NCBI RefSeq assembly: GCF_023716465.1
Contig: NZ_CP092415.1
Coordinates: 647,001 to 711,000 of the forward strand
DNA from: Flagellimonas marinaquae
GTDB taxonomy: Bacteria > Bacteroidota > Bacteroidia > Flavobacteriales > Flavobacteriaceae
Direction: 5' to 3'
DNA length: 64,000 nucleotides
Part shown: piece by piece, positions 1 to 64,000 of the stretch
How positions within the stretch are numbered: position 1 is the stretch's first letter
Layout of the letters: each line of letters starts with the position of its first letter
Notes under the pieces: generated by a model
Told to the model about the DNA's origin: nothing
Database searches by the model: none
What the model saw: only the letters and a program-made list of their open reading frames with translations
Translations under genes and position numbers: made by a program

Positions 1-144
1 ATGGCCACACACGATTTGTTTAGGGCCAAAGAAACAGGTACCAAAATAGGTATCATGAAATCCGGTAGTCTGGTTGACGAACTCTCTTCAACAGATATTA
101 ACCACACCAATCTTGAAAAGCTCTATCTGGCCCACATGAATTAA
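1..144 (+). CDS. ABC transporter ATP-binding protein, C-terminal end (partial)
   Basis: The window opens inside this gene. The 47 visible codons begin with ATHDLFRAKETGTKIGIMKSG, shown here in part: ATHD fits the H-loop (switch histidine) of an ABC ATPase, and the following GIMKSGSLV fits the usual strand stating that the ATPase output is shown or hidden (family-typical 'I..G.lv' after the H-loop). It stops at 144, and a DUF3526-type permease starts 14 nt later, so it is the ATPase of the same exporter. The true start lies upstream of the window. The call rests on the short H-loop region plus the operon context. Confidence 0.75.
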   Translation: MATHDLFRAKETGTKIGIMKSGSLVDELSSTDINHTNLEKLYLAHMN

Positions 145-157
145 AGCTACCACAATT

Positions 158-1564
158 ATGATTTTAATACTTGTAAAAAAAGAAATAAAGCAACTCCTTA
201 GAACCGGGCAGTATAGGGTAGCTGGCTTTATTGTGCTCATTTTAACAATAATGGCCTTCTTGGTCAGTACTGGTTATTACAAAACCGTTCAGGAACAGCA
301 CAATATCGCGAAAAGTAACGAACGTCATGTTTGGGAGCATCAAGCCGATAAAAACCCTCACAGTGCAGCTCATTACGGAACCTATGCATTTAAACCCAAG
401 TATCCCCTTTCGTTGATAGATCAAGGCGTTGACAAGTATGTAGGAATCTCCATTTTTTTGGAGGCCCACAAAAGAAATGAGGCCCAATATGCTGCGGCGA
501 CGGATAAAACCGGGTTAGCCAGGTTTGGTGAACTAACACCGGATTTTATACTGCTTTTCATTATGCCATTACTGCTCATACTTCTAGGGCATGATATTTT
601 TACAAAAGAAAAAGAACGCGGTACATTAAGGCTTATTAAAAGTCAAGGAATTAACCCTCGTTTACTTGTCATAGGAAAATGGCTCGGTGTTTTTACCCCT
701 ATTGCTTCACTTACATTGGTGGTCTTTACGATTGCTGGAATTTTACTTGGCTCACTTAGTGATTTTGGTAGCTTTAGCATATTGCACCTATTGTGTATGC
801 TACTCATATATTTAATCTACTACGCTGTTTTCACGAGTATTTCCCTTATCGCTTCCTCGCTCTCCAAAAACTCGGGGATTTCATTGGTAAGCCTTTTAGT
901 TTTTTGGATTTTGAGCAGTTTGGCCATCCCAAAGGCAGCCACTAACTTGGCAGAGTTAAAGTATCCTTATCCAACCAAACAATCTTTTGACGAAGCAATC
1001 GTACTGGATAAATCAAAAGGTCTGGATGGTCATAACCCTTGGAGTGAAGCTGCTAAAATATTAGAACAAGAAACTTTACGGAAATACAATGTAAAAAGTC
1101 TTGAAGAATTACCTTTTAATTATGATGGATTTCGGATGCAGAAGGGAGAGGAACATGAAGCTCAAATCTACTATAGGCATTATAACGAATTAAAGAAAGT
1201 ATACGGCACACATAATGAGGTTTACAACTCGTTCACCTTTTTTTCCCCTTTTCTCCCGACTCGTTTTTTGTCCATGTCATTGGCCCGGACCGATTACAAC
1301 TCACACTGGGATTTTTCGGATGCGGCCGAGAAGTATAGAATGCTGCTACAAGACAAGCTAAACAGTAATTTTGCAGCGAATTCCAAATATGGTGATTGGG
1401 CATACAAGGCCGACCGATCGTTATGGAAGGAAATGCCGGAGTTTGTGTATAGTCCTCCTGCTTTATCCGAAATTTTATATCAAAATAAAATGAGTATGGT
1501 TGCCCTATTTACTTGGTTAATGGTCTCTTTTTGTGCACTTTTCTTTTTCACTAAACCTATTTGA
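158..1564 (+). CDS. ABC-2 type transporter permease, DUF3526 family
   Basis: A 468-residue inner-membrane protein. One transmembrane helix near residues 20-42 is followed by a soluble loop of about 80 residues. Helices then lie near 122-145, 170-195, 205-235 and 242-262, a large periplasmic domain covers about 265-440, and a last helix ends the protein. The cytoplasmic loop KEKERGTLRLIKSQG is the hallmark of ABC-2 permeases that couple to the ATPase. The layout matches paired DUF3526 permeases of Bacteroidetes. It follows the ATPase by 14 nt and precedes a paralogous permease by 6 nt, so the three probably form one exporter operon. The substrate cannot be read from the sequence. Confidence 0.85.
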   Translation: MILILVKKEIKQLLRTGQYRVAGFIVLILTIMAFLVSTGYYKTVQEQHNIAKSNERHVWEHQADKNPHSAAHYGTYAFKPKYPLSLIDQGVDKYVGISIFLEAHKRNEAQYAAATDKTGLARFGELTPDFILLFIMPLLLILLGHDIFTKEKERGTLRLIKSQGINPRLLVIGKWLGVFTPIASLTLVVFTIAGILLGSLSDFGSFSILHLLCMLLIYLIYYAVFTSISLIASSLSKNSGISLVSLLVFWILSSLAIPKAATNLAELKYPYPTKQSFDEAIVLDKSKGLDGHNPWSEAAKILEQETLRKYNVKSLEELPFNYDGFRMQKGEEHEAQIYYRHYNELKKVYGTHNEVYNSFTFFSPFLPTRFLSMSLARTDYNSHWDFSDAAEKYRMLLQDKLNSNFAANSKYGDWAYKADRSLWKEMPEFVYSPPALSEILYQNKMSMVALFTWLMVSFCALFFFTKPI

Positions 1565-1570
1565 ATCCTT

Positions 1571-2980
1571 ATGTTACGGCTTAATATACTTACAGAATTT
1601 CGCACCATTAAAAGAAATTATTGGCTTTCATTTATCACGGTTTTATTGTTGTCATTGTGTTTGTATGCAGGCTGGAATGGTCAAAATAGAGTTGTTCAAA
1701 GACAAAACAGTATTGCGGCGGCCATCAACCAAATGAAAGCTTCCGATGCGTTGATGATGGCACATTTAGACTCTCTTTCTGCCGGACATGAAATAAACTT
1801 GGCCAGTTGGCAATATCCAAGCCTTCCAACGGCCGCTGGTGATTTGAACCCACGGGTCACTCCATTTAACCCGAGTCATTTAAGTTTTGTTGCTACGGGT
1901 CAGAGCGATATGTTCAACCATTATGTCAAACCTACATTAACTGATGATAATTTTAGTATTGCCTTTACAGAGTTAGCAAGTCCTGTGAGTTTACTTTTGG
2001 GAAATTTTGACCTCTCATTTGTTTTGGTTTATTTGTTGCCCTTGGTAATAATTAGTTTTAGCTACAATATCCTTAGTAGTGAGAAAGAACAAGGTTCGTT
2101 CAAGCTTATTGCTACCAGCCCACTGAGTCTTCGTTTATGGTTGCTTCAAAAAGTATTGGTCAGGTTTGCCATCATCGTAATTCTATTATTGACAAGCCTA
2201 TTCATTATGTTTATACTATTTAAAGTGTCCATCAATAAACTTGTTTTAATTTTTATGTTGCAAGTGTGCTTGTATTTGGCCTTTTGGTTTGTATTGGCTT
2301 ATTTACTTAATCTCAGAGGCGCTTCAAGCTCTACTAACGCTATTGTTTTATTGGGCTGCTGGGTGATTGTTGTATTGGCCATACCATCACTTGTCGGTCA
2401 ATCGGCCAATGTATTGTATCCTACGCCATCAAGAACTATGCTTATCAATGAGATGCGTAGCCTACAAGCCACAGTAGATAAAGAACAAGATAAGATTTTA
2501 GATGATTACTTAAGAAGTCACCCAGAACTGGTAACCCGTGAAGCTGATGAAAGTACGGCTTATGGATGGTGGCAAAGATATTTTGCTTCAAAAAATTTAA
2601 TGTTAGAAAAGATGGGGCCTCTCCTAACCGAGTACGACCAATCACTCAAAAAGCAACAGGAATGGGTACATAAACTTAGCTTTTTATCCCCATCCATATT
2701 GTTGCAAAACAATTTGAATCACATCTCCAATACTTCCACGGCCCATTATAATTCATATCGGGAAAGTGTTTTACATTTCACTGACCAATGGAGGGATTTT
2801 TTTCTTCCTTTGGTTTTCCAGGAAGAGGCTTTTACCAAGGAAATGGTAGCGAAATTACCTAAATTTCATTTTGATAGTTCAAAAGTTCAATCTCCAATTT
2901 TATTGAATTCAACAATAATGGTAACAATAATAACAAGTCTATTACTTCTAAGTTTTACCATTGGAATCAAGACTGAATAA
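1571..2980 (+). CDS. ABC-2 type transporter permease, DUF3526 family (second subunit)
   Basis: A 469-residue paralogue of the preceding permease with the same plan: one N-terminal helix, a periplasmic stretch of about 100 residues, four or five central helices (about 140-280), a long soluble region and a final helix. The motif SSEKEQGSFKLIATSP corresponds to the KEKERGTLRLI coupling loop of its partner. It is probably the other half of a heterodimeric exporter. The start 6 nt after the previous stop indicates translational linkage. No terminator is obvious in the long AT-rich region that follows. Confidence 0.85.
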   Translation: MLRLNILTEFRTIKRNYWLSFITVLLLSLCLYAGWNGQNRVVQRQNSIAAAINQMKASDALMMAHLDSLSAGHEINLASWQYPSLPTAAGDLNPRVTPFNPSHLSFVATGQSDMFNHYVKPTLTDDNFSIAFTELASPVSLLLGNFDLSFVLVYLLPLVIISFSYNILSSEKEQGSFKLIATSPLSLRLWLLQKVLVRFAIIVILLLTSLFIMFILFKVSINKLVLIFMLQVCLYLAFWFVLAYLLNLRGASSSTNAIVLLGCWVIVVLAIPSLVGQSANVLYPTPSRTMLINEMRSLQATVDKEQDKILDDYLRSHPELVTREADESTAYGWWQRYFASKNLMLEKMGPLLTEYDQSLKKQQEWVHKLSFLSPSILLQNNLNHISNTSTAHYNSYRESVLHFTDQWRDFFLPLVFQEEAFTKEMVAKLPKFHFDSSKVQSPILLNSTIMVTIITSLLLLSFTIGIKTE

Positions 2981-3619
2981 TTTAATTAGCTCTCTATAGT
3001 AAGAACCAATGAAAAGGACATAAACAATTTTGTTGCCAATAGTTACTGTCCTATTTTTTAAGCACCTCAATTATTTTTATTGATAGTTAGGCATATAAAA
3101 TATGTGTTCAAAAATTGTTTTTTGCTTTCAGTGTGCTTAATGGGAATACCTCCAAGATTTTAAATTTAAAACAATGATTTTCAATCATGTAAAATTTCCT
3201 CAATGATTAAGTCATAGATTTTAACTTGTCCCTTACCTATATTGAAGTTATCCTACCCAGAATTTTGGTTTTTTATTTTTCATGTTGACACCCTGTCACA
3301 AGGAAATAGCAAAATAATCAAGGGAATCTTAGGCTAATTCACGGCATTAGAAACCCTTTTTCTTGAACAAGAGTACTAACTAAAACGATTCAATAGTTCC
3401 TATACTTCCATTTCCGAATACATCAAGTACAAGATAAACTTGCTTACAAAATCGACTACTTACTTATCAACCGGATAAAATGGGACTGAAAACCAGACAG
3501 AAATCCTGTAACAATATGTTATTTTCAAAATTCAGGATATTACTTATAACGATACATCGTATAATTGGTGTATGTGTGGCGAATTAATGTGCACAAAGAC
3601 GAATTCAACTTGAGTATAC
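2981..3619. other. AT-rich intergenic region
   Basis: About 640 nt with no convincing gene on either strand. A short imperfect inverted repeat (TGTTGACACCCTGTCACA, near 3283-3300) is present, but it has no T-run. No other structure was recognised. Confidence 0.5.
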
Positions 3620-4108
3620 ATGGCCATGAAACCATATCGCAATCTTGCTAGGTACCAGAAAGTTGCCGCCAGCGCAAACACCAAAAACCTGTTGCACCGC
3701 TGGTATCCTGTAATGGCTTCATCACAGTCTACACCCTTTTTAATGCCCGTTATTATACTATCACTGATATTTTGTCGCACTGACAATAATCAAAGTTTTA
3801 GGGTGTCCAATGGTCTGCGGATCACCAACTCCATGGCACTATTCTTTGACCATACCGAAAAGCACTGGTATAAATTAAGACTCAGTCCTAAACAAATTTT
3901 AAAATCAGTAACCTCCGAAAATGCCAAAATCTTTCGTTTACTTGACCTCATCATGACCATAGAAGGAGGAAAAAGGGCCAATATATTGTTGTTGGACCAG
4001 GACCGCTGGAAAACAGTATCGGCATATGACCAAATCAGCCATAGCATATTTCGATGGAATATGGTATTACGAAATGAGCTGATTGCATCAAGATTAAACA
4101 AACCTTAA
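3620..4108 (+). CDS. Hypothetical protein, uncertain reading frame
   Basis: An open frame of 162 codons ending 14 nt before the PD40 lipoprotein gene. The product would be basic at the N-terminus, with one hydrophobic stretch (FLMPVIILSLIF) and a C-terminal half rich in charged residues. No family is recognised. An equally long frame runs antisense (3790-4101, continuing in 3544-3786), so neither may be real. The plus frame is preferred slightly because it is longer and sits just upstream of a same-strand gene. It could also be the eroded remains of a gene. Confidence 0.3.
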   Translation: MAMKPYRNLARYQKVAASANTKNLLHRWYPVMASSQSTPFLMPVIILSLIFCRTDNNQSFRVSNGLRITNSMALFFDHTEKHWYKLRLSPKQILKSVTSENAKIFRLLDLIMTIEGGKRANILLLDQDRWKTVSAYDQISHSIFRWNMVLRNELIASRLNKP

Positions 4109-4122
4109 ATTCACATATTAAA

Positions 4123-5121
4123 ATGAGAAAAACACCTTTCTACCTTCTGGCCCTTGCAATTATGGGTTGTACGGTAAAATCAACATTCAAAGACTATGAG
4201 AACTGGACGAAAATGCCCGCGTATACATTGGATACAAACCTACGCTCCCCTATCAAGTTTTTCCCTGAAACCGTATCCACATCATTGGACAAGTTCAACA
4301 CCTCTTTCAGTCCTGATGTTAGGACCATTTATTATTCCGCTACCTCCCAAAAATTAGGAGTTACCGGAATCGCATTCCAAGTATTTAATGGCAACACTTT
4401 TTCAGAGCCGGAGTTCGTACCTTTTGTAATGAGCGATACCCCCATCGCTGATGTACAGATTTCCCCTGATGGCGAGACCATGTTTTTCTCCACCTTCCAA
4501 CACTACGAAGGAAAACCTGAAGGATTCAATTTTAATATTTGGACCTCTCAACGAAAAGACGGCCAATGGCATGATCCACAGCCAATAGGCGCGCCAATAG
4601 CATCAAAGGGCAACGAATTCTATCCTGTCATGACAAAAGATGGAACGCTCTTTTTCAATTCCGACAAAACAGGTAACTCCGATTTGTATTTCTCACGATT
4701 CCAGCATGGAAAATATCAAGAGCCGATTGCCCTTCCAAAAAACATCAATTCAGAACGTCGAGAGGCAGATGCCTTTGTGGCACAGGATAAATCGTTTATC
4801 ATTTTCGTTCGTGTGGACGAGCCCGATGGATTTGGCAACAGTGATCTGTACATAAGCTTCAACAAAGGAAACAATGTATGGACAGACCCCATCAATATGG
4901 GGAAAAATATCAATAGTGACCAAATTGATGGGAGTCCCTATGTAACTCCTGACAATAACTATTTGATATTTACAACGGGACGTCGTTTAGCCGGGATTCA
5001 AGAGACGGCAATGTCCAGTTATGCCAAATTTAAATCCATCCAATCCTCCAGTAATAATGGATCACTGAATTTTTATATTGTCGGTTTGGATTTGGATTAC
5101 TATAAAGACATGGTTCTTTAG
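4123..5121 (+). CDS. PD40/TolB-like beta-propeller lipoprotein
   Basis: A 332-residue envelope protein. The N-terminus MRKTPFYLLALAIMGC is a lipoprotein signal with the lipidated Cys at residue 16. The rest is a WD40-like (PD40) propeller, with repeats recognisable by 'PDG/KDG..lfFsS' blades: FSPDVRTIYYSA, QISPDGETMFFST, YPVMTKDGTLFFNSD, and SPYVTPDNNYLIFTTGRR near the end. Such proteins are common extracytoplasmic binding or scaffold proteins in Bacteroidetes, and the exact role here is unknown. A truncated relative lies at 24565-25069. A strong hairpin follows the stop. Confidence 0.85.
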   Translation: MRKTPFYLLALAIMGCTVKSTFKDYENWTKMPAYTLDTNLRSPIKFFPETVSTSLDKFNTSFSPDVRTIYYSATSQKLGVTGIAFQVFNGNTFSEPEFVPFVMSDTPIADVQISPDGETMFFSTFQHYEGKPEGFNFNIWTSQRKDGQWHDPQPIGAPIASKGNEFYPVMTKDGTLFFNSDKTGNSDLYFSRFQHGKYQEPIALPKNINSERREADAFVAQDKSFIIFVRVDEPDGFGNSDLYISFNKGNNVWTDPINMGKNINSDQIDGSPYVTPDNNYLIFTTGRRLAGIQETAMSSYAKFKSIQSSSNNGSLNFYIVGLDLDYYKDMVL

Positions 5122-5140
5122 CTATGCTCACATATATCAA

Positions 5141-5183
5141 AAAATAATGGGCATTTCCAAAATTTTGGAACGCCCATTATTAT
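5141..5183. terminator. Bidirectional hairpin terminator
   Basis: AATAATGGGC (5143-5152) pairs with GCCCATTATT (5172-5181), and the loop itself contains the perfect palindrome TTCCAAAATTTTGGAA, giving a nearly continuous stem of about 19 bp. It lies between the convergent lipoprotein gene (ends 5121) and the SnoaL-like gene (ends 5263) and has A/T-rich flanks on both sides, so it probably serves both. Confidence 0.75.
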
Positions 5184-5262
5184 CAAATCATCAACCATAC
5201 GCTTTTTAGGCAACGGCAATTCATATTGATCGAGCCAATCATTTATAGAAATATAAATTACT

Positions 5263-5721
5263 TCAATCCCAAACATATTTCCAATTTCCATTTGGTTGAA
5301 GTTTCCAAATGGTCATATAAATCCCAGGATACTCGATCAATTTTCCCGAAGAATCGGGAAGCCACCAGATATAGGCACCATAACTATATGCCAAATCACC
5401 AGATTTAGCCATTACTATTTGCTTGGGAACCCATTTCACTTTTGCTTCTTCATAAAGTGAGGTGCCATAAAATTTTGCTATGGCTTCCTTTCCTTCCACA
5501 AGTACCCCATTTCTATTCAATACTGCCTGATCATCTGCATAAGATAAAAAAGCTGTCTGGACACCTGACTCCCGTATCATTTGTTGAAAGGCCATTTCAG
5601 TTTCATAAATAGACCTTTGCTTCCCTTTGAAATTTACTGGCATCCCACTTTCCTGACCAATTCCGGTAAAGATATATGCATTGGAGAAGCATGCTAAGAC
5701 AATTATTTGAATCAACTTCAT
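5263..5721 (-). CDS. Secreted SnoaL-like/DUF4440 protein
   Basis: 152 residues with an N-terminal signal peptide (about 22 residues, ending near IGQ). The body has the NTF2/SnoaL pattern: an N-terminal helix (ETEMAFQQMIRESGVQTAFLS), 'DD..vLNRNGVLVEGKEAIAKFY', and a C-terminal sheet ending WKLQPNGNWKYVWD, which is the typical DUF4440 ending. Family members are small-molecule-binding cones, and many lack a known reaction. It is one of three small minus-strand genes here (5263-6971) and is similar in style to the secreted NTF2-like protein at 6447. Confidence 0.75.
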   Translation of the reverse strand: MKLIQIIVLACFSNAYIFTGIGQESGMPVNFKGKQRSIYETEMAFQQMIRESGVQTAFLSYADDQAVLNRNGVLVEGKEAIAKFYGTSLYEEAKVKWVPKQIVMAKSGDLAYSYGAYIWWLPDSSGKLIEYPGIYMTIWKLQPNGNWKYVWD

Positions 5722-5783
5722 ATAACCACTATTTTATATCGTGAAGGGTCAGTTGTCAGTTTCTACTTATTCTTTCCTCTCGC

Positions 5784-6422
5784 TCACAAGTCTTCCTCAA
5801 CGGAAAACCGTAGCACAGTCTTCAAGTTTTCAGGTGCTGTTTTATTAAAATCCGTCAGATAAATTTCCCGATGGCTATCCGTAACCCTTTTCAATTGATG
5901 GTTCGAGGCGTAGATTTCCATTTGTTCCAACGTTTCTGTTTCCCTTTCAAAAGGCCCTACATGCATCATCTGTACCGACTTGCCGTCACGTATGACCTGG
6001 TATCCGACCTTACTCAGATATTCATTGTCATTACGCTGAACCAAATCGGTCAACAAGGACATAAAACGCTGTTGTGTTATAAATCCAGGTTGTCGAATCA
6101 TAAGCTCATAAACTAAATTATCCTTATACCGGCCACCTGCCGAACACGTATTGGTCATATTCATATGGCTCCAAATACCCTCGAGGGGATAAACCGTGTA
6201 ATCATAATAATCTGCTGGTCGGTCATCGGATTTCTTAAGGGTCATTTTAATAGCATATGAAATGGAATAAAGTGCTTTTACCGCATGGGCGAATTTTGGA
6301 TCTTTTGGACTTCCTTTATCGCTTATCGTCAGGAAGACTTGTGATGGAACATCAATCAGTTCCGGTCCTTTTTTCGGTAGGTAGAGCGATCGCTCCTGTT
6401 TCCGCCATTCATGTTTCTTCAT
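5784..6422 (-). CDS. GyrI-like small-molecule-binding protein
   Basis: 212 residues, no signal peptide, probably cytoplasmic. The N-terminus (KKHEWRKQERSLYLPKKGPE) followed by 'P.qvFLTI.dkGsP' and the second half with 'VGYQVIRDGKSVQMMHVGPFERETETLEQME' are typical of the GyrI-like (SHS2, AraC effector-binding fold) family in COG4832. That family binds hydrophobic small ligands, and some members are hydrolases. It ends 24 nt before the upstream gene's stop boundary (6447), so co-transcription with 6447-6971 and 5263-5721 is plausible. Confidence 0.75.
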   Translation of the reverse strand: MKKHEWRKQERSLYLPKKGPELIDVPSQVFLTISDKGSPKDPKFAHAVKALYSISYAIKMTLKKSDDRPADYYDYTVYPLEGIWSHMNMTNTCSAGGRYKDNLVYELMIRQPGFITQQRFMSLLTDLVQRNDNEYLSKVGYQVIRDGKSVQMMHVGPFERETETLEQMEIYASNHQLKRVTDSHREIYLTDFNKTAPENLKTVLRFSVEEDL

Positions 6423-6446
6423 CTAAACTTATATTGTCTGTTATGT

Positions 6447-6971
6447 TTATTGTTGTTTTGGCAGATAGACCTGGGGTATCGGGTTATCCTCTGTTTCTTG
6501 CAGCCAGAATATATTGACCACCCTCCATCTGTTGCCTTGATTAATCAGTTGTATACTATTGATACCCCTCATAAAAGGTTCGGTATCGCTTTTGCTTTTA
6601 AAACACTGATACGTGCTGAATACTTGAGCAATATTCCCGAATACCGCAACTTCACGATGTATCTCTTCTTCATAAAAACCATTTTCGAACAGCCATCGCC
6701 CTGAACTTTCAATATAACCTTCCGGCGTCAAAAAAACAGCACCCACTGTACCATCCGGATTTTGCCTAGTGGCAACTAGTCGACCGTTAGGATGATAAAT
6801 ATATCGCATCAGGTCCCAATCGCGCTCTTCGCCCTTCTCTCCGGATATTACATTGTACAAAGCATCAATGGTACCATCTATTGTAGAGGTGACATCAGCA
6901 TAATCTTTTTCTTGGGCCATACCCTTACAAAAAACCAAAAGACAAACGGCGTAAAACAGGTAAGTTTTCAT
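6447..6971 (-). CDS. Secreted NTF2-like (SnoaL) protein
   Basis: 174 residues with a clear signal peptide (MKTYLFYAVCLLVFCKGMAQ). The mature part fits the NTF2-like fold: 'tIDALYNVISGEKGEERDWDLM..iyHPNGRLV', a central sheet, and a C-terminal 'NSIQLINQGNRWRVVNIFWL'. No catalytic residues can be assigned. It is the first gene of a likely three-gene minus-strand unit and is divergent from the AraC gene at 7109, with a 137-nt shared upstream region. Confidence 0.75.
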   Translation of the reverse strand: MKTYLFYAVCLLVFCKGMAQEKDYADVTSTIDGTIDALYNVISGEKGEERDWDLMRYIYHPNGRLVATRQNPDGTVGAVFLTPEGYIESSGRWLFENGFYEEEIHREVAVFGNIAQVFSTYQCFKSKSDTEPFMRGINSIQLINQGNRWRVVNIFWLQETEDNPIPQVYLPKQQ

Positions 6972-7108
6972 TTCAATTAGTAACTTTAATTTTTTAACAA
7001 TTATTTCTGTAACGAATTCCTTTTTACCATACTCATTACATAAAGCAAAACTAGGTTGAATGAAATCCAGTTTTATGTTGAATTCTTAAATCAAGAGACT
7101 TTTTTATC

Positions 7109-8128
7109 ATGGATCTTTTGTTGATACTCTCATTTTTGTCCGGAATTGCTATTCCAGGGGGATTGCTGTTAGCCATTTATTTTTACTATGTCAGAAAAGA
7201 AAATAAATTGAAACAAACCTTGTTGGCCCTCCTATTTGTGTCATTGGCGGTACGTTGTTCCAAGTCATTTTTCTGTTTTTCACTGAACCTTCCAGAATTG
7301 GGGATGGCTATCAGTTATCTAGGACTGGCTTGTATTGGCCCATTAACCTGGCTTTATGTCAAGAATGCCCAAAAAATGGACCTTAACAGTTTACATGTGC
7401 GCGAATACCTTCATTTTCTTCCCGCAGTATTTGGCTTTATGGCAATTACGGTACTGGGAAAGGACTTTGCTGTGGAACTTTATATGTATACGACCTATCT
7501 TATGTCCATATACCTATTGGTTTCTTGGGCTCTTCTACTCAAGGGCGGACAGGGTATGGAAAATGTCTTGGTGAGATGGAACATGGTATTGTTGACAACG
7601 GTAACTCTTTTTTGTTCGATTTACCTTTTCCAATATTATACTAATGAGCTTTTGAACTATACCATTGCTTCCGGTTTATCCTCTCTTTTATTTTATACCT
7701 TATTTATTGTGTCCTTGAAAAACCCCATGCTATTTCCCAAAAAACAGGTTCGCAAAAAAGGAGATCCCAAGGTATTGGAAAAAGTAAGATTAGCCATTAA
7801 TAGAGATAAAATATACCGCGTGCCTTCGCTCACATTAGACAAATTTTCCAAGGAATTGGGATTCCCCTCTTATTTGGTTTCCCGATCTATAAAGGCGGAA
7901 TATGAAAAATCCTTTTCAGAATTCATCAATCATTTGCGCATACAAGAGGTTATAGACAAGCTACCGGAGCGCGAAGAGGGACATCATAAAATTGAAGGCC
8001 TTGCTTATTCCGTTGGCTTTAATACTCCTTCAACTTTTTATGCCGCATTTAAAAAAGTTACCGGTATGAGCCCTACCGAATATGAGGAACAGTTATTGGG
8101 CATGGACAACCTGGTTTCCCATGCTTAA
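7109..8128 (+). CDS. Membrane-tethered AraC-family transcriptional regulator
   Basis: 339 residues. Roughly residues 1-210 are hydrophobic and form about six or seven transmembrane helices. Residues about 225-335 form an AraC-type double helix-turn-helix, with the second HTH ending in the family signature 'VGFNTPSTFYAAFKKVTGMSPTEY'. The type senses signals at the inner membrane while binding DNA. The stop overlaps the stop of the convergent DUF5916 gene by 4 nt. Three similar proteins are encoded at 23429, 32249 and 39710. The target is unknown, and the divergent small-protein genes or nearby hydrolases are candidates. Confidence 0.85.
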   Translation: MDLLLILSFLSGIAIPGGLLLAIYFYYVRKENKLKQTLLALLFVSLAVRCSKSFFCFSLNLPELGMAISYLGLACIGPLTWLYVKNAQKMDLNSLHVREYLHFLPAVFGFMAITVLGKDFAVELYMYTTYLMSIYLLVSWALLLKGGQGMENVLVRWNMVLLTTVTLFCSIYLFQYYTNELLNYTIASGLSSLLFYTLFIVSLKNPMLFPKKQVRKKGDPKVLEKVRLAINRDKIYRVPSLTLDKFSKELGFPSYLVSRSIKAEYEKSFSEFINHLRIQEVIDKLPEREEGHHKIEGLAYSVGFNTPSTFYAAFKKVTGMSPTEYEEQLLGMDNLVSHA

Positions 8129-10350
8129 ATCCCAAACCGGTATGTAACCTTTATCATCAGGGCCCTATGGCTCAGGGTAAAATCATCGGTTTCATTGTTC
8201 TGGTTGTAGATGAGAAAAATATCGGACAATGGTGAAAAACGCCATTGCAACTTGGAAAATATACTAAAATTCCTATTGAACGAATTATACTGTACCGCGC
8301 TATTGAGAAATAGCTTATTGGAAAAACTGATAGACCCATTGAATCTTATCAAATGGAGCAAGGTCTTGCCATAGTTCTCAGGCAAATCAATGTTGTTCAT
8401 ATCATACGAAATTCCAAAATTTCCCCAATATCCAAAACGAAGATTGGTCGAAGAGGTAACGGTCAATCTGTTTCCATTATAGAATGTACCCATGTTTATC
8501 CCTAGAGCATAACTCAAACGACGTCTAATATCTGAATTATAAGAAAGATTAGTTCTCCAATGGGTATAATTGTCCGCGGGTAGGTTATCGTAGTTGTCGC
8601 CCAAAAAATTTGTGGGATACATCAGGTCTATATCCGAATGATTCAATGAGATCGTAAATGAACCTGTATTTTTAAAAAATGCATCATAGGCAAGGTTATA
8701 TTGTCGCTCATTAGGATTGCGGTTAAAATAATAGATATGGTGCCATGTCCGAATACTATGGGTGTTGAGTACACCCGATTTCGGAAAAAAAGTAAACTTC
8801 ATCCAAGGGTTTATCTGGGTGTATCCCTGTCTGATCAATCGCCCTTCTTCGGCGTTATAGACAAAGGTCCTTGGGACAAAGCCCAAATCAGCCCTAAAGG
8901 AATCATTTACTTGGTCAAATACCCAACCTGCCCCGAAACCTCTAGAACTGTAGCTACCTTCCATGCCAAGGAAATGCCCCGAAGGCAGTCCTTTTGTTTG
9001 ACTTGTATGGAACATAACTATATTGTTAAGCTTCCCATCATCGGAAATATAAGAGAACTCGCCTCCCAAGTTGCGGCTATCTTGTTCGTACCCGTTTTCA
9101 TCCAAGATATTACGGTTTATATATAAACCCTTGATTGAAGAACGTTTAAACACCCTATAGTGAAAGGACCCAATTGTATTTTGTACAGGGTCCATAGTTT
9201 CTGTAGAGGCTGTCCGTATGTCCATCAGCCCCACCCTCAGGTTCCTACCGAGATTACCTGTCAATTTTCCCCCATAAACAATAGGTACCCTTTCCCCGTT
9301 GGCCAAACCGATTCTACGGGAAAAAAAAGGTCTGATATTCTCGTTTCCAAAATTGGAAAAGACATCATTGTTTTCCAGAAAAAAGTCCCTACGCTCCGGA
9401 AGGGAAATATCAAACCTAGAGATATTGACAATTTCCTGATCCACATCTGCATTGGAAAAGTCCGGATTGATCGAAAGGTCAGCATATAACGAACGGGTGA
9501 TGGGAACTTTAACATCCCCACCTATTTCCAGGTCGGTGTCCACACTTGCCCCCTCCACTCTACCTTCGTTGTAAATCCCAGTAACATAAGGTTTCACAAA
9601 AAATCGCTTTGCTTTTACTTCTGGAGGTTTTGACCATGACAAGGTACCCATATAATTAAGATCTATGGCATTGAAGTTTACTGGAAATTCGGTCCATGTA
9701 TAATAAAAATTCGCCGTCTTATCCGTTCGAATAAAGTTAATGCCCCATTGATCATTATCCTTAGTGTACCTTAGACTATTGAAGGGGATGGCTATCTCAA
9801 CAAACCAATGATCTTTATAATGACCCACTGCGGAATACCATTTTTCATCCCATGTTTCTGAATACAAGGTTTGGGATGATTCTACAGAAAGAGTGCCATC
9901 TATTTCGGCGCCACCGGCATTGACACCGAACAATACACCATGCTGCTTGCTATTGATTGGGTCTATTACTACTGAAAAGGAATCACTGTTCCAATGTGCA
10001 TTATCGGAGTCCCTTTGCAGTGACTGAACGACGCGATCACCATTATCATAAATCCAAGCGCCAATAAACAACATTTGGTGATTATAGGTCATTTTTATCC
10101 TAGTCTCTTTCGTTGACAATCCTTTATCTATGGGATTGTGATTGTAGAGTTCATGTATCATATCGAATTCTTCCCATTCATCACTATCATGCAATCCATC
10201 CACTTTAATGCGCTTGGAATGTGATTGAATTTCATAACGAAATCGGTTCCTACTGGAGGTAAGCTCCTGACCAATCAACAATTGACAGTACAGAAACAGC
10301 AGGACAAATACAACCAACCTATTAACCACTTGATATTTTTTAAACTTCAA
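8125..10350 (-). CDS. Outer-membrane DUF5916 protein with CBM9-like N-terminal domain
   Basis: 741 residues with a signal peptide ending near residue 28 (LYCQLLIGQ). Residues about 45-240 resemble the carbohydrate-binding family 9 fold (IKVDGLHDSDEWEEFD ... WNSDSFSVVIDP ... WFVEIAIPFNSLRY). The remainder is DUF5916: the segment 'DFSNADVDQEIVNISRFDI', then 'PERRDFFLENNDVF' and 'PFFSRRIGL', followed by alternating amphipathic strands of an outer-membrane barrel ending in ALMIKVTYRFGI. Such proteins are usually monocistronic in Bacteroidetes, and their function has not been settled. It overlaps the AraC stop by 4 nt. Confidence 0.85.
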   Translation of the reverse strand: MKFKKYQVVNRLVVFVLLFLYCQLLIGQELTSSRNRFRYEIQSHSKRIKVDGLHDSDEWEEFDMIHELYNHNPIDKGLSTKETRIKMTYNHQMLFIGAWIYDNGDRVVQSLQRDSDNAHWNSDSFSVVIDPINSKQHGVLFGVNAGGAEIDGTLSVESSQTLYSETWDEKWYSAVGHYKDHWFVEIAIPFNSLRYTKDNDQWGINFIRTDKTANFYYTWTEFPVNFNAIDLNYMGTLSWSKPPEVKAKRFFVKPYVTGIYNEGRVEGASVDTDLEIGGDVKVPITRSLYADLSINPDFSNADVDQEIVNISRFDISLPERRDFFLENNDVFSNFGNENIRPFFSRRIGLANGERVPIVYGGKLTGNLGRNLRVGLMDIRTASTETMDPVQNTIGSFHYRVFKRSSIKGLYINRNILDENGYEQDSRNLGGEFSYISDDGKLNNIVMFHTSQTKGLPSGHFLGMEGSYSSRGFGAGWVFDQVNDSFRADLGFVPRTFVYNAEEGRLIRQGYTQINPWMKFTFFPKSGVLNTHSIRTWHHIYYFNRNPNERQYNLAYDAFFKNTGSFTISLNHSDIDLMYPTNFLGDNYDNLPADNYTHWRTNLSYNSDIRRRLSYALGINMGTFYNGNRLTVTSSTNLRFGYWGNFGISYDMNNIDLPENYGKTLLHLIRFNGSISFSNKLFLNSAVQYNSFNRNFSIFSKLQWRFSPLSDIFLIYNQNNETDDFTLSHRALMIKVTYRFGI

Positions 10351-10581
10351 TATTCCCTTATTATTTACATATCCTGCTACGGAATTAGGAATTGAGGAGA
10401 TGAAATTTAAATCCCATTTTTATAGATGCGCACTATGCCTAAGTCATTTACTCACAGCCATCATGTCACCGTACAGGTATGGAAAGTATTTATTCCATTA
10501 AGAAAAGAAAAGGTATAATCATAGTATCCTCAATACTTAATTGTAGATTTCCCATAGCATAGAATTGCATATTACACTAAT

Positions 10582-10880
10582 ACATCATCAATGTTGAACC
10601 TGTGAAGGGTATCTCTCCCAAAAGTGCCATTTATCCATTCCACGACTGCATTCTGGATTCGTTTTTCGGTTGTATATATTTGAACTGTATTCTATGTATG
10701 TCGCTCTATTGTGAGATGAGCTTTGCAATAAATTCAGGACCGATGTCCAAACGTATGTGTTTGGACTTACCCCTTCGTTTTATCCAGTAGTTCGCGACCG
10801 CACCACCGGTTGCTTGTGAAGGGGAAATTCCACTTCGACGTGCAGTACTTCCCTATTGTAATCGTCCATAATGATAAGTG
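10582..10880 (-). pseudogene. IS3-family transposase relic (integrase core fragment)
   Basis: Three reverse-strand frames give consecutive pieces of an IS3-type DDE integrase core: IMDDYNREVLHVEVEFPL, then RRGKSKHIRLDIGPEF and AKLIS, then IQFKYIQP, then VEWINGTFGRDTLHRF. They correspond to the family's 'DDYNRE', 'DNGPEF', 'IQPG.P..NA' and 'ER.NgtfR...L' blocks. The pieces are separated by frameshifts and in-frame stops, so the gene is dead. The N-terminal half and the terminal inverted repeats were not found. Confidence 0.7.
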
Positions 10881-10881
10881 A

Positions 10882-11483
10882 GGTGAAATTTGCTCTTTCT
10901 CATATTGTCGTTTAGTTAAGATGATTATTCTACTTTTAAACAGTTCGGTTTTAAGGAGAGCTTATAAAGTAATGATTCTCGTTTTGAAGACATAAAATTT
11001 AATTCCACATACATATAATGATATTGGTTCAATCAATTTGCACATAAGCATTTTGATGATAAGAATCTATTGGATGGATTGATGTTGTTTACTGACTTCT
11101 AAGACGATGATTTTAGGCTACATATTACTTAGCTGCCATTGATTAACATGGCAGAAAAATATGGCCCTAAGGAAAACTCGTAAAGTACATAGCAAGCTTT
11201 ATCAAAGTTCAAATAAACGATACCCTATAAATCGGGATTTAACAATAAATCCATTTTAATGCTGTATTCAAAAAAGTGGGCGTAGAGGCATCTCCTTCTT
11301 TTTCGTAAAATCATATCACAAAATTTTAGTGCTGTTACATCCTTTACAACCCTCTTTTCTCGGAGCCTCCTGTTAAAGTCTCTTAAAAGTTGGTACTAAT
11401 TTATGTATTTGCAGCTATTCGGACGACCCGGCACCCATAAACGAGTAAATTTAGTTCCAAATAAATCAATAAAAGCAAACCAT
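10882..11483. other. Intergenic region after IS3 relic
   Basis: About 600 AT-rich nucleotides upstream of the PDZ-hydrolase gene. A single TGTTAC near 11334 is present but lacks the spaced partners seen in the 74-nt module elsewhere. Nothing else was recognised. Confidence 0.5.
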
Positions 11484-12857
11484 ATGTGTCGTTTATCTTT
11501 CGTTTGGACCTTTCTTTTTGTTTCCATTTTGGGATTGCACTCCATCCATGCCCAAACACTACAAAGAAAGGGACTTTTAGGGGTAATGATGCAAACTTTG
11601 AACGATAGTATTGCCGCCCAACACAAGCTTAAAGTCAGTTCGGGAATCTATATCACAGCTGTAATGCCCAATTCTACTTTTTCAAATTTGGGCGTGGAAC
11701 AGGGCAATGTGCTTACCCAACTAAACGGCAGGTCGATAAATGGTGTACAAGACGTTTTGGATGTTGCTGGGGAGTTATACGAAGGAGATCTTGTAGAAGT
11801 GGAATATTGGTCTGGCGGTAAAAAGCGGAACAATTCTACCCGTCTACTTGGAAGGCCAAAGGAGAGTTTTGAAAACGGCATTGTTTCCTATGGTGAGGTA
11901 GTTTACGAAGGAAATACCTTAAGAAGCATTTTAGTGACACCCAAACACAAAGAGAAGCCACCTGTGATCTATTTTCTTCAGGGCTATACCTGCGGTTCAG
12001 TAGAAACAGTATCTGACGATGGCCCAATGAAAAAGTTATTGCTCGATTGGGTAAATGCAGGTTTTGCTGTGTACAGGGTCGAAAAACCAGGGGTCGGTGA
12101 CAGTAAAGGCGAGCGACCATGTTCAGAAATTGGTTTTGAAGCAGAATTGTTGGCATTTAAGCAGGGATATGCCGATTTATTGAAAAAACAATCAGTAGAC
12201 ACTGATAATATTTTCATGTTCGGACACTCCATGGGAGGGGTGATAGCTCCACTGCTAACCGACGTAAAATCACCACGAGGGATAATTACCTATGGAACCG
12301 TTGGAAAAAATTGGTACGATTATATGGTTGACCTCTATACCATTCAGCCCAAGCATTTTGGGGTTTCCGAAGCACAAATCAAAGAGAACAATAAGGTCAA
12401 TCTAAAGTTCAATGACGATTTGCTGGTCCACAAATTATCAGGAAAGGAAATGTCGGAGAAAAAAGAATACGCATCACAATTCAACCTCGAAGACTTTAAA
12501 AGGAACCAATACATTGGCCGTGATTTCAAATTTTGGCAAGGACTTGTCGATGTTGACATCACAAAAAGCTGGTCTATGGTCAAAACCAATGTCCTGGCCA
12601 TGCACGGCGAATTTGATATTCAGGCAATCGATGAAAAAGGTGCGCAGCGAATTGTTGATTTGGTCAATAAGAATGTTGGTAAGGGTACCTTTGTCTTGAT
12701 AGAAAACGCAGATCATGGCTTTGTGAAATTTGATTCCATGCAACATAATGTCCAGACCCTTTCCAGCGGAAATATGCTATCGTATGCAAGTGAAAACTAC
12801 AATACCGAAATAGCTAGGGAAAGCATTGACTGGATGCGAAATAACCTTAAACAATAG
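11484..12857 (+). CDS. Secreted PDZ domain plus alpha/beta hydrolase
   Basis: 457 residues from the chosen start at 11484, which begins a proper signal peptide (MCRLSFVWTFLFVSILGLHS, cleaved near AQ); an upstream in-frame ATG at 11403 would bury it. Residues about 30-110 form a PDZ-like domain ('GVMMQTL ... SGIYITAVMPNSTFSNLGVEQGN'). Residues about 145-455 form an alpha/beta hydrolase with the nucleophile elbow GHSMGG, a 'VYRVEKPGVGDS' oxyanion-side strand, and a late 'ENADHGF' that can supply the catalytic His. It resembles esterases or peptidases of the S9/dienelactone type. The substrate is unknown. Confidence 0.85.
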   Translation: MCRLSFVWTFLFVSILGLHSIHAQTLQRKGLLGVMMQTLNDSIAAQHKLKVSSGIYITAVMPNSTFSNLGVEQGNVLTQLNGRSINGVQDVLDVAGELYEGDLVEVEYWSGGKKRNNSTRLLGRPKESFENGIVSYGEVVYEGNTLRSILVTPKHKEKPPVIYFLQGYTCGSVETVSDDGPMKKLLLDWVNAGFAVYRVEKPGVGDSKGERPCSEIGFEAELLAFKQGYADLLKKQSVDTDNIFMFGHSMGGVIAPLLTDVKSPRGIITYGTVGKNWYDYMVDLYTIQPKHFGVSEAQIKENNKVNLKFNDDLLVHKLSGKEMSEKKEYASQFNLEDFKRNQYIGRDFKFWQGLVDVDITKSWSMVKTNVLAMHGEFDIQAIDEKGAQRIVDLVNKNVGKGTFVLIENADHGFVKFDSMQHNVQTLSSGNMLSYASENYNTEIARESIDWMRNNLKQ

Positions 12858-12861
12858 ACCA

Positions 12862-12930
12862 ATGAGACTTAAGTATTTGATGGCTACATGCGCACTCTTC
12901 TTTTCATGTCCAGTAAGTCATTATGAATAG
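12862..12930 (+). pseudogene. Truncated start of a secreted protein gene
   Basis: Starting 4 nt after the hydrolase stop, a 22-codon frame begins MRLKYLMATCALFFSC, a typical lipoprotein-like leader, and then stops at TAG. The next 240 nt (to 13171) carry no open continuation, although one frame reads DTKGKVVGL, which might be eroded coding sequence. It is best read as the remains of a secreted or lipoprotein gene, or as a non-functional short ORF. Confidence 0.35.
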
Positions 12931-13171
12931 ACCAAAATGAAATTTTCATAAAAACTGGCAAATAAAATTTGGATAGTACAAAGGTTACATCACAATGATC
13001 AATTCCATAAGTATAAATGCAGTGGAATACCGTTTTAGACACAAAAGGCAAAGTGGTTGGATTGGTTTAAATGAGATACAAACCAAGAGAAGAACAAAAT
13101 GGTTTTTGAACCTTTCTTCACAAGACATATAAAATTAAACAACTTAGAAAAACACTTTAATCAAAACGAAA

Positions 13172-14269
13172 ATGAGAAAACTATTCATAGCTCTGACAGC
13201 AGTTTTTTTAATCCAAAACATAACTGCTCAATTCCATACCTTAACTATGCCACAAGCAAGCCCTAGGGTACAAGAAATCCAAAGATTGGGTGTAACGGAA
13301 ATTACATTGGATTATGGAAGTCCTGCATTGCGAAACAGGGATGTTTGGAATGATGTGGTTCCACAAGAAGGAAACCCCATTGCATGGCGGGCCGGCGCCA
13401 ATATGGCCACCACCATTACATTTTCCACGGACGTAATGATCGAGGGACAATCTTTAAAAGCAGGTAAATATGGATTTCATATCATTCCAAAAAATGATAC
13501 CTATACACTGCTTTTTGCTCACAATCATGATCAATGGGGAAGCTATTATTTGGATATGGAGAACGATATAAGCCTACAGGTAACCGTAAATCCCAAAACA
13601 TGTGCAATTTCCGAGCAGTTGGATTATGAATTTTTGGACAGGACTGAAAATTCGTTGATCATTGGGTTGGAGTGGGGCAAAAAACGTATTCCATTTAAGG
13701 TTGAAGTAGATTTGAACAAAACTGTTGTTGAAAGTTTACGAAGCGAATTACGTGGCATAAATACCTATCACTGGCAGGCATGGAACGATGCTGCCTTGTG
13801 GTGCCTGAACCATAACACCAATCTGGATGAGGCTTTGCAGTGGGTAAGCAGATCGATCAATGGTGGCTATAACGGTTTTGCCGCCGATAAGAACTTGACC
13901 AATCTTTCAACCAAGATACAGTTGTTAAAAAAATTGAACAAGGCCCAAGAAATGGAAAACATAATTTCTGAGGCCAAAAATCTAGATGTCACGGCTTATG
14001 AAGCTAACGGATTTAGTCAGTTCTTGCTTCAAAACGGATTCTATCAAGATGCCTTGGATTACTGTAATATAGCCTTAAATAAAAACCCTGACACATGGTT
14101 CCTTCAACTTAATAGGGGCATCAGTCTATACTTTTTAGGGAATAAAAAGGCTTCCTTAAAGGATATTGGCAAAGCAATTAAAGGTGCCCCAGAACAATTC
14201 CATTCAAGATTGAAAGAAATAATGGCCGAAATTGAAAACGGCACCTATAAACTGCCTCAACAATCTTAA
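13172..14269 (+). CDS. Secreted DUF2911 protein with C-terminal TPR-like repeats
   Basis: 365 residues. There is a signal peptide of about 19 residues (ends TAQ). Residues about 25-175 match DUF2911: 'ASPRVQEIQRLGVTEITLDYGSP', 'VWRAGAN'-type WRAGANMATTITF, 'AGKYGFHIIP', 'FAHNHDQWGSYYLD'. Residues about 200-355 are helical repeats with a TPR-like block at 'GFYQDALDYCNIALNKNPDTWFLQLNRGISL'. DUF2911 proteins are periplasmic proteins of unknown function common in Bacteroidetes. Translation starts 314 nt after the previous intact gene. Confidence 0.85.
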   Translation: MRKLFIALTAVFLIQNITAQFHTLTMPQASPRVQEIQRLGVTEITLDYGSPALRNRDVWNDVVPQEGNPIAWRAGANMATTITFSTDVMIEGQSLKAGKYGFHIIPKNDTYTLLFAHNHDQWGSYYLDMENDISLQVTVNPKTCAISEQLDYEFLDRTENSLIIGLEWGKKRIPFKVEVDLNKTVVESLRSELRGINTYHWQAWNDAALWCLNHNTNLDEALQWVSRSINGGYNGFAADKNLTNLSTKIQLLKKLNKAQEMENIISEAKNLDVTAYEANGFSQFLLQNGFYQDALDYCNIALNKNPDTWFLQLNRGISLYFLGNKKASLKDIGKAIKGAPEQFHSRLKEIMAEIENGTYKLPQQS

Positions 14270-14279
14270 AATCAAATTT

Positions 14280-14459
14280 ATGTACTATTTGAAGCGCATC
14301 ACTGAATTGTTCATCCCTTGTACCCCGGTGATTACTGTGGCTCAAAAACCATGAGAAGTATATAGAGAAACTTATAATGCTAATGGGAAACTTACTGATT
14401 GCCTTTGGAATCCAAGATATTGGATGCAGGTGGTTTTGAATATCAAAGTTTTAAAATGA
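14280..14459 (+). pseudogene. Relic of a secreted-protein gene ending at the DUF885 start
   Basis: One frame reads MYYLKRITELFIPCTPVI, a signal-peptide-like leader, to a single in-frame TGA at 14352-14354. It then continues as EVYRETYNANGKLTDCLW and on to a second TGA at 14457-14459. That second stop overlaps the DUF885 start codon at 14456 in an ATGA arrangement. The continuity across the first stop suggests a decayed gene reduced to its leader and a short tail. It could still couple translation into the downstream gene. The protein family was not recognised. Confidence 0.45.
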
Positions 14460-15745
14460 ATACAATGAGGACAGGTTTTTTATGGATTCTTTTTATGTTA
14501 CCTACACTGACTTTTTCCCAAAAGCAGGATTTTGAAACCATAGAGAAAGAATTCTTGAATGCTTTTGAAGCCATGGACATACCTGATTTGCAGATCAATT
14601 ATGTGAATTTGCTCCAAGATATTTCCAATGGAAAGGAGCTAACAAAACAAGAGGCCTTTTTTCAAGAGATGCTTGAAAAAATAAAAAATATTGATAGTTC
14701 CAAACTAACAGATCATCAATGGATCAATTATGAGATTATTAATTATGAAGCCCGTCTAAATCTCGAAAGAATTCGCCTGGAGCAAGGTTGGAAAGAAGTT
14801 GATTTGGACGATACCAAAAGTATTTACACCATCCCCAACGGGAAAAATTGGTATAGCTATCTCTTAAAACGTTGGGTGGATGCCGAGGTGAAACCGAAAG
14901 AACTGTTCAGTTTTGGATTGGAAGAGATAGCAATGGTGAAGTCCAACATGACACGGTTACAGGAAGCTTCAGGATTGTCCAAGGAGGAATTTCAAGAATA
15001 TTTAGTAGACAAGGCTTTTTATTTTGAAAACCCCGAAGACATTCAAAAAGCATTTGAAAAAATCAAGGAAAAGGTTGGTATATGTTCAAAGAACCTTTTT
15101 CCGTATGTCCCAGAAATACCAGAAGTTGATATCGCTAGAAGCAGTAACCAAGATATGGCTCAAGTTCCTGCTTATTACAGCAACAACACTTTTTTCTACA
15201 ATATTTTCAATAAACCATTCAATAAAAGGCAACTGGGATGGTTTTATGTCCATGAGGCCATACCGGGTCACCATTATCAATCTAATGTCAACAACATAAT
15301 TGAAAGAACCCGAATACAAGGACTTTTTTGGTATCCCGGATATGTCGAAGGCTGGGGTGCGTATGTGGAATATTTGGGTAATGAATTGGGCATTTTTAAT
15401 ACCATATATGACGAGTACGGCAAATGGGAATGGGACCTGATCAGGTCCGTTAGGGTTTGTCTTGATGTTGCGTTAAACTACTATGGTTGGTCCGATGACA
15501 AAGCCCTTGCATTTTGGAAAGAACACATTAAAGACCAAGATGATATTGGTGTTCGGGAAATCAACAGAATGAAACGTTGGCCGGCACAAGTAATTACCTA
15601 TAAGTACGGCGCAAAAGTATTTTTGGGACTTCTCCAAGATGCAAAATCAAACGCTGACTTTGATTTTAAAACCTTTCATCATAAGGTATTGGAGCATGGG
15701 GACATACCCATCAGCACTGTCAAAAAAATGATGAAGAAAAAATAA
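14456..15745 (+). CDS. Secreted DUF885 family metallo-hydrolase
   Basis: 429 residues from ATG 14456, which gives a clean signal peptide (MNTMRTGFLWILFMLPTLTF, then SQ). An upstream ATG at 14399 lacks one. The signature VHEAIPGHHYQ (about residues 265-275) is the HEAxPGHH zinc site of the DUF885 family, followed by 'YVEGWGAYVEYLGNE', which carries the third ligand glutamate. The family is related to M2/M3-like gluzincins. This copy is shorter than the usual 550-600 residues, mostly in the N-terminal part. It lies in a row of secreted hydrolases. Confidence 0.85.
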   Translation: MNTMRTGFLWILFMLPTLTFSQKQDFETIEKEFLNAFEAMDIPDLQINYVNLLQDISNGKELTKQEAFFQEMLEKIKNIDSSKLTDHQWINYEIINYEARLNLERIRLEQGWKEVDLDDTKSIYTIPNGKNWYSYLLKRWVDAEVKPKELFSFGLEEIAMVKSNMTRLQEASGLSKEEFQEYLVDKAFYFENPEDIQKAFEKIKEKVGICSKNLFPYVPEIPEVDIARSSNQDMAQVPAYYSNNTFFYNIFNKPFNKRQLGWFYVHEAIPGHHYQSNVNNIIERTRIQGLFWYPGYVEGWGAYVEYLGNELGIFNTIYDEYGKWEWDLIRSVRVCLDVALNYYGWSDDKALAFWKEHIKDQDDIGVREINRMKRWPAQVITYKYGAKVFLGLLQDAKSNADFDFKTFHHKVLEHGDIPISTVKKMMKKK

Positions 15746-16175
15746 GACCCTTATTAGAAAACTGGTTGTTGCAAAGGCAACGTTTTGTCCGTTTTTATGA
15801 TTATACAAATAAGTTAGAAACCATTTGACGTGAAACTGAACATTCAAAAATTGGCACATGAAAAGGATAATTGTCATCTTCATAGCATTTGGAATGCCTT
15901 CAAACACCTAGAATTTAGTCTTTTATTATTCAGTGACTTTGATGCCATACGTACTTAAGCTGTTTAATATGAAACCCTAAAATTCCATAGACCATGTTAC
16001 AATCCATTGTTTACAATGTTACAGTTTACCAGGTTTTACCAAAGGCTTAAACTAATAGCTTAATTTTAAAGTTACGACTATGTATCAAAAATCAGTGCAT
16101 CCCCTCTATGTGACCTATACAAGTTGAACTGTGGGGCTTGTACAAAAATTATTCATCATCATCAAAAAACGAAGT
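15746..16175. other. Intergenic region containing an activator-type promoter module
   Basis: 430 nt between DUF885 and M61. A weak hairpin (GTTGC-AAAG-GCAAC, then GTTTT) near 15770 could end DUF885 transcription. The 74-nt repeated promoter module lies at 15995-16068. Nothing else was seen. Confidence 0.5.
15995..16068 (+). promoter_or_regulatory. Repeated 74-nt promoter module, copy A (M61 gene)
   Basis: TGTTAC at 15995-16000 and again at 16017-16022 (22 nt start to start), TTACCAAA at 16036-16043, and a -7-like TAATTTTA at 16061-16068. Copies at 20566-20639 and 31929-32002 keep every spacing exactly. The module points toward the M61 gene at 16176. The TTACCAAA box sits where the Bacteroidetes -33 TTTG would be, so the two upstream repeats look like an activator site over a weak promoter. 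Confidence 0.7.
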
Positions 16176-17678
16176 ATGTTATTCAATTTATTAAAAAAGC
16201 CAAGCCTATGGCTAATCCCTGTGGCCTTTTCCAGTATCAGTTCGAATGCAAATGAGCTGGATAAAAATCAAAAACAAATCTCTTACAAGGTCACCATCAA
16301 AGAGAACGAACCCGACGTGGCACAGATCACCATGAAATTCATACCACAAGATAGTATTCTATATATGGATGGCAGTGCCCGTGCCTTTGAAAACAGTTGG
16401 GGTCATTTTTTACATGATATAAGTGCATATGACCACCATAAGAATAAAGTAAACATTGTACAATTACAAGGTCCAAAGTGGAAACTTGAAGGAGATGATA
16501 CCTCACCAATAACGGTTACCTACAATGTTCATCTTACCCATCCAGATTACACATGGAGTGGAGGTATTGATGGTGCCGCATATCCAACGGAACATGGCGT
16601 CTTTTATACAGGCCGGTCGTTATTCATGCTCAATGGGACCCAACGGAACGATATCTCGGTAAAATTTGATTTGCCCAAACACTGGAAAGCAACAACTCCA
16701 TGGGAAGTCGATGGCAAAGAATCGAATAGGTATGCAATGAAAGGCATAGACGATCTTTTACAATCCGTGATGTTCTTGGGCACACACAAGGAAATCAAAA
16801 TCAAAAGAAAGGACTTTGAATTGATCTTTGCGTTGGGCACCAAAGAAACCATGGAGCAAGAGGAAGAATATAAGGAAATTGCCAACGGAGTTTTAAATTA
16901 CTACGTCAATCTTATGGGCGGCAACCCAAACCCTCCCAACTTAAAAGGAACATTACGATCTGTGGTAGTTGTCAATGCCTGGGATGCCACTGATGGGGAG
17001 GCATTGGGAAACAACATCAGTGTCTTGGTGGAGAAAGATGGGGATGAATTTTCAAAATTGATTTCCAGATTCATTTTTGCACACGAATTCTTCCATCTTT
17101 GGAATGGCAAGTCTTTCTCTCCAAACTCAGATAATTTGGAATGGTTCAAAGAGGGGGTTACAAATTATTACACGGTGAAGTCCTTATATCATATTGGTAT
17201 TTTAAATGATGAAAGTTATCTGAACGTGCTCTCGGATTTCTTTTACAAGCGATATATTGATGATGATGGGGTTGGCACATTGGCGATGTCGGACGGTGAG
17301 GCCAAACACGATCATTGGGGCTTGGTATATGGAGGTGGAATGTTTGTAGGGATGGCACAAGACATCCTTATTCGGAATGCAACGAACAATACCAAAAGTT
17401 TGGATATGTTGATGAGGGCATTTTACCAAAAATATGGGGGTTCAGAAGAACAATATGATATTGATGAAGTGTGTCAACTATTGTCAGATCTGAGTGGGGA
17501 AGATCAATCTTCCTTTTTTGATACATATATCCATGGAACTGCAAAGTTCCCCATAGAAACCTATTTGTATCCAGCTGGTCTAGACGCTTCTGTGAACGAC
17601 GGAAAACTTCTCATTAAAAAGAAGAACCACTTAAAAACATTGGAACAGGATATTTTCTATGGATTTCTAGGAAAGTAA
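16176..17678 (+). CDS. M61 glycyl aminopeptidase-like metalloprotease
   Basis: 500 residues from ATG 16176, chosen because it starts a signal peptide (MLFNLLKKPSLWLIPVAFSS); 16131 is an in-frame alternative. The N-terminal beta domain (about 35-200) is typical of M61. The zinc motif HEFFH begins at residue 303 within FAHEFFHLWNGKSF, and the third ligand glutamate is in LEWFKEGVTNYYT. M61 proteins cleave N-terminal residues and usually end with a PDZ domain. Here the protein stops soon after the catalytic domain, with no PDZ visible. It is preceded by promoter module copy A. Confidence 0.88.
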   Translation: MLFNLLKKPSLWLIPVAFSSISSNANELDKNQKQISYKVTIKENEPDVAQITMKFIPQDSILYMDGSARAFENSWGHFLHDISAYDHHKNKVNIVQLQGPKWKLEGDDTSPITVTYNVHLTHPDYTWSGGIDGAAYPTEHGVFYTGRSLFMLNGTQRNDISVKFDLPKHWKATTPWEVDGKESNRYAMKGIDDLLQSVMFLGTHKEIKIKRKDFELIFALGTKETMEQEEEYKEIANGVLNYYVNLMGGNPNPPNLKGTLRSVVVVNAWDATDGEALGNNISVLVEKDGDEFSKLISRFIFAHEFFHLWNGKSFSPNSDNLEWFKEGVTNYYTVKSLYHIGILNDESYLNVLSDFFYKRYIDDDGVGTLAMSDGEAKHDHWGLVYGGGMFVGMAQDILIRNATNNTKSLDMLMRAFYQKYGGSEEQYDIDEVCQLLSDLSGEDQSSFFDTYIHGTAKFPIETYLYPAGLDASVNDGKLLIKKKNHLKTLEQDIFYGFLGK

Positions 17679-17904
17679 TTTGCGTTACAATTTTCCTGCT
17701 CGATAACTCTGTGAGGATGGTTGAAGACTACAAATAAAACCTATTTGTTTTTCACTAAAGCCATCCTCTGATTTATCGATTCCCATTGAATGTATCATCC
17801 GTTTAAAACAGATTTTCACTTCAATGGACTAGGGCTTCTAAGTACTCAACATGGTTGGAAAACCTCCAATCTCCCCAAGAGCATCAAAATACACTATTCA
17901 AAAA

Positions 17905-19602
17905 ATGAAAAGTTATCACAATTGGATCAAAGTTATGATCATAATGGTATGGTCAAGTGTTGACCTCAACGCCCAATCACCTGATACCATATCCCACGCA
18001 AATTATTTTTTTCATGACCATAAATGGGAAAAGGCCTTTGATCTTTATACCAAGATCACCAGTGAAAATCCTTATAATGGCATCTATTGGTATAGATTGG
18101 GCTTAATTGAAAAGCATCGGGATAATTACAAGGAATCAATTGAATCCTTGAAGAGGGCCATTGAGTGTGGTAGCGATCTAGCAGAATCCAATTACACTAT
18201 TGGAGTAAATTATGCTTTCCTAGGAGACATGGACAAGGCACTCATCCATTTAAAATTAGCGATTGGCCATGGATTGAACAATAGAGAGAATCGACTGTTA
18301 TTGGATAAGGAGTTAGACCCACTGCGGAGTTTGGCATCCTTTAAGAAACTCGTCATACCTGACACCACGGGTACCATTGCAAGATTGGACCAATGGAATG
18401 AAGACATACAATTCTTAAAAAGTCAAGTTGAGCTGACCCACTATAGGTTGTATGATTATTATCCAGAATCAAAATGGGATACCGATTTTGAAACATTGAT
18501 CGATCGAGTAGCGCAATTGAAGGATTATGAGGTCATTGTAAGGTTAATGAAGATGATGAACGAAATTGGCATTGGCCATTCGTATATTATGCCTCCATTT
18601 TCTGGTAAAAATCAATTTCATCAAATACCAATTGAACTTTATGAGTTCAGTGATGGAATCTTTATCAAACAGACATTACCTTCATATAAGAGTTTACTCG
18701 GTAAGAAAATTACATCCATTAATGGCATTCCCATTGAAAAAATACTGGAAATGGCATCCACTGTGGCCATAGCGGAGAATAAAATAATGAAAAGAAGGTC
18801 CAGTTTATTTTATGCCACATTGCCTGAAATTTTGATGGCATTTGGATTGGCTACCGATCATAACAAATCCGTTATCGGTTACCTTGATCAATACGGCAAT
18901 GAAACCAGGATGTCGGTTGTACATCAAGCTTTTTCACCAGATAGTTTCTTGACCAGAAAAACAAATGAGGGATGGGTATCCATGGATGAGTCCATCAATC
19001 CACCCTTGTTTTTATCCAGGCTTGATAACAAATATTGGTTCACATATTTATCCGATTCACAAATCGTGTATTGCCAAATAAATGAAATTGGTAACGAAAA
19101 AGAAAAGTCATTCCACGAATTTGGAGAAGATCTGTTAAGATTTATCGACTATAATGGGGTCAAAGCCCTTGTTCTGGATTTAAGGTTCAATCTGGGAGGA
19201 AGCGGAAAATTGAACAAAGATTTTTTGAGAAGTATCATAAAATCAGATAAGATCAATGAACCCGGTAAATTATTTACCATAATTGGCAATATGACCTTTT
19301 CTGCGGCAATGTTATTGTCAACCCAACTGGACCAATATACGGAGACCACCTTTATTGGAGAACCTAGCGGAGGTAAACCAAGCCATGTTGGTGATGACAA
19401 TGAAATTAGTTTACCGCATTCAGGATTGAAAGCGTATGCCTCGAAATCATTTTGGCAAAGCCCGGTTCCCTACGATGAACGTAATTGGATTGCACCTGAA
19501 ATTTATATACAACCCAGTTCAAAGGAATGGAAGCAAGGTTTTGACCCCTGCCTCGAGTACGTCGTTAAAATCATCACTAGGGGCAATTCGTTTAGACATT
19601 AA
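17905..19602 (+). CDS. TPR plus S41-family serine peptidase, secreted
   Basis: 565 residues from ATG 17905, which starts a signal peptide (MKSYHNWIKVMIIMVWSSVD, ending NAQ). Residues about 25-120 contain TPR-like helices ('YWYRLGLIEKHRDNYKESIESLKRAIE'). The S41 core follows: a 'LGKKITSINGIPIEKIL' PDZ-like strand, then 'KALVLDLRFNLGGSGKLN', then the nucleophile block NMTFSAAMLLS with Ser at residue 466, then FIGEPSGGKPSHVGD. All expected core motifs are present, unlike the second S41-fold protein at 33643. Confidence 0.85.
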   Translation: MKSYHNWIKVMIIMVWSSVDLNAQSPDTISHANYFFHDHKWEKAFDLYTKITSENPYNGIYWYRLGLIEKHRDNYKESIESLKRAIECGSDLAESNYTIGVNYAFLGDMDKALIHLKLAIGHGLNNRENRLLLDKELDPLRSLASFKKLVIPDTTGTIARLDQWNEDIQFLKSQVELTHYRLYDYYPESKWDTDFETLIDRVAQLKDYEVIVRLMKMMNEIGIGHSYIMPPFSGKNQFHQIPIELYEFSDGIFIKQTLPSYKSLLGKKITSINGIPIEKILEMASTVAIAENKIMKRRSSLFYATLPEILMAFGLATDHNKSVIGYLDQYGNETRMSVVHQAFSPDSFLTRKTNEGWVSMDESINPPLFLSRLDNKYWFTYLSDSQIVYCQINEIGNEKEKSFHEFGEDLLRFIDYNGVKALVLDLRFNLGGSGKLNKDFLRSIIKSDKINEPGKLFTIIGNMTFSAAMLLSTQLDQYTETTFIGEPSGGKPSHVGDDNEISLPHSGLKAYASKSFWQSPVPYDERNWIAPEIYIQPSSKEWKQGFDPCLEYVVKIITRGNSFRH

Positions 19603-19825
19603 TCCTTTAACCGCGGTTGAAGTCCAACATTTGTTACATGAAAAGTAAAGGGTAAATGACTTCAGTAAGCCTAGTTTATAATAACAAATAGGACTTTGAA
19701 ACAATTACAATATTGATAGCAAGGTTCAATTATCATTGAAATCCAAGAATATGGAAGAAAATCCGTATTAGGTTATACGCTAATGGTGCCTTGTTATTTT
19801 GCCGAAAAACGATATTAATCAATCC

Positions 19826-20312
19826 TCATAAGCTTTTCAAGGTGATTTTAAAAGTGTCGGTCCCGTTACGGGCTTTGAGCTTTAATTCAAGGGTATCCGA
19901 ACGTTCCCTATCCTTTTTACTGGCAAGAAATCCACATAACCCCACAGGTATTCCATTTACTTCCAAGATTTCATCACCATGATGGATTTTATCTTTCAGT
20001 GACTCGTCCGAAACAAATCGGATGACTGCTTTTTCACCCTCGACCGTAGCGGTAAAACCAAATTCGGAATTGGAAGTATCCTTTATATGGGAATCCCTCT
20101 GAAAATAAAATCTTTCCTTTCTGTAATCCAGTGTCATTATACCATAAGAAAGTAATTCCGCACATATTTTAGAATTGGTATCATTGGAGGTAATGGTGAT
20201 TAAATCGGTTAATATTCAGTCTAACCTTTACCCAATTCAAGCTTACAACCTGTGCCATTGCACCTACGGTGTTGAGCAACAGAAATAATAGTAAAACAAT
20301 AGCTCTTTCCAT
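19826..20312 (-). pseudogene. Broken secreted PDZ/aspartyl-protease-like gene
   Basis: On the minus strand an ATG at 20312 begins the signal peptide MERAIVLLLFLLLNTVGAMA and runs 43 codons to a TGA ending at 20181. A +1 frame reads SNDTNSKICAELLSYGIMTL and continues open to 19826 as DYRKERFYFQRD, then a PDZ domain ('KIHHGDEILEVNGIPVGLCGF'). 'LDYRKERF..' followed by PDZ is the usual C-terminal end of Bacteroidetes retropepsin-like proteases, so the catalytic domain has been deleted and the frame shifted. Promoter module copy C lies about 250 nt upstream. A 103-residue PDZ fragment could still be made from 20137. Confidence 0.6.
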
Positions 20313-20999
20313 ACGCTGGTCTCAATGCCAAAAATAGCTTCAAGTAAATCCATTTTGGAACGCAACACAATGTATATGGCCTCATCTCTGCAAATGACAA
20401 TTTTGGGCCATATAATATGAGGTCAATAAAAAGGGTGGGCTAGAGCGTACCATCCAAGGGCTAATTCAAAAAATCAATCAATGAGAACAAAATTAATGGA
20501 TAAAATAAATGTCTCTTAATGAAAGAGGATGTAAATCTCTGCCCATCCCTTAACAATATCTTGTACAAAAGAAGCACATTCTTCCACCGCTTTGGTAAAC
20601 AATTATAATACGTAACATCCTATTTTATTGTTTGTAACATTACTCCAAGAAAACATGGATCAATTCCATTTCCCATAGTCTACAAATTCCATAATTATAG
20701 GTACAAAAGATATCAATCAATGCGAGACGAAAACGGGATAACAAACCCATTAGGGGGATCAAACTCCTATTGTAATAAACGGTTCCCCCCTTGAAAAAAG
20801 GCTACAATACCCATGATTACAACACAGGATAGGTAGAGTGCATAGTATAAACACACTAAAAAATCTGTGGGTCCTTGGTCAAAATCTTCTATTTTCGAAA
20901 AGATCCTTATCAGCCAGGAAAAGTATCCCCGTCCAAGTCACATGGTTCTAATTGTTTTCTTTTGGGGCAACCATAAGCCCAAACGGTTAAATGTACCAT
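20313..20999. other. Intergenic region with promoter module copy C
   Basis: About 690 nt between the broken PDZ protease gene and the 3' end of the beta-lactamase-like gene. It holds the repeated promoter module at 20566-20639, read on the minus strand. No other gene or structure was recognised. Confidence 0.5.
20566..20639 (-). promoter_or_regulatory. Repeated 74-nt promoter module, copy C (broken PDZ protease)
   Basis: Minus strand, 5' to 3': TGTTAC at 20639-20634, TGTTAC at 20617-20612 (22 nt apart), TTACCAAA at 20598-20591, and TTCTTTTG (-7-like) at 20573-20566. Spacings are identical to copies A and B. It is directed at the decayed PDZ protease gene starting at 20312. Confidence 0.65.
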
Positions 21000-22085
21000 C
21001 TAAAAAAATCCCTTTGATCGAAGTACTTCTTCAATGGCAACCGTGATTTCCATAGTAGGATAGGGTCTTATGTTCCCCAAAACAACAATCAAGACCTCGT
21101 CATTCAAATACCGATGGATGTTACAGATATATCCGTACATGGAACCTCCATGCCGGACAAGTTTACCTGGGCCATCCCTGCCTTCATTTCGATCATATGA
21201 CTTTACCTTAAAACCATAGCCATAGCCACCAAAGGTGCCGGGAGTACCATCAAACAGTTGTTGTTTACTGTTTGCGTCCACCAAGACAGTAGCATATAGG
21301 GCTCTATCCCATTTGAATATATCACTGACATTGGAATACATATCACCTCCCCCTTTGGCATAGGCCATATAATTTTCATCGGCCCTGATAAACTTTCCTG
21401 ATACCAAATCGTGACCCAACGCCTTGTCCGTTGATTTTGAATGGGTTCGCTCAACTCCCGTATGTTTCATTTTTAGAGGTTTGAAAATATGATTTTCCAA
21501 ATAGTCCTTATAGGGAGTTTGGGTAACCCGCTCCAAGACCAAGGCCGCCAATTGATAATTGAGGTTGGAGTATTCGTATCGTGTTCCAGGAACAAAGGAA
21601 AGCGGAACGGAATTGTACAACGAAATAAGTTCTTGGCTTGAAATATCCCGATGTTCCAGCTCCGTGATCCGATTGAGGTGAACAGGCAATCCCGAAGAGT
21701 TTTTCATTAAAAAATGTAACGTCAATAGTCCAAGCTCCTGGTTCAGTTCAGGAATGTAAGTAGAGAGCGGCTCATGCACTTCCAACAATCCATCCTCGCT
21801 GGCCTGCATTATGGCAATGGCCGTGAATGACTTTGTTGCTGATCCAATTAAAAACTTGGTATCTACTTTATTCGACACCTGGTTTTCCCAGTCAGCCATT
21901 CCGAAAGCATTCTCATACAATACCGTTCCTTTCTTCGCCACCAATACAGCTCCACTAAACTGGCTCTTCGCACTATATCCTTCCAATATATCATCCAGTT
22001 GCCTTTTAAGGGTATCCTGTCCCATGACCGGATTATAGATTAAGAGAACAACGGTCCATACAAAAAATCCTTGCACTTTCTTCAT
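21000..22085 (-). CDS. Class-C beta-lactamase-like serine hydrolase, secreted
   Basis: 361 residues with a signal peptide (ends MGQ, about residue 23). The penicillin-binding/AmpC fold is shown by the S82-A-T-K85 motif, Y172-S-N174, and a late HGG (LVRHGGSMYGY). Such proteins in the envelope are usually esterases, DD-peptidases or D-aminopeptidases rather than true beta-lactamases. It starts 4 nt after the stop of the YD-like gene (22090-23343), so the two are one operon. It shares the region with other secreted hydrolases. Confidence 0.88.
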   Translation of the reverse strand: MKKVQGFFVWTVVLLIYNPVMGQDTLKRQLDDILEGYSAKSQFSGAVLVAKKGTVLYENAFGMADWENQVSNKVDTKFLIGSATKSFTAIAIMQASEDGLLEVHEPLSTYIPELNQELGLLTLHFLMKNSSGLPVHLNRITELEHRDISSQELISLYNSVPLSFVPGTRYEYSNLNYQLAALVLERVTQTPYKDYLENHIFKPLKMKHTGVERTHSKSTDKALGHDLVSGKFIRADENYMAYAKGGGDMYSNVSDIFKWDRALYATVLVDANSKQQLFDGTPGTFGGYGYGFKVKSYDRNEGRDGPGKLVRHGGSMYGYICNIHRYLNDEVLIVVLGNIRPYPTMEITVAIEEVLRSKGFF

Positions 22086-22089
22086 CTTA

Positions 22090-23343
22090 CTAGCGAATTA
22101 CATTCCCATCCACATCATAAAAAGCAACTCCTGACCGCTGCCCCTTTGCATCGTACGCATATTTGATATAGGCAGCACCATTGTCCTTTCTATTGACCAG
22201 ATGCCCATTTCTGTCCAGATAACTGATCTGCTCAAGAAAATCATCCCCATTATAGCTATACCTTACTTTATGATAACCCCGTGTCCGGTGTTCGATTGGA
22301 GTACCATCCATATCATAATAGGATAAGGAATCCCTTTGATTGCCCGAAGTATCCCATTGGATCTTCAACATATGGTAACCAGCCTTGGTATGTCGGGAAG
22401 GGTTGTTTTCCTCGTCATAAAATCTTCTTTCGATGATGTTCCCAAATCGGTCAAAACTCGTTTTACTTTTACAGATTCCATAGTTGTTATAAATGAGTTT
22501 GTTATGCTCATCCCGAAGTTCCAAGGCGACTTCATAACCATATTCATTAAACTCTTGGATACCAATGGCCACATCAGGTCCGTTCCCCTTTTCCAAGGCA
22601 GAGTCGTTATCCAACACCTCCCATTTTACAAAATTCCCATCCGCATTGGTCGTAATCCGGTCTTGGGATGCTCCTGAACTGTTTTCTACAAGATTCCCAT
22701 CGCTATCAATATTTTGCATCAGAGCTATATGACCTAAAGGATTGAAGTACAGCCTTAACCTGTAAAATTCAAAGCCCGGCCGAATTGCAACCGACTCCCC
22801 TTTCCTATTGAAACGGTTTTCGATGACACTTCCATCCGCCAAATAGTTCCACTCATACCTAACAATCCCCCAATCGTTTTCAACTTGTTGGCCAGCTCCA
22901 TCTATGAATATCAAGGATTTCCTATACCCCTTATCATCCAAGGAATAGACAAATTCCCTACAGTCGCCCAACACATTGATTTGTTCCCCATTGGTACCGT
23001 AAAAGGTTATTTTCTCTTCGTCCGGCTCATAGGTGAATTCCATACGGTGTGCCAAGGTAAAAAGATTGGCCGTATGATTTGGGCTTCTTGGGTTTTGGCC
23101 ATTATAAAAAGCTACCGAAACCAATCGGTGCAATGCATCGTACGAAAAGCGATAATGATTGCGTTGGAGTGCCTCTTCTTCCGTCAATGGAATGCTCCCG
23201 TTTAGATAGTTCAAAGGAGTTTCTACAAATGCAACCGTAGAATAATAATAAACGGTCGGTACAAACACAGCCTCTTTTGTCATTCCCTTAGCAGTAGAAA
23301 ACAATAGGAGACCCATTATGGTTGTTAAAAAAAATCTTTTCAT
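22090..23343 (-). CDS. Secreted protein with YD/RHS-like repeats
   Basis: 417 residues with a signal peptide of about 20 residues. The mature part has repeated 'Y.yd..G....v.f.d.dG..' units, such as HYRFSYDALHRLVSVAFYNG, SFDRFGNIIERRFYDEENN, VRYSYNGDDFLEQISYLDRN and YIKYAYDAKGQRSGVAFYD, which are spaced roughly 45-60 residues apart like YD repeats. It is far shorter than Rhs proteins and has no toxin tip; the C-terminus ends at the last repeat. It is likely a repeat shell or ligand-binding protein. Its 4-nt distance from the serine hydrolase gene suggests joint function. Confidence 0.65.
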   Translation of the reverse strand: MKRFFLTTIMGLLLFSTAKGMTKEAVFVPTVYYYSTVAFVETPLNYLNGSIPLTEEEALQRNHYRFSYDALHRLVSVAFYNGQNPRSPNHTANLFTLAHRMEFTYEPDEEKITFYGTNGEQINVLGDCREFVYSLDDKGYRKSLIFIDGAGQQVENDWGIVRYEWNYLADGSVIENRFNRKGESVAIRPGFEFYRLRLYFNPLGHIALMQNIDSDGNLVENSSGASQDRITTNADGNFVKWEVLDNDSALEKGNGPDVAIGIQEFNEYGYEVALELRDEHNKLIYNNYGICKSKTSFDRFGNIIERRFYDEENNPSRHTKAGYHMLKIQWDTSGNQRDSLSYYDMDGTPIEHRTRGYHKVRYSYNGDDFLEQISYLDRNGHLVNRKDNGAAYIKYAYDAKGQRSGVAFYDVDGNVIR

Positions 23344-23428
23344 GTAACTTCAATTTTATAGTTGAGTACACGAAATTCGGAACAAAACAACAGCTATTTT
23401 ACTTTAAGCCCCCCTATCAAGACCCAAT

Positions 23429-24559
23429 TCAAGAATTGATACCAGTTCTTGAGGTCAAAAATTGGTTCGGGGTCATCCCGGTCGCCTTTTTAAAAGCTCT
23501 AAAAAAACCGGATTTGGATGTGAAGCCTGCCAAGCTACCAATAGCTTCCAGGGTAAATGATCTGTTGGCCGGATTTAACATCAATCGCTTTGCCTCCTCC
23601 ACCCTGTAGCCATTTACAAAATCCACAAAATTACAATCGAGTTTGGCATTTATGGACTGCGAAAGGTATTTTGGATTGGTACCGATCAATGCGGAAAGTT
23701 CGGATAAGCTGAGACTTTCCTTTTTATATAATAAATCATCCTCAATTATCCGTTTAGCCTTATCGACAATTACCCTATAGGAAGCGCTTGACAATGAGCT
23801 TCGGGAATATTTGGCCGTTGGAAACAATACACTTCCCGTATTGACCATAAGGGCCAAAATGGAGAAAAGCAGTATCAAGAAAGATAAAAAGCCAATATCG
23901 ACCGGCCATTCGACCATGGAATAACCCGATACGTCATGAACCATCCTATAGATGGGGTTGGAAAACTGATTGAACAGGAAATAGACGATAATAATTAGGG
24001 ACAAAAGGTTTAACAAGCGTACGGATGGCCTATCCGAAGTGCCTTTACGGAACCTATAAAATTGAATCCCTATAACACTCAAAAAGGCCAAAGGAATCAA
24101 AGTGGATTTGAGTAAACTTATGGGGTTTCTCCAATAATTATACGGTCCTGGCCTTTTATCCTGATAGAACAACTGAAGCATTTCCATTTTACTTTGGGAT
24201 GGAATGGTCAAGACATGAAGGAATACATAAAGGGCATACAAACCAAACCCATATAAAACAAATCGATACCAACGCCTGAAACGTGGATTGAGATTCGTAA
24301 TAGAACTAAAGAACAGCAATAACAAGGGGTACACCAATAGGTTGTGGAGGCGCCCAGGAATATATACCCAAGGTATATCAAATATGGCTCTACTTAGAAT
24401 CAACACTTTGTACAACAATTCAAGCCCCAAAACGATAAGGCATCCATATAAATATAAATAACCATCATTTTGGAACTTCTTTTGAAAAAGGAAGAACAGG
24501 GCCAAAAAAATGGCCACCAACCCAAAACCAGAACCAACGATTGTAATTAAATCCATCAT
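23429..24559 (-). CDS. Membrane-tethered AraC-family transcriptional regulator
   Basis: 376 residues. Residues 1-235 contain about six or seven hydrophobic helices, and residues about 260-370 contain the AraC double HTH ('LSLSELSALIGTNPKYLSQSI', then LAGFTSKSGFFRAFKKATGM). It lies immediately upstream, on the same strand, of the YD-like/beta-lactamase-like pair (85 nt gap), which are plausible targets. It is one of four such regulators in the window. Confidence 0.85.
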   Translation of the reverse strand: MMDLITIVGSGFGLVAIFLALFFLFQKKFQNDGYLYLYGCLIVLGLELLYKVLILSRAIFDIPWVYIPGRLHNLLVYPLLLLFFSSITNLNPRFRRWYRFVLYGFGLYALYVFLHVLTIPSQSKMEMLQLFYQDKRPGPYNYWRNPISLLKSTLIPLAFLSVIGIQFYRFRKGTSDRPSVRLLNLLSLIIIVYFLFNQFSNPIYRMVHDVSGYSMVEWPVDIGFLSFLILLFSILALMVNTGSVLFPTAKYSRSSLSSASYRVIVDKAKRIIEDDLLYKKESLSLSELSALIGTNPKYLSQSINAKLDCNFVDFVNGYRVEEAKRLMLNPANRSFTLEAIGSLAGFTSKSGFFRAFKKATGMTPNQFLTSRTGINS

Positions 24560-24564
24560 AAGTA

Positions 24565-25069
24565 CTATTGATAGCGTCTCAGCTCAATGGAATAGAAGCC
24601 CTGATCATACATACACTGCAAATTCTATAAGGAACCTTCCATCCCGGGTCATGGACGGACTGCCGTCAAAACCTTCCGCTTTCATTTCCCGTCCCGTCCA
24701 GATAGGCTGGGACCAAGTATCATCTTCCATTTTAAGACTAATATACAAATCAGATTTACCTAAATATTCTCTCCTGTCGAAACTAGCGAAAATTATATAG
24801 GTTTCATCCAGCGCTACATGGACACCCCCTTCATTGGCCTCTGAATTTATGGATGACCTCATTGGTTTTGGTGCAGTATATGCTCCATTTACCAATCTGG
24901 AAACATAAACATCCCCATTCTCTGAACCATGTGGCGTCATGGTAAAGTATAAATTACCTTGACCCGTCATATTAGGGTAAAATTCATTCTCCGGCATAGG
25001 TTGAGAAAAATAAAGTGCTGATTTTTTTCCAATTCCCATGACTTCTTTTTGGATTTCCCTATGTTCCAA
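24565..25069 (-). pseudogene. Truncated PD40 propeller protein
   Basis: The open frame at 24605-25069 (154 codons) aligns with the second half of the PD40 lipoprotein encoded at 4123: 'ENEFYPNMTGQGNLYFTMTP', 'GDVYVSRLVNGAY', 'DETYIIFASFDR', 'GKSDLYISLKMEDDTWSQP', 'DGSPSMTRDGRFLI'. The N-terminal signal and first blades are missing. Near the end the frame shifts; another frame continues as MYDQGFYSIELRRYQ to TAG at 24565. It is probably a decayed paralogue rather than a functional protein. Confidence 0.65.
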
Positions 25070-25097
25070 TCCCCCATCGTGTCATTTTCATTTTAAT

Positions 25098-25739
25098 TCA
25101 AATGCCATGAATTGTTCTTTTTCTGGCCATCGAATGAATCATATACCATGCAAACAAAAGATTGGGTACCCAACACAACCAAGCAACTATCCGATAAGCG
25201 ACCATAAAGTCATCCATGAACACCAATAATATGGGCAACCATACGCGCAAAGTAACCGCTGCAAAGCAAGCTGCATAACTGTAGAACATGAAGGTCTGGT
25301 GCTTTATCACAGCACCCTTCTTGATGTATCGATAAGCAACAATAGTTGTCGCGAACCAAATAATCCCCAGTGAGATGAATCCCATTTGTGCTACACCCCC
25401 GCCGGTAGCCGAAAAGGCAATACCAATACCACACAACGCACTGATCACGGATGAAACACTATACACCTTTCCCAATATTCTGTGGAGCTTGATTCTTTTT
25501 GTCCGAAACCGTTTGCTAAACTGTGCCCATCCCACAAGTAATGCGATTCCACCAAAAACGATATGGCCATAAAATCCAGTGTTCCAAAGGCTGTCCAACA
25601 ACAATTCCGGCGATTTCGTCGCCAGCAAACCAACATTTTTGGCCCCAATGAAATACTTGATCGGATATAAGCTCACCCCGATACATAAAAATGCAAAAAT
25701 GCCCCATAATCCCTTTATTATTATAGTCTTAAGATTCAT
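25098..25739 (-). CDS. DUF2306 family membrane protein
   Basis: 213 residues from ATG 25739 (MNLKTIIIKGLWG); an earlier in-frame ATG at 25808 adds a non-membrane leader. About seven hydrophobic helices are predicted, with the family's conserved 'HIVFGGIALLVGWAQFSKRFR....LHRILGKVY' segment and 'KHQTFMFYSYAACFAAVTLRVWLP'. The paired His residues in these helices resemble heme-binding membrane proteins, but the function is unknown. It sits between the truncated PD40 gene and the trypsin-like gene. Confidence 0.8.
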   Translation of the reverse strand: MNLKTIIIKGLWGIFAFLCIGVSLYPIKYFIGAKNVGLLATKSPELLLDSLWNTGFYGHIVFGGIALLVGWAQFSKRFRTKRIKLHRILGKVYSVSSVISALCGIGIAFSATGGGVAQMGFISLGIIWFATTIVAYRYIKKGAVIKHQTFMFYSYAACFAAVTLRVWLPILLVFMDDFMVAYRIVAWLCWVPNLLFAWYMIHSMARKRTIHGI

Positions 25740-25889
25740 TTTTAATCTCTTTATCGTTTTGATTAAAACACTTCCTTCCTGACATACTGCCGTCCTCGCC
25801 ATACCCAAATTTCATTTGGGCGAACCTGGCATGGGGATGAATTGTAAGATTACCCTCCGTATCATAAAATCGTAACCAAGAGTTTCGTC

Positions 25890-26582
25890 TTACATCCGGA
25901 CTATACTCTTGAAGTAATCTGTGGATGCAGGCTCAAACACCATGGCATTAGTTTCTTGGTCTACATATCCCATGGAGACCAACCCAACCAGTAGCCCATG
26001 CTGATCAAAAACAGGACCTCCACTGCAGCCACCATAGGTACCTGTCGGTACATCCAGACTTAAATTTCCTGTTTGCGTATACCCTTGGAATCTTCCCTCC
26101 ACTTTTATTGGGGACTTGCTTCCATACGGATAGCCCATAAAGTAAAGACGCTCCCCAATTTCCAATGTATCAGCTCTCACATCAAAAAGATGGATACCTC
26201 GCGGGATTTCAGCATTGGTCGCAAAGACCAACCAATCTCCTTTGGGCGGCATGACCAAAAGCTCCGTCTTATCCTCATTGATTAATTCCCCTGCAGAGAC
26301 CTTCACATTAGGATTCTTCTTTGACACAAAGGACCATGACACCAAATCATCTCCAAGGCTTATGGTTTTCATGAGATCGGTTTTTGCGAAAAACAGCACA
26401 TGTTTTGCAGTACAGACAAACACCTTGTTATGGTATTTTACCAAAAATCCACTTCCAGCATGGCCATTGTCATACTTTAACGTTTTAAATTTCACATCAC
26501 ATACCAGTACGGAATCCCTTTGGGCCGCAGACCACTCGAACACCAGTAGGAACAGTAAAAGCAATACGATGGTTCTCTTCAT
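25890..26582 (-). CDS. Secreted trypsin-like serine protease (S1 fold)
   Basis: 230 residues with a signal peptide (MKRTIVLLLLFLLVFEWSAA). The S1/DegP-like fold is shown by 'GSGFLVKYHNKVFVCTAKHV', where the His of TAKH is the catalytic His, and TYGGCSGGPVFDQHGLLVGL, where GCSGGP carries the nucleophile Ser. The catalytic Asp is not obvious: the usual D-x-A-x-L site reads KTELLVMPP. It is therefore either a variant or an inactive member. Confidence 0.75.
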   Translation of the reverse strand: MKRTIVLLLLFLLVFEWSAAQRDSVLVCDVKFKTLKYDNGHAGSGFLVKYHNKVFVCTAKHVLFFAKTDLMKTISLGDDLVSWSFVSKKNPNVKVSAGELINEDKTELLVMPPKGDWLVFATNAEIPRGIHLFDVRADTLEIGERLYFMGYPYGSKSPIKVEGRFQGYTQTGNLSLDVPTGTYGGCSGGPVFDQHGLLVGLVSMGYVDQETNAMVFEPASTDYFKSIVRM

Positions 26583-26945
26583 ATAAATTGGGATTTGTCA
26601 GACCACGAAACGGTAGGTCAATTTTAGAATGAACGACCAATTTGTTAGGAGGAAACTGTTGACCTCATTGTTTTGAACAAACCTATTATGAAATCCGCAC
26701 GGAATCGACCTGATTTCTGCAATTACCGAAATCCGGACCTAGTTTAATGTTATTTAACAAGCTGCCCGCCAAGAAAAGACAATTCATGAGAGCTGATGTC
26801 TTGTTAAACCGAATGCCTGCAAAGTGTAGCAACCAATAAAAAAACCCTCCATACAGGGATGGAGGGTTCGCTAACAAACTAAACACTTGAATTAGTTTCT
26901 TCCAACACTAATGTAGAAACCAATAGGGTATAAAATGAATTGTTA
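26583..26945. other. Intergenic region between protease gene and SusD
   Basis: About 360 nt. It contains the rho-independent terminator of the susCD operon at 26838-26868. Short reading frames on the minus strand are not convincing. Confidence 0.6.
26838..26868 (-). terminator. Rho-independent terminator of susCD
   Basis: Inverted repeat AACCCTCCAT (26843-26852) and ATGGAGGGTT (26859-26868) with a 6-nt loop, followed on the minus strand by a run of seven T's (A's at 26838-26844 on the plus strand). It sits 78 nt past the SusD stop, in the right orientation to end the susCD transcript. Confidence 0.85.
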
Positions 26946-28613
26946 TCAATTTTGATCGGACGGCGACAAATTCGGATTGGCATCCAACTCCGCCTGTGGA
27001 ATTTTGAATATCCAATCGTCGTTCACCGATGGACGTTCCACTTGGTACGCCTCTTGATAGAGCACGGGAGAGGCCCCTGAACCACCATTGGCAGCATGGT
27101 CGATGCCCTCATCCCATCTGATGTGGTCGGTGTAACCAAAACCTTCGCCCCAAAGTTCCAATCTTCTCTGGAACTTGATGTGCTCCATCATGGACTCTTG
27201 GGTGTTGTAGATGGTTACGTCGTAAGCACTGTCACGTTCTTCGCCCAGTGGTCTTAAAGCTTCCTGTGCACCAGGGATGTCGTTCATCATCACCTTGGCC
27301 TCTGCCTCGATCAAGTACATCTCGGAAGCACGCATGTAGATTATATCATCAGGATCGGTCGAACCGGGATTGGCATTTTTCAACTTAAAGTGCATATACG
27401 GATGCTGGTTAAAGGCATTATTGATACCGTAAGTTGCATTGATCTCAGCTCTTTTTGCAAAATAGCCCTCTAGGTCATTCGCATAATTGGGGTCCCTTGG
27501 CAGACCGGTATTGGGATCAAGCCCTCCTTGGTTGTTAGCTGCGGAACTATTGGTGTTCGGCGCATCTGAAAGGAATACATCCTTTCTGTAATCCGTTTCA
27601 GGGATGGCATCCACCAATCTTCTATCGGCAATCTTTGGGTTGTTCCTGATCTGGCTACCGTTGAAGGTATTTGTGGTCAAGTAAAAATATGATCTAAAAT
27701 AAGTGGTCTCCGCTGTAATCACATTGCTACCCCAGATGACCTCGGAAAGATTATTGGAGTTGAAACCTGACTTCCAATCGTCCTCGCCCATCAATGGATA
27801 GTTCTGGCGGGCCATAACGGCGGCGTCGGCAGCTGTTTGCCAGTCACCTTTTGAAAGTGCCGTACGTGCCAATAGACCGTAGGCCACATCGATGTTCAAC
27901 TGGGACTTGGTTTCAGGTCCACCGCTTGGTCTTCCCGAACCTTCTTCAAAGCGCTCTATGGCAGTAGCTAGATCTGCCTCGATCTGGTCGTAGATTTCCT
28001 GAACGGTAGATCTTGGCTGACTGGTAAAGGGAGACTCCGAAGAGAACAACAATGGCACACCTGGATCGCTAGCCGGATTTCCGATCAAGTACCCCTTGGC
28101 ATAATGTTGCACCAAAGAAAGATAGGCATAAGCCCTATAGGTGTAGGCCTGTCCCAAAATCTCGTTCAACTGTGGAGATTCCACTAAAGTACCGTCGGTT
28201 CCCCTGTTGATGAGGAGGTTGGCCCCCAAGATGATGTTGTACCTGTGGTACCACAACAACTCGCAGGTCAATGACGTTTGATCGGTATGGGAGTTCCACT
28301 GCATCTCCGTTCTCCACCCCAGATTATTGGCATTGGCAGAATGTATCAACCCACCTGTAAGATTATCACCCAGTGGCACCCAATAGTGATTGTTCGCCCT
28401 TGAATCATCACCCCCAGGGAATATGGCCTGTGATTGTGAGAACAGTCCACGGTGCAGCCCGTTCAATATCAGCTGCATGTTGTCTTCATTGGCTAACGCA
28501 TCGGAGGCAGAAATGGCATCCGTTGGCGTTGTTTCCAAAAAGTCGTCGTCGCATGAAGTTATGGCGATCCCTAGGAAGGCCAGTAACAGTATATTAATTT
28601 TTCTTAACATCAT
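26946..28613 (-). CDS. SusD/RagB family outer-membrane lipoprotein
   Basis: 555 residues. The leader MMLRKINILLLAFLGIAITS is followed by the lipidated Cys and three Asp residues, a surface-export-like signature. SusD features are the N-terminal TPR-like helices ('EILGQAYTYRAYAYLSLVQHYAKGYL'), the segment 'VPLLFSSE', and a C-terminal 'RASEMYLIEAEAKVMMNDI' and 'QRRLELWGEGFGYTDHIRW'. It binds nutrient ligands on the surface and closes over the paired SusC barrel. Here it follows SusC by 9 nt. The ligand is unknown, as no glycoside hydrolase accompanies the pair. Confidence 0.95.
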   Translation of the reverse strand: MMLRKINILLLAFLGIAITSCDDDFLETTPTDAISASDALANEDNMQLILNGLHRGLFSQSQAIFPGGDDSRANNHYWVPLGDNLTGGLIHSANANNLGWRTEMQWNSHTDQTSLTCELLWYHRYNIILGANLLINRGTDGTLVESPQLNEILGQAYTYRAYAYLSLVQHYAKGYLIGNPASDPGVPLLFSSESPFTSQPRSTVQEIYDQIEADLATAIERFEEGSGRPSGGPETKSQLNIDVAYGLLARTALSKGDWQTAADAAVMARQNYPLMGEDDWKSGFNSNNLSEVIWGSNVITAETTYFRSYFYLTTNTFNGSQIRNNPKIADRRLVDAIPETDYRKDVFLSDAPNTNSSAANNQGGLDPNTGLPRDPNYANDLEGYFAKRAEINATYGINNAFNQHPYMHFKLKNANPGSTDPDDIIYMRASEMYLIEAEAKVMMNDIPGAQEALRPLGEERDSAYDVTIYNTQESMMEHIKFQRRLELWGEGFGYTDHIRWDEGIDHAANGGSGASPVLYQEAYQVERPSVNDDWIFKIPQAELDANPNLSPSDQN

Positions 28614-28622
28614 TTGATTTTT

Positions 28623-31600
28623 TTAAAAAGTTACGTTCAATCCCAATGAAATAATTCTTGCAGGATTAAAATCATTCCCTTCCCCTGTACCTGCTAGGTT
28701 GAACTGTGGGTTGAGTCCTTTTCGCTCGCTCTGGGTGTATAGGTTTTCACCGGTAAGGGAAATCCTTAACTGGTCAAGGCCAAGTTGGTTGGCGATCTTG
28801 CTGTCAAAGGTGTAGCCGAAGTTCACATTGCGCAGTGCCCAGAATGAGGCATCCGTCAGGAAACGTTCGGATTGTCTTCTCACCAAGTTAGGGTTACCGT
28901 TTTCCATTCTTGGAACATCGGTGATGTCACCAGGTTGTCTCCATGCCCTCAAAATGTCAGGGTGCAAGGAGCTACCATAATTACCGCTGTGCATCATGGC
29001 AGCGTATCCATTGTCCAACACGCTACCGCCGATACCGTAGTTTATCAAGAAATCAAATGAGAATCCTTTGTAGCTGATGCTGTTGGCAATAGATCCCAAT
29101 AGGTCAGGGATGGAGCTCTCACCTGTATAGGCACGCTCGGTATCCTGCCAGTCGCTGGTCGTGGCGATGTCACCATTGGCATCCAACACGGGAACACTGT
29201 TTCCGTTGTCGTCCAATTCATACTGAAGGAACAATTGGTCCCCGGTTTCTGGATCAACACCCGCGGTTCGCAATAAGTAGAAATCAAACCTTGAACGTCC
29301 CACATCCCATCGTTGTTCGTCTTCCACAAATGGAGAAGGCAAGCTGGTGATTTCGTTCTTGAAGGTCGAGGCCTGCAAGGTTACGTTCCATCGAAAATCA
29401 GACTTGTCGAACAAGTTGGCCGTCAATGCCATCTCCCAACCGGAGTTGAACATATCCCCAACGTTCACGGGAACCTCGTTCAGACCATTACTTGGTGCTA
29501 TGGGCAGATTGTACAATAGATCGGAGGAATTTCTCTTATAGTATTCCACGGAACCGTCCAAGAAGTTGTTGAACAAGGTGAACTCTAAGGCAACATCAAA
29601 GTTCTCGATGGTCTCCCACTGTAGATTGGGGTTACCTATGTCCGTGTATATGATGGCAGGGTCACCTGCGTTGGAGGTGAGGGAAAATCTGGCCTGTGAC
29701 AAAAAGAAGTCCAAAAGATCATCGTTGCCTACTTCACCGTAAGAAGCCCTTAATTTCAATTGGTTGATCACACTGGAATCCTGCAAGAAACTTTCTTGAT
29801 CAATTCTCCAAGAACCACCAACGGAATAGAAGGTACCCCAACGGGTATCGGCATCGAATACCGAGGAACCATCACGTCGAACGGATCCACTGATATAGTA
29901 CTTGTTCTTATAGTTATAGTTGACCCTAGAGAAATAGCCTTCAATACTTTTACGCGTGGTGGACCCTCCAAGTGCTACAATACTGGAAAAATTATCGAAT
30001 TCATAGATGCCACTGGCTGCCTGTAAAATAGACATGCCGTTGTTTGAAGAGAAGGTCCTGTCAAAGCTTTCGTGACCTGCTGTTATGTCGAGGTTGTGAT
30101 CTCCAAAGCTCTTGTTATAGGTAAGGATTTGGTTGAAGTTCTCCACCTGTCTCCTACTTCGTACTTCCCTATATCGACCATCAGGTTGGGCATCCCCTAT
30201 CAATGCATTTTCGTACTGCTTTGTCAGGCCCTCATTGATATCTCTACCGTAGTTCAATCGAAGGCTTAAGCCATCGATAATCTCTTGTTCGGCAAAGAAT
30301 CGAAAACCATAGGTGTTGTCTCTATTTCGCATATCGTTCAGTAATAGTTCCTGAAGCGCATGACGTCCCTGACTGATGGGTCTGGAACCGATATTATACT
30401 CTGGGAAGCCCTCACCACTGTCAAATACACGATTCCCATTGGCGTCCCGTACAATATTCCCTTGTAAGTCGTTCACATAAACGGGATATATGGAACCGAT
30501 ATTCTTGGCAAAACCAAATGGGTTGGCAATACTATTTGCTCCTGCAGATCGTGGTGCCACAGCTTCGGTGATTGCTAAATTGGCGCTACCTCCAATGGTC
30601 AATTTATCGTTTACGTCGAACTCTGCGTTCAAACGTGTGGTCAAACGGTCAAAACCTGAAGTCACTACATAACTTTCCTCATCCAGATAAGAAGCGGAGA
30701 AGAACACTTTGTGGTCGTCCCCACCACCTGAAACGTTCACGTTGTAATTTTGACGTACGCCTGTCCTCGACAATACATCGTACCAATCAAGGCTGTTGTA
30801 AATCACATTGGCATTGGGATTCAATTGACCATCCGTACCGACAATTTGATCATTGGGTACATTGAACGGATTATATCCCAAGGCATTGTAAATGTTCGCC
30901 GAGGCAAAAGCAGGATCACCACCACCGGCACTTGAATTTTTCAAGGCTTCCCACATGGTCTCGTAATAACCTCCAGGGGAAAGTTCAGGGTAGAACGGAA
31001 CGGAAGTATCCACCAACCCATATTGCATGGAGGCATTAACTTGAATACCCCCTCTTCTACCACTCTTTGTGGTAATGATTACAACCCCATTGGCAGCCCT
31101 TGAACCGTATAGGGACGTTGAAGCTGCATCCTTGAGAATGGTAAAGGATTCAATATCTTCTTGATTGATCGTATTAAGTTCCCCTTCGTACTGTACCCCG
31201 TCCACGATGTATAAGGGATCGGTGTCTCCGTTCAGGGTCCCTACACCACGGATAACAATGCCAGGGGAAGTCCCTGGACCTTGTGCCGAAGTGAACTGTA
31301 CCCCTGTCGCACGACCTTCGATGGCCGCTACCGGGGAAGTCACGTTCCTAATGGACAGTTCCTCGGCCCCAACAACACTGGCGGAACCCGTAAAGGCTTC
31401 CTTGGTACTGGTGCCATAGGCCGTTACGATTACCTCTTCTAGGGCCTGGGCATCCTCTTCCATTTGTACATTAATTGTGATGGAAGCCCCTACCGTTCTT
31501 TCGACGGTCCGCTGCCCTAGATAACTAAAGCGCAGTACATCACCCGTACTTACCGCAATGGAATAGTTACCGTCAAAATCGGTCTGTGTACCCGTGGTGG

Positions 31601-31745
31601 TCCCTACAACGACCACGGAAACCCCTGGCAGGGGCTGATTTGAGGTATCGGTCACTAGACCTGACACCGTTTTTTCCTGTGCTTGCAGCCCTAGACATAA
31701 GAAGAATGCTGCGATGGCCACATAGCATCGAATTCTAAATTTCAT
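28623..31745 (-). CDS. SusC/RagA family TonB-dependent receptor
   Basis: 1040 residues from ATG 31745 (MKFRIRCYVAIAAFFLCLGL, signal peptide ending AQ); 31766 is an in-frame alternative seven codons upstream. It has the CarboxypepD-like N-terminal domain ('GLVTDTSNQPLPGVSVVVVG'), the TonB box region ('EVIVTAYGTSTKEA'), a plug with 'LYIVDGVQYEGELNTINQED' and 'TSLYGSRAANGVVIITTKSG', and a long C-terminal barrel ending 'LGLNVTF'. It works with SusD (9 nt downstream) to import oligomers or peptides. It is preceded by promoter module copy B. Confidence 0.95.
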   Translation of the reverse strand: MKFRIRCYVAIAAFFLCLGLQAQEKTVSGLVTDTSNQPLPGVSVVVVGTTTGTQTDFDGNYSIAVSTGDVLRFSYLGQRTVERTVGASITINVQMEEDAQALEEVIVTAYGTSTKEAFTGSASVVGAEELSIRNVTSPVAAIEGRATGVQFTSAQGPGTSPGIVIRGVGTLNGDTDPLYIVDGVQYEGELNTINQEDIESFTILKDAASTSLYGSRAANGVVIITTKSGRRGGIQVNASMQYGLVDTSVPFYPELSPGGYYETMWEALKNSSAGGGDPAFASANIYNALGYNPFNVPNDQIVGTDGQLNPNANVIYNSLDWYDVLSRTGVRQNYNVNVSGGGDDHKVFFSASYLDEESYVVTSGFDRLTTRLNAEFDVNDKLTIGGSANLAITEAVAPRSAGANSIANPFGFAKNIGSIYPVYVNDLQGNIVRDANGNRVFDSGEGFPEYNIGSRPISQGRHALQELLLNDMRNRDNTYGFRFFAEQEIIDGLSLRLNYGRDINEGLTKQYENALIGDAQPDGRYREVRSRRQVENFNQILTYNKSFGDHNLDITAGHESFDRTFSSNNGMSILQAASGIYEFDNFSSIVALGGSTTRKSIEGYFSRVNYNYKNKYYISGSVRRDGSSVFDADTRWGTFYSVGGSWRIDQESFLQDSSVINQLKLRASYGEVGNDDLLDFFLSQARFSLTSNAGDPAIIYTDIGNPNLQWETIENFDVALEFTLFNNFLDGSVEYYKRNSSDLLYNLPIAPSNGLNEVPVNVGDMFNSGWEMALTANLFDKSDFRWNVTLQASTFKNEITSLPSPFVEDEQRWDVGRSRFDFYLLRTAGVDPETGDQLFLQYELDDNGNSVPVLDANGDIATTSDWQDTERAYTGESSIPDLLGSIANSISYKGFSFDFLINYGIGGSVLDNGYAAMMHSGNYGSSLHPDILRAWRQPGDITDVPRMENGNPNLVRRQSERFLTDASFWALRNVNFGYTFDSKIANQLGLDQLRISLTGENLYTQSERKGLNPQFNLAGTGEGNDFNPARIISLGLNVTF

Positions 31746-31766
31746 AAATCTCGTTTTTGTTAACAT

Positions 31767-32248
31767 TAATTTTGAATTAGTTTAATTGAGAAGGGAGGAC
31801 CAGGGAAATCATCTATGGTGACTAATCAAAAAATCATTCAATAAATGAGAACAGTGCTTTATGGATGTAATTTGTTCCTTTATAAAATGTGATGTATTCC
31901 CAGTCCAGCCCTTTTGCAATTGTGGAATCAAAAAAAAGGGATTGGGAAGGGATTTTGGTAAATCCTTATAAACTGTAACACAACATTTTACACATTGTAA
32001 CATGGATGAAAAAACCCAAGCATTTAAGGAAACAGCAGGATAATTAGCAGTAAAAATAACGCCTATAAGCCCTACACAAAACAACTATTGGGAAAGCGGA
32101 TCTTGCTGGCTATAATTCAATAAAAGGAAGGTAAAACCATGGTATGTGGAAATTAAAATTTCACAAACTGTGAACGACTTATTGCATTTGAATTCCATAC
32201 AGGGACAAAAAATCGGGACGGGATAATATCCATTCTGGGCATTCCGGG
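31767..32248. other. Upstream region of susC
   Basis: About 480 nt between the AraC stop (32249) and susC. It carries promoter module copy B (31929-32002, minus strand). No gene is seen. Confidence 0.6.
31929..32002 (-). promoter_or_regulatory. Repeated 74-nt promoter module, copy B (susC)
   Basis: Minus strand, 5' to 3': TGTTAC at 32002-31997, TGTTAC at 31980-31975 (22 nt apart), TTACCAAA at 31961-31954, and a T-rich -7-like box ending in TTTG at 31936-31929. It is directed at susC, about 165-185 nt upstream of the start codon. It shares CCATGTTACAAT and TGTTACAGTTTA with copy A at the same spacing. Confidence 0.7.
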
Positions 32249-33331
32249 TTATTTCTTTGCGATCAGCAACTCATTTCGGAATTCTGTTGGGGACACTCCC
32301 TCAAATTTTTTAAACGTCCGATAAAATGAAACCCTATTATTAAACCCACTTTGGAAAGCTACTTCCTCGATGCCGAAATCCCTGTTTGGATCTAACAATA
32401 AAGATTTAGCATCTTCTACCCGATATCGGTTTACAAATTGATGAAAATTTTGATGGCAATAGTCGTTGATCAATTGAGAGGCATGATGTCGAGATATGTT
32501 CATCATCTGAGCAATGTCATCCAATTGCAGGTCAGCATCCAAGTAAGGCTTTTTTGTTTCCATCATAGCCTTGAGCTCAACCTGTAATTCGTGGGCAAAA
32601 CTTGCGGGCAAGCTGGAATTTTTGGGCTCCATTCCACCTTGGGATGAACATAAAATCCTTTTCGACATCGAACCAGATATGGCAATACTGAAATACGTCC
32701 ATAAAACCAGTAATGGCAACATGCCCAAGAACAAGAATATATGAACGATGAATGGTTTCGTATTGAGCACGAGTAACCATTCTGTAACCAATAAGGTAGT
32801 TGCAAAAAGAACAAATAAACCATTCAACGTATAAAGCCATTTGAGGGTGGGTGCATCAAAACAAACTTGTTTGACCAACTTCAATTGGACGCCATAAGCA
32901 TAGCCCAACATCAATAAGGATAGCAGCACCTTTATTCCTGTTCCAAGAAATTTGTCATCGATCATTTCTGTCCATGGACTCGTTTTAAGTACGGTTTGGA
33001 TGCTGTAGAATACCAACACAAAAAATACGGGAAAAAAGTGTCTCACATCATCAATGGTTACCCTCTCCATGGTCGTTATATTCCTGATGTAAAAGAAAAA
33101 TAGTGGGCCATAAAAAGTAATCGCCATCATATCATACCTGATAAGTGATGTATAAGAGCTGTAGTTCGCGGGAAGCGATATGGACACAATGCCATAACCA
33201 GATAATACAAGAAAAAGTGAAAGAATCCTATTGCTATATGGGAAACCATGTTTTTTTAGAAAGAAAAGGCCCAGAGCCAATAATCCCAGTTGAAAAGAAA
33301 GTAAAAGAATAAAAATTTGCCAAATGTTCAT
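32249..33331 (-). CDS. Membrane-tethered AraC-family transcriptional regulator
   Basis: 360 residues: about six or seven transmembrane helices (1-225) and a C-terminal AraC domain (about 250-355) with 'LQLDDIAQMMNISRHHASQLI' and 'VAFQSGFNNRVSFYRTFKKFEGVSPTEF'. It is directly upstream of susCD on the same strand (482 nt to susC), so it is the leading candidate regulator of that pair and possibly of promoter module B. Confidence 0.85.
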   Translation of the reverse strand: MNIWQIFILLLSFQLGLLALGLFFLKKHGFPYSNRILSLFLVLSGYGIVSISLPANYSSYTSLIRYDMMAITFYGPLFFFYIRNITTMERVTIDDVRHFFPVFFVLVFYSIQTVLKTSPWTEMIDDKFLGTGIKVLLSLLMLGYAYGVQLKLVKQVCFDAPTLKWLYTLNGLFVLFATTLLVTEWLLVLNTKPFIVHIFLFLGMLPLLVLWTYFSIAISGSMSKRILCSSQGGMEPKNSSLPASFAHELQVELKAMMETKKPYLDADLQLDDIAQMMNISRHHASQLINDYCHQNFHQFVNRYRVEDAKSLLLDPNRDFGIEEVAFQSGFNNRVSFYRTFKKFEGVSPTEFRNELLIAKK

Positions 33332-33642
33332 TTTCAGTACATTATTATAACACCTGCTTGATCATATAATCAACAAAACAATAAATGCAGCGGTAAGGAC
33401 GATTACTAAACTCTCTAATCCATCTGCCTTTCACATAAACCAATGTCTATCCCATGATCACATGATGCTATAGCGATAGATAGCACCTACTAAAGTATCT
33501 GGATAAAACCCGTAGATTGAAGTTCTTCATTAGTGTGTTTACGTTATCCTAATTCAAAGGATGACCCTGCTCTTAGTTAATGGACCAGGTTCTTGGGAAA
33601 GAAATAATACATGACCGATAGTTTTTTGATGTTGATGTTATT
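33332..33642. other. Intergenic region
   Basis: About 310 nt between an AraC regulator gene start and the 3' end of the S41-fold gene. No gene, hairpin with T-run or repeat was recognised. Confidence 0.5.
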
Positions 33643-35181
33643 CTATTTAGTTCCGATATCAAGCTTTGTACCCATCCAATCAAGGTATTGCAGCTCAACA
33701 TTATCCGAATCGTCCTTTTGATAATATAGGTTGACCCCGTGTATAGTGGTTTCCAAAATACCTTCACCGCCATCGAGTAGGCCAGCTTCCAATTCAAAAA
33801 AGCTCTTCATTTTTCTATCCATTTGCATTTTGAACCGACCTTCATCCACACCTATGGTGATCTTCCTTCCCTGAACATTATAGGTTCCTGATAACTTTTC
33901 CTTAAGACCCACATCCTTGATTGATAATTGCCGCCCCCCTACATATGACATTGCAGCTTCCAACCATGGGTCTTCATTTTTATAAAAATTTTGAGAAGTA
34001 AATTCCACTTCAACATGGGGCTCCAAAGTAGTGCGTTTATCGAAATCCCAGCTAGTGAGCCAAAAAACCTTTGTCACTGACACATTGATCTTTGAATTGG
34101 GCATTTGAGCGATTTTAATATCCCCAACGGTATTGGGCCCCTCACCCGTAGGCTCACCAATTATGACCGCTTGGGTGTTCAAGGTTAAAATGGAGGCAAG
34201 TTCCAACAAGGTTCCTCTAGTGGCCCTGCTCGTAAGTACGATCAGGTTCCCATCCTGATTAATTTGCTCCGAATCACGAAGCATATCAGTAAATGGCTTT
34301 AGCTTGAACCCATTGCCTCCACCGCCATATCTCAAATCCAATATGATTTTTTTTGCCTTTCCCGTTTTTATCCCTTCCGCTATGAAGCCAACAAACTTTT
34401 TGAATGAAGGCCCTTCCCCATTATTGGAGATTTGCTGAAATTGGATATACATGGCTTCACTGTTCGGGACATACTCCAACCAGTAATTCTCATTTTCATG
34501 ATTCTTTTGTTTCAACTGAAAATAGCCATCATTGGGCAATCCTCTATTCAGACTGGTATATTGAGACAATGGGCCAGCTTCCATGAAAACATTCCGATTT
34601 CCCGACAACTGCAGTTCCACACCTGAATCAGGGCCTGCCACACCAGCGCTTCTCAACAAATCCGGGAGGATGCCATAAACTGCAAACAATCGCTCTTGAT
34701 AATGTTCATTGTCTGCGCTCAAATACGGCATCATCATTTCATAAACATCATCGATGGATCTTCCGTCCATACCCAATACACGTTGTCCAACCAGTGCTTT
34801 GTTCTTTGCATCACAGATATACCAGCCATCTTGGAAGGGATATAAGGAAACAGGCAAAATCTTTGTTTCCAAAACCTCTTGAAAAGGCAGGATATTACAT
34901 CCTTCATCCTTTAGGAAAGCTAAGGCCTTTTGAATGCCATATACAATCTCCTTTCGAGAAAGGGAATCCAAATAACCTCTTAATCTACCAAGTTCCTGTA
35001 AAAAAAGCTCAGATTCTGGGGCGGATTCAAAATCCGGAAATATCTTGGCAACACTTTGTTCCAAAAATTCCAGATCCTCCAACCAAGCTTTCCTATCTAC
35101 TGAAACGGTCTTTTGACCCCAACATAAACCGATCGGGACCATAAACCATATCGTTACAAAACGTAATATTCTTTTATTCAT
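33643..35181 (-). CDS. S41-fold protein with catalytic Ser replaced by Gly
   Basis: 512 residues, signal peptide ending WGQ (about residue 22). The core aligns without gaps with the intact S41 protein at 17905: KKIILDLRYGGGGNGFKL, then LTSRATRGTLLELASIL, then VIIGEPTGEGPNTVGD. At the nucleophile position the intact protein has TFSAAM and this one has TRGTLL, so Gly323 replaces Ser. The residues around it are preserved. It is probably a non-catalytic ligand- or peptide-binding derivative. A C-terminal beta domain (about 400-510) follows the S41 core. Confidence 0.8.
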   Translation of the reverse strand: MNKRILRFVTIWFMVPIGLCWGQKTVSVDRKAWLEDLEFLEQSVAKIFPDFESAPESELFLQELGRLRGYLDSLSRKEIVYGIQKALAFLKDEGCNILPFQEVLETKILPVSLYPFQDGWYICDAKNKALVGQRVLGMDGRSIDDVYEMMMPYLSADNEHYQERLFAVYGILPDLLRSAGVAGPDSGVELQLSGNRNVFMEAGPLSQYTSLNRGLPNDGYFQLKQKNHENENYWLEYVPNSEAMYIQFQQISNNGEGPSFKKFVGFIAEGIKTGKAKKIILDLRYGGGGNGFKLKPFTDMLRDSEQINQDGNLIVLTSRATRGTLLELASILTLNTQAVIIGEPTGEGPNTVGDIKIAQMPNSKINVSVTKVFWLTSWDFDKRTTLEPHVEVEFTSQNFYKNEDPWLEAAMSYVGGRQLSIKDVGLKEKLSGTYNVQGRKITIGVDEGRFKMQMDRKMKSFFELEAGLLDGGEGILETTIHGVNLYYQKDDSDNVELQYLDWMGTKLDIGTK

Positions 35182-35361
35182 GACAATTAAGTCTAGTGAT
35201 ATTTTACTTGGTGTATTTATGATATGAATGTAAAACTAGGGTTACAAGTGTTTCCAATCGTCCTATTGTACGTATGTGCACAAATCAGAACCCTATTTTA
35301 ACGATGTTTAACAATCTTGAAAACGATAAGTTTTACCAATGCCATCCATACATTCCCGCGA

Positions 35362-36090
35362 TTAATCGTTCTTAATTACCTTGGCCAAGCCTGATACACT
35401 TTTTTGTACGATGTCCGGATCGCCCTTATAATTCATTCTACTTGTTCCTGATGCTTTGACACGTAATGAACCATTGACCGTTACATACGTTTCACTTAAA
35501 CCTTCCAGTTCTATCTCTAGGTTCTCCACCTGAAGATCATAATCCTTAAGATCGCTACTGGTATTTAGCTTTGCCTGTAGGGTATTGACTTGTCCATATA
35601 AATTCACGTCCGACGTCCCTTGAAGATCCAGCCTCATGGATTCGACATCAATCGGTCCCTGAACATTACCGGAATCGGATACATTCATTTCAAACGATTC
35701 GGTCAGGAGCGTGTTCTCAAACATCACTTCTGACACCCCTGAAACATTCAAAAGATCAAGGTTTGGTGTAGTAATGTGCACATTCAACACGATATCACCC
35801 CTGATACCCGTATTTTTCTCCAGGTCAAAATTCAAAATACCTCCGTCCTGTTCCACGATGATCTTATCTTGTAAATTATCGCTTGCTTCGACCACTATTC
35901 TTTCTTCCTCCGCATCTGTAAAAGTGATAAAGACCTTAAATGCGCTTGTTACATTTATACCGTTGAAACCAGTAAATGAATATGCTTTTTCCGATACTTG
36001 CTCGGAAGCCTCCAAGGTTTCTTCATCACAGGAACTTATCCCAAAGGCAAGTACTACAACACTCCATACATAAATTATTCTTTTTCTCAT
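35362..36090 (-). CDS. DUF2807 (GIN) adhesin-like lipoprotein
   Basis: 242 residues with a lipoprotein leader (MRKRIIYVWSVVVLAFGISS then Cys at residue 21, followed by DEE). The rest is the DUF2807 beta-helix: 'FTGFNGINVTSAFKVFITF', 'LNVHITTPNLDLLNVSGVSEVMF', 'LQGTSDVNLYGQVNTLQAKLNTSSDL', each turn carrying a G-x-S/T-x-V pattern. It lies 5 nt after the small ORF at 36096 in the sigma/anti-sigma operon. Head-GIN proteins are putative surface or periplasmic adhesins. Confidence 0.85.
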   Translation of the reverse strand: MRKRIIYVWSVVVLAFGISSCDEETLEASEQVSEKAYSFTGFNGINVTSAFKVFITFTDAEEERIVVEASDNLQDKIIVEQDGGILNFDLEKNTGIRGDIVLNVHITTPNLDLLNVSGVSEVMFENTLLTESFEMNVSDSGNVQGPIDVESMRLDLQGTSDVNLYGQVNTLQAKLNTSSDLKDYDLQVENLEIELEGLSETYVTVNGSLRVKASGTSRMNYKGDPDIVQKSVSGLAKVIKND

Positions 36091-36095
36091 TTGTA

Positions 36096-36308
36096 TTAAA
36101 TTTTAAAATGGTTAATTAAATTCTCTTTTAATTCGAAATCGGACTTCCAATAAAAATTGATCGGGGACCATTGTTCCTGCACTACTTGAACATCCGGTAG
36201 AACCAGTTCCTCTTTTACATATACTATGTTGTCTTGTTGATAGACATGTTCCGTTCTTATAGGTTGTTGAAATGGACCGCCTGTTTTATTTGATTGATTC
36301 TTGATCAT
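36096..36308 (-). CDS. Small hypothetical protein (70 residues)
   Basis: ATG at 36308 starts 10 nt after the stop of the beta-barrel gene and the frame ends 5 nt before the DUF2807 start, so it fills the gap precisely. The product (MIKNQSNKTGGPFQQPIRTE at the start, ending ENLINHFKI) has no signal peptide and no recognised family. The tight packing is the main argument that it is real. The same frame is open further upstream, but only as antisense-free read-through inside the barrel gene. Confidence 0.5.
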   Translation of the reverse strand: MIKNQSNKTGGPFQQPIRTEHVYQQDNIVYVKEELVLPDVQVVQEQWSPINFYWKSDFELKENLINHFKI

Positions 36309-36318
36309 TGACTTTGAA

Positions 36319-36975
36319 TTATAAATTGTTTTTATACCGGTTCCTCCCCAGATTGAACACTCCAACTTTAACTCCAATACCAAAAGAGTAGCCATTGAGG
36401 TCAACTGGACTGCCAGGAAGCATATCAAACTTACTTGAGAGGCGATATCTCCCCCCTATTTCCAATTGGAGGTATCTGGAAAAATTAAAAAGTACATTGA
36501 CCCCTGGTTCCGCTATAAAAAAAGTAGGCCAATTTTTGTCATCTCCAGCATAGGTGGCATCCCGTCCAGCAAAATCATCCTTGCCGTACCCCACGGTACC
36601 GCCCCCTATCAATAGTGGAAACGATAGGCTGAACTTGGAATGTCTGAAAAGAATGGGCTCGAAATGCAGCCCTCCATATCCCCCATAGACATCAAATTCA
36701 TTGGCATCCAAACCAAATTCATCCTGTTCCGAATAAAAGACGACTGCTATCAATCCCATTTCAAGTTTTTTATCCGCAACATATGCTGCCTTCAACCCCA
36801 TCATATAGGAGTTTTCATTATCAATTTCACCGTAGTGGGTCGTAAGGCCCATATAGACACCATGTACCACATTGTAACGGTCATTGAATTCGATGTAATC
36901 TTCTTCATTTTGTGCGATGAGCCCTTGGCACATCACTACAAGAATGCTTAAATAAATTGCTTTTTGATGTATCAT
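36319..36975 (-). CDS. Outer-membrane beta-barrel protein
   Basis: 218 residues with a signal peptide (ends IAQ, about residue 22). The mature sequence alternates hydrophobic residues in strands separated by turns rich in Gly, Asn and Asp, for example 'YGGYGGLHFEPILFRHSKFSLSFPLLIGGG', and the C-terminal strand is 'FGIGVKVGVFNL'. It resembles small porin-like OmpW/OprF barrels, but no specific family can be assigned. It sits in the sigma-anti-sigma-DUF4097-DUF2807 operon. Confidence 0.75.
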   Translation of the reverse strand: MIHQKAIYLSILVVMCQGLIAQNEEDYIEFNDRYNVVHGVYMGLTTHYGEIDNENSYMMGLKAAYVADKKLEMGLIAVVFYSEQDEFGLDANEFDVYGGYGGLHFEPILFRHSKFSLSFPLLIGGGTVGYGKDDFAGRDATYAGDDKNWPTFFIAEPGVNVLFNFSRYLQLEIGGRYRLSSKFDMLPGSPVDLNGYSFGIGVKVGVFNLGRNRYKNNL

Positions 36976-37070
36976 ACTGTTCGATTTTAATGGATAGGTA
37001 GCAACACTTTGGATTTATTAATCCAAATATTGTTTGATTGTTCTTGATATCTCATATGCTTTAAGTGAAA

Positions 37071-38156
37071 TCAGTTTTCTGAAAGAATGACAATACCCTT
37101 GTCTCCCTTAATGGACATCCTTCCAGTATGGGGAGTGCCATAAACCGCATGGACTTCACGTATTCTCTTCTTTTCATCCAAAACCTCGCTCTGAATATTC
37201 TTGAAGGATTTTGGAATCCGCAAAAGACCTTCGGTCAATATTGCTTTGAACCCAAATGAAACTCCAGAAACATTGAGGTGAATGTCCGATGACTCTTGAT
37301 CAATCGATATTTGTAATTCCGGATCGCTGATCCGCTTTACCTTTAACTCAGACAATTTCATGGACACGTCCATTGTATGGGAGAGGGTATCCACCGTCAT
37401 TCTTGAAAATTTAGACTTTATTTTAAGGGTACCTACCTTGTCCATCTTGACCTCATCCTTGTCAGAGGTCATGATCAATCTTGATATTTGCCTGAGTCTG
37501 ATTTCCGAGCCTTCACTGTGCAATTCCAGAGCTTCCACATTGTCCATATCGACTTCACCGTTGGCTACTTTCACAATTGATTGTCCCAAGGACTTGGTCT
37601 TTAAGGTCCCATACTCAAGGGTGAACCAAGCTTGTTCCAGATGATTGTTGACCCAAATATCACCATGCCCTATCACTGCGGCCAACTCTCCGTTCCATCC
37701 ATCAACAATCAGGTCTCCAAACCTATTCTGGATATCCAATGCCAAGTCTTTGGGAACATAGACCTTATAATCTATCTTCAAATGGATAATATCCATAGCG
37801 TTTCTATTTCCGGAGCTAATGTATTTATCCCAAAATCCCTTTTTAACTTCTTGGACCGATGAAATAACCTTTACCCCTTCAGGTATCTGCTCTTCCTTTA
37901 TTTCCACCTGATCAAGTAGGGTTCCAGGCCTACTCCCATTCTTACTATCGATGGAGATGCTCACCTTGATTAAAGCTTCATCTCTCTCCCATCCCCGTAC
38001 AAGGATATCCCCATGCTGGTTTTCCAGAAAGAGTCGTTGTGATTTGGGTACGGTGAACGATTTCTCCCATTGTTTGGTACTCGCTTTCTGTCCATATACC
38101 AAATGACAAAAAAGCAATATGGACAATACCCATAGGTTATAGACTATAGCCTTCAT
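37071..38156 (-). CDS. DUF4097-like beta-helix protein, secreted
   Basis: 361 residues with a signal peptide (ends YGQ, about residue 23). The sequence is a parallel beta-helix of DUF4097/GIN type: 'LENQHGDILVRGWERDE', 'IQNRFGDLIVDGWNGELAAVIGHGDIWV', 'VANGEVDMDNVEALELHSEGSEIRL', 'LKIKSKFSRMTVDTLSHTMDVSM'. It overlaps the end of the putative anti-sigma gene by 20 nt, so it is the third gene of that operon and probably its output or partner. Confidence 0.8.
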   Translation of the reverse strand: MKAIVYNLWVLSILLFCHLVYGQKASTKQWEKSFTVPKSQRLFLENQHGDILVRGWERDEALIKVSISIDSKNGSRPGTLLDQVEIKEEQIPEGVKVISSVQEVKKGFWDKYISSGNRNAMDIIHLKIDYKVYVPKDLALDIQNRFGDLIVDGWNGELAAVIGHGDIWVNNHLEQAWFTLEYGTLKTKSLGQSIVKVANGEVDMDNVEALELHSEGSEIRLRQISRLIMTSDKDEVKMDKVGTLKIKSKFSRMTVDTLSHTMDVSMKLSELKVKRISDPELQISIDQESSDIHLNVSGVSFGFKAILTEGLLRIPKSFKNIQSEVLDEKKRIREVHAVYGTPHTGRMSIKGDKGIVILSEN

Positions 38157-38688
38157 AATTTTCTTTTTCTTTAGTGGACCTCTTTATCTGACTTAAGAAA
38201 TTTTCAATGAGTTCGATCCGTATTTTCTGGTTTTGTACAAGTGCCTCCAGCACCCTTTCATTATTGACGTTGTTCTGCAGCTCTGCCTCCAATTCATTAT
38301 ATTCCAGATCCAGCCTATTGAGAAATCTCAAAAAGTCCTCCTTGTCGTTCCTCGACAGGCCTGGGTGCTGTTCAAGCCGTTTCCTATAATGATTAATTGT
38401 TGCGGTGTAGTGTAAGTTTATCTTTGTCAGTTCCTGCTCCATGGGAGCAGCAATGAATGGTCCTTCTCGCTTGATATCATAGATCAAAAACCCACTAATC
38501 AAGATTCCGATCAACAACAAAAAGCTCGCTGCAATTTGACAACTTGGATTTCTCCAATACGAAATCTTCTTAACCTCTTTTTCATGCAACGATTGTTCAA
38601 TTTTGGACCAAAGCCGTTCTGTATCGAGATGATGGTCATCGAACGATCGGCGATGCTTTCTTATAAAATTTTCAAAGTGTTCCATCAT
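38137..38688 (-). CDS. Putative anti-sigma factor, membrane protein
   Basis: 183 residues. An N-terminal cytoplasmic segment (about 1-50, with LDTERLWSKIEQSLHEKE) is followed by one transmembrane helix (about 53-70, IAASFLLLIGILISGFLIYD) and a long charged helical periplasmic part predicted to form coiled coil. The start codon overlaps the sigma-factor stop by 4 nt (ATGA at 38685-38688). Order, topology and overlap are those of sigma/anti-sigma pairs; the binding domain itself is not of a recognised family. Confidence 0.65.
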   Translation of the reverse strand: MMEHFENFIRKHRRSFDDHHLDTERLWSKIEQSLHEKEVKKISYWRNPSCQIAASFLLLIGILISGFLIYDIKREGPFIAAPMEQELTKINLHYTATINHYRKRLEQHPGLSRNDKEDFLRFLNRLDLEYNELEAELQNNVNNERVLEALVQNQKIRIELIENFLSQIKRSTKEKENYEGYSL

Positions 38689-39224
38689 AAGTCTTTTAAA
38701 ATGTGGAGAAGCTTTTTTTTGGCTCTGTGATATTGTGATTTTGATGTCGATGGGGATATCGATAAAAACCCGGCAATTTCGTCATGGGTATATCCCTCTA
38801 TCAGATATAGCACAATGATCTGTTTGTATCCTTTCGGTAGCAAACCGATTCCCACCTTTATCTGATTGACATCCATGTTCACTTCCTCAGGGTCTTCAAC
38901 CTTATGCAGGTAGAATTCATGATTCTTGAAAGGGGTTGTTTCCACTTTTTGTCTTTTTAAATGATTGATGCAATTATTGATGACGATCCGTTTTAACCAA
39001 TAGCCGAAACTGCTTTCATATTTAAATTTCCCAAGGTTCGTAAATGCATCCACAAAGCTTTCCTGTACCACATCTTCGGCATCCTCCTTCGAGTATAACA
39101 TTCGCATCCCTATATTGAACATGGCTCCCACATAAAGGTTATATAATTTGTATTGAGCTTCACGATTGCCTGATTTACTGCCCTCAACAAGTTCTTTGTG
39201 TATAAAACGGATTTCGGTTTCCAA
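38685..39224 (-). CDS. ECF-type RNA polymerase sigma factor
   Basis: 179 residues with sigma region 2 ('YNLYVGAMFNIGMRMLYSKEDAEDVVQESFVDAFTNLGKF') and region 4 ('IGLLPKGYKQIIVLYLIEGYTHDEIAGFLSISPSTSKSQYHRAKKKLL'), the layout of ECF sigma factors. It is first in a minus-strand operon: sigma, membrane partner, DUF4097, beta-barrel, small ORF, DUF2807. The operon probably serves envelope stress or surface remodelling. Confidence 0.93.
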   Translation of the reverse strand: METEIRFIHKELVEGSKSGNREAQYKLYNLYVGAMFNIGMRMLYSKEDAEDVVQESFVDAFTNLGKFKYESSFGYWLKRIVINNCINHLKRQKVETTPFKNHEFYLHKVEDPEEVNMDVNQIKVGIGLLPKGYKQIIVLYLIEGYTHDEIAGFLSISPSTSKSQYHRAKKKLLHILKDL

Positions 39225-39257
39225 TGCAATTACTATTAATTCATATTCCCATATCAG

Positions 39258-39292
39258 GCAAAATCACACTCAGTGACAACCAAAAATCAAAA
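39258..39292 (-). promoter_or_regulatory. Predicted promoter of the ECF sigma operon
   Basis: Reading the minus strand: TTTTG at 39292-39288, 21 nt, TGATTTTGC at 39266-39258, which fits the Bacteroidetes TTTG-N19/21-TAnnTTTG consensus with one mismatch. It lies 33 nt upstream of the sigma start codon. Confidence 0.4.
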
Positions 39293-39709
39293 GGGTTGCA
39301 TCTGGAATCTTTTTTTTCCCAGAAAAGAAAAATCAATGACCGCAGCCTTAACTGCGTCAATCTGAATGTTGGGTCCTACCAGAACTGAATGTGAAATAAA
39401 TAGGTAAATGGGGCAATAGAGACCGAATACAAGTACGATCAAAAATCAGTACTGCACTTTAACTAAACTTAACATCCCAAGGATTGGATATACCAAAAAT
39501 GTAAAGTTAGGCAAGGGGTTAGGAAGCAAAATAGAACAGCATAAATCTAGCATACAGCTCCATCATTGAAGCTATAATTAAACCTGGGGTTTGAAAATCA
39601 GTATAGTTCGATTATAAAGAATACATATGGAATGGACCGAGATGGACGGCCATTGGAGTGATTGGAATTAGATGGTCAAAACACCATAAGAGTTGTACCA
39701 AAATCCCTA
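39293..39709. other. Intergenic region between sigma factor and AraC genes
   Basis: About 420 nt on both sides of which genes point minus. No gene, hairpin or repeat was recognised apart from the sigma promoter next to it. Confidence 0.5.
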
Positions 39710-40795
39710 CTATCCATACTTCGCCGCTAAATGGGTTTTTCTATACGAAGACGGTGTTTCCCCCACCATATTTTTAAACACTGTATTGAAAACGGACTTA
39801 CTGTTGAACCCAGCTTCGTACAAAATCGATAATATGGTAACGTCCTGATCAGTATTCTCCAAAAGGTTTTTGGCCTCTTCGATACGGTAAGCATTTATAA
39901 AATCGTAATAATTTCCTTCATAATAGGTATTGATAATTGCCGAAGTGTTCCGTGTAGACTCCCCTATGGCATCGGACAAATCCCCGATTTTTAAATCAGG
40001 AATTTTATAGAGCTCCTTTTCTTGGACGATACGGCACAAATCCTCGTATTTCTTTCTTGTTACTACATCACTGGAATAAGTTTTTACAACTTTTGGCACC
40101 AGTGTGTTATAAAAATATTCAGGATTTGAAAAAAGCATGAATAGGGTAATATTTGCCAATACAATCAATAGCAACATCCCCAAAATAAGGCTGAGCTGAG
40201 AAAGCACAGGGGAAGCAAGCATGGTCGAATTGACCAGGAACAATAGCCATACCATCAAAAAAATAATCAATATCAACTTTATCCATTTGGAGACCTCCCT
40301 GCTTTTTTTGGAAGTAGCCTGGTACTTGCCAAAAATCCACAGGCTAGCCAATGTGTACCCGATTACCTGAATAAAATACAGACTCTCAAAGGTGTTCCTA
40401 AGGTTCGCCATCAACTTAAAGCCAGCACCTGAACGATCTATAAACAAATAAAAAACAACAGCGATGCTGAGCAATGAAAATATGATGAATGGGATAAAAT
40501 GAATTCTATGTCGTTTAATGGAAACTTCACCTTTGGTTATGTGTTCCGAAAAGAAATACAGGAATGGGGCATAAAAAAAAAGAAAGGAATTCATCAAGAC
40601 TCCCAGTCCATAAATCCAAATGCTATCAGGAAAGGATTCTCCTATAATCAAATCATTACTTAGCAATGTGAGTCCTTTTCCCAATAAAAAAAATGAGAAA
40701 ACATAAATTGCCGGGTCTAGCTTACGCTTGTTGTACCAGATAAAGCCGGTAGCCATCAAAAAATTAAAAGCCGCAATGAGCTGTATGATATCCAT
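39710..40795 (-). CDS. Membrane-tethered AraC-family transcriptional regulator
   Basis: 361 residues: about seven transmembrane helices (1-235) and an AraC domain (about 250-355) with 'IPDLKIGDLSDAIGESTRNTSAII' and 'EAGFNSKSVFNTVFKNMVGETP'. It is the fourth of this architecture in the window. No target gene is adjacent except the sigma operon, which it may or may not control. Confidence 0.85.
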   Translation of the reverse strand: MDIIQLIAAFNFLMATGFIWYNKRKLDPAIYVFSFFLLGKGLTLLSNDLIIGESFPDSIWIYGLGVLMNSFLFFYAPFLYFFSEHITKGEVSIKRHRIHFIPFIIFSLLSIAVVFYLFIDRSGAGFKLMANLRNTFESLYFIQVIGYTLASLWIFGKYQATSKKSREVSKWIKLILIIFLMVWLLFLVNSTMLASPVLSQLSLILGMLLLIVLANITLFMLFSNPEYFYNTLVPKVVKTYSSDVVTRKKYEDLCRIVQEKELYKIPDLKIGDLSDAIGESTRNTSAIINTYYEGNYYDFINAYRIEEAKNLLENTDQDVTILSILYEAGFNSKSVFNTVFKNMVGETPSSYRKTHLAAKYG

Positions 40796-41110
40796 GTTAA
40801 CAAAAGTACTTTTCCATCCGCTATTATAGGGACGTTAAGATAATTTGATTAATAATTTTTTCCTAAAACTTTATGACTCTTCTTCAAAAACAATACTTCT
40901 AAAAACAGATGTAACCATTAAAACATTGACTTATCGGTTCTCTACTTAAGTTCCAGACAATACATTTTCGATCGGGAAAAATAGCCATAGGGTTGAGCCC
41001 AAAGCTGCCAGCCTGTCAATGACAGGTGTTCTTCTTAAACAAATAGATAAATGAAGCATGATAGGACTTAGTATAGAACGATTGTCAAAATAGGACATTA
41101 GAACTGTGAT

Positions 41111-41148
41111 TAGGTTACAATCTATAAAATCGGTTTACCTGTAACCTA
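41111..41148. repeat. 9-bp perfect inverted repeat
   Basis: TAGGTTACA at 41111-41119 and TGTAACCTA at 41140-41148, with a 20-nt spacer. It overlaps the end of the relic frame at 41135. It may be a regulator site or part of an element end. Confidence 0.5.
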
Positions 41149-41266
41149 TGTGATTGTTATGGCTTTCCCCAAGATATTCTTTGGAAAGCTCCGAAAACGT
41201 CCTTCGAACAAAAATCTTTGGAACTGAAATCAACCCAATGGCAATAAAAACCGCAAAAAAAGCCAT
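41135..41266 (-). pseudogene. Relic ORF, C-terminal part of a membrane protein
   Basis: A 43-codon frame begins with MAFFAVFIAIGLISVPKIFV and ends HNNHIGYR. It has one hydrophobic helix and a basic tail and looks like the C-terminal helix of a transporter. Upstream a shifted frame (KDVFNVMDNEG) may be further erosion. The family is not recognised. Confidence 0.3.
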
Positions 41267-41397
41267 GTGGATGTTATTGATACAAAGCAGCAATTTGGGA
41301 TAAAAGGAATCCGACCTTCATTGTCCATTACATTAAATACATCCTTGCTGATGTACACTTGTTATCACCCTGCATACAGTTGTTACAAAAAGTATAC

Positions 41398-41420
41398 ATA
41401 ATCGGAAAAAATCCGATTAT
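41398..41420. terminator. Hairpin downstream of the HipA-like operon
   Basis: ATAATCGGA at 41398-41406 and TCCGATTAT at 41412-41420 form a perfect 9-bp stem with a 5-nt A loop. It lies 97 nt past the HipA-kinase stop (minus strand), followed on that strand by GTATACTTTTT, so it may terminate the toxin-antitoxin transcript. Confidence 0.4.
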
Positions 41421-41516
41421 CCAATCATGAAATGATAATATAAAATTGTATATATGGAACAAACACTTCATTGGAAAGTACATCGATTTGATCTTAAGAC
41501 ACCAATAAATGAATCG

Positions 41517-42440
41517 TTAAAACATCTTCAACCGATGCTCAAGTATTTTGGAATACTTTTCTTTCATGTCATCGGAAAGAAAAGAAATCGATATTAAATC
41601 CTTCCATTTCTGTTTTGCCTTAAACATGTCCTGAAGTATAGTTTCTATAGTTTTTTCGTTCAATTGCAATCGCTCCTTCGCATAATAATCCGTAAAGTCT
41701 GATGCTTTTAAATTACTTTTTTTTCCTTTCAGGTTCAATGCAATCTCTTCTTCAGGGTTTTTGATCGCAATGGAGGAGTTCAACAAATCGTATGCAGGTG
41801 CCAGCGTCGTTTTACCATTCTTTGTAATTAAGGAAAAGTTTTTAAGGTGCATATCCTCATTTCCAGTCACAAAACAAAAAACTATTCTCTTGAAGAATTC
41901 CACTTTCTCAACCACAGGAAACGTACAAAATTCCTCAATAACGGGTACCAATTTCTCCATACTAAAACGATACTTGGTATCTCTGGTATTTCCAGTCAAT
42001 TGAGCAAAATCTTCCGTTGCATATTTTTTCCCTTTACCATATCTGTCAAAACGTTTGATAAAATAGGACAGACTTCCATCCTTGCCATAAACCATTCCAT
42101 GAAAGGGCACATTGATACCAAGGACCTTGGCCATCCGCATGGTCAGGTCCTCATTCTCCGGTAATTCCGGAAAAATATCATTTTGGGGTTTTATGATGTA
42201 GGTTCCGAATTGATCCACTACTTTAAACTCTTGTTCGACCACGGAAATATTCGCACTTAATTTAGGCTGTACTCCCTGTATGGATAATTTCTTTGCCCTG
42301 TTTGCCGCCTCTCTCCTCAATTCCGAGGCTGTATAGGGCAAATCATTTAAACCGGTCAACTTGGCAGCAATCATTTTGAGACTTTTCTCACTATATTTTG
42401 CCGTACCGCAAGGTTCATATGTGATAGGACACCTATTCAT
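41517..42440 (-). CDS. HipA-like kinase core (toxin subunit, HipT-like)
   Basis: 307 residues. The HipA C-terminal kinase signatures are visible: the Gly-rich loop LSIQGVQPKLS (about residue 53), 'SYFIKRFDR' with the Lys for ATP, the catalytic-loop GNEDMHLKNFSLI, and the metal-binding LAPAYDLLNS. HipA-type kinases phosphorylate tRNA synthetases and arrest growth. The N-terminal lobe of HipA is encoded separately by the gene that overlaps this start by 8 nt, as in HipBST systems, where the kinase subunit is HipT. Confidence 0.88.
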   Translation of the reverse strand: MNRCPITYEPCGTAKYSEKSLKMIAAKLTGLNDLPYTASELRREAANRAKKLSIQGVQPKLSANISVVEQEFKVVDQFGTYIIKPQNDIFPELPENEDLTMRMAKVLGINVPFHGMVYGKDGSLSYFIKRFDRYGKGKKYATEDFAQLTGNTRDTKYRFSMEKLVPVIEEFCTFPVVEKVEFFKRIVFCFVTGNEDMHLKNFSLITKNGKTTLAPAYDLLNSSIAIKNPEEEIALNLKGKKSNLKASDFTDYYAKERLQLNEKTIETILQDMFKAKQKWKDLISISFLSDDMKEKYSKILEHRLKMF

Positions 42441-42747
42441 CTTCCATAGGTTTTACAGTTACCGCACCTACCAAATCAGCACCAGTGGCCATTAATTGGG
42501 AGAAATAATCATTGTGGTCAATTTTGGAAATCTTAAGTAGTCCTTCCAACATTATACCTTCAGGCAACAATCCTTCAAAAAAGGGAGGGAACCCATTAAA
42601 ACTGAATTCCTTTTGATCAACGGGCATGGTCAATGAAATCGCCTGACCACTGTAATCATCATCATATGTAAACATATACTCCTGAGGAGAGATTTCCGTT
42701 AAAACACCAGCCCTTTTTCCATGGGTATATACCACTGCCTTTCTCAT
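42433..42747 (-). CDS. HipA N-terminal domain protein (HipS-like)
   Basis: 104 residues corresponding to the N-terminal subdomain of HipA: 'VYTHGKRAGVLTEISPQEYMFTY', then 'FPPFFEGLLPEG' (the LPEG motif), 'LLKISKIDHNDYFSQLMATGADLVGAVTV'. In HipBST this small protein neutralises the kinase. It overlaps HipB by 4 nt and the kinase by 8 nt, so the three genes are translationally coupled. Confidence 0.85.
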   Translation of the reverse strand: MRKAVVYTHGKRAGVLTEISPQEYMFTYDDDYSGQAISLTMPVDQKEFSFNGFPPFFEGLLPEGIMLEGLLKISKIDHNDYFSQLMATGADLVGAVTVKPMEDE

Positions 42748-42959
42748 ACGTTTTCAGTCAATGGGCTTTTAAATTCCACTTCTATGTTCAATACCTGGAG
42801 CACGGCAAGGATGTTGCTCCAACGAACAGTCTCCTTATTTTTTTCGATATCAAAGACGGTTGTCTTACCTATACCGGCCAAATTGGCCAGTTCAAGCTGT
42901 GTCAGCCCTGCTTTCTTGCGATGGTTTTTAACCATCAAACCTAAATCAAAATCCGACAT
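42744..42959 (-). CDS. hipB: HipB-like antitoxin, XRE-type DNA-binding protein
   Basis: 71 residues, nearly all an XRE-type helix-turn-helix: 'LGLMVKNHRKKAGLTQLELANLAGIGKTTVFDIEKN'. It is the antitoxin and operon repressor. Its start codon is 3 nt past a conserved near-palindrome (42963-42980); two more copies lie 72 and 142 nt further upstream. Confidence 0.85.
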   Translation of the reverse strand: MSDFDLGLMVKNHRKKAGLTQLELANLAGIGKTTVFDIEKNKETVRWSNILAVLQVLNIEVEFKSPLTENV

Positions 42960-42962
42960 TTT

Positions 42963-42980
42963 TTACCGTTTAAACAGTAA
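42963..42980. promoter_or_regulatory. HipB operator-like site 1
   Basis: TTACCGTTTAAACAGTAA, a near-perfect palindrome with half-sites TTACYG. It begins 4 nt before the hipB start codon (minus strand). It shares TTACCG-N6-CAGTAA with the sites at 43035 and 43105. Confidence 0.7.
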
Positions 42981-43034
42981 ATATACGTATTTCATCAATT
43001 AAATAGTTGTTGAAACCAATTAATTTGATTGTAA

Positions 43035-43052
43035 TTACCGTTATAGCAGTAA
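43035..43052. promoter_or_regulatory. HipB operator-like site 2
   Basis: TTACCGTTATAGCAGTAA, the same TTACCG-N6-CAGTAA pattern, 72 nt from site 1. The even spacing suits cooperative binding or looping by HipB. Confidence 0.65.
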
Positions 43053-43104
43053 TATCACCTATTAATATCAAGTTCTCTAGTTAAACTAGTGCAATGGCTA
43101 AATA

Positions 43105-43122
43105 TTACCGCTAAAACAGTAA
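43105..43122. promoter_or_regulatory. HipB operator-like site 3
   Basis: TTACCGCTAAAACAGTAA, the same pattern, 70 nt from site 2 and 142 nt from site 1. No further copies were seen in the window. Confidence 0.65.
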
Positions 43123-43536
43123 TTTTTCGAGATACTCATCTTTCCAAATCCTTATTTGAAAAAATTGACTAGAGGGGAAACACTGTATAATCGTACTTCC
43201 AGCCAAAGCTTAGTATTGAACAGATTATTTATACTGTTTAAATAGACAGCATTTAAAAGAACCAACATTTAGACCATATGAATTCGATCATCTTACACCA
43301 TATTTAATTGATAGTCAGACGTTTAATTATAAAGTAACCTATTCGGTGAGCATAAAATTTTGAAAGGCTCAAAATCATATTAAATAAAGGGTTTCCAAGA
43401 ATAGGTTCTGGTGCCTCTACCCCTATCCAAAAAATACAGGTCCTCCCCGTTCCCCTTAAATGGAATCCATTGAGTTAATTGTTCATTTAATCGCTTATTA
43501 TATCCCGTTAAAATTTATCTGTACCTGTTGTAAAGA
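43123..43536. other. Intergenic region between hip operators and iolG
   Basis: About 410 nt. On the minus strand, just past the iolG stop, one open frame without a start reads GNGEDLYFLDRGRGTRTYSW and looks like eroded coding sequence (ending around 43380). No terminator was recognised. Confidence 0.45.
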
Positions 43537-44544
43537 TTAGCCTATTTCTGAAATTTTTACCGGTCTACCCTCTTGTAATGATTTATATGCAGCAAGTCCA
43601 ATTTTTAAGGATTGCATTCCATCCGCTCCTGTAACCGGCATTGCTTTATCATCTAAAAGAGCATTAATGAATTCCAATATTTCTGCCTTGTAGGCATCTT
43701 GATAGCGATCTAAAAAAAAGTGTAACGGAAGTGCTGCATGAATTCCTTGTTTATTGTAGAGTTTATGTGAATCATGAAAATTATTGTTGGATTGTACCAT
43801 GCCCTTAGACCCAAAGACTTCAACTCGTTGATCATATCCATAGGCCGCTTCCCTACTATTGTCAATTATGGCAAGAGTGCCATCAGTATAGGTTAACGTA
43901 ATTATTGCTGTATCAATATCTCCGGCAGCTCCTATATTTTGATCGATAAGAACTGCACCTTTGGCATACACTTCGGCTATTTCTTTCCCTACAATGAATC
44001 TTGCCATATCAAAATCATGAATGGTCATGTCCAAGAATAGTCCACCAGACTTCTTAATATAACTTAGGGGCGGAGCTTCAGGATCTCTACTGGTAATTTT
44101 AACCAAATGTGGCTTACCCACTGCTTCATTTTTTACAAGTTCCCTTACCTTACGAAATTCCTTATCAAATCTTCTATTGAAACCTAACATTAGTTTAACC
44201 TCGGTTCGATCTATTACATCCATTACCTCAGATACTTTAGAAAGTGAAAGGTCAAGAGGTTTCTCGCAAAAAATGTGGATTCCTTTCTTTGCGGACATTT
44301 CAACATACTTAGCATGGGTATCTGTTGGGGAACATATCAATATAGCATCAATTGAACTACTAGATAGCATATCTTCAAATATGTCAAAGGTGGATATCAC
44401 CCCCTTTTCCTTGGCATACTTCAAGGAATCTTTATTGGGGTCAGTAGCGGCAACCACTTCAACATAAGGTATCAATAGAAGGTTATTTAGATGAATTTTG
44501 CCTATTCTTCCCAACCCGGCAATGGCTATTTTTATCTTTTTCAT
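43537..44544 (-). CDS. iolG: Inositol 2-dehydrogenase (Gfo/Idh/MocA family)
   Basis: 335 residues. The NAD-binding Rossmann domain starts with IAGLGRIGKIHLNNLL (GxGxxG), continues to ICSPTDTHAKYVEMSAKKGI and then CEKPLDLS, the 'EKP' motif of Gfo/Idh/MocA enzymes, and the C-terminal domain carries the catalytic 'DMTIHDFDMARFI' with His. It oxidises myo-inositol to scyllo-inosose, the first step of the pathway. It is the last gene of the operon, 15 nt after iolE. The family alone would not prove the substrate; the operon does. Confidence 0.88.
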   Translation of the reverse strand: MKKIKIAIAGLGRIGKIHLNNLLLIPYVEVVAATDPNKDSLKYAKEKGVISTFDIFEDMLSSSSIDAILICSPTDTHAKYVEMSAKKGIHIFCEKPLDLSLSKVSEVMDVIDRTEVKLMLGFNRRFDKEFRKVRELVKNEAVGKPHLVKITSRDPEAPPLSYIKKSGGLFLDMTIHDFDMARFIVGKEIAEVYAKGAVLIDQNIGAAGDIDTAIITLTYTDGTLAIIDNSREAAYGYDQRVEVFGSKGMVQSNNNFHDSHKLYNKQGIHAALPLHFFLDRYQDAYKAEILEFINALLDDKAMPVTGADGMQSLKIGLAAYKSLQEGRPVKISEIG

Positions 44545-44559
44545 GTATTGGTAGATTAA

Positions 44560-45465
44560 TTAAAGTCCCAACGATTTAATGAAGTTACGATTGGCTAGGG
44601 CACATTCCTTAGGGTTTCCCATTCCAGGCAATATGTCTTGCTCCACAACTATCCATTCGTCGTAATTATTATCTTTTAACAATTTGATTACATTCTTAAA
44701 GTCAACAACACCTTTACCAAGCTCACAAAAGACTCCTTTTTTTATGGCATCAAAATAATCCCCATGTACAGACTTGGAATCTTCGGCCACAACTGGGTCA
44801 AAATCTTTAAAGTGAACATGCCATATTCGTTGCATATGCTTTTGCAATCCATCAATCGGATTTCCTCCGCCAAAAGCATAGTGCCCCATATCAAAACAGA
44901 GCCCCAATAAATCAGGATCTGTCAAGGACATAAGTTTTTCTACTTCATGGGGGGTTTCTATATAACCGGCACAATGATGGTGAAAAACCGTTCGAAGCCC
45001 ATATTTTTTCTTGACTACTTTTGCAACCCTTTCAGTGCCCTGTGCATAAACTTGCCATTGAGATTCTGATAGGCCCATTTTAGTAGTTATTCTTCCCGCA
45101 TTATTAGTTCGTTGTTGGACAGACCCGTTATCATCGGCCAATATTATAAATGCATTCTTATAGCCTGCTTCGCTCATTAGCTCTGCAACTTTAAGAGCCG
45201 AATTGACTCCTTCTTCATGCTTAGATTGATCAGCAAATGCGATAGGCACAAAGGCTCCCAATAGCTCCAACCCTCTACTTTGGAGTTCTTTTCTTAAGAT
45301 TGATGGATCTGTTGGCATATATCCCCAATCACCCAACTCGGTACCTATATACCCAGTTTGCTTAATTTCGTCCAAAACCTGTTCAAAGCCAATCTCTTCG
45401 GATTTCTCTTCTAAATCAAATTCCAATGCCCCCCATGAGCATGGTGCGTTTGCGATCTTAATCAT
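44560..45465 (-). CDS. iolE: Inosose dehydratase (TIM barrel)
   Basis: 301 residues. NAPCSWGALEF at the N-terminus is the IolE signature. Metal-binding residues of the TIM barrel are visible: GTELGDWGY, GLCFDMGHYAFGG, HVHFKDFDP, VVEQDILPG. It dehydrates scyllo-inosose to 3D-trihydroxycyclohexane-1,2-dione. It starts 10 nt after the iolA stop and ends 15 nt before iolG. Confidence 0.9.
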   Translation of the reverse strand: MIKIANAPCSWGALEFDLEEKSEEIGFEQVLDEIKQTGYIGTELGDWGYMPTDPSILRKELQSRGLELLGAFVPIAFADQSKHEEGVNSALKVAELMSEAGYKNAFIILADDNGSVQQRTNNAGRITTKMGLSESQWQVYAQGTERVAKVVKKKYGLRTVFHHHCAGYIETPHEVEKLMSLTDPDLLGLCFDMGHYAFGGGNPIDGLQKHMQRIWHVHFKDFDPVVAEDSKSVHGDYFDAIKKGVFCELGKGVVDFKNVIKLLKDNNYDEWIVVEQDILPGMGNPKECALANRNFIKSLGL

Positions 45466-45475
45466 TATTTCTTTT

Positions 45476-46951
45476 TTAAAATTTACGCGACCATATGTTG
45501 GGCCATCTTTCTATTATTACTTTGGTCTGTGTAAAAAATTCAATGGCATGTTTTCCCTGTCCATGTAGGTCCCCAAAAAAACTATCTTTCCAACCACTGA
45601 ACGGAAACTGGGCCATGGGGGCTGCTACCCCGATGTTGATCCCAATATTTCCTGCATTGGCCTCGCTTCTGAATTTTCTTGCACTAGCACCACTACTAGT
45701 GAAGAGACAAGCCATATTACCATAGTTTCCTTTATTAACGAATTCAACAGCTTCTTCAATACTGCTCATAGCTATTAAGCTCATAACGGGACCAAAGATT
45801 TCCGTACGGATCAATTCCTTATCAAGGGCCACATTCTCCAAAATGGTAGGTTTTATAAAGTTTCCGTTTTCATATCCCGGAATAGTAGCATTCCTTCCGT
45901 CAAGTAAAATCTCTGCACCCTCATCGATCCCTTTCTGAATCAGGCCCTCTATCCTATTTTTACTTTCGGGAGTAATCACGGGCCCCATACTAACATCTTC
46001 ATTTCCACCGTATCCGGTAGTCCTGGTTTTTACGTGCTCATAAATTGCATCTTTGATCTCTTTTTTAGAATCACCTACGGTAATGATGGTGGATGCAGCA
46101 AGACAGCGTTGTCCGGCACAACCATATACAGAATCTGCAATGATTTTTGTTGACATCTCTATGTCTGCATCAGGTAAAACTACTACTGGGTTTTTCGCCC
46201 CACCTTGGGCTTGAACTCTTTTGCCGTTCGCTGTTCCCTTGGAGTAAATATATCTTGCCACGGGGGTACTGCCGACAAAACTAATTGCCTTTATGTTGGG
46301 ATGTTCCAATATTGCATCAACCGACTCCTTCCCTCCATGGACTAGACTGACCAACCCTTTTGGGAGATCAAGCTTATCGATAAATTCAAATATCTTGACC
46401 ATGGTCAACGGTACTTTCTCCGATGGTTTTACTATGAAGGCATTTCCGGTTGCAATTGCATAGGGCAAAAACCAAAATACGATCATACTAGGAAAGTTGA
46501 AGGGAGTAATACAAGCGGTAACCCCCAATGGCTGTCTAATCATCATTTCATCAATCCCTGTCGCAATATCCTCTATAACATCTCCGGTCATGAGCATTGG
46601 GGTGCCACAAGCAACCTCAACATTTTCAATGGCCCTTTGGATTTCCCCTAAGGACTCTGCTTTGGTCTTACCCGACTCATTAGTAATGATCTCTGCTAAA
46701 ACATCTTTATTTTCCTCGAGAAGTGTTTTAAGCTTATATAGTACTTGAACTCTTTTGATTACAGGAACCTGACTCCATTCGTGGAAGGCTTTATTTGCAT
46801 ACAAAACGCATTCTTCAACATCGGTTTTAGTATCTGCTCCAAAGGGTACCTTTGCCAAAACGACCTGATTTGCAGGATTCACGACATCAATTGTTTGTTT
46901 ACACAAACTATCCTGCCAATTACCATTTATATAATTTTTTAAAATGTCCAT
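45476..46951 (-). CDS. iolA: CoA-acylating methylmalonate-semialdehyde dehydrogenase
   Basis: 491 residues, the ALDH superfamily. CTPFNFPSMIVFWFLP is the MmsA/IolA family block, and GCAGQRCLAAS carries the catalytic Cys. It converts malonate semialdehyde to acetyl-CoA in inositol catabolism (and methylmalonate semialdehyde in valine breakdown). Placement between the symporter and iolE fixes its role here. Confidence 0.92.
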   Translation of the reverse strand: MDILKNYINGNWQDSLCKQTIDVVNPANQVVLAKVPFGADTKTDVEECVLYANKAFHEWSQVPVIKRVQVLYKLKTLLEENKDVLAEIITNESGKTKAESLGEIQRAIENVEVACGTPMLMTGDVIEDIATGIDEMMIRQPLGVTACITPFNFPSMIVFWFLPYAIATGNAFIVKPSEKVPLTMVKIFEFIDKLDLPKGLVSLVHGGKESVDAILEHPNIKAISFVGSTPVARYIYSKGTANGKRVQAQGGAKNPVVVLPDADIEMSTKIIADSVYGCAGQRCLAASTIITVGDSKKEIKDAIYEHVKTRTTGYGGNEDVSMGPVITPESKNRIEGLIQKGIDEGAEILLDGRNATIPGYENGNFIKPTILENVALDKELIRTEIFGPVMSLIAMSSIEEAVEFVNKGNYGNMACLFTSSGASARKFRSEANAGNIGINIGVAAPMAQFPFSGWKDSFFGDLHGQGKHAIEFFTQTKVIIERWPNIWSRKF

Positions 46952-46979
46952 ATTCCTTACTATTTAAGTTTTATTTATT

Positions 46980-48578
46980 CTATACTATGTACCCCAACAA
47001 TACATAAATCATAACTGTGGCTGTGCATAAAGCTATGGACATAGGCTTGGTATATTTCCATGTTGCCAAATTCACGACTCCAATATTTTCTATCGCGTAT
47101 GTGTTCTTTCTTGGATAATAAAAGGAGACTATATACATCAAGGAAATGTTTAGTACAAACTCTATACCCCATAGGTGTACAAAGTGAATACCATGCTCCG
47201 TATATCCCCAAGTCATAAAAACGTAAAAAACAAGTCCAAAGATCAGGGTTGCTTTTGCCGCAATTGCTGAGATTTTTTTTGTAAAAAGTCCTGCCAACAA
47301 AATTGAAGCAATAGGAATAAAGAAGATTCCGTTCAACTCCTGTAACAACTGATACAATCCCTCCGATGCATTTGCCACCATGGGAGCTGTATAAATGGCC
47401 ACTAAAGCCAATACCGCCGAAGTCCACTTACCAATTCTAACCAATTTTGAATCCGTAATTTCTTGGTTTAAATGTTTTTTAACTATATCAACACTAATTA
47501 GTGTTGCTACTGAGTTCAATACGGAATTAAAAGTGCTTAACACTGCTCCCATAATCACTGCAGCGAAAAAACCCAGCATCCAGAACGGAAGTACTTTTTT
47601 TACCAATTGTGGGTAAACCGCATCTTGCACATCATAAAAATCATCTTGGAAATAGTAGTAACATATAACCCCCGGTAAAACTATAATCAATGGTACCAAT
47701 ATCTTGAAAAGTCCTGTCAACAGTAGACCTTTTTGAGCTTCTTTTAGGTTCTTTGCCCCCAATGCTCTTTGGATAATAGTTTGATTCATACCCCAGAAAT
47801 AAAGCTGGTTAATAATTAGACCTGTAAAAAGCACTTCAAATGGCAATACGGAGTCGGGAGCTCCTATTACATTAAATTTTTCAGGGGCGTTGTCATATAC
47901 CTTGGACAAGCCATCCAATATATTGTTGTCCCCAATTTCCATAAGGGCTAGAATCGGTATGAGTAAGCCGCCTATCAATAGTCCGATACCATTTATGGTA
48001 TCCGAATAAACGACTGCTTTAAGTCCTCCAAAAACAGCATAAACTGCACCAATGGTTCCAATACATACGATTGTGATCCAAAGTCCTTGAGCTCTTTCCA
48101 CTCCCAATACGTTGGAAATACCGAATAAACTTTCAATACCTACGGCCCCAGAATACAACACTATGGGTAAAAGGGTAACAACGAATGAAAAAATCAAGAT
48201 AATGGCCACCATTGTGCGTGTTAGTGCATCAAAACGATTTTCCAAAAATTGCGGAATAGTTGTCAAGCCCATTTTTAGGTATTTGGGGATAAAGTATATA
48301 GCTGCAATTACCAAAGCAATCGAGGAAGTAACTTCCCAAGCAATGACAATAAATCCGTTTACATACGAATTCCCGTTCATGCCGATCAAATGCTCTGTAG
48401 AAATATTTGTCAACAACATTGAACCGGCAACAACCGAACCTGTTAAACTCCTACCTCCCAAAAAATAACCGTCTGAAGATTTTAGATTGGTCTTCCTAAG
48501 GCTATACCATGTAAACAGGGCAACTGCTCCTGTAAAAAGGATAAAAGAGACCAAAGTAAAAATCAAATCGGTATTCAT
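46980..48578 (-). CDS. Sodium:solute symporter (SSS family), likely inositol uptake
   Basis: 532 residues from ATG 48578 (MNTDLIFTLVSFILFTGAVA), which starts the first helix; 48653 would begin inside the iolD 3' end and add a basic leader. About 13-14 transmembrane helices are predicted. 'SDGYFLGGRSLTGSVVAGSMLLTNISTEHLIGMNG' is the family's sodium/substrate region. It lies 16 nt after iolD inside the operon, so myo-inositol uptake is the best inference; substrate residues alone do not show it. Confidence 0.9.
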   Translation of the reverse strand: MNTDLIFTLVSFILFTGAVALFTWYSLRKTNLKSSDGYFLGGRSLTGSVVAGSMLLTNISTEHLIGMNGNSYVNGFIVIAWEVTSSIALVIAAIYFIPKYLKMGLTTIPQFLENRFDALTRTMVAIILIFSFVVTLLPIVLYSGAVGIESLFGISNVLGVERAQGLWITIVCIGTIGAVYAVFGGLKAVVYSDTINGIGLLIGGLLIPILALMEIGDNNILDGLSKVYDNAPEKFNVIGAPDSVLPFEVLFTGLIINQLYFWGMNQTIIQRALGAKNLKEAQKGLLLTGLFKILVPLIIVLPGVICYYYFQDDFYDVQDAVYPQLVKKVLPFWMLGFFAAVIMGAVLSTFNSVLNSVATLISVDIVKKHLNQEITDSKLVRIGKWTSAVLALVAIYTAPMVANASEGLYQLLQELNGIFFIPIASILLAGLFTKKISAIAAKATLIFGLVFYVFMTWGYTEHGIHFVHLWGIEFVLNISLMYIVSFYYPRKNTYAIENIGVVNLATWKYTKPMSIALCTATVMIYVLLGYIV

Positions 48579-48594
48579 TGTAGTGGGTCTGGGA

Positions 48595-50454
48595 TTACAT
48601 ATAGTAATTTTGTTTCTTTTTATTTTCTTTATACAACCTAAAGGATTCCTCAACAGCTTTCTTTTCTGACACTTGAGCTACTGCCACATCCCACCATGCA
48701 AAACCTGGAACACTCTTTTTTCGATCTACTTCTATATAAATCAAAGTTGTACGATCAACGAGCTTTGCTACTTTCAAAGCTGCCTTGAACTCTTGGATAT
48801 TTTCGGTTCTTATGACATGAGCTCCCATGCTTTCTGCATTTTTCACATAGTCAATAGGTAGCATCCCACCATCGAGTTGACCCGTTTCTTCGTTTCTGTA
48901 CCGATAATATGTACCAAAACCCTCATCTCCCAGTGATTCTGATAAACTCCCAATACTGGAATAACCATCATTATTGAGCAATACAATCGTTAACTTTTGC
49001 TTTTCTTGTATGGAGGTTACAATCTCTTGGGACATCATGAGATAACTGCCATCTCCTACTAATACGTATACTTCACTTTCGGGCTTTGCCATTTTTGCCC
49101 CTAGCCCCCCCGCAATTTCATAACCCATGCAAGAATATCCATATTCCAAATGAAATCCTTTACTATTTCTGGTACGCCACAATTTATGAAGATCTCCAGG
49201 TAGACTTCCGGCCGCACAAATCATAATATCCTCTGCGTCTGAAAATGAATTGACCGCACCGATTACTTCTCCTTGAAAGGCAGGTGTCTTATTTTGCTCC
49301 GTATAGATATCAGAAACATAGGTATCCCAACTTGAATTGAATTCCTCGATCAGTTGTTGGTAATCTTCATTTACCTTATAGTCCAGTAATAAGCTATCCA
49401 ACTCTTCCAAGATTGCTTTAGCGTCGCCGATTAAGGGCAGAGCACCATGTTTGAACGAATCGAACTCGGCAATGTTGATATTTATAAACTTGACATTGCG
49501 GTTCTGGAACGCAGATTTGGAAATAGTTGTAAAATCACTGTATCGTGTTCCGATTCCAATTACCAAATCGGAATCCTTCGCTATCGCTATTGCACCCGGG
49601 GTACCAGTAACTCCGGCAGCACCAAGGTTTTGGGGCTCGTTGTAATTTAAAGCCCCCTTACCCGCATAGGTCTCAACCACAGGCATCCCTGTTCTGTTGA
49701 CTATTTTTTTAAGTATTTCCGTCGCCCCACTGTAAATGGTACCTCCCCCTGCAACAATAAGGGGTCTTTTGCATGCTTTAATCAATTGTATCGCCCTCTC
49801 CAACAGCAATATATCGGCCCTGGGCCGACCAATATGCCAAACTTTTTTTTGGAACATCTGACAAGGGAAATCAAAAGCTTCGGCTTGGACATCCTGAGGA
49901 ATACTCAAGGTTACAGCTCCCGTTTGAGACTGTGATGTCAATACCCTCATAACCTCTGGCAAAGCGGTTATCAATTGCTCTGGACGATTGATCCGATCCC
50001 AATATGCGGAAACGGGCTTAAAACAATCGTTCACTGAAATATCTTGTGTTGTTGAAGATTCCAGCTGTTGTAGCACAGGGGCAACATGTCTGGTAGAAAA
50101 TATATCGCCGGGAATCAGTAATACAGGAATTCTGTTGATGGTAGCTCCAGCGGCCCCCGTGACCATATTTGTTGCACCGGGACCGATGGAAGAGGTGCAC
50201 ACCATGGTCTGCAGGCGATTTTTAACCTTCGCATAGGCCGCGGCCGCATGTACCATTGCCTGTTCGTTCCGGGCAACGTAAAAAGGAAAATCGGGTGTTT
50301 GATGCAATGCCTGTCCTATTCCGGCAACATTACCATGCCCAAGGATACCAAAACATCCTGCAAAGAATTCATTGGTCTCCCCATCACGTTCAACGTGTTG
50401 GTTTTTAAGGTATTCTATAGTGGCCTGCGCTACTGTTAGTCTCTTTGTTTTCAT
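48595..50454 (-). CDS. iolD: 3D-(3,5/4)-trihydroxycyclohexane-1,2-dione hydrolase
   Basis: 619 residues, a thiamine-diphosphate enzyme. The N-terminal domain ('FAGCFGILGHGNVAGIGQAL', 'RNEQAMVHAAAAYAKVKNR', 'GPGATNMVTGAAGATINRIPVL') and the cofactor motif GDGSYLMMSQEIVTSI...LLNNDG are diagnostic of IolD. It opens the ring of the dione to 5-deoxy-glucuronate. It starts 11 nt after iolC and is followed 16 nt later by the symporter. Confidence 0.93.
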   Translation of the reverse strand: MKTKRLTVAQATIEYLKNQHVERDGETNEFFAGCFGILGHGNVAGIGQALHQTPDFPFYVARNEQAMVHAAAAYAKVKNRLQTMVCTSSIGPGATNMVTGAAGATINRIPVLLIPGDIFSTRHVAPVLQQLESSTTQDISVNDCFKPVSAYWDRINRPEQLITALPEVMRVLTSQSQTGAVTLSIPQDVQAEAFDFPCQMFQKKVWHIGRPRADILLLERAIQLIKACKRPLIVAGGGTIYSGATEILKKIVNRTGMPVVETYAGKGALNYNEPQNLGAAGVTGTPGAIAIAKDSDLVIGIGTRYSDFTTISKSAFQNRNVKFININIAEFDSFKHGALPLIGDAKAILEELDSLLLDYKVNEDYQQLIEEFNSSWDTYVSDIYTEQNKTPAFQGEVIGAVNSFSDAEDIMICAAGSLPGDLHKLWRTRNSKGFHLEYGYSCMGYEIAGGLGAKMAKPESEVYVLVGDGSYLMMSQEIVTSIQEKQKLTIVLLNNDGYSSIGSLSESLGDEGFGTYYRYRNEETGQLDGGMLPIDYVKNAESMGAHVIRTENIQEFKAALKVAKLVDRTTLIYIEVDRKKSVPGFAWWDVAVAQVSEKKAVEESFRLYKENKKKQNYYM

Positions 50455-50465
50455 TTAAATAAAGA

Positions 50466-51482
50466 TTAAAAACCGCCATTTTTATCTATAAATGCCATGG
50501 ACTCTTCCAAGGTCGGCATAAAATTTGCGCATCCTTTTTGAGTTACGACCTGCGCTCCGCTCGCATTTCCCATACGGCAGGCCTTGTACAAATTCCAATT
50601 TTGTAGTAGACCATAAACAAAACCACTGGCAAAAGCGTCCCCGGCCCCAAGAACATTGAGTACTTCAACGGGAAACCCCGGCACATCCTGTCTGGACTTG
50701 TTCCTCTCACAAATGGTAGCTCCATCTTTTCCTCTTTTTACAATCAAGGTCTCTATTCCTAATGCTAAGATTTGTTCTATGGATTTGTCTATATCACCTG
50801 TTATCTCCGGTGATGAAATTTGTTGGTCCTTTATAGATACTTGATCAACATTATGGATAGTTGCCGCAATTATTTCTTCTTCGGTACCAATTGCAATTTT
50901 TACCCTTGGCAGGATGGCGCGAATCGTAAGTCCATATGCCCGATAATCATGCCATTGGTCGGCCCTAAAGTCAAGGTCAAGGATTACATCCACATTATTT
51001 TTGACAGCAATTTCCGAAGCATGGAATCCTGCGCTTCGCGTGGGTTCAACATTCAAAGCCGTTCCGCTTAACATTAATATGCGATAATTTTGAATGTTAG
51101 CATTATCAACATCGTCTATATCGATTTGGCTGTCCGCGGCATTCTCCCTGTAAAAAACCAAGGGGAACCTATCTGGTGGTTCAATACCCAGTACCACAGC
51201 ACTGCTCCTTGAACCTTCCTTTATTGGGATGCACTTTGTGCCAACTCCTTCTTTTTGCAAAAAATTGACAATAAACTCACCGACCTTGTCATTGCCCACC
51301 GCAGTTAGCAAACTGGTACTTGTACCCAAACGAGAACAGCCCACTGCTATGTTCAAAGGAGATCCCCCAACAAAAGCATCGAAACCTTTGATATCGACAA
51401 ATGACGAACCAACATTTTGTGAATATAGGTCTATAGAAGATCGTCCGAATGTAATCACATCTCTTTTTTCGGTTTTCATCAA
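50466..51482 (-). CDS. iolC: 5-dehydro-2-deoxygluconokinase (PfkB family)
   Basis: 338 residues. PfkB signatures are 'FVGGSPLNIAVGCSRLG' at the N-terminus and VLGAGDAFASGFVYGL at the C-terminus (catalytic Asp in GAGDAF). It phosphorylates 2-deoxy-5-keto-gluconate. It overlaps the iolB stop by 4 nt. No fusion to the aldolase-like domain seen in some IolC proteins; the aldolase is a separate gene (iolJ). Confidence 0.9.
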   Translation of the reverse strand: MMKTEKRDVITFGRSSIDLYSQNVGSSFVDIKGFDAFVGGSPLNIAVGCSRLGTSTSLLTAVGNDKVGEFIVNFLQKEGVGTKCIPIKEGSRSSAVVLGIEPPDRFPLVFYRENAADSQIDIDDVDNANIQNYRILMLSGTALNVEPTRSAGFHASEIAVKNNVDVILDLDFRADQWHDYRAYGLTIRAILPRVKIAIGTEEEIIAATIHNVDQVSIKDQQISSPEITGDIDKSIEQILALGIETLIVKRGKDGATICERNKSRQDVPGFPVEVLNVLGAGDAFASGFVYGLLQNWNLYKACRMGNASGAQVVTQKGCANFMPTLEESMAFIDKNGGF

Positions 51483-52369
51483 TCGGTATTTTCTTGATTA
51501 AAATTCATTTCTGCAGTTACCAAGGGCAATCGTTGGTCTTTATTCGACCATGAGCCATATATCCATTCGTGATCAGGGTCCGTTGTATTTGCCAGACACT
51601 GATCGGTCCCTGCCAAAAAGTTGAGATAGTAACAATGGAATCCGTGTTCCGCCACAACCGGATGGAACCCTTTTGGAATCAATACAACTTCATTATGCCT
51701 TGGTCGAACAATTTCATCCAAAGACCTATCCTTTGTATATACCTGTTGTATGGCATAGGCCTCGGGTTTTTGAAATTTATAAAAATATGTTTCCTCTTGT
51801 ATGGGTTCCAAAACCGTCCCGTCATCACCAACAATCCGTTCATCGTGTTTGTGCGCGGGGAAAGAGCTCCAATTTCCAGATGGGGTGTACACCTCGCGGA
51901 CAACTATTCTGTCACAACCAAATCCCGGTGGAACTAGATCATTGAACTGTCGAGTGGCATTGTCCCCTCCAAAAATCACAATCGGTGTGTTTTCCGGGGT
52001 AACAAATTTTGGCGGGTAATCCTGCTCTGCGTTGCACCAGCCATAGGCAATATCCAAAGTTTCACTAACCGCTTTCAAACTGAATTTAGTGTGCCTGGGC
52101 AAATATAGGGTATGTGCCACACCTTTAAATACATTTTTACGCCCGTTCAAAGTCTTCCAATGCCCCTTATTGCTCTCAACTTCAAAATTTCCACCGAGCA
52201 ATACAATTACCATTTCGGTATCAAGGGTATCGTGAACCCATTCATCATCCTTTTTCATTAGCCTGGCTTCAAAACCCAAATATTTCCAATTAGCCGATTC
52301 AGGGGTAATCCGATGATATATTTCAGCGTCGGTTTTAGGTTTTACCAATAGTTGAGATTCTCCTGTCAT
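51479..52369 (-). CDS. iolB: 5-deoxy-glucuronate isomerase
   Basis: 296 residues, the bicupin KduI/IolB family. Motifs are 'VLLGGNFEVESNKGHW', 'PRHTKFSLKAVSETLDIAYGWCNAE', 'NWSSFPAHKHDE' with metal His, and 'RPRHNEVVLIPKGFHPVVAEHGFHCYYLNFLAG'. It isomerises 5-deoxy-glucuronate to 2-deoxy-5-keto-gluconate. It starts 6 nt after iolJ and overlaps iolC by 4 nt. Confidence 0.92.
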   Translation of the reverse strand: MTGESQLLVKPKTDAEIYHRITPESANWKYLGFEARLMKKDDEWVHDTLDTEMVIVLLGGNFEVESNKGHWKTLNGRKNVFKGVAHTLYLPRHTKFSLKAVSETLDIAYGWCNAEQDYPPKFVTPENTPIVIFGGDNATRQFNDLVPPGFGCDRIVVREVYTPSGNWSSFPAHKHDERIVGDDGTVLEPIQEETYFYKFQKPEAYAIQQVYTKDRSLDEIVRPRHNEVVLIPKGFHPVVAEHGFHCYYLNFLAGTDQCLANTTDPDHEWIYGSWSNKDQRLPLVTAEMNFNQENTD

Positions 52370-52375
52370 CCTATT

Positions 52376-53314
52376 TCAATTAAAGTTTTTTGCCTTTCCA
52401 TTTGCCTTAAACATCTTAAACTTATTAACCATGAATTCCTCATAGGCATCCATATATTCACTGCCCGGTATGACGGGGTCGAATAAATCCGGGGAATCCC
52501 TAAAAAACTCCCGATGCACCCGTGTCCATAGAAGTCTAGTGTCTGTTGCTATATTTATTTTAACAACCCCATAACCGATGGATTTGACCACCTCATCCGG
52601 ATCAACACCGGAAGCGTCCTCTCCTAGGATTCCTCCACTGTTGTTAATACGTTTTATTTCTTGCAGGTTTACCGCTGACCCACCATGTAGTACGATTGGA
52701 AATCCAGGCAAACGGTCTTGGATTTCGCTTAAAATGTCAAATTGCAGGCCCTGATTTCCGGAAAACTTATATGCCCCGTGACTGGTTCCGACCGCTACGG
52801 CCAAACTATCGCATTGTGTCTCACTGACGAACCTTTCCACCTCGTCCGGGTTCGTATACTTAGCATATTTTTCTTCGATTGAAATATCGTCCTCTACCCC
52901 TCCGAGCACGCCAAGCTCTGCCTCTACACAAACATTCAACTCGTGTGCATTCTGGACAATCCTTTTAGTTCTTTTAACGTTGTTTGCAAAATCATCATGA
53001 GACGCATCAATCATAACAGACTGATAGCCACCGGAGTCCAGGGCGTCCTTTATATGCGACTCATCACCGTGATCTAGGTGTATGGCAAAAACCGCATCTT
53101 TATATAAATCAGCAGCAGCGTTCACCATGGCCAAGACCATCCCGGGAGATGCATAATTTCTAGCTTTGGGGGTCAGTTGTACTATAAAGGGTGCCGAAGC
53201 CTTTTCACCAGCACGAAACAAAGCAAGCACCTGTTCCATGGTAAATACATTTACCGCGGCAATTCCATACTTGCCGTAACAATTTTCAAACATGAGCTTG
53301 GGTGAAACCAACAT
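52376..53314 (-). CDS. iolJ: Class II aldolase, 2-deoxy-5-keto-gluconate-6-phosphate aldolase
   Basis: 312 residues, the FbaA/class II family. Zinc- and substrate-binding motifs are FAIHLDHGDESHIKDALDSG (HLDHG), 'VGTSHGAYK' and 'IVLHGGSAVN'. In the inositol pathway this aldolase yields malonate semialdehyde and dihydroxyacetone phosphate. It is the first gene of the operon; the conserved 18-nt near-palindrome at 53397-53414 lies 82 nt upstream of its start. A generic fructose-bisphosphate aldolase role is possible without the context. Confidence 0.88.
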   Translation of the reverse strand: MLVSPKLMFENCYGKYGIAAVNVFTMEQVLALFRAGEKASAPFIVQLTPKARNYASPGMVLAMVNAAADLYKDAVFAIHLDHGDESHIKDALDSGGYQSVMIDASHDDFANNVKRTKRIVQNAHELNVCVEAELGVLGGVEDDISIEEKYAKYTNPDEVERFVSETQCDSLAVAVGTSHGAYKFSGNQGLQFDILSEIQDRLPGFPIVLHGGSAVNLQEIKRINNSGGILGEDASGVDPDEVVKSIGYGVVKINIATDTRLLWTRVHREFFRDSPDLFDPVIPGSEYMDAYEEFMVNKFKMFKANGKAKNFN

Positions 53315-53396
53315 TTTTTTTTAGGGTTTGTCGTTACTTTTTACTCAGGTCAAGATAAGGACAATAGCGCTAATAAAAGGTCGAATTCGGCCAAAG

Positions 53397-53414
53397 TCAA
53401 TGCAAAGGTTTGCA
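53397..53414. promoter_or_regulatory. Conserved near-palindromic site upstream of the iol operon
   Basis: TCAATGCAAAGGTTTGCA, identical over 18 nt to 60298-60315. The core TGCAAA-GG-TTTGCA is an imperfect palindrome of the LacI-family operator style. It lies 82 nt before the iolJ start. On the minus strand a -7-like TATCTTGA follows at 43 nt. Confidence 0.6.
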
Positions 53415-53475
53415 GAAGAAAGTGGTTAAAATTCTTCGACAAGTCGATTGTCGATTATGGAAACCCACAAATAAT

Positions 53476-56400
53476 TCAATAAGTAAAAAATTGGATCGAA
53501 TCGTTGTTCCGGGCAACCGCAATAATGGGTTCGCCCCGCACCCGAAACGTATTGAAATCCCGGATTTGACCTTCCAGAAATAGGCCGCTCGCTTGATAGG
53601 GTATTTTCTCAAAATTACGATTACCTGACCCTTTTAGGACTACTCCATAACTTGCATCATATCTCCCTACCTCCGGTTTGACACCATGTAAATTGCCTCC
53701 CAGTATCAAGTCCTTTTTTCCATCATGGTCGAAATCATCAACAGTTACTGCATATACCGGGGAGAGTTGGGCCTCTATGGGCAATGGTTCCAATACAAAC
53801 CCGTCATTTTTGTTGTTCCACAGTATAACACTTTCCAAGATCACTGCACTATGTACAATGGACCTCCCAAGTTCCTCTGCGGTAAAAATATCCTCTATCC
53901 GCTGTTCCTTATAGGACTCATACTTAAGATACTTTTTCTTAAGGTTGGGCAACTGCATCACCAAATCATGGCGCAATACCGTAGGGTACGAGACCCCATC
54001 GTTATAGGTACAAATAATCTGCTCTATGGCCCCATTGTTGTCAAAATCATTGACATAACATGTAATAGGTTCCTCAACTGATGCTTTGAACCTTGAATTC
54101 AGACCATGGTTGCCAAGGACGAAGTCGGTAAAACCATCCCCGTCCATGTCTTCAGCATGTACGGTGTTCCACCAACCAGAGGTGTTTTCAAGTCCAATGC
54201 TTTCAGAGACATCCTTGAAAGTCCCTTTGTCATTCTCGAACAATTTTACCGGCATCCATTCACCGACCACCATCAGGTCAGCGTCGCCATCCCTGTCATA
54301 ATCGGCCCAACATGCGTCGGTGATCATTCCAAGGCCGGATAATTCGGGACATTTGTCCATGGTCACATTCGAGAAATTGCCGTCGCCATCGTTTTCAAGG
54401 ATATACCCGTTCTGGGGCACTCCCAATTCTCCCGGACGCAATCTAACGCCAACAAACAGATCTTGATCGCCATCATTATCATAGTCATTCACCGTGACCA
54501 CGGACGTACTTTCCGGCTTTCCATTTGGTAGGTATTGGCTGGACTTGCTAAAAACACCCTTGCCGTTGTTTACATAAAACCGATCCAACAAAGCCAATGA
54601 ATTTGCCGAAAACTCGCTTCCTCCACTGGTAACATATAGGTCTTTGTCCCCATCCCCATCAGCATCGAAAAAAACACAGTCTGTATCCTCACTCTCGGCG
54701 TCCATTTCAAAGACCGACCGACTTGTGGGACTGAACTCTCCAGTAACATCTTGTAGGAAGAGTTGACCAGGTGAGTCCTTCGCTCCACAGATATAAAAAT
54801 CCATTAAACCATTGCCATCCACATCCGCAACCGCCATTTTTGGCCCTTCCGTAGATCGCATATGGTATACCAATCGATCTCTATCGAAATCCGAGTAGTT
54901 ATTCTCTTTATGGGAAAAATCAATGTCCATCCGACCAGTGACATTACTGAATATTGGCTTGCTCCCATTCAATTTCCGTGAATCTATTTTCTTGGATGTG
55001 GCCATGGGTTCTTCAACAATCAAGGTTTGATTGGTTTTTACATTGGTCAATTTTGTTATCCCACCATTTGGCCACTCGATTGAGACAGTATCTATCACGG
55101 ACAAACTTCCAAGTCCGAAATTAAGGTTGGGGTCCACAGAGGACTGAAAACCTCTGTTGAGGAACTGTTCAAGGTAAAACATTTGGTTCTTGGCCTTCAA
55201 TGTCGCCTTTGCCCCAACGGCGAGCCTATTCTTTGAATCACTCCTTAAGACCAGTTTTAAATAGCTATTGCCGCTTTCCAACCTATCCGTACGGTTTTTG
55301 TAGATAAACGGTGACATGCTAACATTGTTGACGACCAAGTCCAAATCACCATCATTATCAAGATCACCGTATGCCGCACCATTGGAATGGCTGGGTTTAT
55401 CAAGGCCCCATTCCCCGGTCTTGTTTATAAAATCCAGACCCTTACTCCCAGCATAGGCGTAATTGGGAATACGGTTGATCGGGATCATATCGATCAACTG
55501 CTTATAGTCAACACCATCCTCCTTGACTATCATCCTGGCAACTTCTTCGTTCGCAACATAGTTGATGTAATCTTGGTTTAGTATATCCTGGGCAAGACCA
55601 TTGGTTATATAAAGATCCTTATTGCCATCATTATCATAGTCCTGAATCAAGGAACTCCAGCTCCAATCGGTAGCTTCAACACCAGAGTACCTGCCGACCT
55701 CGCTAAATGTGGTCCTTTGGTTGGAATCAACACCATTGTTGCGATGCAGCATATTGCGCGTAAACTGATGATAATAACCGTTTTTTAAGTTGTGCTGGTA
55801 CTTGTCCCAATCCTCAAAGGTCATGGTGGTTTTAAATCGGGCATCACCTTCCGGGAGCATTTCCGAGACAAAGACCTCGGGGTAGCCGTCGCCGGTCATG
55901 TCCGATATGTCCAACCCCATGGAGGCGGCACTTATACTACGCATTTGTTTTTCCAGTTCCTCCCTGAACGTCCCGTCCCCATTGTTCATATAGATGTAGT
56001 CCCGTTCAAAAAAATCATTGGATATATACAGATCGGGCCAGCCATCCCTGTTCAGGTCACTCACCGAAACCCCTAGACCAAACCCGATCTCACTCCCATA
56101 AATTCCTGCCGACTCACTCACGTCCTCAAAAAGACCATCATTGTTCCTATAGAGTTTGTCCCCGCCCAGGACGTCCCTGATCGGCCTTTCATTTACTTGG
56201 AGGTTAAAGCTGGCTATTGACCGGTACGAATTGTTCAGTAGATAAAGGTCCAAGTCCCCGTCTTGGTCATAATCAAAAAATGCGGCATGGGTGGAGTATC
56301 CTTTGTCCGCCAACCCCAGTTCTTCCGCCCGTTCCGAAAATGTTCCGTCTTGGTTGTTTATGAAGAACTCGTTTTGTTTGTTGTCCCCTTGTACATCTCC

Positions 56401-56811
56401 CGAATTGCACACATATATGTCCAACCAACCATCGGCATTTATATCCACCATGGAAACCCCTGTGGACCATGCTTTTTCACCACCAACTTGGGCCGCCTCG
56501 GTTATATCCTCAAACTCGAAATTCCCTTTGTTCAAATAAAGTTTATTGGAAACTAGGTTTCCCGTAAAATAAATATCGAGGAGGCCGTCATTATTTATAT
56601 CACCCAGACCAACCCCGCCACCGTTATAGTAATTCCTATATTTATATATATTGAACTCTTTGGTGTATGTTATTGTATTTTGAAAATCAATCTTGGTATG
56701 ATTGCTTTCCATTAATTCAAACAGCGTTTGATTGACATTACCATCGGTGTTTTTACAGCTATTCACCAGTAATGTCAACATTATAAAAAGAAAAAGTTCT
56801 GTTGTCTTCAT
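53476..56811 (-). CDS. Large FG-GAP/VCBS-ASPIC-UnbV repeat lipoprotein
   Basis: 1111 residues. The lipoprotein leader is MKTTELFLFIMLTLLVNS then Cys. The chain is filled with FG-GAP calcium-binding motifs of the 'D.N.DG..Di..sn' type, for example GDINNDGLLDIYFTGN, DINADGWLDIYVCNSG, DYDQDGDLDLYLLNNS, DLDNDGDLDLVVNN. A mid-protein ASPIC/UnbV segment lies around 'SIEWPNGGITKLTNVKTNQT', after which a second run of FG-GAP repeats follows. Such proteins form integrin-alpha-like propellers on the cell surface. It follows the neighbouring paralogue with a 4-nt stop-start overlap (56808-56811). Confidence 0.85.
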   Translation of the reverse strand: MKTTELFLFIMLTLLVNSCKNTDGNVNQTLFELMESNHTKIDFQNTITYTKEFNIYKYRNYYNGGGVGLGDINNDGLLDIYFTGNLVSNKLYLNKGNFEFEDITEAAQVGGEKAWSTGVSMVDINADGWLDIYVCNSGDVQGDNKQNEFFINNQDGTFSERAEELGLADKGYSTHAAFFDYDQDGDLDLYLLNNSYRSIASFNLQVNERPIRDVLGGDKLYRNNDGLFEDVSESAGIYGSEIGFGLGVSVSDLNRDGWPDLYISNDFFERDYIYMNNGDGTFREELEKQMRSISAASMGLDISDMTGDGYPEVFVSEMLPEGDARFKTTMTFEDWDKYQHNLKNGYYHQFTRNMLHRNNGVDSNQRTTFSEVGRYSGVEATDWSWSSLIQDYDNDGNKDLYITNGLAQDILNQDYINYVANEEVARMIVKEDGVDYKQLIDMIPINRIPNYAYAGSKGLDFINKTGEWGLDKPSHSNGAAYGDLDNDGDLDLVVNNVSMSPFIYKNRTDRLESGNSYLKLVLRSDSKNRLAVGAKATLKAKNQMFYLEQFLNRGFQSSVDPNLNFGLGSLSVIDTVSIEWPNGGITKLTNVKTNQTLIVEEPMATSKKIDSRKLNGSKPIFSNVTGRMDIDFSHKENNYSDFDRDRLVYHMRSTEGPKMAVADVDGNGLMDFYICGAKDSPGQLFLQDVTGEFSPTSRSVFEMDAESEDTDCVFFDADGDGDKDLYVTSGGSEFSANSLALLDRFYVNNGKGVFSKSSQYLPNGKPESTSVVTVNDYDNDGDQDLFVGVRLRPGELGVPQNGYILENDGDGNFSNVTMDKCPELSGLGMITDACWADYDRDGDADLMVVGEWMPVKLFENDKGTFKDVSESIGLENTSGWWNTVHAEDMDGDGFTDFVLGNHGLNSRFKASVEEPITCYVNDFDNNGAIEQIICTYNDGVSYPTVLRHDLVMQLPNLKKKYLKYESYKEQRIEDIFTAEELGRSIVHSAVILESVILWNNKNDGFVLEPLPIEAQLSPVYAVTVDDFDHDGKKDLILGGNLHGVKPEVGRYDASYGVVLKGSGNRNFEKIPYQASGLFLEGQIRDFNTFRVRGEPIIAVARNNDSIQFFTY

Positions 56812-59800
56812 TTTTCTGTTTGTTTGAAAAATTTCAACGTATTGTTGTTACGTGCAATGATCAAATACTTTTTGCCCGATATATCAATGGCCTCCATATC
56901 CCTTATTTCCCCCTTAACAAAGAAACCCGTTTGTGATGTTGGACTTATTGACATGGACCTATCATTATTAACTTCAATTACATTTCCATACGAGCTAGCG
57001 TAAATGCCAAACTGGGGTTTGACCCTAAATTGATTTCCTCCCGTAATTATTTCCTTCTTTCCATCATTGTCTATATCGTGAAAAAAGATACTGTATATAG
57101 GAGATAATTGGGCTTCCACAGGAAGGTCAATCATATCAAAACCATTCCCTTTTTGGTTAAACAACACTTTTGAAGCTGTAGTATTGACTTTTAATCTTAA
57201 AGCCTTAGTAAGTTGTTCTTCGGTAAAAATATCTGCAACCGTTTTCTCCTTGTAGCTATTGTATTTCAAATATCTTTTTAGCAAATATGGCATCTGTGCT
57301 GTGAGTTCCGGTTTGGTTGCTATAGGATACTCTTCATTGTTTTTAAAGACTGATACAATATGATCTATTTTCCCATTGGCATCAAAATCATTTATCCGCA
57401 GGGAGACCGGTTCTTTGGGTGATGCCCTGAACTGCGAGTTCAGGCCCAGGTTTCCCACCACTAGGTCCGGATACCCATCCTGGTCCAAGTCTTCCGTCTC
57501 AAGGGTGTTCCAAAACCCATGCGCGGTTTCCAAACCCAGCTCTTGGGTCACGTTCTTTAGGCTTCCCCCGTCGTTCTCAAAACATGTAACGGGCATCCAC
57601 TCGCCACAGAGGAACAGATCCAAGTCACCATCCCTGTCATAATCCGACCAAAGGGCATCGGTGACCATCCCCAGTTGGTGCAGTCCGGTTGTCCGGTCGG
57701 TAGCTACCTGTTCAAAATTACCCTTGCCATCATTTTCCAGTATATAACTATCAGCAGGTAGACCGTAGGTAGAGGGCACCACCCTTCCACCGACAAAAAT
57801 ATCCGCATCCCCATCATTATCGTAATCACCTACCGCTAAACAAGAAGTACTACCCAATATTTTTGGCAGTGCCGATGATTTTTTAAAGTTCCCCTTACCA
57901 TCATTGAGATAAGCCCTGTCCGCCAAGGCAAAAGATGCACTTGAAAATTCATAACCTCCACTTGCTACAATAAGATCTAGGTCACCATCATTGTCAAAAT
58001 CCAGAAAAGTTGCATCCGTGTCTTCGGATTGTTTGTCGGCAATGAACACATCAGTTTGAAGCTCTTTAAAATCACCTTCAGTGGTACCTAAGAATAATTT
58101 TCCTTCAAATCCTTTGGCCCCACCGACATAAAAATCCTGATTTCCATCTTTATTGACATCTCCAATTGCAAGTTTGGGGCCTTCGTTGGATATCATTTGG
58201 TAGATCAAGTTGTCATTGTTGAAGTCAGAATAATTATTTTCCCTGTGGGTATGGGCGAGCTTCATTTGGGGTGTAACATCAATCAAATTGGTGTCGAATG
58301 TTTCTCGGGGCACCGGCTGTATTGAATTTACTTTATACGCATCTGTTTTCAAAAAGGAGATTGTGGTGTCAACCTTAATATTGCTCATCATTTGTTTTTC
58401 CCCATCGGGCCATAACAATTCCAATGAATCTACTTTAACATTTTTGCCAAGCCCAAAATGTAACCTGTTATCTACAGTGGACATCGAACCCCTCTGAGGG
58501 TACAGCTCTTGGAAAAATTGCCTCCCCCCTGACCATAAAGTAACCTGAGACCCAACAGCAAAGGGATTTCTAGCGTCCATTCTTAAATCGATTTGCAAAA
58601 AATGATTTTGCTTATCATTACTATTATTTCTATAGATAAAAGGGGGCATATTGATGTTGCTTACCACTAGGTCAAGATCTCCGTCGTTGTCCAAGTCTCC
58701 ATAGGCAGAACCGTTGGAGAACCCTGATTGACCGACCCCCCAACCTTGGGCCACGTCCTGATAACCATATCCATCCTGTTTTCTATACATACCATTTGGA
58801 ATGGGCACCGAAGGCATTAAATCAACAAGTTCGGTAATTACGTCCCCTTTTTCGCGAAAGGTTTTTTTTATATGTTCACTATTGGAGTAGAAATTAACAT
58901 AATCCCCGTCCGTCAAATCTTTGTAGATGCCATTGGTCACAAATATTTCCTTGTTCCCGCTATTATCAAAATCCGCCAGTAAAACGCCCCAACTCCAATC
59001 GGTGGCATCCACACCTGCCGCCCTTGAAACTTCACTAAATGTAATCTGGTCCATGGCCGCGGAGGTGGAAAGGTTGTTTATTTGAAAGGTATTTCTAGGA
59101 AACTGTCTGTGATACCCGTTCCCCACTTTCAATCTATACGTGTCCCAGCTATCAAAAACCACTTTGGTCTTTAATCTTCCTTCATCTTTAGGGAGCATTT
59201 CCGTAACATAGATATCAGGGAAACCATCATGGTTCATATCGGAAATATCAACACCCATTGCTCCCTGGCTAATTTCGGGAATGGCTTGGACCAACTGCTC
59301 ATCAAAAGTTCCGTCTCCGTTATTTATATATAAGTAGTCACGTTCAAAAAAATCATTGGCGATATATATATCGGGCCATGCATCCCTATTTACATCACCA
59401 ATGGACACACCTAGCCCGTACCCTATCACACTTCCATAAATTCCCGCTTGCTCACTTACATCCGTAAATCCAGTCCCGTCGTTTCTGTATAGTTTGTTAC
59501 TGCCGCTTCTGTCCCTCTTCCTTCGCAGCTCATTACCCGAATCAAGTATGATTTCACTGGGGTAAATGGAATTGTTCAATAAATACATATCCAAGTCTCC
59601 ATCCTTGTCCATATCAAAAAATGCGGCATGGACAGATAGTCCTATATCATCAATACCATACTCGGCAGCACTTTCTACAAACAATGGTATTCCTTCCCTA
59701 TTATTTCCTTTATTGATAAAAAGTTCATTATGCCTATTTTCACCTTCTGGTTTTCCAGCTTTACAAACATATATATCCAATTTCCCATCTCCGTTTACAT

Positions 59801-60155
59801 CAATTATGCTAACTCCGGTAGACCATACATCAGCGCTGATTAAACCAGAAATATGAGTCACTTCCTCAAACTTAAAATCTCCTCTATTGAGGTAAAACTT
59901 ATTGTTGACCTGATTCCCACTAAAAAAAATATCCAACAAACCATCTCCATTTAGGTCACCTAACCCAACACCAGCTCCGTTATAAAACCCTTTATACAGG
60001 TAAACGTTGGATTCATTGTCATGTATAAGGTTGTTTTCGAAATCTACACCAAGTGCCTTGTTATCCAATAGTTGAAAGAGAGGTTCCCCACTAGTGGAAT
60101 CAACTCTACTACATGATTGAAATAAAAACAAGAAAAAAAAGTATGCTATTACCAT
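56808..60155 (-). CDS. Large FG-GAP/VCBS-ASPIC-UnbV repeat lipoprotein
   Basis: 1115 residues from ATG 60155 (MVIAYFFFLFLFQS then Cys, a lipoprotein leader); 60212 is an earlier in-frame ATG. It is a close paralogue of the protein encoded at 53476: GDLNGDGLLDIFFSGN, DVNGDGKLDIYVCKAG, DMDKDGDLDMYLLNNS, DLDNDGDLDLVVSN, ASPIC/UnbV around 'LLWPDGEKQMMSNIKVDTT', and 'DFDNDGDLDLIVASGG'. The two genes overlap by 4 nt and are co-transcribed, the upstream site at 60298-60315 being shared with the divergent PIG-L gene. Confidence 0.85.
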   Translation of the reverse strand: MVIAYFFFLFLFQSCSRVDSTSGEPLFQLLDNKALGVDFENNLIHDNESNVYLYKGFYNGAGVGLGDLNGDGLLDIFFSGNQVNNKFYLNRGDFKFEEVTHISGLISADVWSTGVSIIDVNGDGKLDIYVCKAGKPEGENRHNELFINKGNNREGIPLFVESAAEYGIDDIGLSVHAAFFDMDKDGDLDMYLLNNSIYPSEIILDSGNELRRKRDRSGSNKLYRNDGTGFTDVSEQAGIYGSVIGYGLGVSIGDVNRDAWPDIYIANDFFERDYLYINNGDGTFDEQLVQAIPEISQGAMGVDISDMNHDGFPDIYVTEMLPKDEGRLKTKVVFDSWDTYRLKVGNGYHRQFPRNTFQINNLSTSAAMDQITFSEVSRAAGVDATDWSWGVLLADFDNSGNKEIFVTNGIYKDLTDGDYVNFYSNSEHIKKTFREKGDVITELVDLMPSVPIPNGMYRKQDGYGYQDVAQGWGVGQSGFSNGSAYGDLDNDGDLDLVVSNINMPPFIYRNNSNDKQNHFLQIDLRMDARNPFAVGSQVTLWSGGRQFFQELYPQRGSMSTVDNRLHFGLGKNVKVDSLELLWPDGEKQMMSNIKVDTTISFLKTDAYKVNSIQPVPRETFDTNLIDVTPQMKLAHTHRENNYSDFNNDNLIYQMISNEGPKLAIGDVNKDGNQDFYVGGAKGFEGKLFLGTTEGDFKELQTDVFIADKQSEDTDATFLDFDNDGDLDLIVASGGYEFSSASFALADRAYLNDGKGNFKKSSALPKILGSTSCLAVGDYDNDGDADIFVGGRVVPSTYGLPADSYILENDGKGNFEQVATDRTTGLHQLGMVTDALWSDYDRDGDLDLFLCGEWMPVTCFENDGGSLKNVTQELGLETAHGFWNTLETEDLDQDGYPDLVVGNLGLNSQFRASPKEPVSLRINDFDANGKIDHIVSVFKNNEEYPIATKPELTAQMPYLLKRYLKYNSYKEKTVADIFTEEQLTKALRLKVNTTASKVLFNQKGNGFDMIDLPVEAQLSPIYSIFFHDIDNDGKKEIITGGNQFRVKPQFGIYASSYGNVIEVNNDRSMSISPTSQTGFFVKGEIRDMEAIDISGKKYLIIARNNNTLKFFKQTEK

Positions 60156-60297
60156 ATGAACATAACCCCCATCTTTTCTATGAAGTAATTGAATAAGAAA
60201 TTTCAGAACCAACAGTGATAATTTTTATGTTACCAATAAAAAATTGACAAACCGCATTAGTATAAAGATAAATATATGTTTGTGAATGTCAGGATTT

Positions 60298-60315
60298 TCA
60301 ATGCAAAGGTTTGCA
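60298..60315. promoter_or_regulatory. Conserved near-palindromic site in the FG-GAP / PIG-L divergent promoter
   Basis: TCAATGCAAAGGTTTGCA, identical to the site upstream of iolJ. It lies 142 nt before the FG-GAP start (minus) and 80 nt before the PIG-L start (plus). A -7-like TATCTTGA follows at 32 nt on the plus strand and TATCTTTA at 31 nt on the minus strand. Confidence 0.6.
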
Positions 60316-60395
60316 CTATCATTTTAAGTTTAAACATGCACTTTTAGTATCTTGAATGAGTGTACAAATACTTAATTTCACAAAAGGAATCCATT

Positions 60396-61229
60396 ATGAA
60401 AAAACTAAAACTCAATTTGACTATGAAGCATCTCACCAAGGGTGCTTTGACTTTATTGGCAATTATCCTATTTCAATCGAACATCCATGGTCAACAACTT
60501 TACGAAGGAAAGGTTATTATGGCCGTATTTGCCCATCCCGATGATGAAGGATCAGTGGCTCCTATTTTAGCAAAATATATAAGAGAAGGAGCCACAGCCC
60601 ATTTGGTAATCGTAACTGATGGAAGGTACGGGACCAATGACCATCATGACCACGTAGCTGGGGAAACCCTAGTCGCGACTAGAAAAGAAGAGATGAAATG
60701 CGCCGCAGAAAAATTGGGGGTGATTTTGCATCATTGGGATTATCATGACCAACTAAGAGCTGGGGAAGGGTATGACGGACATGTACCCCATGCAAGAAAA
60801 ATGATCCTGCAACTCTATAACCTAGTCGAAAGTGTCAAACCGGATGTTTTGATCACTTGGGGACCTGATGGAGCATCAACCCATATGGACCACAGGTTAG
60901 TGGGAGCTACCGTAACGCAAGTATTCTTAGCCAAGGACTGGGGCGAAAAACCAGGATCTCTCTACTATTATGGCACTCCCTCTGGATTAATCACGGACCC
61001 CGCAAGTAGAATATTAAGGGGTCAAGCTAAAAAATTCTTGCGCACAAAAATATCTTACACCCAAGAAGATCTGGACAAATCATTTAATTCAATCAAATGT
61101 CATTATAGTCAGATGCCTCCAAATATGAAAAAAGAAGATTATGAAAAAAGAAGGGCATCAAATGGTATGTATGTATATTTACGAAAATTTGAAGGTCCGA
61201 CAAAGGATTCAAATTCTATCTTCGATTAA
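60396..61229 (+). CDS. Secreted PIG-L family N-acetylglucosaminyl deacetylase
   Basis: 277 residues from ATG 60396 (MKKLKLNLTMKHLTKGALTL, signal peptide ending IHGQ); an AAGGAA sequence precedes it. The family motif AHPDDE is around residues 46-51, and THMDHR gives the remaining zinc histidine. PIG-L enzymes remove the N-acetyl group from GlcNAc-linked inositol or related amino sugars. Most bacterial copies are cytoplasmic; this one has a clear export signal. The gene lies between two large FG-GAP genes on the opposite strand, and its stop overlaps the stop of the next one by 4 nt. Confidence 0.85.
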   Translation: MKKLKLNLTMKHLTKGALTLLAIILFQSNIHGQQLYEGKVIMAVFAHPDDEGSVAPILAKYIREGATAHLVIVTDGRYGTNDHHDHVAGETLVATRKEEMKCAAEKLGVILHHWDYHDQLRAGEGYDGHVPHARKMILQLYNLVESVKPDVLITWGPDGASTHMDHRLVGATVTQVFLAKDWGEKPGSLYYYGTPSGLITDPASRILRGQAKKFLRTKISYTQEDLDKSFNSIKCHYSQMPPNMKKEDYEKRRASNGMYVYLRKFEGPTKDSNSIFD

Positions 61230-64000
61230 TCAAACCTAGGATTTTTAACTTCCACAAGTAAAGGGGCATCGTTCTTTCTGGTCACCAGAAGAATCGGGTG
61301 CTCCTTTTTTTGATTCAACAATTTTACATCACGTGATTCCCCTGGAACCACCCAACCGGATAGTTTTGGTGACACAGGTAAAAAACTGCCTTTACCATCA
61401 CCTTTTAGGAAATTTCCATAAGACGCATCTGCCCTTCCGATACTGGACCTAAAACTGTAATTGTTACCAATGGTCACAATATCAATATTGTTATCTCCAT
61501 CAAAATCCCCAGTTTCAAATCCATAAACTGGTGCCCATTGTACCTGTTCCGGAAGGAATTTAACCACAAACTCTTTGTTCCTTATGTTCTCGAGCCATAC
61601 CGATTCGAGCATTTGGGCCGATTTGTATTCCATACCCTCCCTCATGGAGACTGTAAGGAGTTCTGATAAGGTTTTTGAAGCAAAATCACTATAAGTATTA
61701 AATTGTTTGCGCAGTGAGACCATTTGCCCTTTTAATTCATCCAACCCCTCGTACGGCCACTCCTTGCCTTCTTTCCAATAAGTAAAAATCAAATCGGTAC
61801 TTCCATTACCGTCAAAATCATTGACATATAGCCCCAAAGGGTGGTCCAATGTTGGTTGGAAACCTGAATTGGTTCCTTGGTTACCCACAATCAAATCCAG
61901 ATCATTGTCCTTATCCATATCTTCCACATGAACGGTATTCCACCATCCAGAGGTATTGTCCAAATTGTGTACTGAAAATTCTCTATCTTCAAAGGAAACA
62001 AACGTTATCGGCATCCACTCCCCCACAACTGCCAGTTGTTTTTTATCCCTTAAGAATACGGCATCGGTGACCATCCCCAGATTCAATGCATTGTTTACAT
62101 CTACATCCGCAACCAACTTACCATTGCCATCATTCCAAAGTATACTACTCTTTGATGTAATACCGTATTTGCCCGGTAGAAATCTGACCCCTACAAAGAG
62201 GTCTACATTTCCATCAAAATCAAAATCATCGGCCAACACCATTGCTCCATTTATATCAGCATGGTAATCGCCGCTAAAAAATTCAAAATTTCCTTTGCCG
62301 TCGTTAAGGTAGATACGGTTCAACGATTTTGAATCCTGGTCAGTGCCAAAACCACTCAATACAAACAGGTCAAGATCACCATCGGCATCGAAATCAAAAA
62401 AAACGGCATCCGCATCCTCATAATCCTTATCCTTAGTAAAGGATGGAGAATCCTTCTTGAAAAAATGACTTTCAGAATTGGGCTCTTGTATATAAAGATG
62501 GCCTTCCTGCATTGCGGGGCCACAAATGTATAAGTCGGTCAAACCATCGCCATCAACATCACCCACAGCCACTTTGGGGCCTTCCGAGGATAGTTTCTGC
62601 AACAACAGACGTTCGGTGGTAAAATCACTTTGATATGTGCTTTTATGACTGTATGCCATATCACCAAACTCTTTAACTTCAAAAGTTTTCTGGATTACCT
62701 CTGACTTTATTTCAGTATGGTGTGCATCCTTATAATCGATGTCCATAATGGCATCGACTCCCAGATCATAGAACGTTTGAACTTTTCCATCGGGCCATAA
62801 GACCTCAAGATCATCTACCGAATTTCTCTGCTCCCACCCAAAATGTATGTCCGTGCTTACGGAGGACAACCATCCCCTACTGGTATATTGTTCGATTGTT
62901 TGTACGCTGCCATCTTTCATAGTCAAAGTAACCTTGGCCCCAATAGCGTCCTTATTGTCTTTAGGACCAATAAGATTGATTTTTAAATGGTTGTTGGCAT
63001 TGAGTTCCCGTGCACGGTTCTCGTACAGGCTTGCCGGGGCGTTAAGATTGTTGACAATGATATCAAGATCTCCATCATTGTCGAGGTCGGCATACGAAGC
63101 ACCCATAGAATAACCTGTGTAATCCAACCCCCATTCAGTTGAGACATCTTCAAAATCCAGACCTGTTGTGTTCCGGAATGCAAAATTAGTGACGGCACCG
63201 TCGGGCATTTTTTTGGATAGCTCTAAGTCAGATAAACTCTTTGAATACTCATTGTATGCAAAATTTATATAATCCAGATCATTAGGTCTTCTTAAAATAC
63301 CATTGGTAATCAATAGATCCTTCATACCATCATTATCAAAATCAGCAAGAAGTGGTCCCCAGCTCCAATCTGTTGCATCCAAACCTTGAAATTGGGCAAT
63401 CTCACTAAATTGAGGAATAGATCCCAAGATATTGCCTCTGTTCAATTGCATCATGTTTCGAGAATACTGGTGCTGATAACCAAAACCAAGACTATATTCA
63501 TATATTTCAGGTGACAAATCGTTGGCGGACCTCTTTCTGACCGTCTCATCAAAAGGTTTCATGTCAACAGTAAAAATATCGAAAAGCCCATCATTGTTGA
63601 TATCGGCAATATCCATCCCCATTGAAAACCTACTGGTATGACCAGTCGACACATTACCTTTCTCCAGAAATGTGCCATTGCATTGATTGTAGTACACAAA
63701 ATCATTTTCATGAAAATCATTGGACACATAGATATCAGGACAACCGTTTCCATCCAGATCAGATATGGCAGCGGAAAGACCATAACCGGAAGCACCGCTA
63801 TAGACCCCCGCTTGTTCACTTACATCAACAAAAGTACTGCCCATATTTTCCAATAATAAATCCCCTGAAAGTTCATCTCGTAATCTACGTGTCGATGGTC
63901 CTTGATAAACCTCAGGTTTATGTACCGCATGGCGGAGCAGATACACATCCAAATCGCCGTCCATGTCATAATCAAAAAAATAGGCTTGTTGGCCAAATCC
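61226..64000 (-). CDS. Large FG-GAP/VCBS-ASPIC-UnbV repeat protein (partial)
   Basis: The frame is open to the window edge, so the N-terminus is missing; about 924 codons are visible. FG-GAP motifs are DYDMDGDLDVYLLRHA near the visible start, DLDGNGCPDIYVSNDFHEND, DINNDGLFDIFTVDM, DLDNDGDLDIIVNN, DVDGDGLTDLYICGPA, DFDADGDLDLFVLSG and DFDGDNNIDIVTIGNN. An ASPIC/UnbV-like segment is around 'LEVLWPDGKVQTFYDLGVDA'. It is a third paralogue, separated from the other two only by the divergent PIG-L gene. Confidence 0.85.
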   Translation of the reverse strand, partial: GFGQQAYFFDYDMDGDLDVYLLRHAVHKPEVYQGPSTRRLRDELSGDLLLENMGSTFVDVSEQAGVYSGASGYGLSAAISDLDGNGCPDIYVSNDFHENDFVYYNQCNGTFLEKGNVSTGHTSRFSMGMDIADINNDGLFDIFTVDMKPFDETVRKRSANDLSPEIYEYSLGFGYQHQYSRNMMQLNRGNILGSIPQFSEIAQFQGLDATDWSWGPLLADFDNDGMKDLLITNGILRRPNDLDYINFAYNEYSKSLSDLELSKKMPDGAVTNFAFRNTTGLDFEDVSTEWGLDYTGYSMGASYADLDNDGDLDIIVNNLNAPASLYENRARELNANNHLKINLIGPKDNKDAIGAKVTLTMKDGSVQTIEQYTSRGWLSSVSTDIHFGWEQRNSVDDLEVLWPDGKVQTFYDLGVDAIMDIDYKDAHHTEIKSEVIQKTFEVKEFGDMAYSHKSTYQSDFTTERLLLQKLSSEGPKVAVGDVDGDGLTDLYICGPAMQEGHLYIQEPNSESHFFKKDSPSFTKDKDYEDADAVFFDFDADGDLDLFVLSGFGTDQDSKSLNRIYLNDGKGNFEFFSGDYHADINGAMVLADDFDFDGNVDLFVGVRFLPGKYGITSKSSILWNDGNGKLVADVDVNNALNLGMVTDAVFLRDKKQLAVVGEWMPITFVSFEDREFSVHNLDNTSGWWNTVHVEDMDKDNDLDLIVGNQGTNSGFQPTLDHPLGLYVNDFDGNGSTDLIFTYWKEGKEWPYEGLDELKGQMVSLRKQFNTYSDFASKTLSELLTVSMREGMEYKSAQMLESVWLENIRNKEFVVKFLPEQVQWAPVYGFETGDFDGDNNIDIVTIGNNYSFRSSIGRADASYGNFLKGDGKGSFLPVSPKLSGWVVPGESRDVKLLNQKKEHPILLVTRKNDAPLLVEVKNPRFD

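Follow-up and report, generated by a model that had tools for sequence, protein, structure and literature searches.

The I1-I2 operator of AraC at the arabinose promoter is a case of class II activation. Uptake loci of Bacteroides are said, after Cao et al. 2016, to encode cis-antisense RNAs that lie opposite their target. In Bacteroides thetaiotaomicron, the FopS small RNAs, with RbpB, pair with the start region of SusC mRNA and repress uptake systems. They are stand-alone RNAs of ~65-70 nt with canonical promoters and many copies per genome (PMC11697453). Fjoh_0403-0405 of Flavobacterium johnsoniae is described as a major SusCDE complex that is among the two most abundant outer-membrane components and whose function is unknown (PMC12611786). 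We analyzed a stretch of 64,000 nucleotides from Flagellimonas marinaquae (the window), in which a promoter module invites comparison with the first of these systems and a family of predicted leader RNAs with the others.

Three promoter modules in one locus

The window contains three exact copies of a 74-nt promoter module, with the positions, strands and spacing given in an initial annotation of this DNA (0 mismatches throughout). The copies and the genes around them are:

15995..16068, + strand: module copy 1, in front of the gene for the M61 peptidase
20566..20639, - strand: module copy 2, the pdz promoter
31929..32002, - strand: module copy 3, the susC promoter
16131..17678, + strand: M61 peptidase (listed start GTG; an in-frame ATG at 16176 is conserved in aligned relatives)
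17851..19602, + strand: TPR and S41 peptidase gene, a possible operon partner of M61 that adjoins it in G408 and G499 too
19826..20137, - strand: what is left of the pdz protease gene, corresponding to residues 277-402 of the G499 protein (405 aa) and lacking the aspartyl-protease domain
26946..28613, - strand: susD (SusD_RagB)
28623..31766, - strand: susC, a SusC/RagA-type outer-membrane transporter (TIGR04056, Pfam)

Each copy reads TGTTAC, 16 nt, TGTTAC, 13 nt, TTACCAAA, 17 nt and an octamer. A search of the window with this three-box pattern, allowing up to 3 mismatches, returned only the 3 copies, compared to a mean of 0.03 (maximum 1) in 100 dinucleotide shuffles. When only the two-box part was searched, with 2 mismatches allowed, the result was not significant (8 matches in the window, 5.15 expected, and 14 of 100 shuffles reaching 8), so the signal is that of the three boxes jointly. 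Based on these results, we regard the three exact modules as genuine and as far more than chance would produce. As had been claimed, each copy points at its gene (M61 peptidase, PDZ protease remnant and susC), and the 22-nt direct repeats, the poor -33 element and the gene downstream each time fit an AraC-type activator. The likeness of the M61 copy to the others is limited to the boxes, and no leader RNA follows it.

The genes of the locus hint at peptide uptake. susC and susD are adjacent, as in a SusCD uptake locus. Pfam scans of 30 window ORFs detected M61, S41, trypsin-like and S15 peptidases and no glycoside hydrolase, and the locus is not classed as a polysaccharide utilisation locus; from gene content, peptide uptake is a better guess than glycan use. 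The nearby hydrolases are mainly peptidases. The same scan found one CBM9-like domain, with DUF5916.

The module was confined to three orthologous promoters in three species. In the 3.78-Mb genome itself, no copy beyond the three was found with up to 3 mismatches, and all three lie within 16 kb. Among 397 genomes of the family (a sample without G408 and G499, the two other module-bearing genomes), the pattern with up to 1 mismatch occurred in G000 only. In the genus (Muricauda clade; 71 genomes), model R1 clearly picked out nine sites, one at each of the susC, M61 and pdz promoters in each of the three species. These scored 51.9-71.9 bits, and all else scored at most 22.1 bits; the training set of R1 included the pdz site of G408 and the M61 site of G499, which have more than 2 mismatches and were located by synteny. 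When the pattern itself was run against the 71 genomes with 2 mismatches allowed, it matched 9 times, in 4 genomes, and a reversed control pattern gave single matches in 8 genomes. Two of the pattern matches (G408:C60 and G419:C17) were set aside as noise, having 2 mismatches each and neither being found by R1.

The nine sites are orthologous and gapless among each other, and their boxes are better conserved than the flanks, with the longer consensus aTGTTACAa....T.aAaT....tGTTACat.TTATAA...TTTACCaAa. The susC and pdz modules are kept in both G408 and G499; the M61 module is kept in G408 and has lost its upstream box in G499. The pdz sites form a separate subgroup (GTATTATAA), unlike the susC and M61 sites. 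Matches at random or coding positions had been named in advance as evidence against the module, and all nine sites lie between genes. The genome-wide regulon that had been proposed, with many more matches, is rejected by the own-genome, 397-genome and 71-genome pattern searches and by R1. The prediction made in its support fails because there are only three sites in the organism's own genome and nine in the genus, at three promoters.

A candidate regulator

Three AraC-type genes of the window were weighed as regulators:

23429..24559, - strand: AraC2, a competing candidate regulator, with orthologues in G499, G408 and G398
32249..33331, - strand: AraC3, the candidate activator, with an AraC-type DNA-binding domain preceded by a hydrophobic part that is predicted to lie in the membrane
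39710..40795: AraC4, with orthologues in G408 and G499

AraC3 is most likely the activator of the three modules, judging from its position and distribution. It carries a C-terminal AraC-type helix-turn-helix (PF12833 HTH_18, 9e-20, residues 273-353) and hydrophobic segments, and is a predicted membrane protein encoded beside susC. A close counterpart (E 1e-60) was present in three of the 71 genus genomes, exactly the three module-bearing ones, which are related species, and in each of them its gene immediately precedes the susC module. G397 has susCD (at 90-92%) and a leader, and neither AraC3 nor the module. AraC1 is absent from G408 and G499. Of the tethered AraC proteins suggested as regulators, AraC3 matches the module distribution (3 of 71 each).

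We consider it unlikely that the module is read by AraC2 or AraC4, or by different regulators at different copies. AraC2 and AraC4 have better-conserved orthologues in G408 and G499 (78-85% identity, versus 55-58% for AraC3), AraC2 sits in the gene cluster beside pdz, and the separate subgroup of pdz sites would suit a regulator of its own. However, AraC2 and AraC4 are also present in genomes without a detected module (being found in 7 and 9 of the 71, respectively, although G410 is 75% complete and the G398 contig ends after a BlaC-like gene, where the pdz site would be), whereas AraC3 alone fits the module distribution and adjoins the susC site. AraC2 may still act at the pdz site, because the G398 contig ends where that site would be.

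At 35 other promoters upstream of leaders, a general repeat at lag 22 was not evident (mean best score of 6.46, versus 6.12 in shuffles, sd 0.16), and lag 18 scored higher (7.09). One promoter of G403 (L069), with an AraC3 homologue (36% identity) next to it, has a lag-22 repeat that matches in 11 of 12 bases. Across 14 AraC neighbourhoods, 9-of-10 repeats at lags 19-24 were found in five (L006, L007, L012, L014 and L015), with mixed lags, in a scan that is insensitive because it missed true modules too.

Predicted leader RNAs and the SusC gene beside rpsL

Two of the three modules are followed by related, predicted leader RNAs, both matches of model R2:

31791..31924, - strand: susC leader RNA, with a closing helix and antisense arms; the weakest pairing of the set
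20430..20561, - strand: leader RNA of the pdz transcript, whose antisense match to the start region of SusC1 is strong

The two are related over ~130 nt after the module and belong to a group of leaders, ~115-135 nt long, that precede SusC genes throughout the genus and in a few further genera of the same bacterial family. Of 26 places inspected, 19 had the leader immediately in front of a SusC gene; free-standing copies of the leader core, two of which look independent, have terminators and no SusC gene after them. Standard pairs make up 95.2% of the closing helix of ~17 bp; both bases have changed at 7 of its 17 pairs, and its covariation score was matched by 0 of 500 shuffles. A first fold with six leaders had given two pairs with compensatory change, too thin alone, and was repeated with 35 sequences. 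The arms are kept in many species and the neighbouring loop sequence varies. Rfam 15 gave no match at gathering score in positions 15000-33000 of the window, and with the threshold relaxed to E 5, nine leader loci had five weak matches, each of them well short of the gathering score. Short R2 matches were rejected as one conserved small RNA per genome; most of those inspected were a SusC start read on the antisense strand.

The two arms are complementary to SusC1, the conserved SusC gene beside rpsL, which is not the gene downstream of the leaders. One arm matches the start codon and first codons and the other about -22 to -10. Fjoh_0403-0405 is possibly a counterpart of SusC1, a guess from gene numbering and the position of rpsL. 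In silico, all 37 fetched RNAs (35 leaders and 2 free-standing copies with a fetched SusC1 region) paired better with the SusC1 start of their own genome than all 100 shuffles; the partial matches L010, L023, L027 and L030, L079 (no target fetched) and many unfetched R2 matches were left out of this test. For 20 leaders, the mean energy was -52.8 kcal/mol with the SusC1 start, in contrast to -24.4 with their own downstream start, for which the mean z was -0.4. The leader-SusC1 complementarity is partly built in, because leaders and targets were both found with R2. The target position and the changes across genera are independent of R2, the latter including compensatory arm changes of two bases in G096 and G077 and of three in G086.

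Pairing was uneven among the leaders. The window susC leader paired weakly (-32.3 kcal/mol, of which about -2 remains once its own fold is subtracted), and that of G499 reached -36.0. The best target in G080 was a second SusC (-62.9), above the rpsL-adjacent one (-39.7), in G120 the leader's own target ranked fourth of eleven, and several leaders (e.g., L073, L104 and L137) mismatch the start codon itself. Conservation of the SusC1 start is not proof of pairing, because the quiet codons extend past the paired part and the region is similar in genomes without a detected leader.

Two readings would deny the leaders a role in trans. The first keeps the local AraC regulon and takes the leaders for a duplicated promoter-leader block whose arms descend from a SusC start copied long ago in inverted orientation and have no regulatory function. 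The relatedness of the susC and pdz leaders along their length and the weak pairing of the window susC leader would fit this reading, but we regard it as quite unlikely given the covarying helix, the arms kept in many species while adjacent loops vary, the compensatory changes in other genera and the free-standing cores with terminators. The second, which we judge very unlikely, makes the leader a cis-acting attenuator or riboswitch-like element for its own SusC gene. The structure of the leader and its place just before SusC are what would be expected of such an element, but the leaders did not pair with their own downstream start, no Rfam match was convincing, and free-standing copies have no SusC gene to control.

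The preferred reading, repression of SusC1 in trans, also bears on the pdz unit. Its promoter and leader are kept although the protein gene is broken in the window and was not found at the G408 locus. From this arrangement, we propose that the pdz unit is mainly a small-RNA gene. The initial annotation had missed both the promoter outlasting its protein gene and the antisense-like match of the two leaders to another SusC.

A proposed two-layer model and its relation to known systems

We give next to no probability to the idea that the modules resemble each other by chance or belong to a mobile repeat: there are only three copies in the genome, but 0.03 are expected in shuffles, the nine sites keep orthologous places in three species with diverged flanks, and the M61 copy has the boxes alone in common.

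We think it fairly probable that the locus has two layers, a local AraC regulon of three transcripts and leaders that repress SusC1 in trans. The computed features behind this model are the sites, their conservation, the co-distribution, the helix and the complementarity. The module would serve as operator and promoter in a closed regulon specific to this locus, which the adjacent AraC3 most likely switches on. An AraC3 dimer would read two half-sites (TGTTACA then T.T.AA), 22 nt apart, the downstream one abutting a poor -33 element (TTTACC), with the -7-like box fixed 17 nt after TTACCAAA. The output would be the SusCD pair, the M61 peptidase (perhaps with the S41 gene) and the pdz transcript. 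Two of the three transcripts, susC and pdz, would start with a leader closed by the ~17-bp helix, the arms of which may block SusC1 translation. Induction of the accessory SusCD would also make an RNA that blocks SusC1, and therefore would swap transporters. We infer the identity and sign of the regulator, the start sites, the repression and its purpose.

More broadly, it seems somewhat better than an even chance that leaders of accessory SusC genes in Flavobacteriaceae silence the rpsL-linked SusC in trans through base pairing over its start codon, and that the AraC-controlled pdz promoter makes little but leader, a small RNA left by a dying protease gene. If true, an mRNA would itself carry a simple exclusion rule, whereby inducing one transporter represses another that is conserved, and this could be tested in culturable marine flavobacteria. 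One of the many membrane-bound AraC proteins would also be tied to a defined regulon of three sites.

The module is like the I1-I2 operator of AraC in having two half-sites in direct repeat, separated by about two helical turns, with the downstream one beside the upstream promoter element. It differs in spacing (22 versus 21 nt), in its Bacteroidota -33/-7 promoter, in sequence and in its candidate regulator, which is predicted to be membrane-bound. The antisense control of SusC-type loci proposed here resembles that by the cis-antisense RNAs of Bacteroides, except that the leader would act on a distant gene. With FopS, the leaders share predicted pairing with the SusC mRNA start region and many copies per genome; unlike FopS, they mostly form the structured 5' end of other SusC mRNAs, are about 130 nt long, have two arms and belong to another bacterial family. 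We do not class them as FopS members, which are short independent transcripts of ~65-70 nt, and consider that the leaders would work like FopS.

A closed and local set of promoter modules

The initial annotation described a 74-nt promoter module with TGTTAC repeats, present three times, and we confirmed all three copies:

15995-16068 (+), module upstream of the M61 peptidase gene
20566-20639 (-), module upstream of pdz
31929-32002 (-), module upstream of susC

There were three exact matches to the full three-box pattern in the window versus 0.03 expected from shuffled sequences; the two-box part on its own was non-significant there. The regulon proposed on the basis of these copies is real, but it is closed and local. 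The F. marinaquae genome (G000, 3.78 Mb) had three module sites with up to three mismatches allowed (a reversed control pattern had four matches). R1, a sequence-only model trained on the same nine sites that it reports, so that their scores are built in and the gap beneath them is not, found in 71 genomes of the genus (Muricauda clade) nine sites at 51.9-71.9 bits, with the next best at 22.1.

The modules were conserved in two relatives, G408 and G499, that carry the same gene block. When upstream regions were aligned, all three genomes had a module ahead of susC, M61, and pdz alike. Orthologous modules aligned without gaps and kept the -7-like box at its 17-nt distance; the M61 site of G499 had lost the upstream box. 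Orthologous modules were 59-86% identical versus 30-63% over the 60 nt upstream, and the three modules of one genome were 56-71% identical versus 23-34%. Conserved columns read aTGTTACAa....T.aAaT....tGTTACat.TTATAA...TTTACCaAa. Both halves repeat TGTTACA and then T.T.AA, which we infer would suit a monomer making contact through two blocks. In box 2, the susC and M61 modules agreed with each other within each genome (TGTTACAGTTTA in the window, GTTACATCTTATAA in G408), and the sites may be drifting together with their regulator.

The DUF5916/CBM9-like gene is far from susCD in the window (8125-10350), and a 50% identical gene in G408 (C113:34417-36582) is directly downstream of susD; the genes of the block have been reshuffled between species. 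Separately, three large genes at 53476-63964 contain numerous related repeats (about 25-55 nt, some longer) and probably encode repeat-rich surface proteins.

AraC3 as candidate activator

The distribution of the four AraC-type genes in the window favors AraC3 (32249-33331, -) as the candidate activator of the modules. At 1e-60, AraC3 had matches in the three module-bearing genomes and in no other of the 71, and in all three it is directly upstream of the susC module. The gene at 7109-8128 was found in 10 of 71 genomes and was absent from G408 and G499; that at 39710-40795 was found in nine. The gene at 23429-24559, found in seven, is a possible regulator of the pdz site and stays a candidate there because the contig of genome G398 ends where the site would be. 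Another genome, G397, lacks both AraC3 and the module, although its susC and susD match at 90-92% and it carries the leader described below.

AraC3, the favored candidate, has six hydrophobic segments in a simple hydropathy scan; the window and G408 proteins are 79% identical in the DNA-binding part and 51% in the hydrophobic part. SusC and SusD share 94-97% identity with the corresponding proteins of G408 and G499, and the adjacent AraC3 shares 53-59% (window 26946-33331), a contrast perhaps due to recent exchange of susCD or to fast evolution of the sensor.

A predicted leader RNA complementary to SusC1

The larger finding, beyond the regulon, was a predicted leader RNA. In all three genomes, transcripts from the susC and pdz promoters would have about 130 nt in common after the module (76% mean column identity). 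R2, a model of this leader, had at least 150 matches (E <=0.1), covering all 71 genus genomes, and at 1e-3 it matched 27 of 149 family genomes (one per genus), mostly as short matches. The leader had no match in Rfam at gathering scores; nine leader loci at E up to 5 gave five weak matches, all far lower. A SusC gene was downstream on the same strand at 19 of 26 inspected places, and the best upstream match was an AraC-type gene at 12 of 26. The seven places outside the SusC set were three pdz leaders, the free-standing L071, and L076, L010, and L021; for these last three, the flanking DNA examined held no gene resembling those of the window. Upstream of several leaders (L104, L073, L081, L137, L140, L142, L146, and others) was a different element, roughly GTTAAAAA.GTACTTCCCCATGGGC ... 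GCCGTTTTAAAAGTACC, perhaps the operator of another regulator.

The leader has a conserved closing helix (CAATTG, AAAGG, GGGCGG, and their partners). In a sequence-based alignment of 35 leaders, of which three other genera supplied 4 and the genus itself the remaining 31, this helix, picked by eye and by fold, had 95.2% standard pairs, with 7 of 17 pairs changed on both sides. Its covariation score was reached by none of 500 shuffles, and sliding the partner by 1-3 columns reduced pairing to 45-56%.

Short R2 matches near positions 60-112 were antisense to the opening codons of a conserved SusC gene:

G000:C1:804459 onwards, SusC1, adjoining rpsL and divergent from it

This arrangement was found in the F. 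marinaquae genome and in five of the eight genomes of other genera examined. In a sixth, G086, a contig end left just part of the neighborhood in view; in G096 and G012, rpsL was not within the 1500 nt examined around SusC1.

Predicted pairing favored the SusC1 start. RNAs were calculated to pair with the SusC1 start region of their own genome at -32 to -65 kcal/mol, and 37 of 37 did so better than all 100 shuffles. Twenty leaders did not pair with their own downstream starts (mean -24.4 kcal/mol, mean z -0.4); the same 20 had a mean of -52.8 kcal/mol with SusC1. In F. marinaquae, SusC1 was the best target for all four RNAs (-32 to -51, versus -17 to -34 for three other SusC start regions). 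Codons 1-18 of SusC1 had 0.03 synonymous differences per pair versus 0.49-0.73 from codon 55 onward in six genomes; the quiet stretch extends beyond the segment that pairs, and genomes without a leader match also have a similar start region.

Some leaders of other genera carried changes matching their targets. The SusC1 start was ATGAGAACAAAACTTAATGG in most genomes and ATGAGAACAAAGTTTAGTGG in G096 and G077, whose leaders carry CCATTAAACTTTG where others have CCATTAAGTTTTG, so that the two altered positions pair again; both leaders also have GATC for GTTC, a mismatch. The first G086 leader matched three target changes of that genome. When leaders were scored on eleven start regions, those of G096 and G077 and leader G086b had their own target in first place, G086a had it second, and G120 had it fourth. 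The G080 leader scored best with a second SusC of that genome (-62.9), ahead of the SusC next to rpsL (-39.7).

The pdz promoter and leader were kept in all three module-bearing genomes. In G499 they precede a gene for a 405-aa protein that has an aspartyl-protease domain. In the window, only a stretch matching residues 277-402 of that protein is left, with a weak PDZ match. The G408 locus had no relative of this protein in the 56 kb examined and no ORF >78 aa after the leader on its strand before a convergent S41 gene 177 nt on. Two core copies are free-standing and each is followed by an intrinsic terminator: L071, in genome G451, and L102, in F. marinaquae:

G000:C1:639296-639353, L102, antisense core with an intrinsic terminator after it, 7.6 kb ahead of the window and preceded by an S41-like gene

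L102 is likely a small-RNA gene against SusC1.

Proposed mechanism and known systems

The sites, their conservation and co-distribution, the helix, and the complementarity are computational observations, and we suggest how they might act together. AraC3 would activate at weak -33 promoters, transcripts would begin shortly before the closing helix, and the leader or a fragment of it would block translation of SusC1, presumably trading one transporter for another. Net of folding, predicted binding was only about -2 kcal/mol for the window susC leader, -18 for the pdz leader, and -34 for the free copy. The effect in this species would come mainly from the pdz leader and the free copy.

In Bacteroides thetaiotaomicron, SusC start regions are reported to be repressed by the FopS small RNAs, which RbpB in turn counteracts (PMC11697453). 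In Flavobacterium johnsoniae, the SusCDE complex Fjoh_0403-0405 is described as among the two most abundant components of the outer membrane (PMC12611786); our guess is that SusC1 corresponds to it. The section consulted of a Flavobacterium psychrophilum transcriptome report has structured 5' elements upstream of other genes and names none upstream of SusC (PMC9723704). Nothing closer was found in the mainly open-access journal literature searched, as far as its texts were available. We conclude that the module and leader are probably a variant of known AraC-type promoters and of antisense control of SusC.
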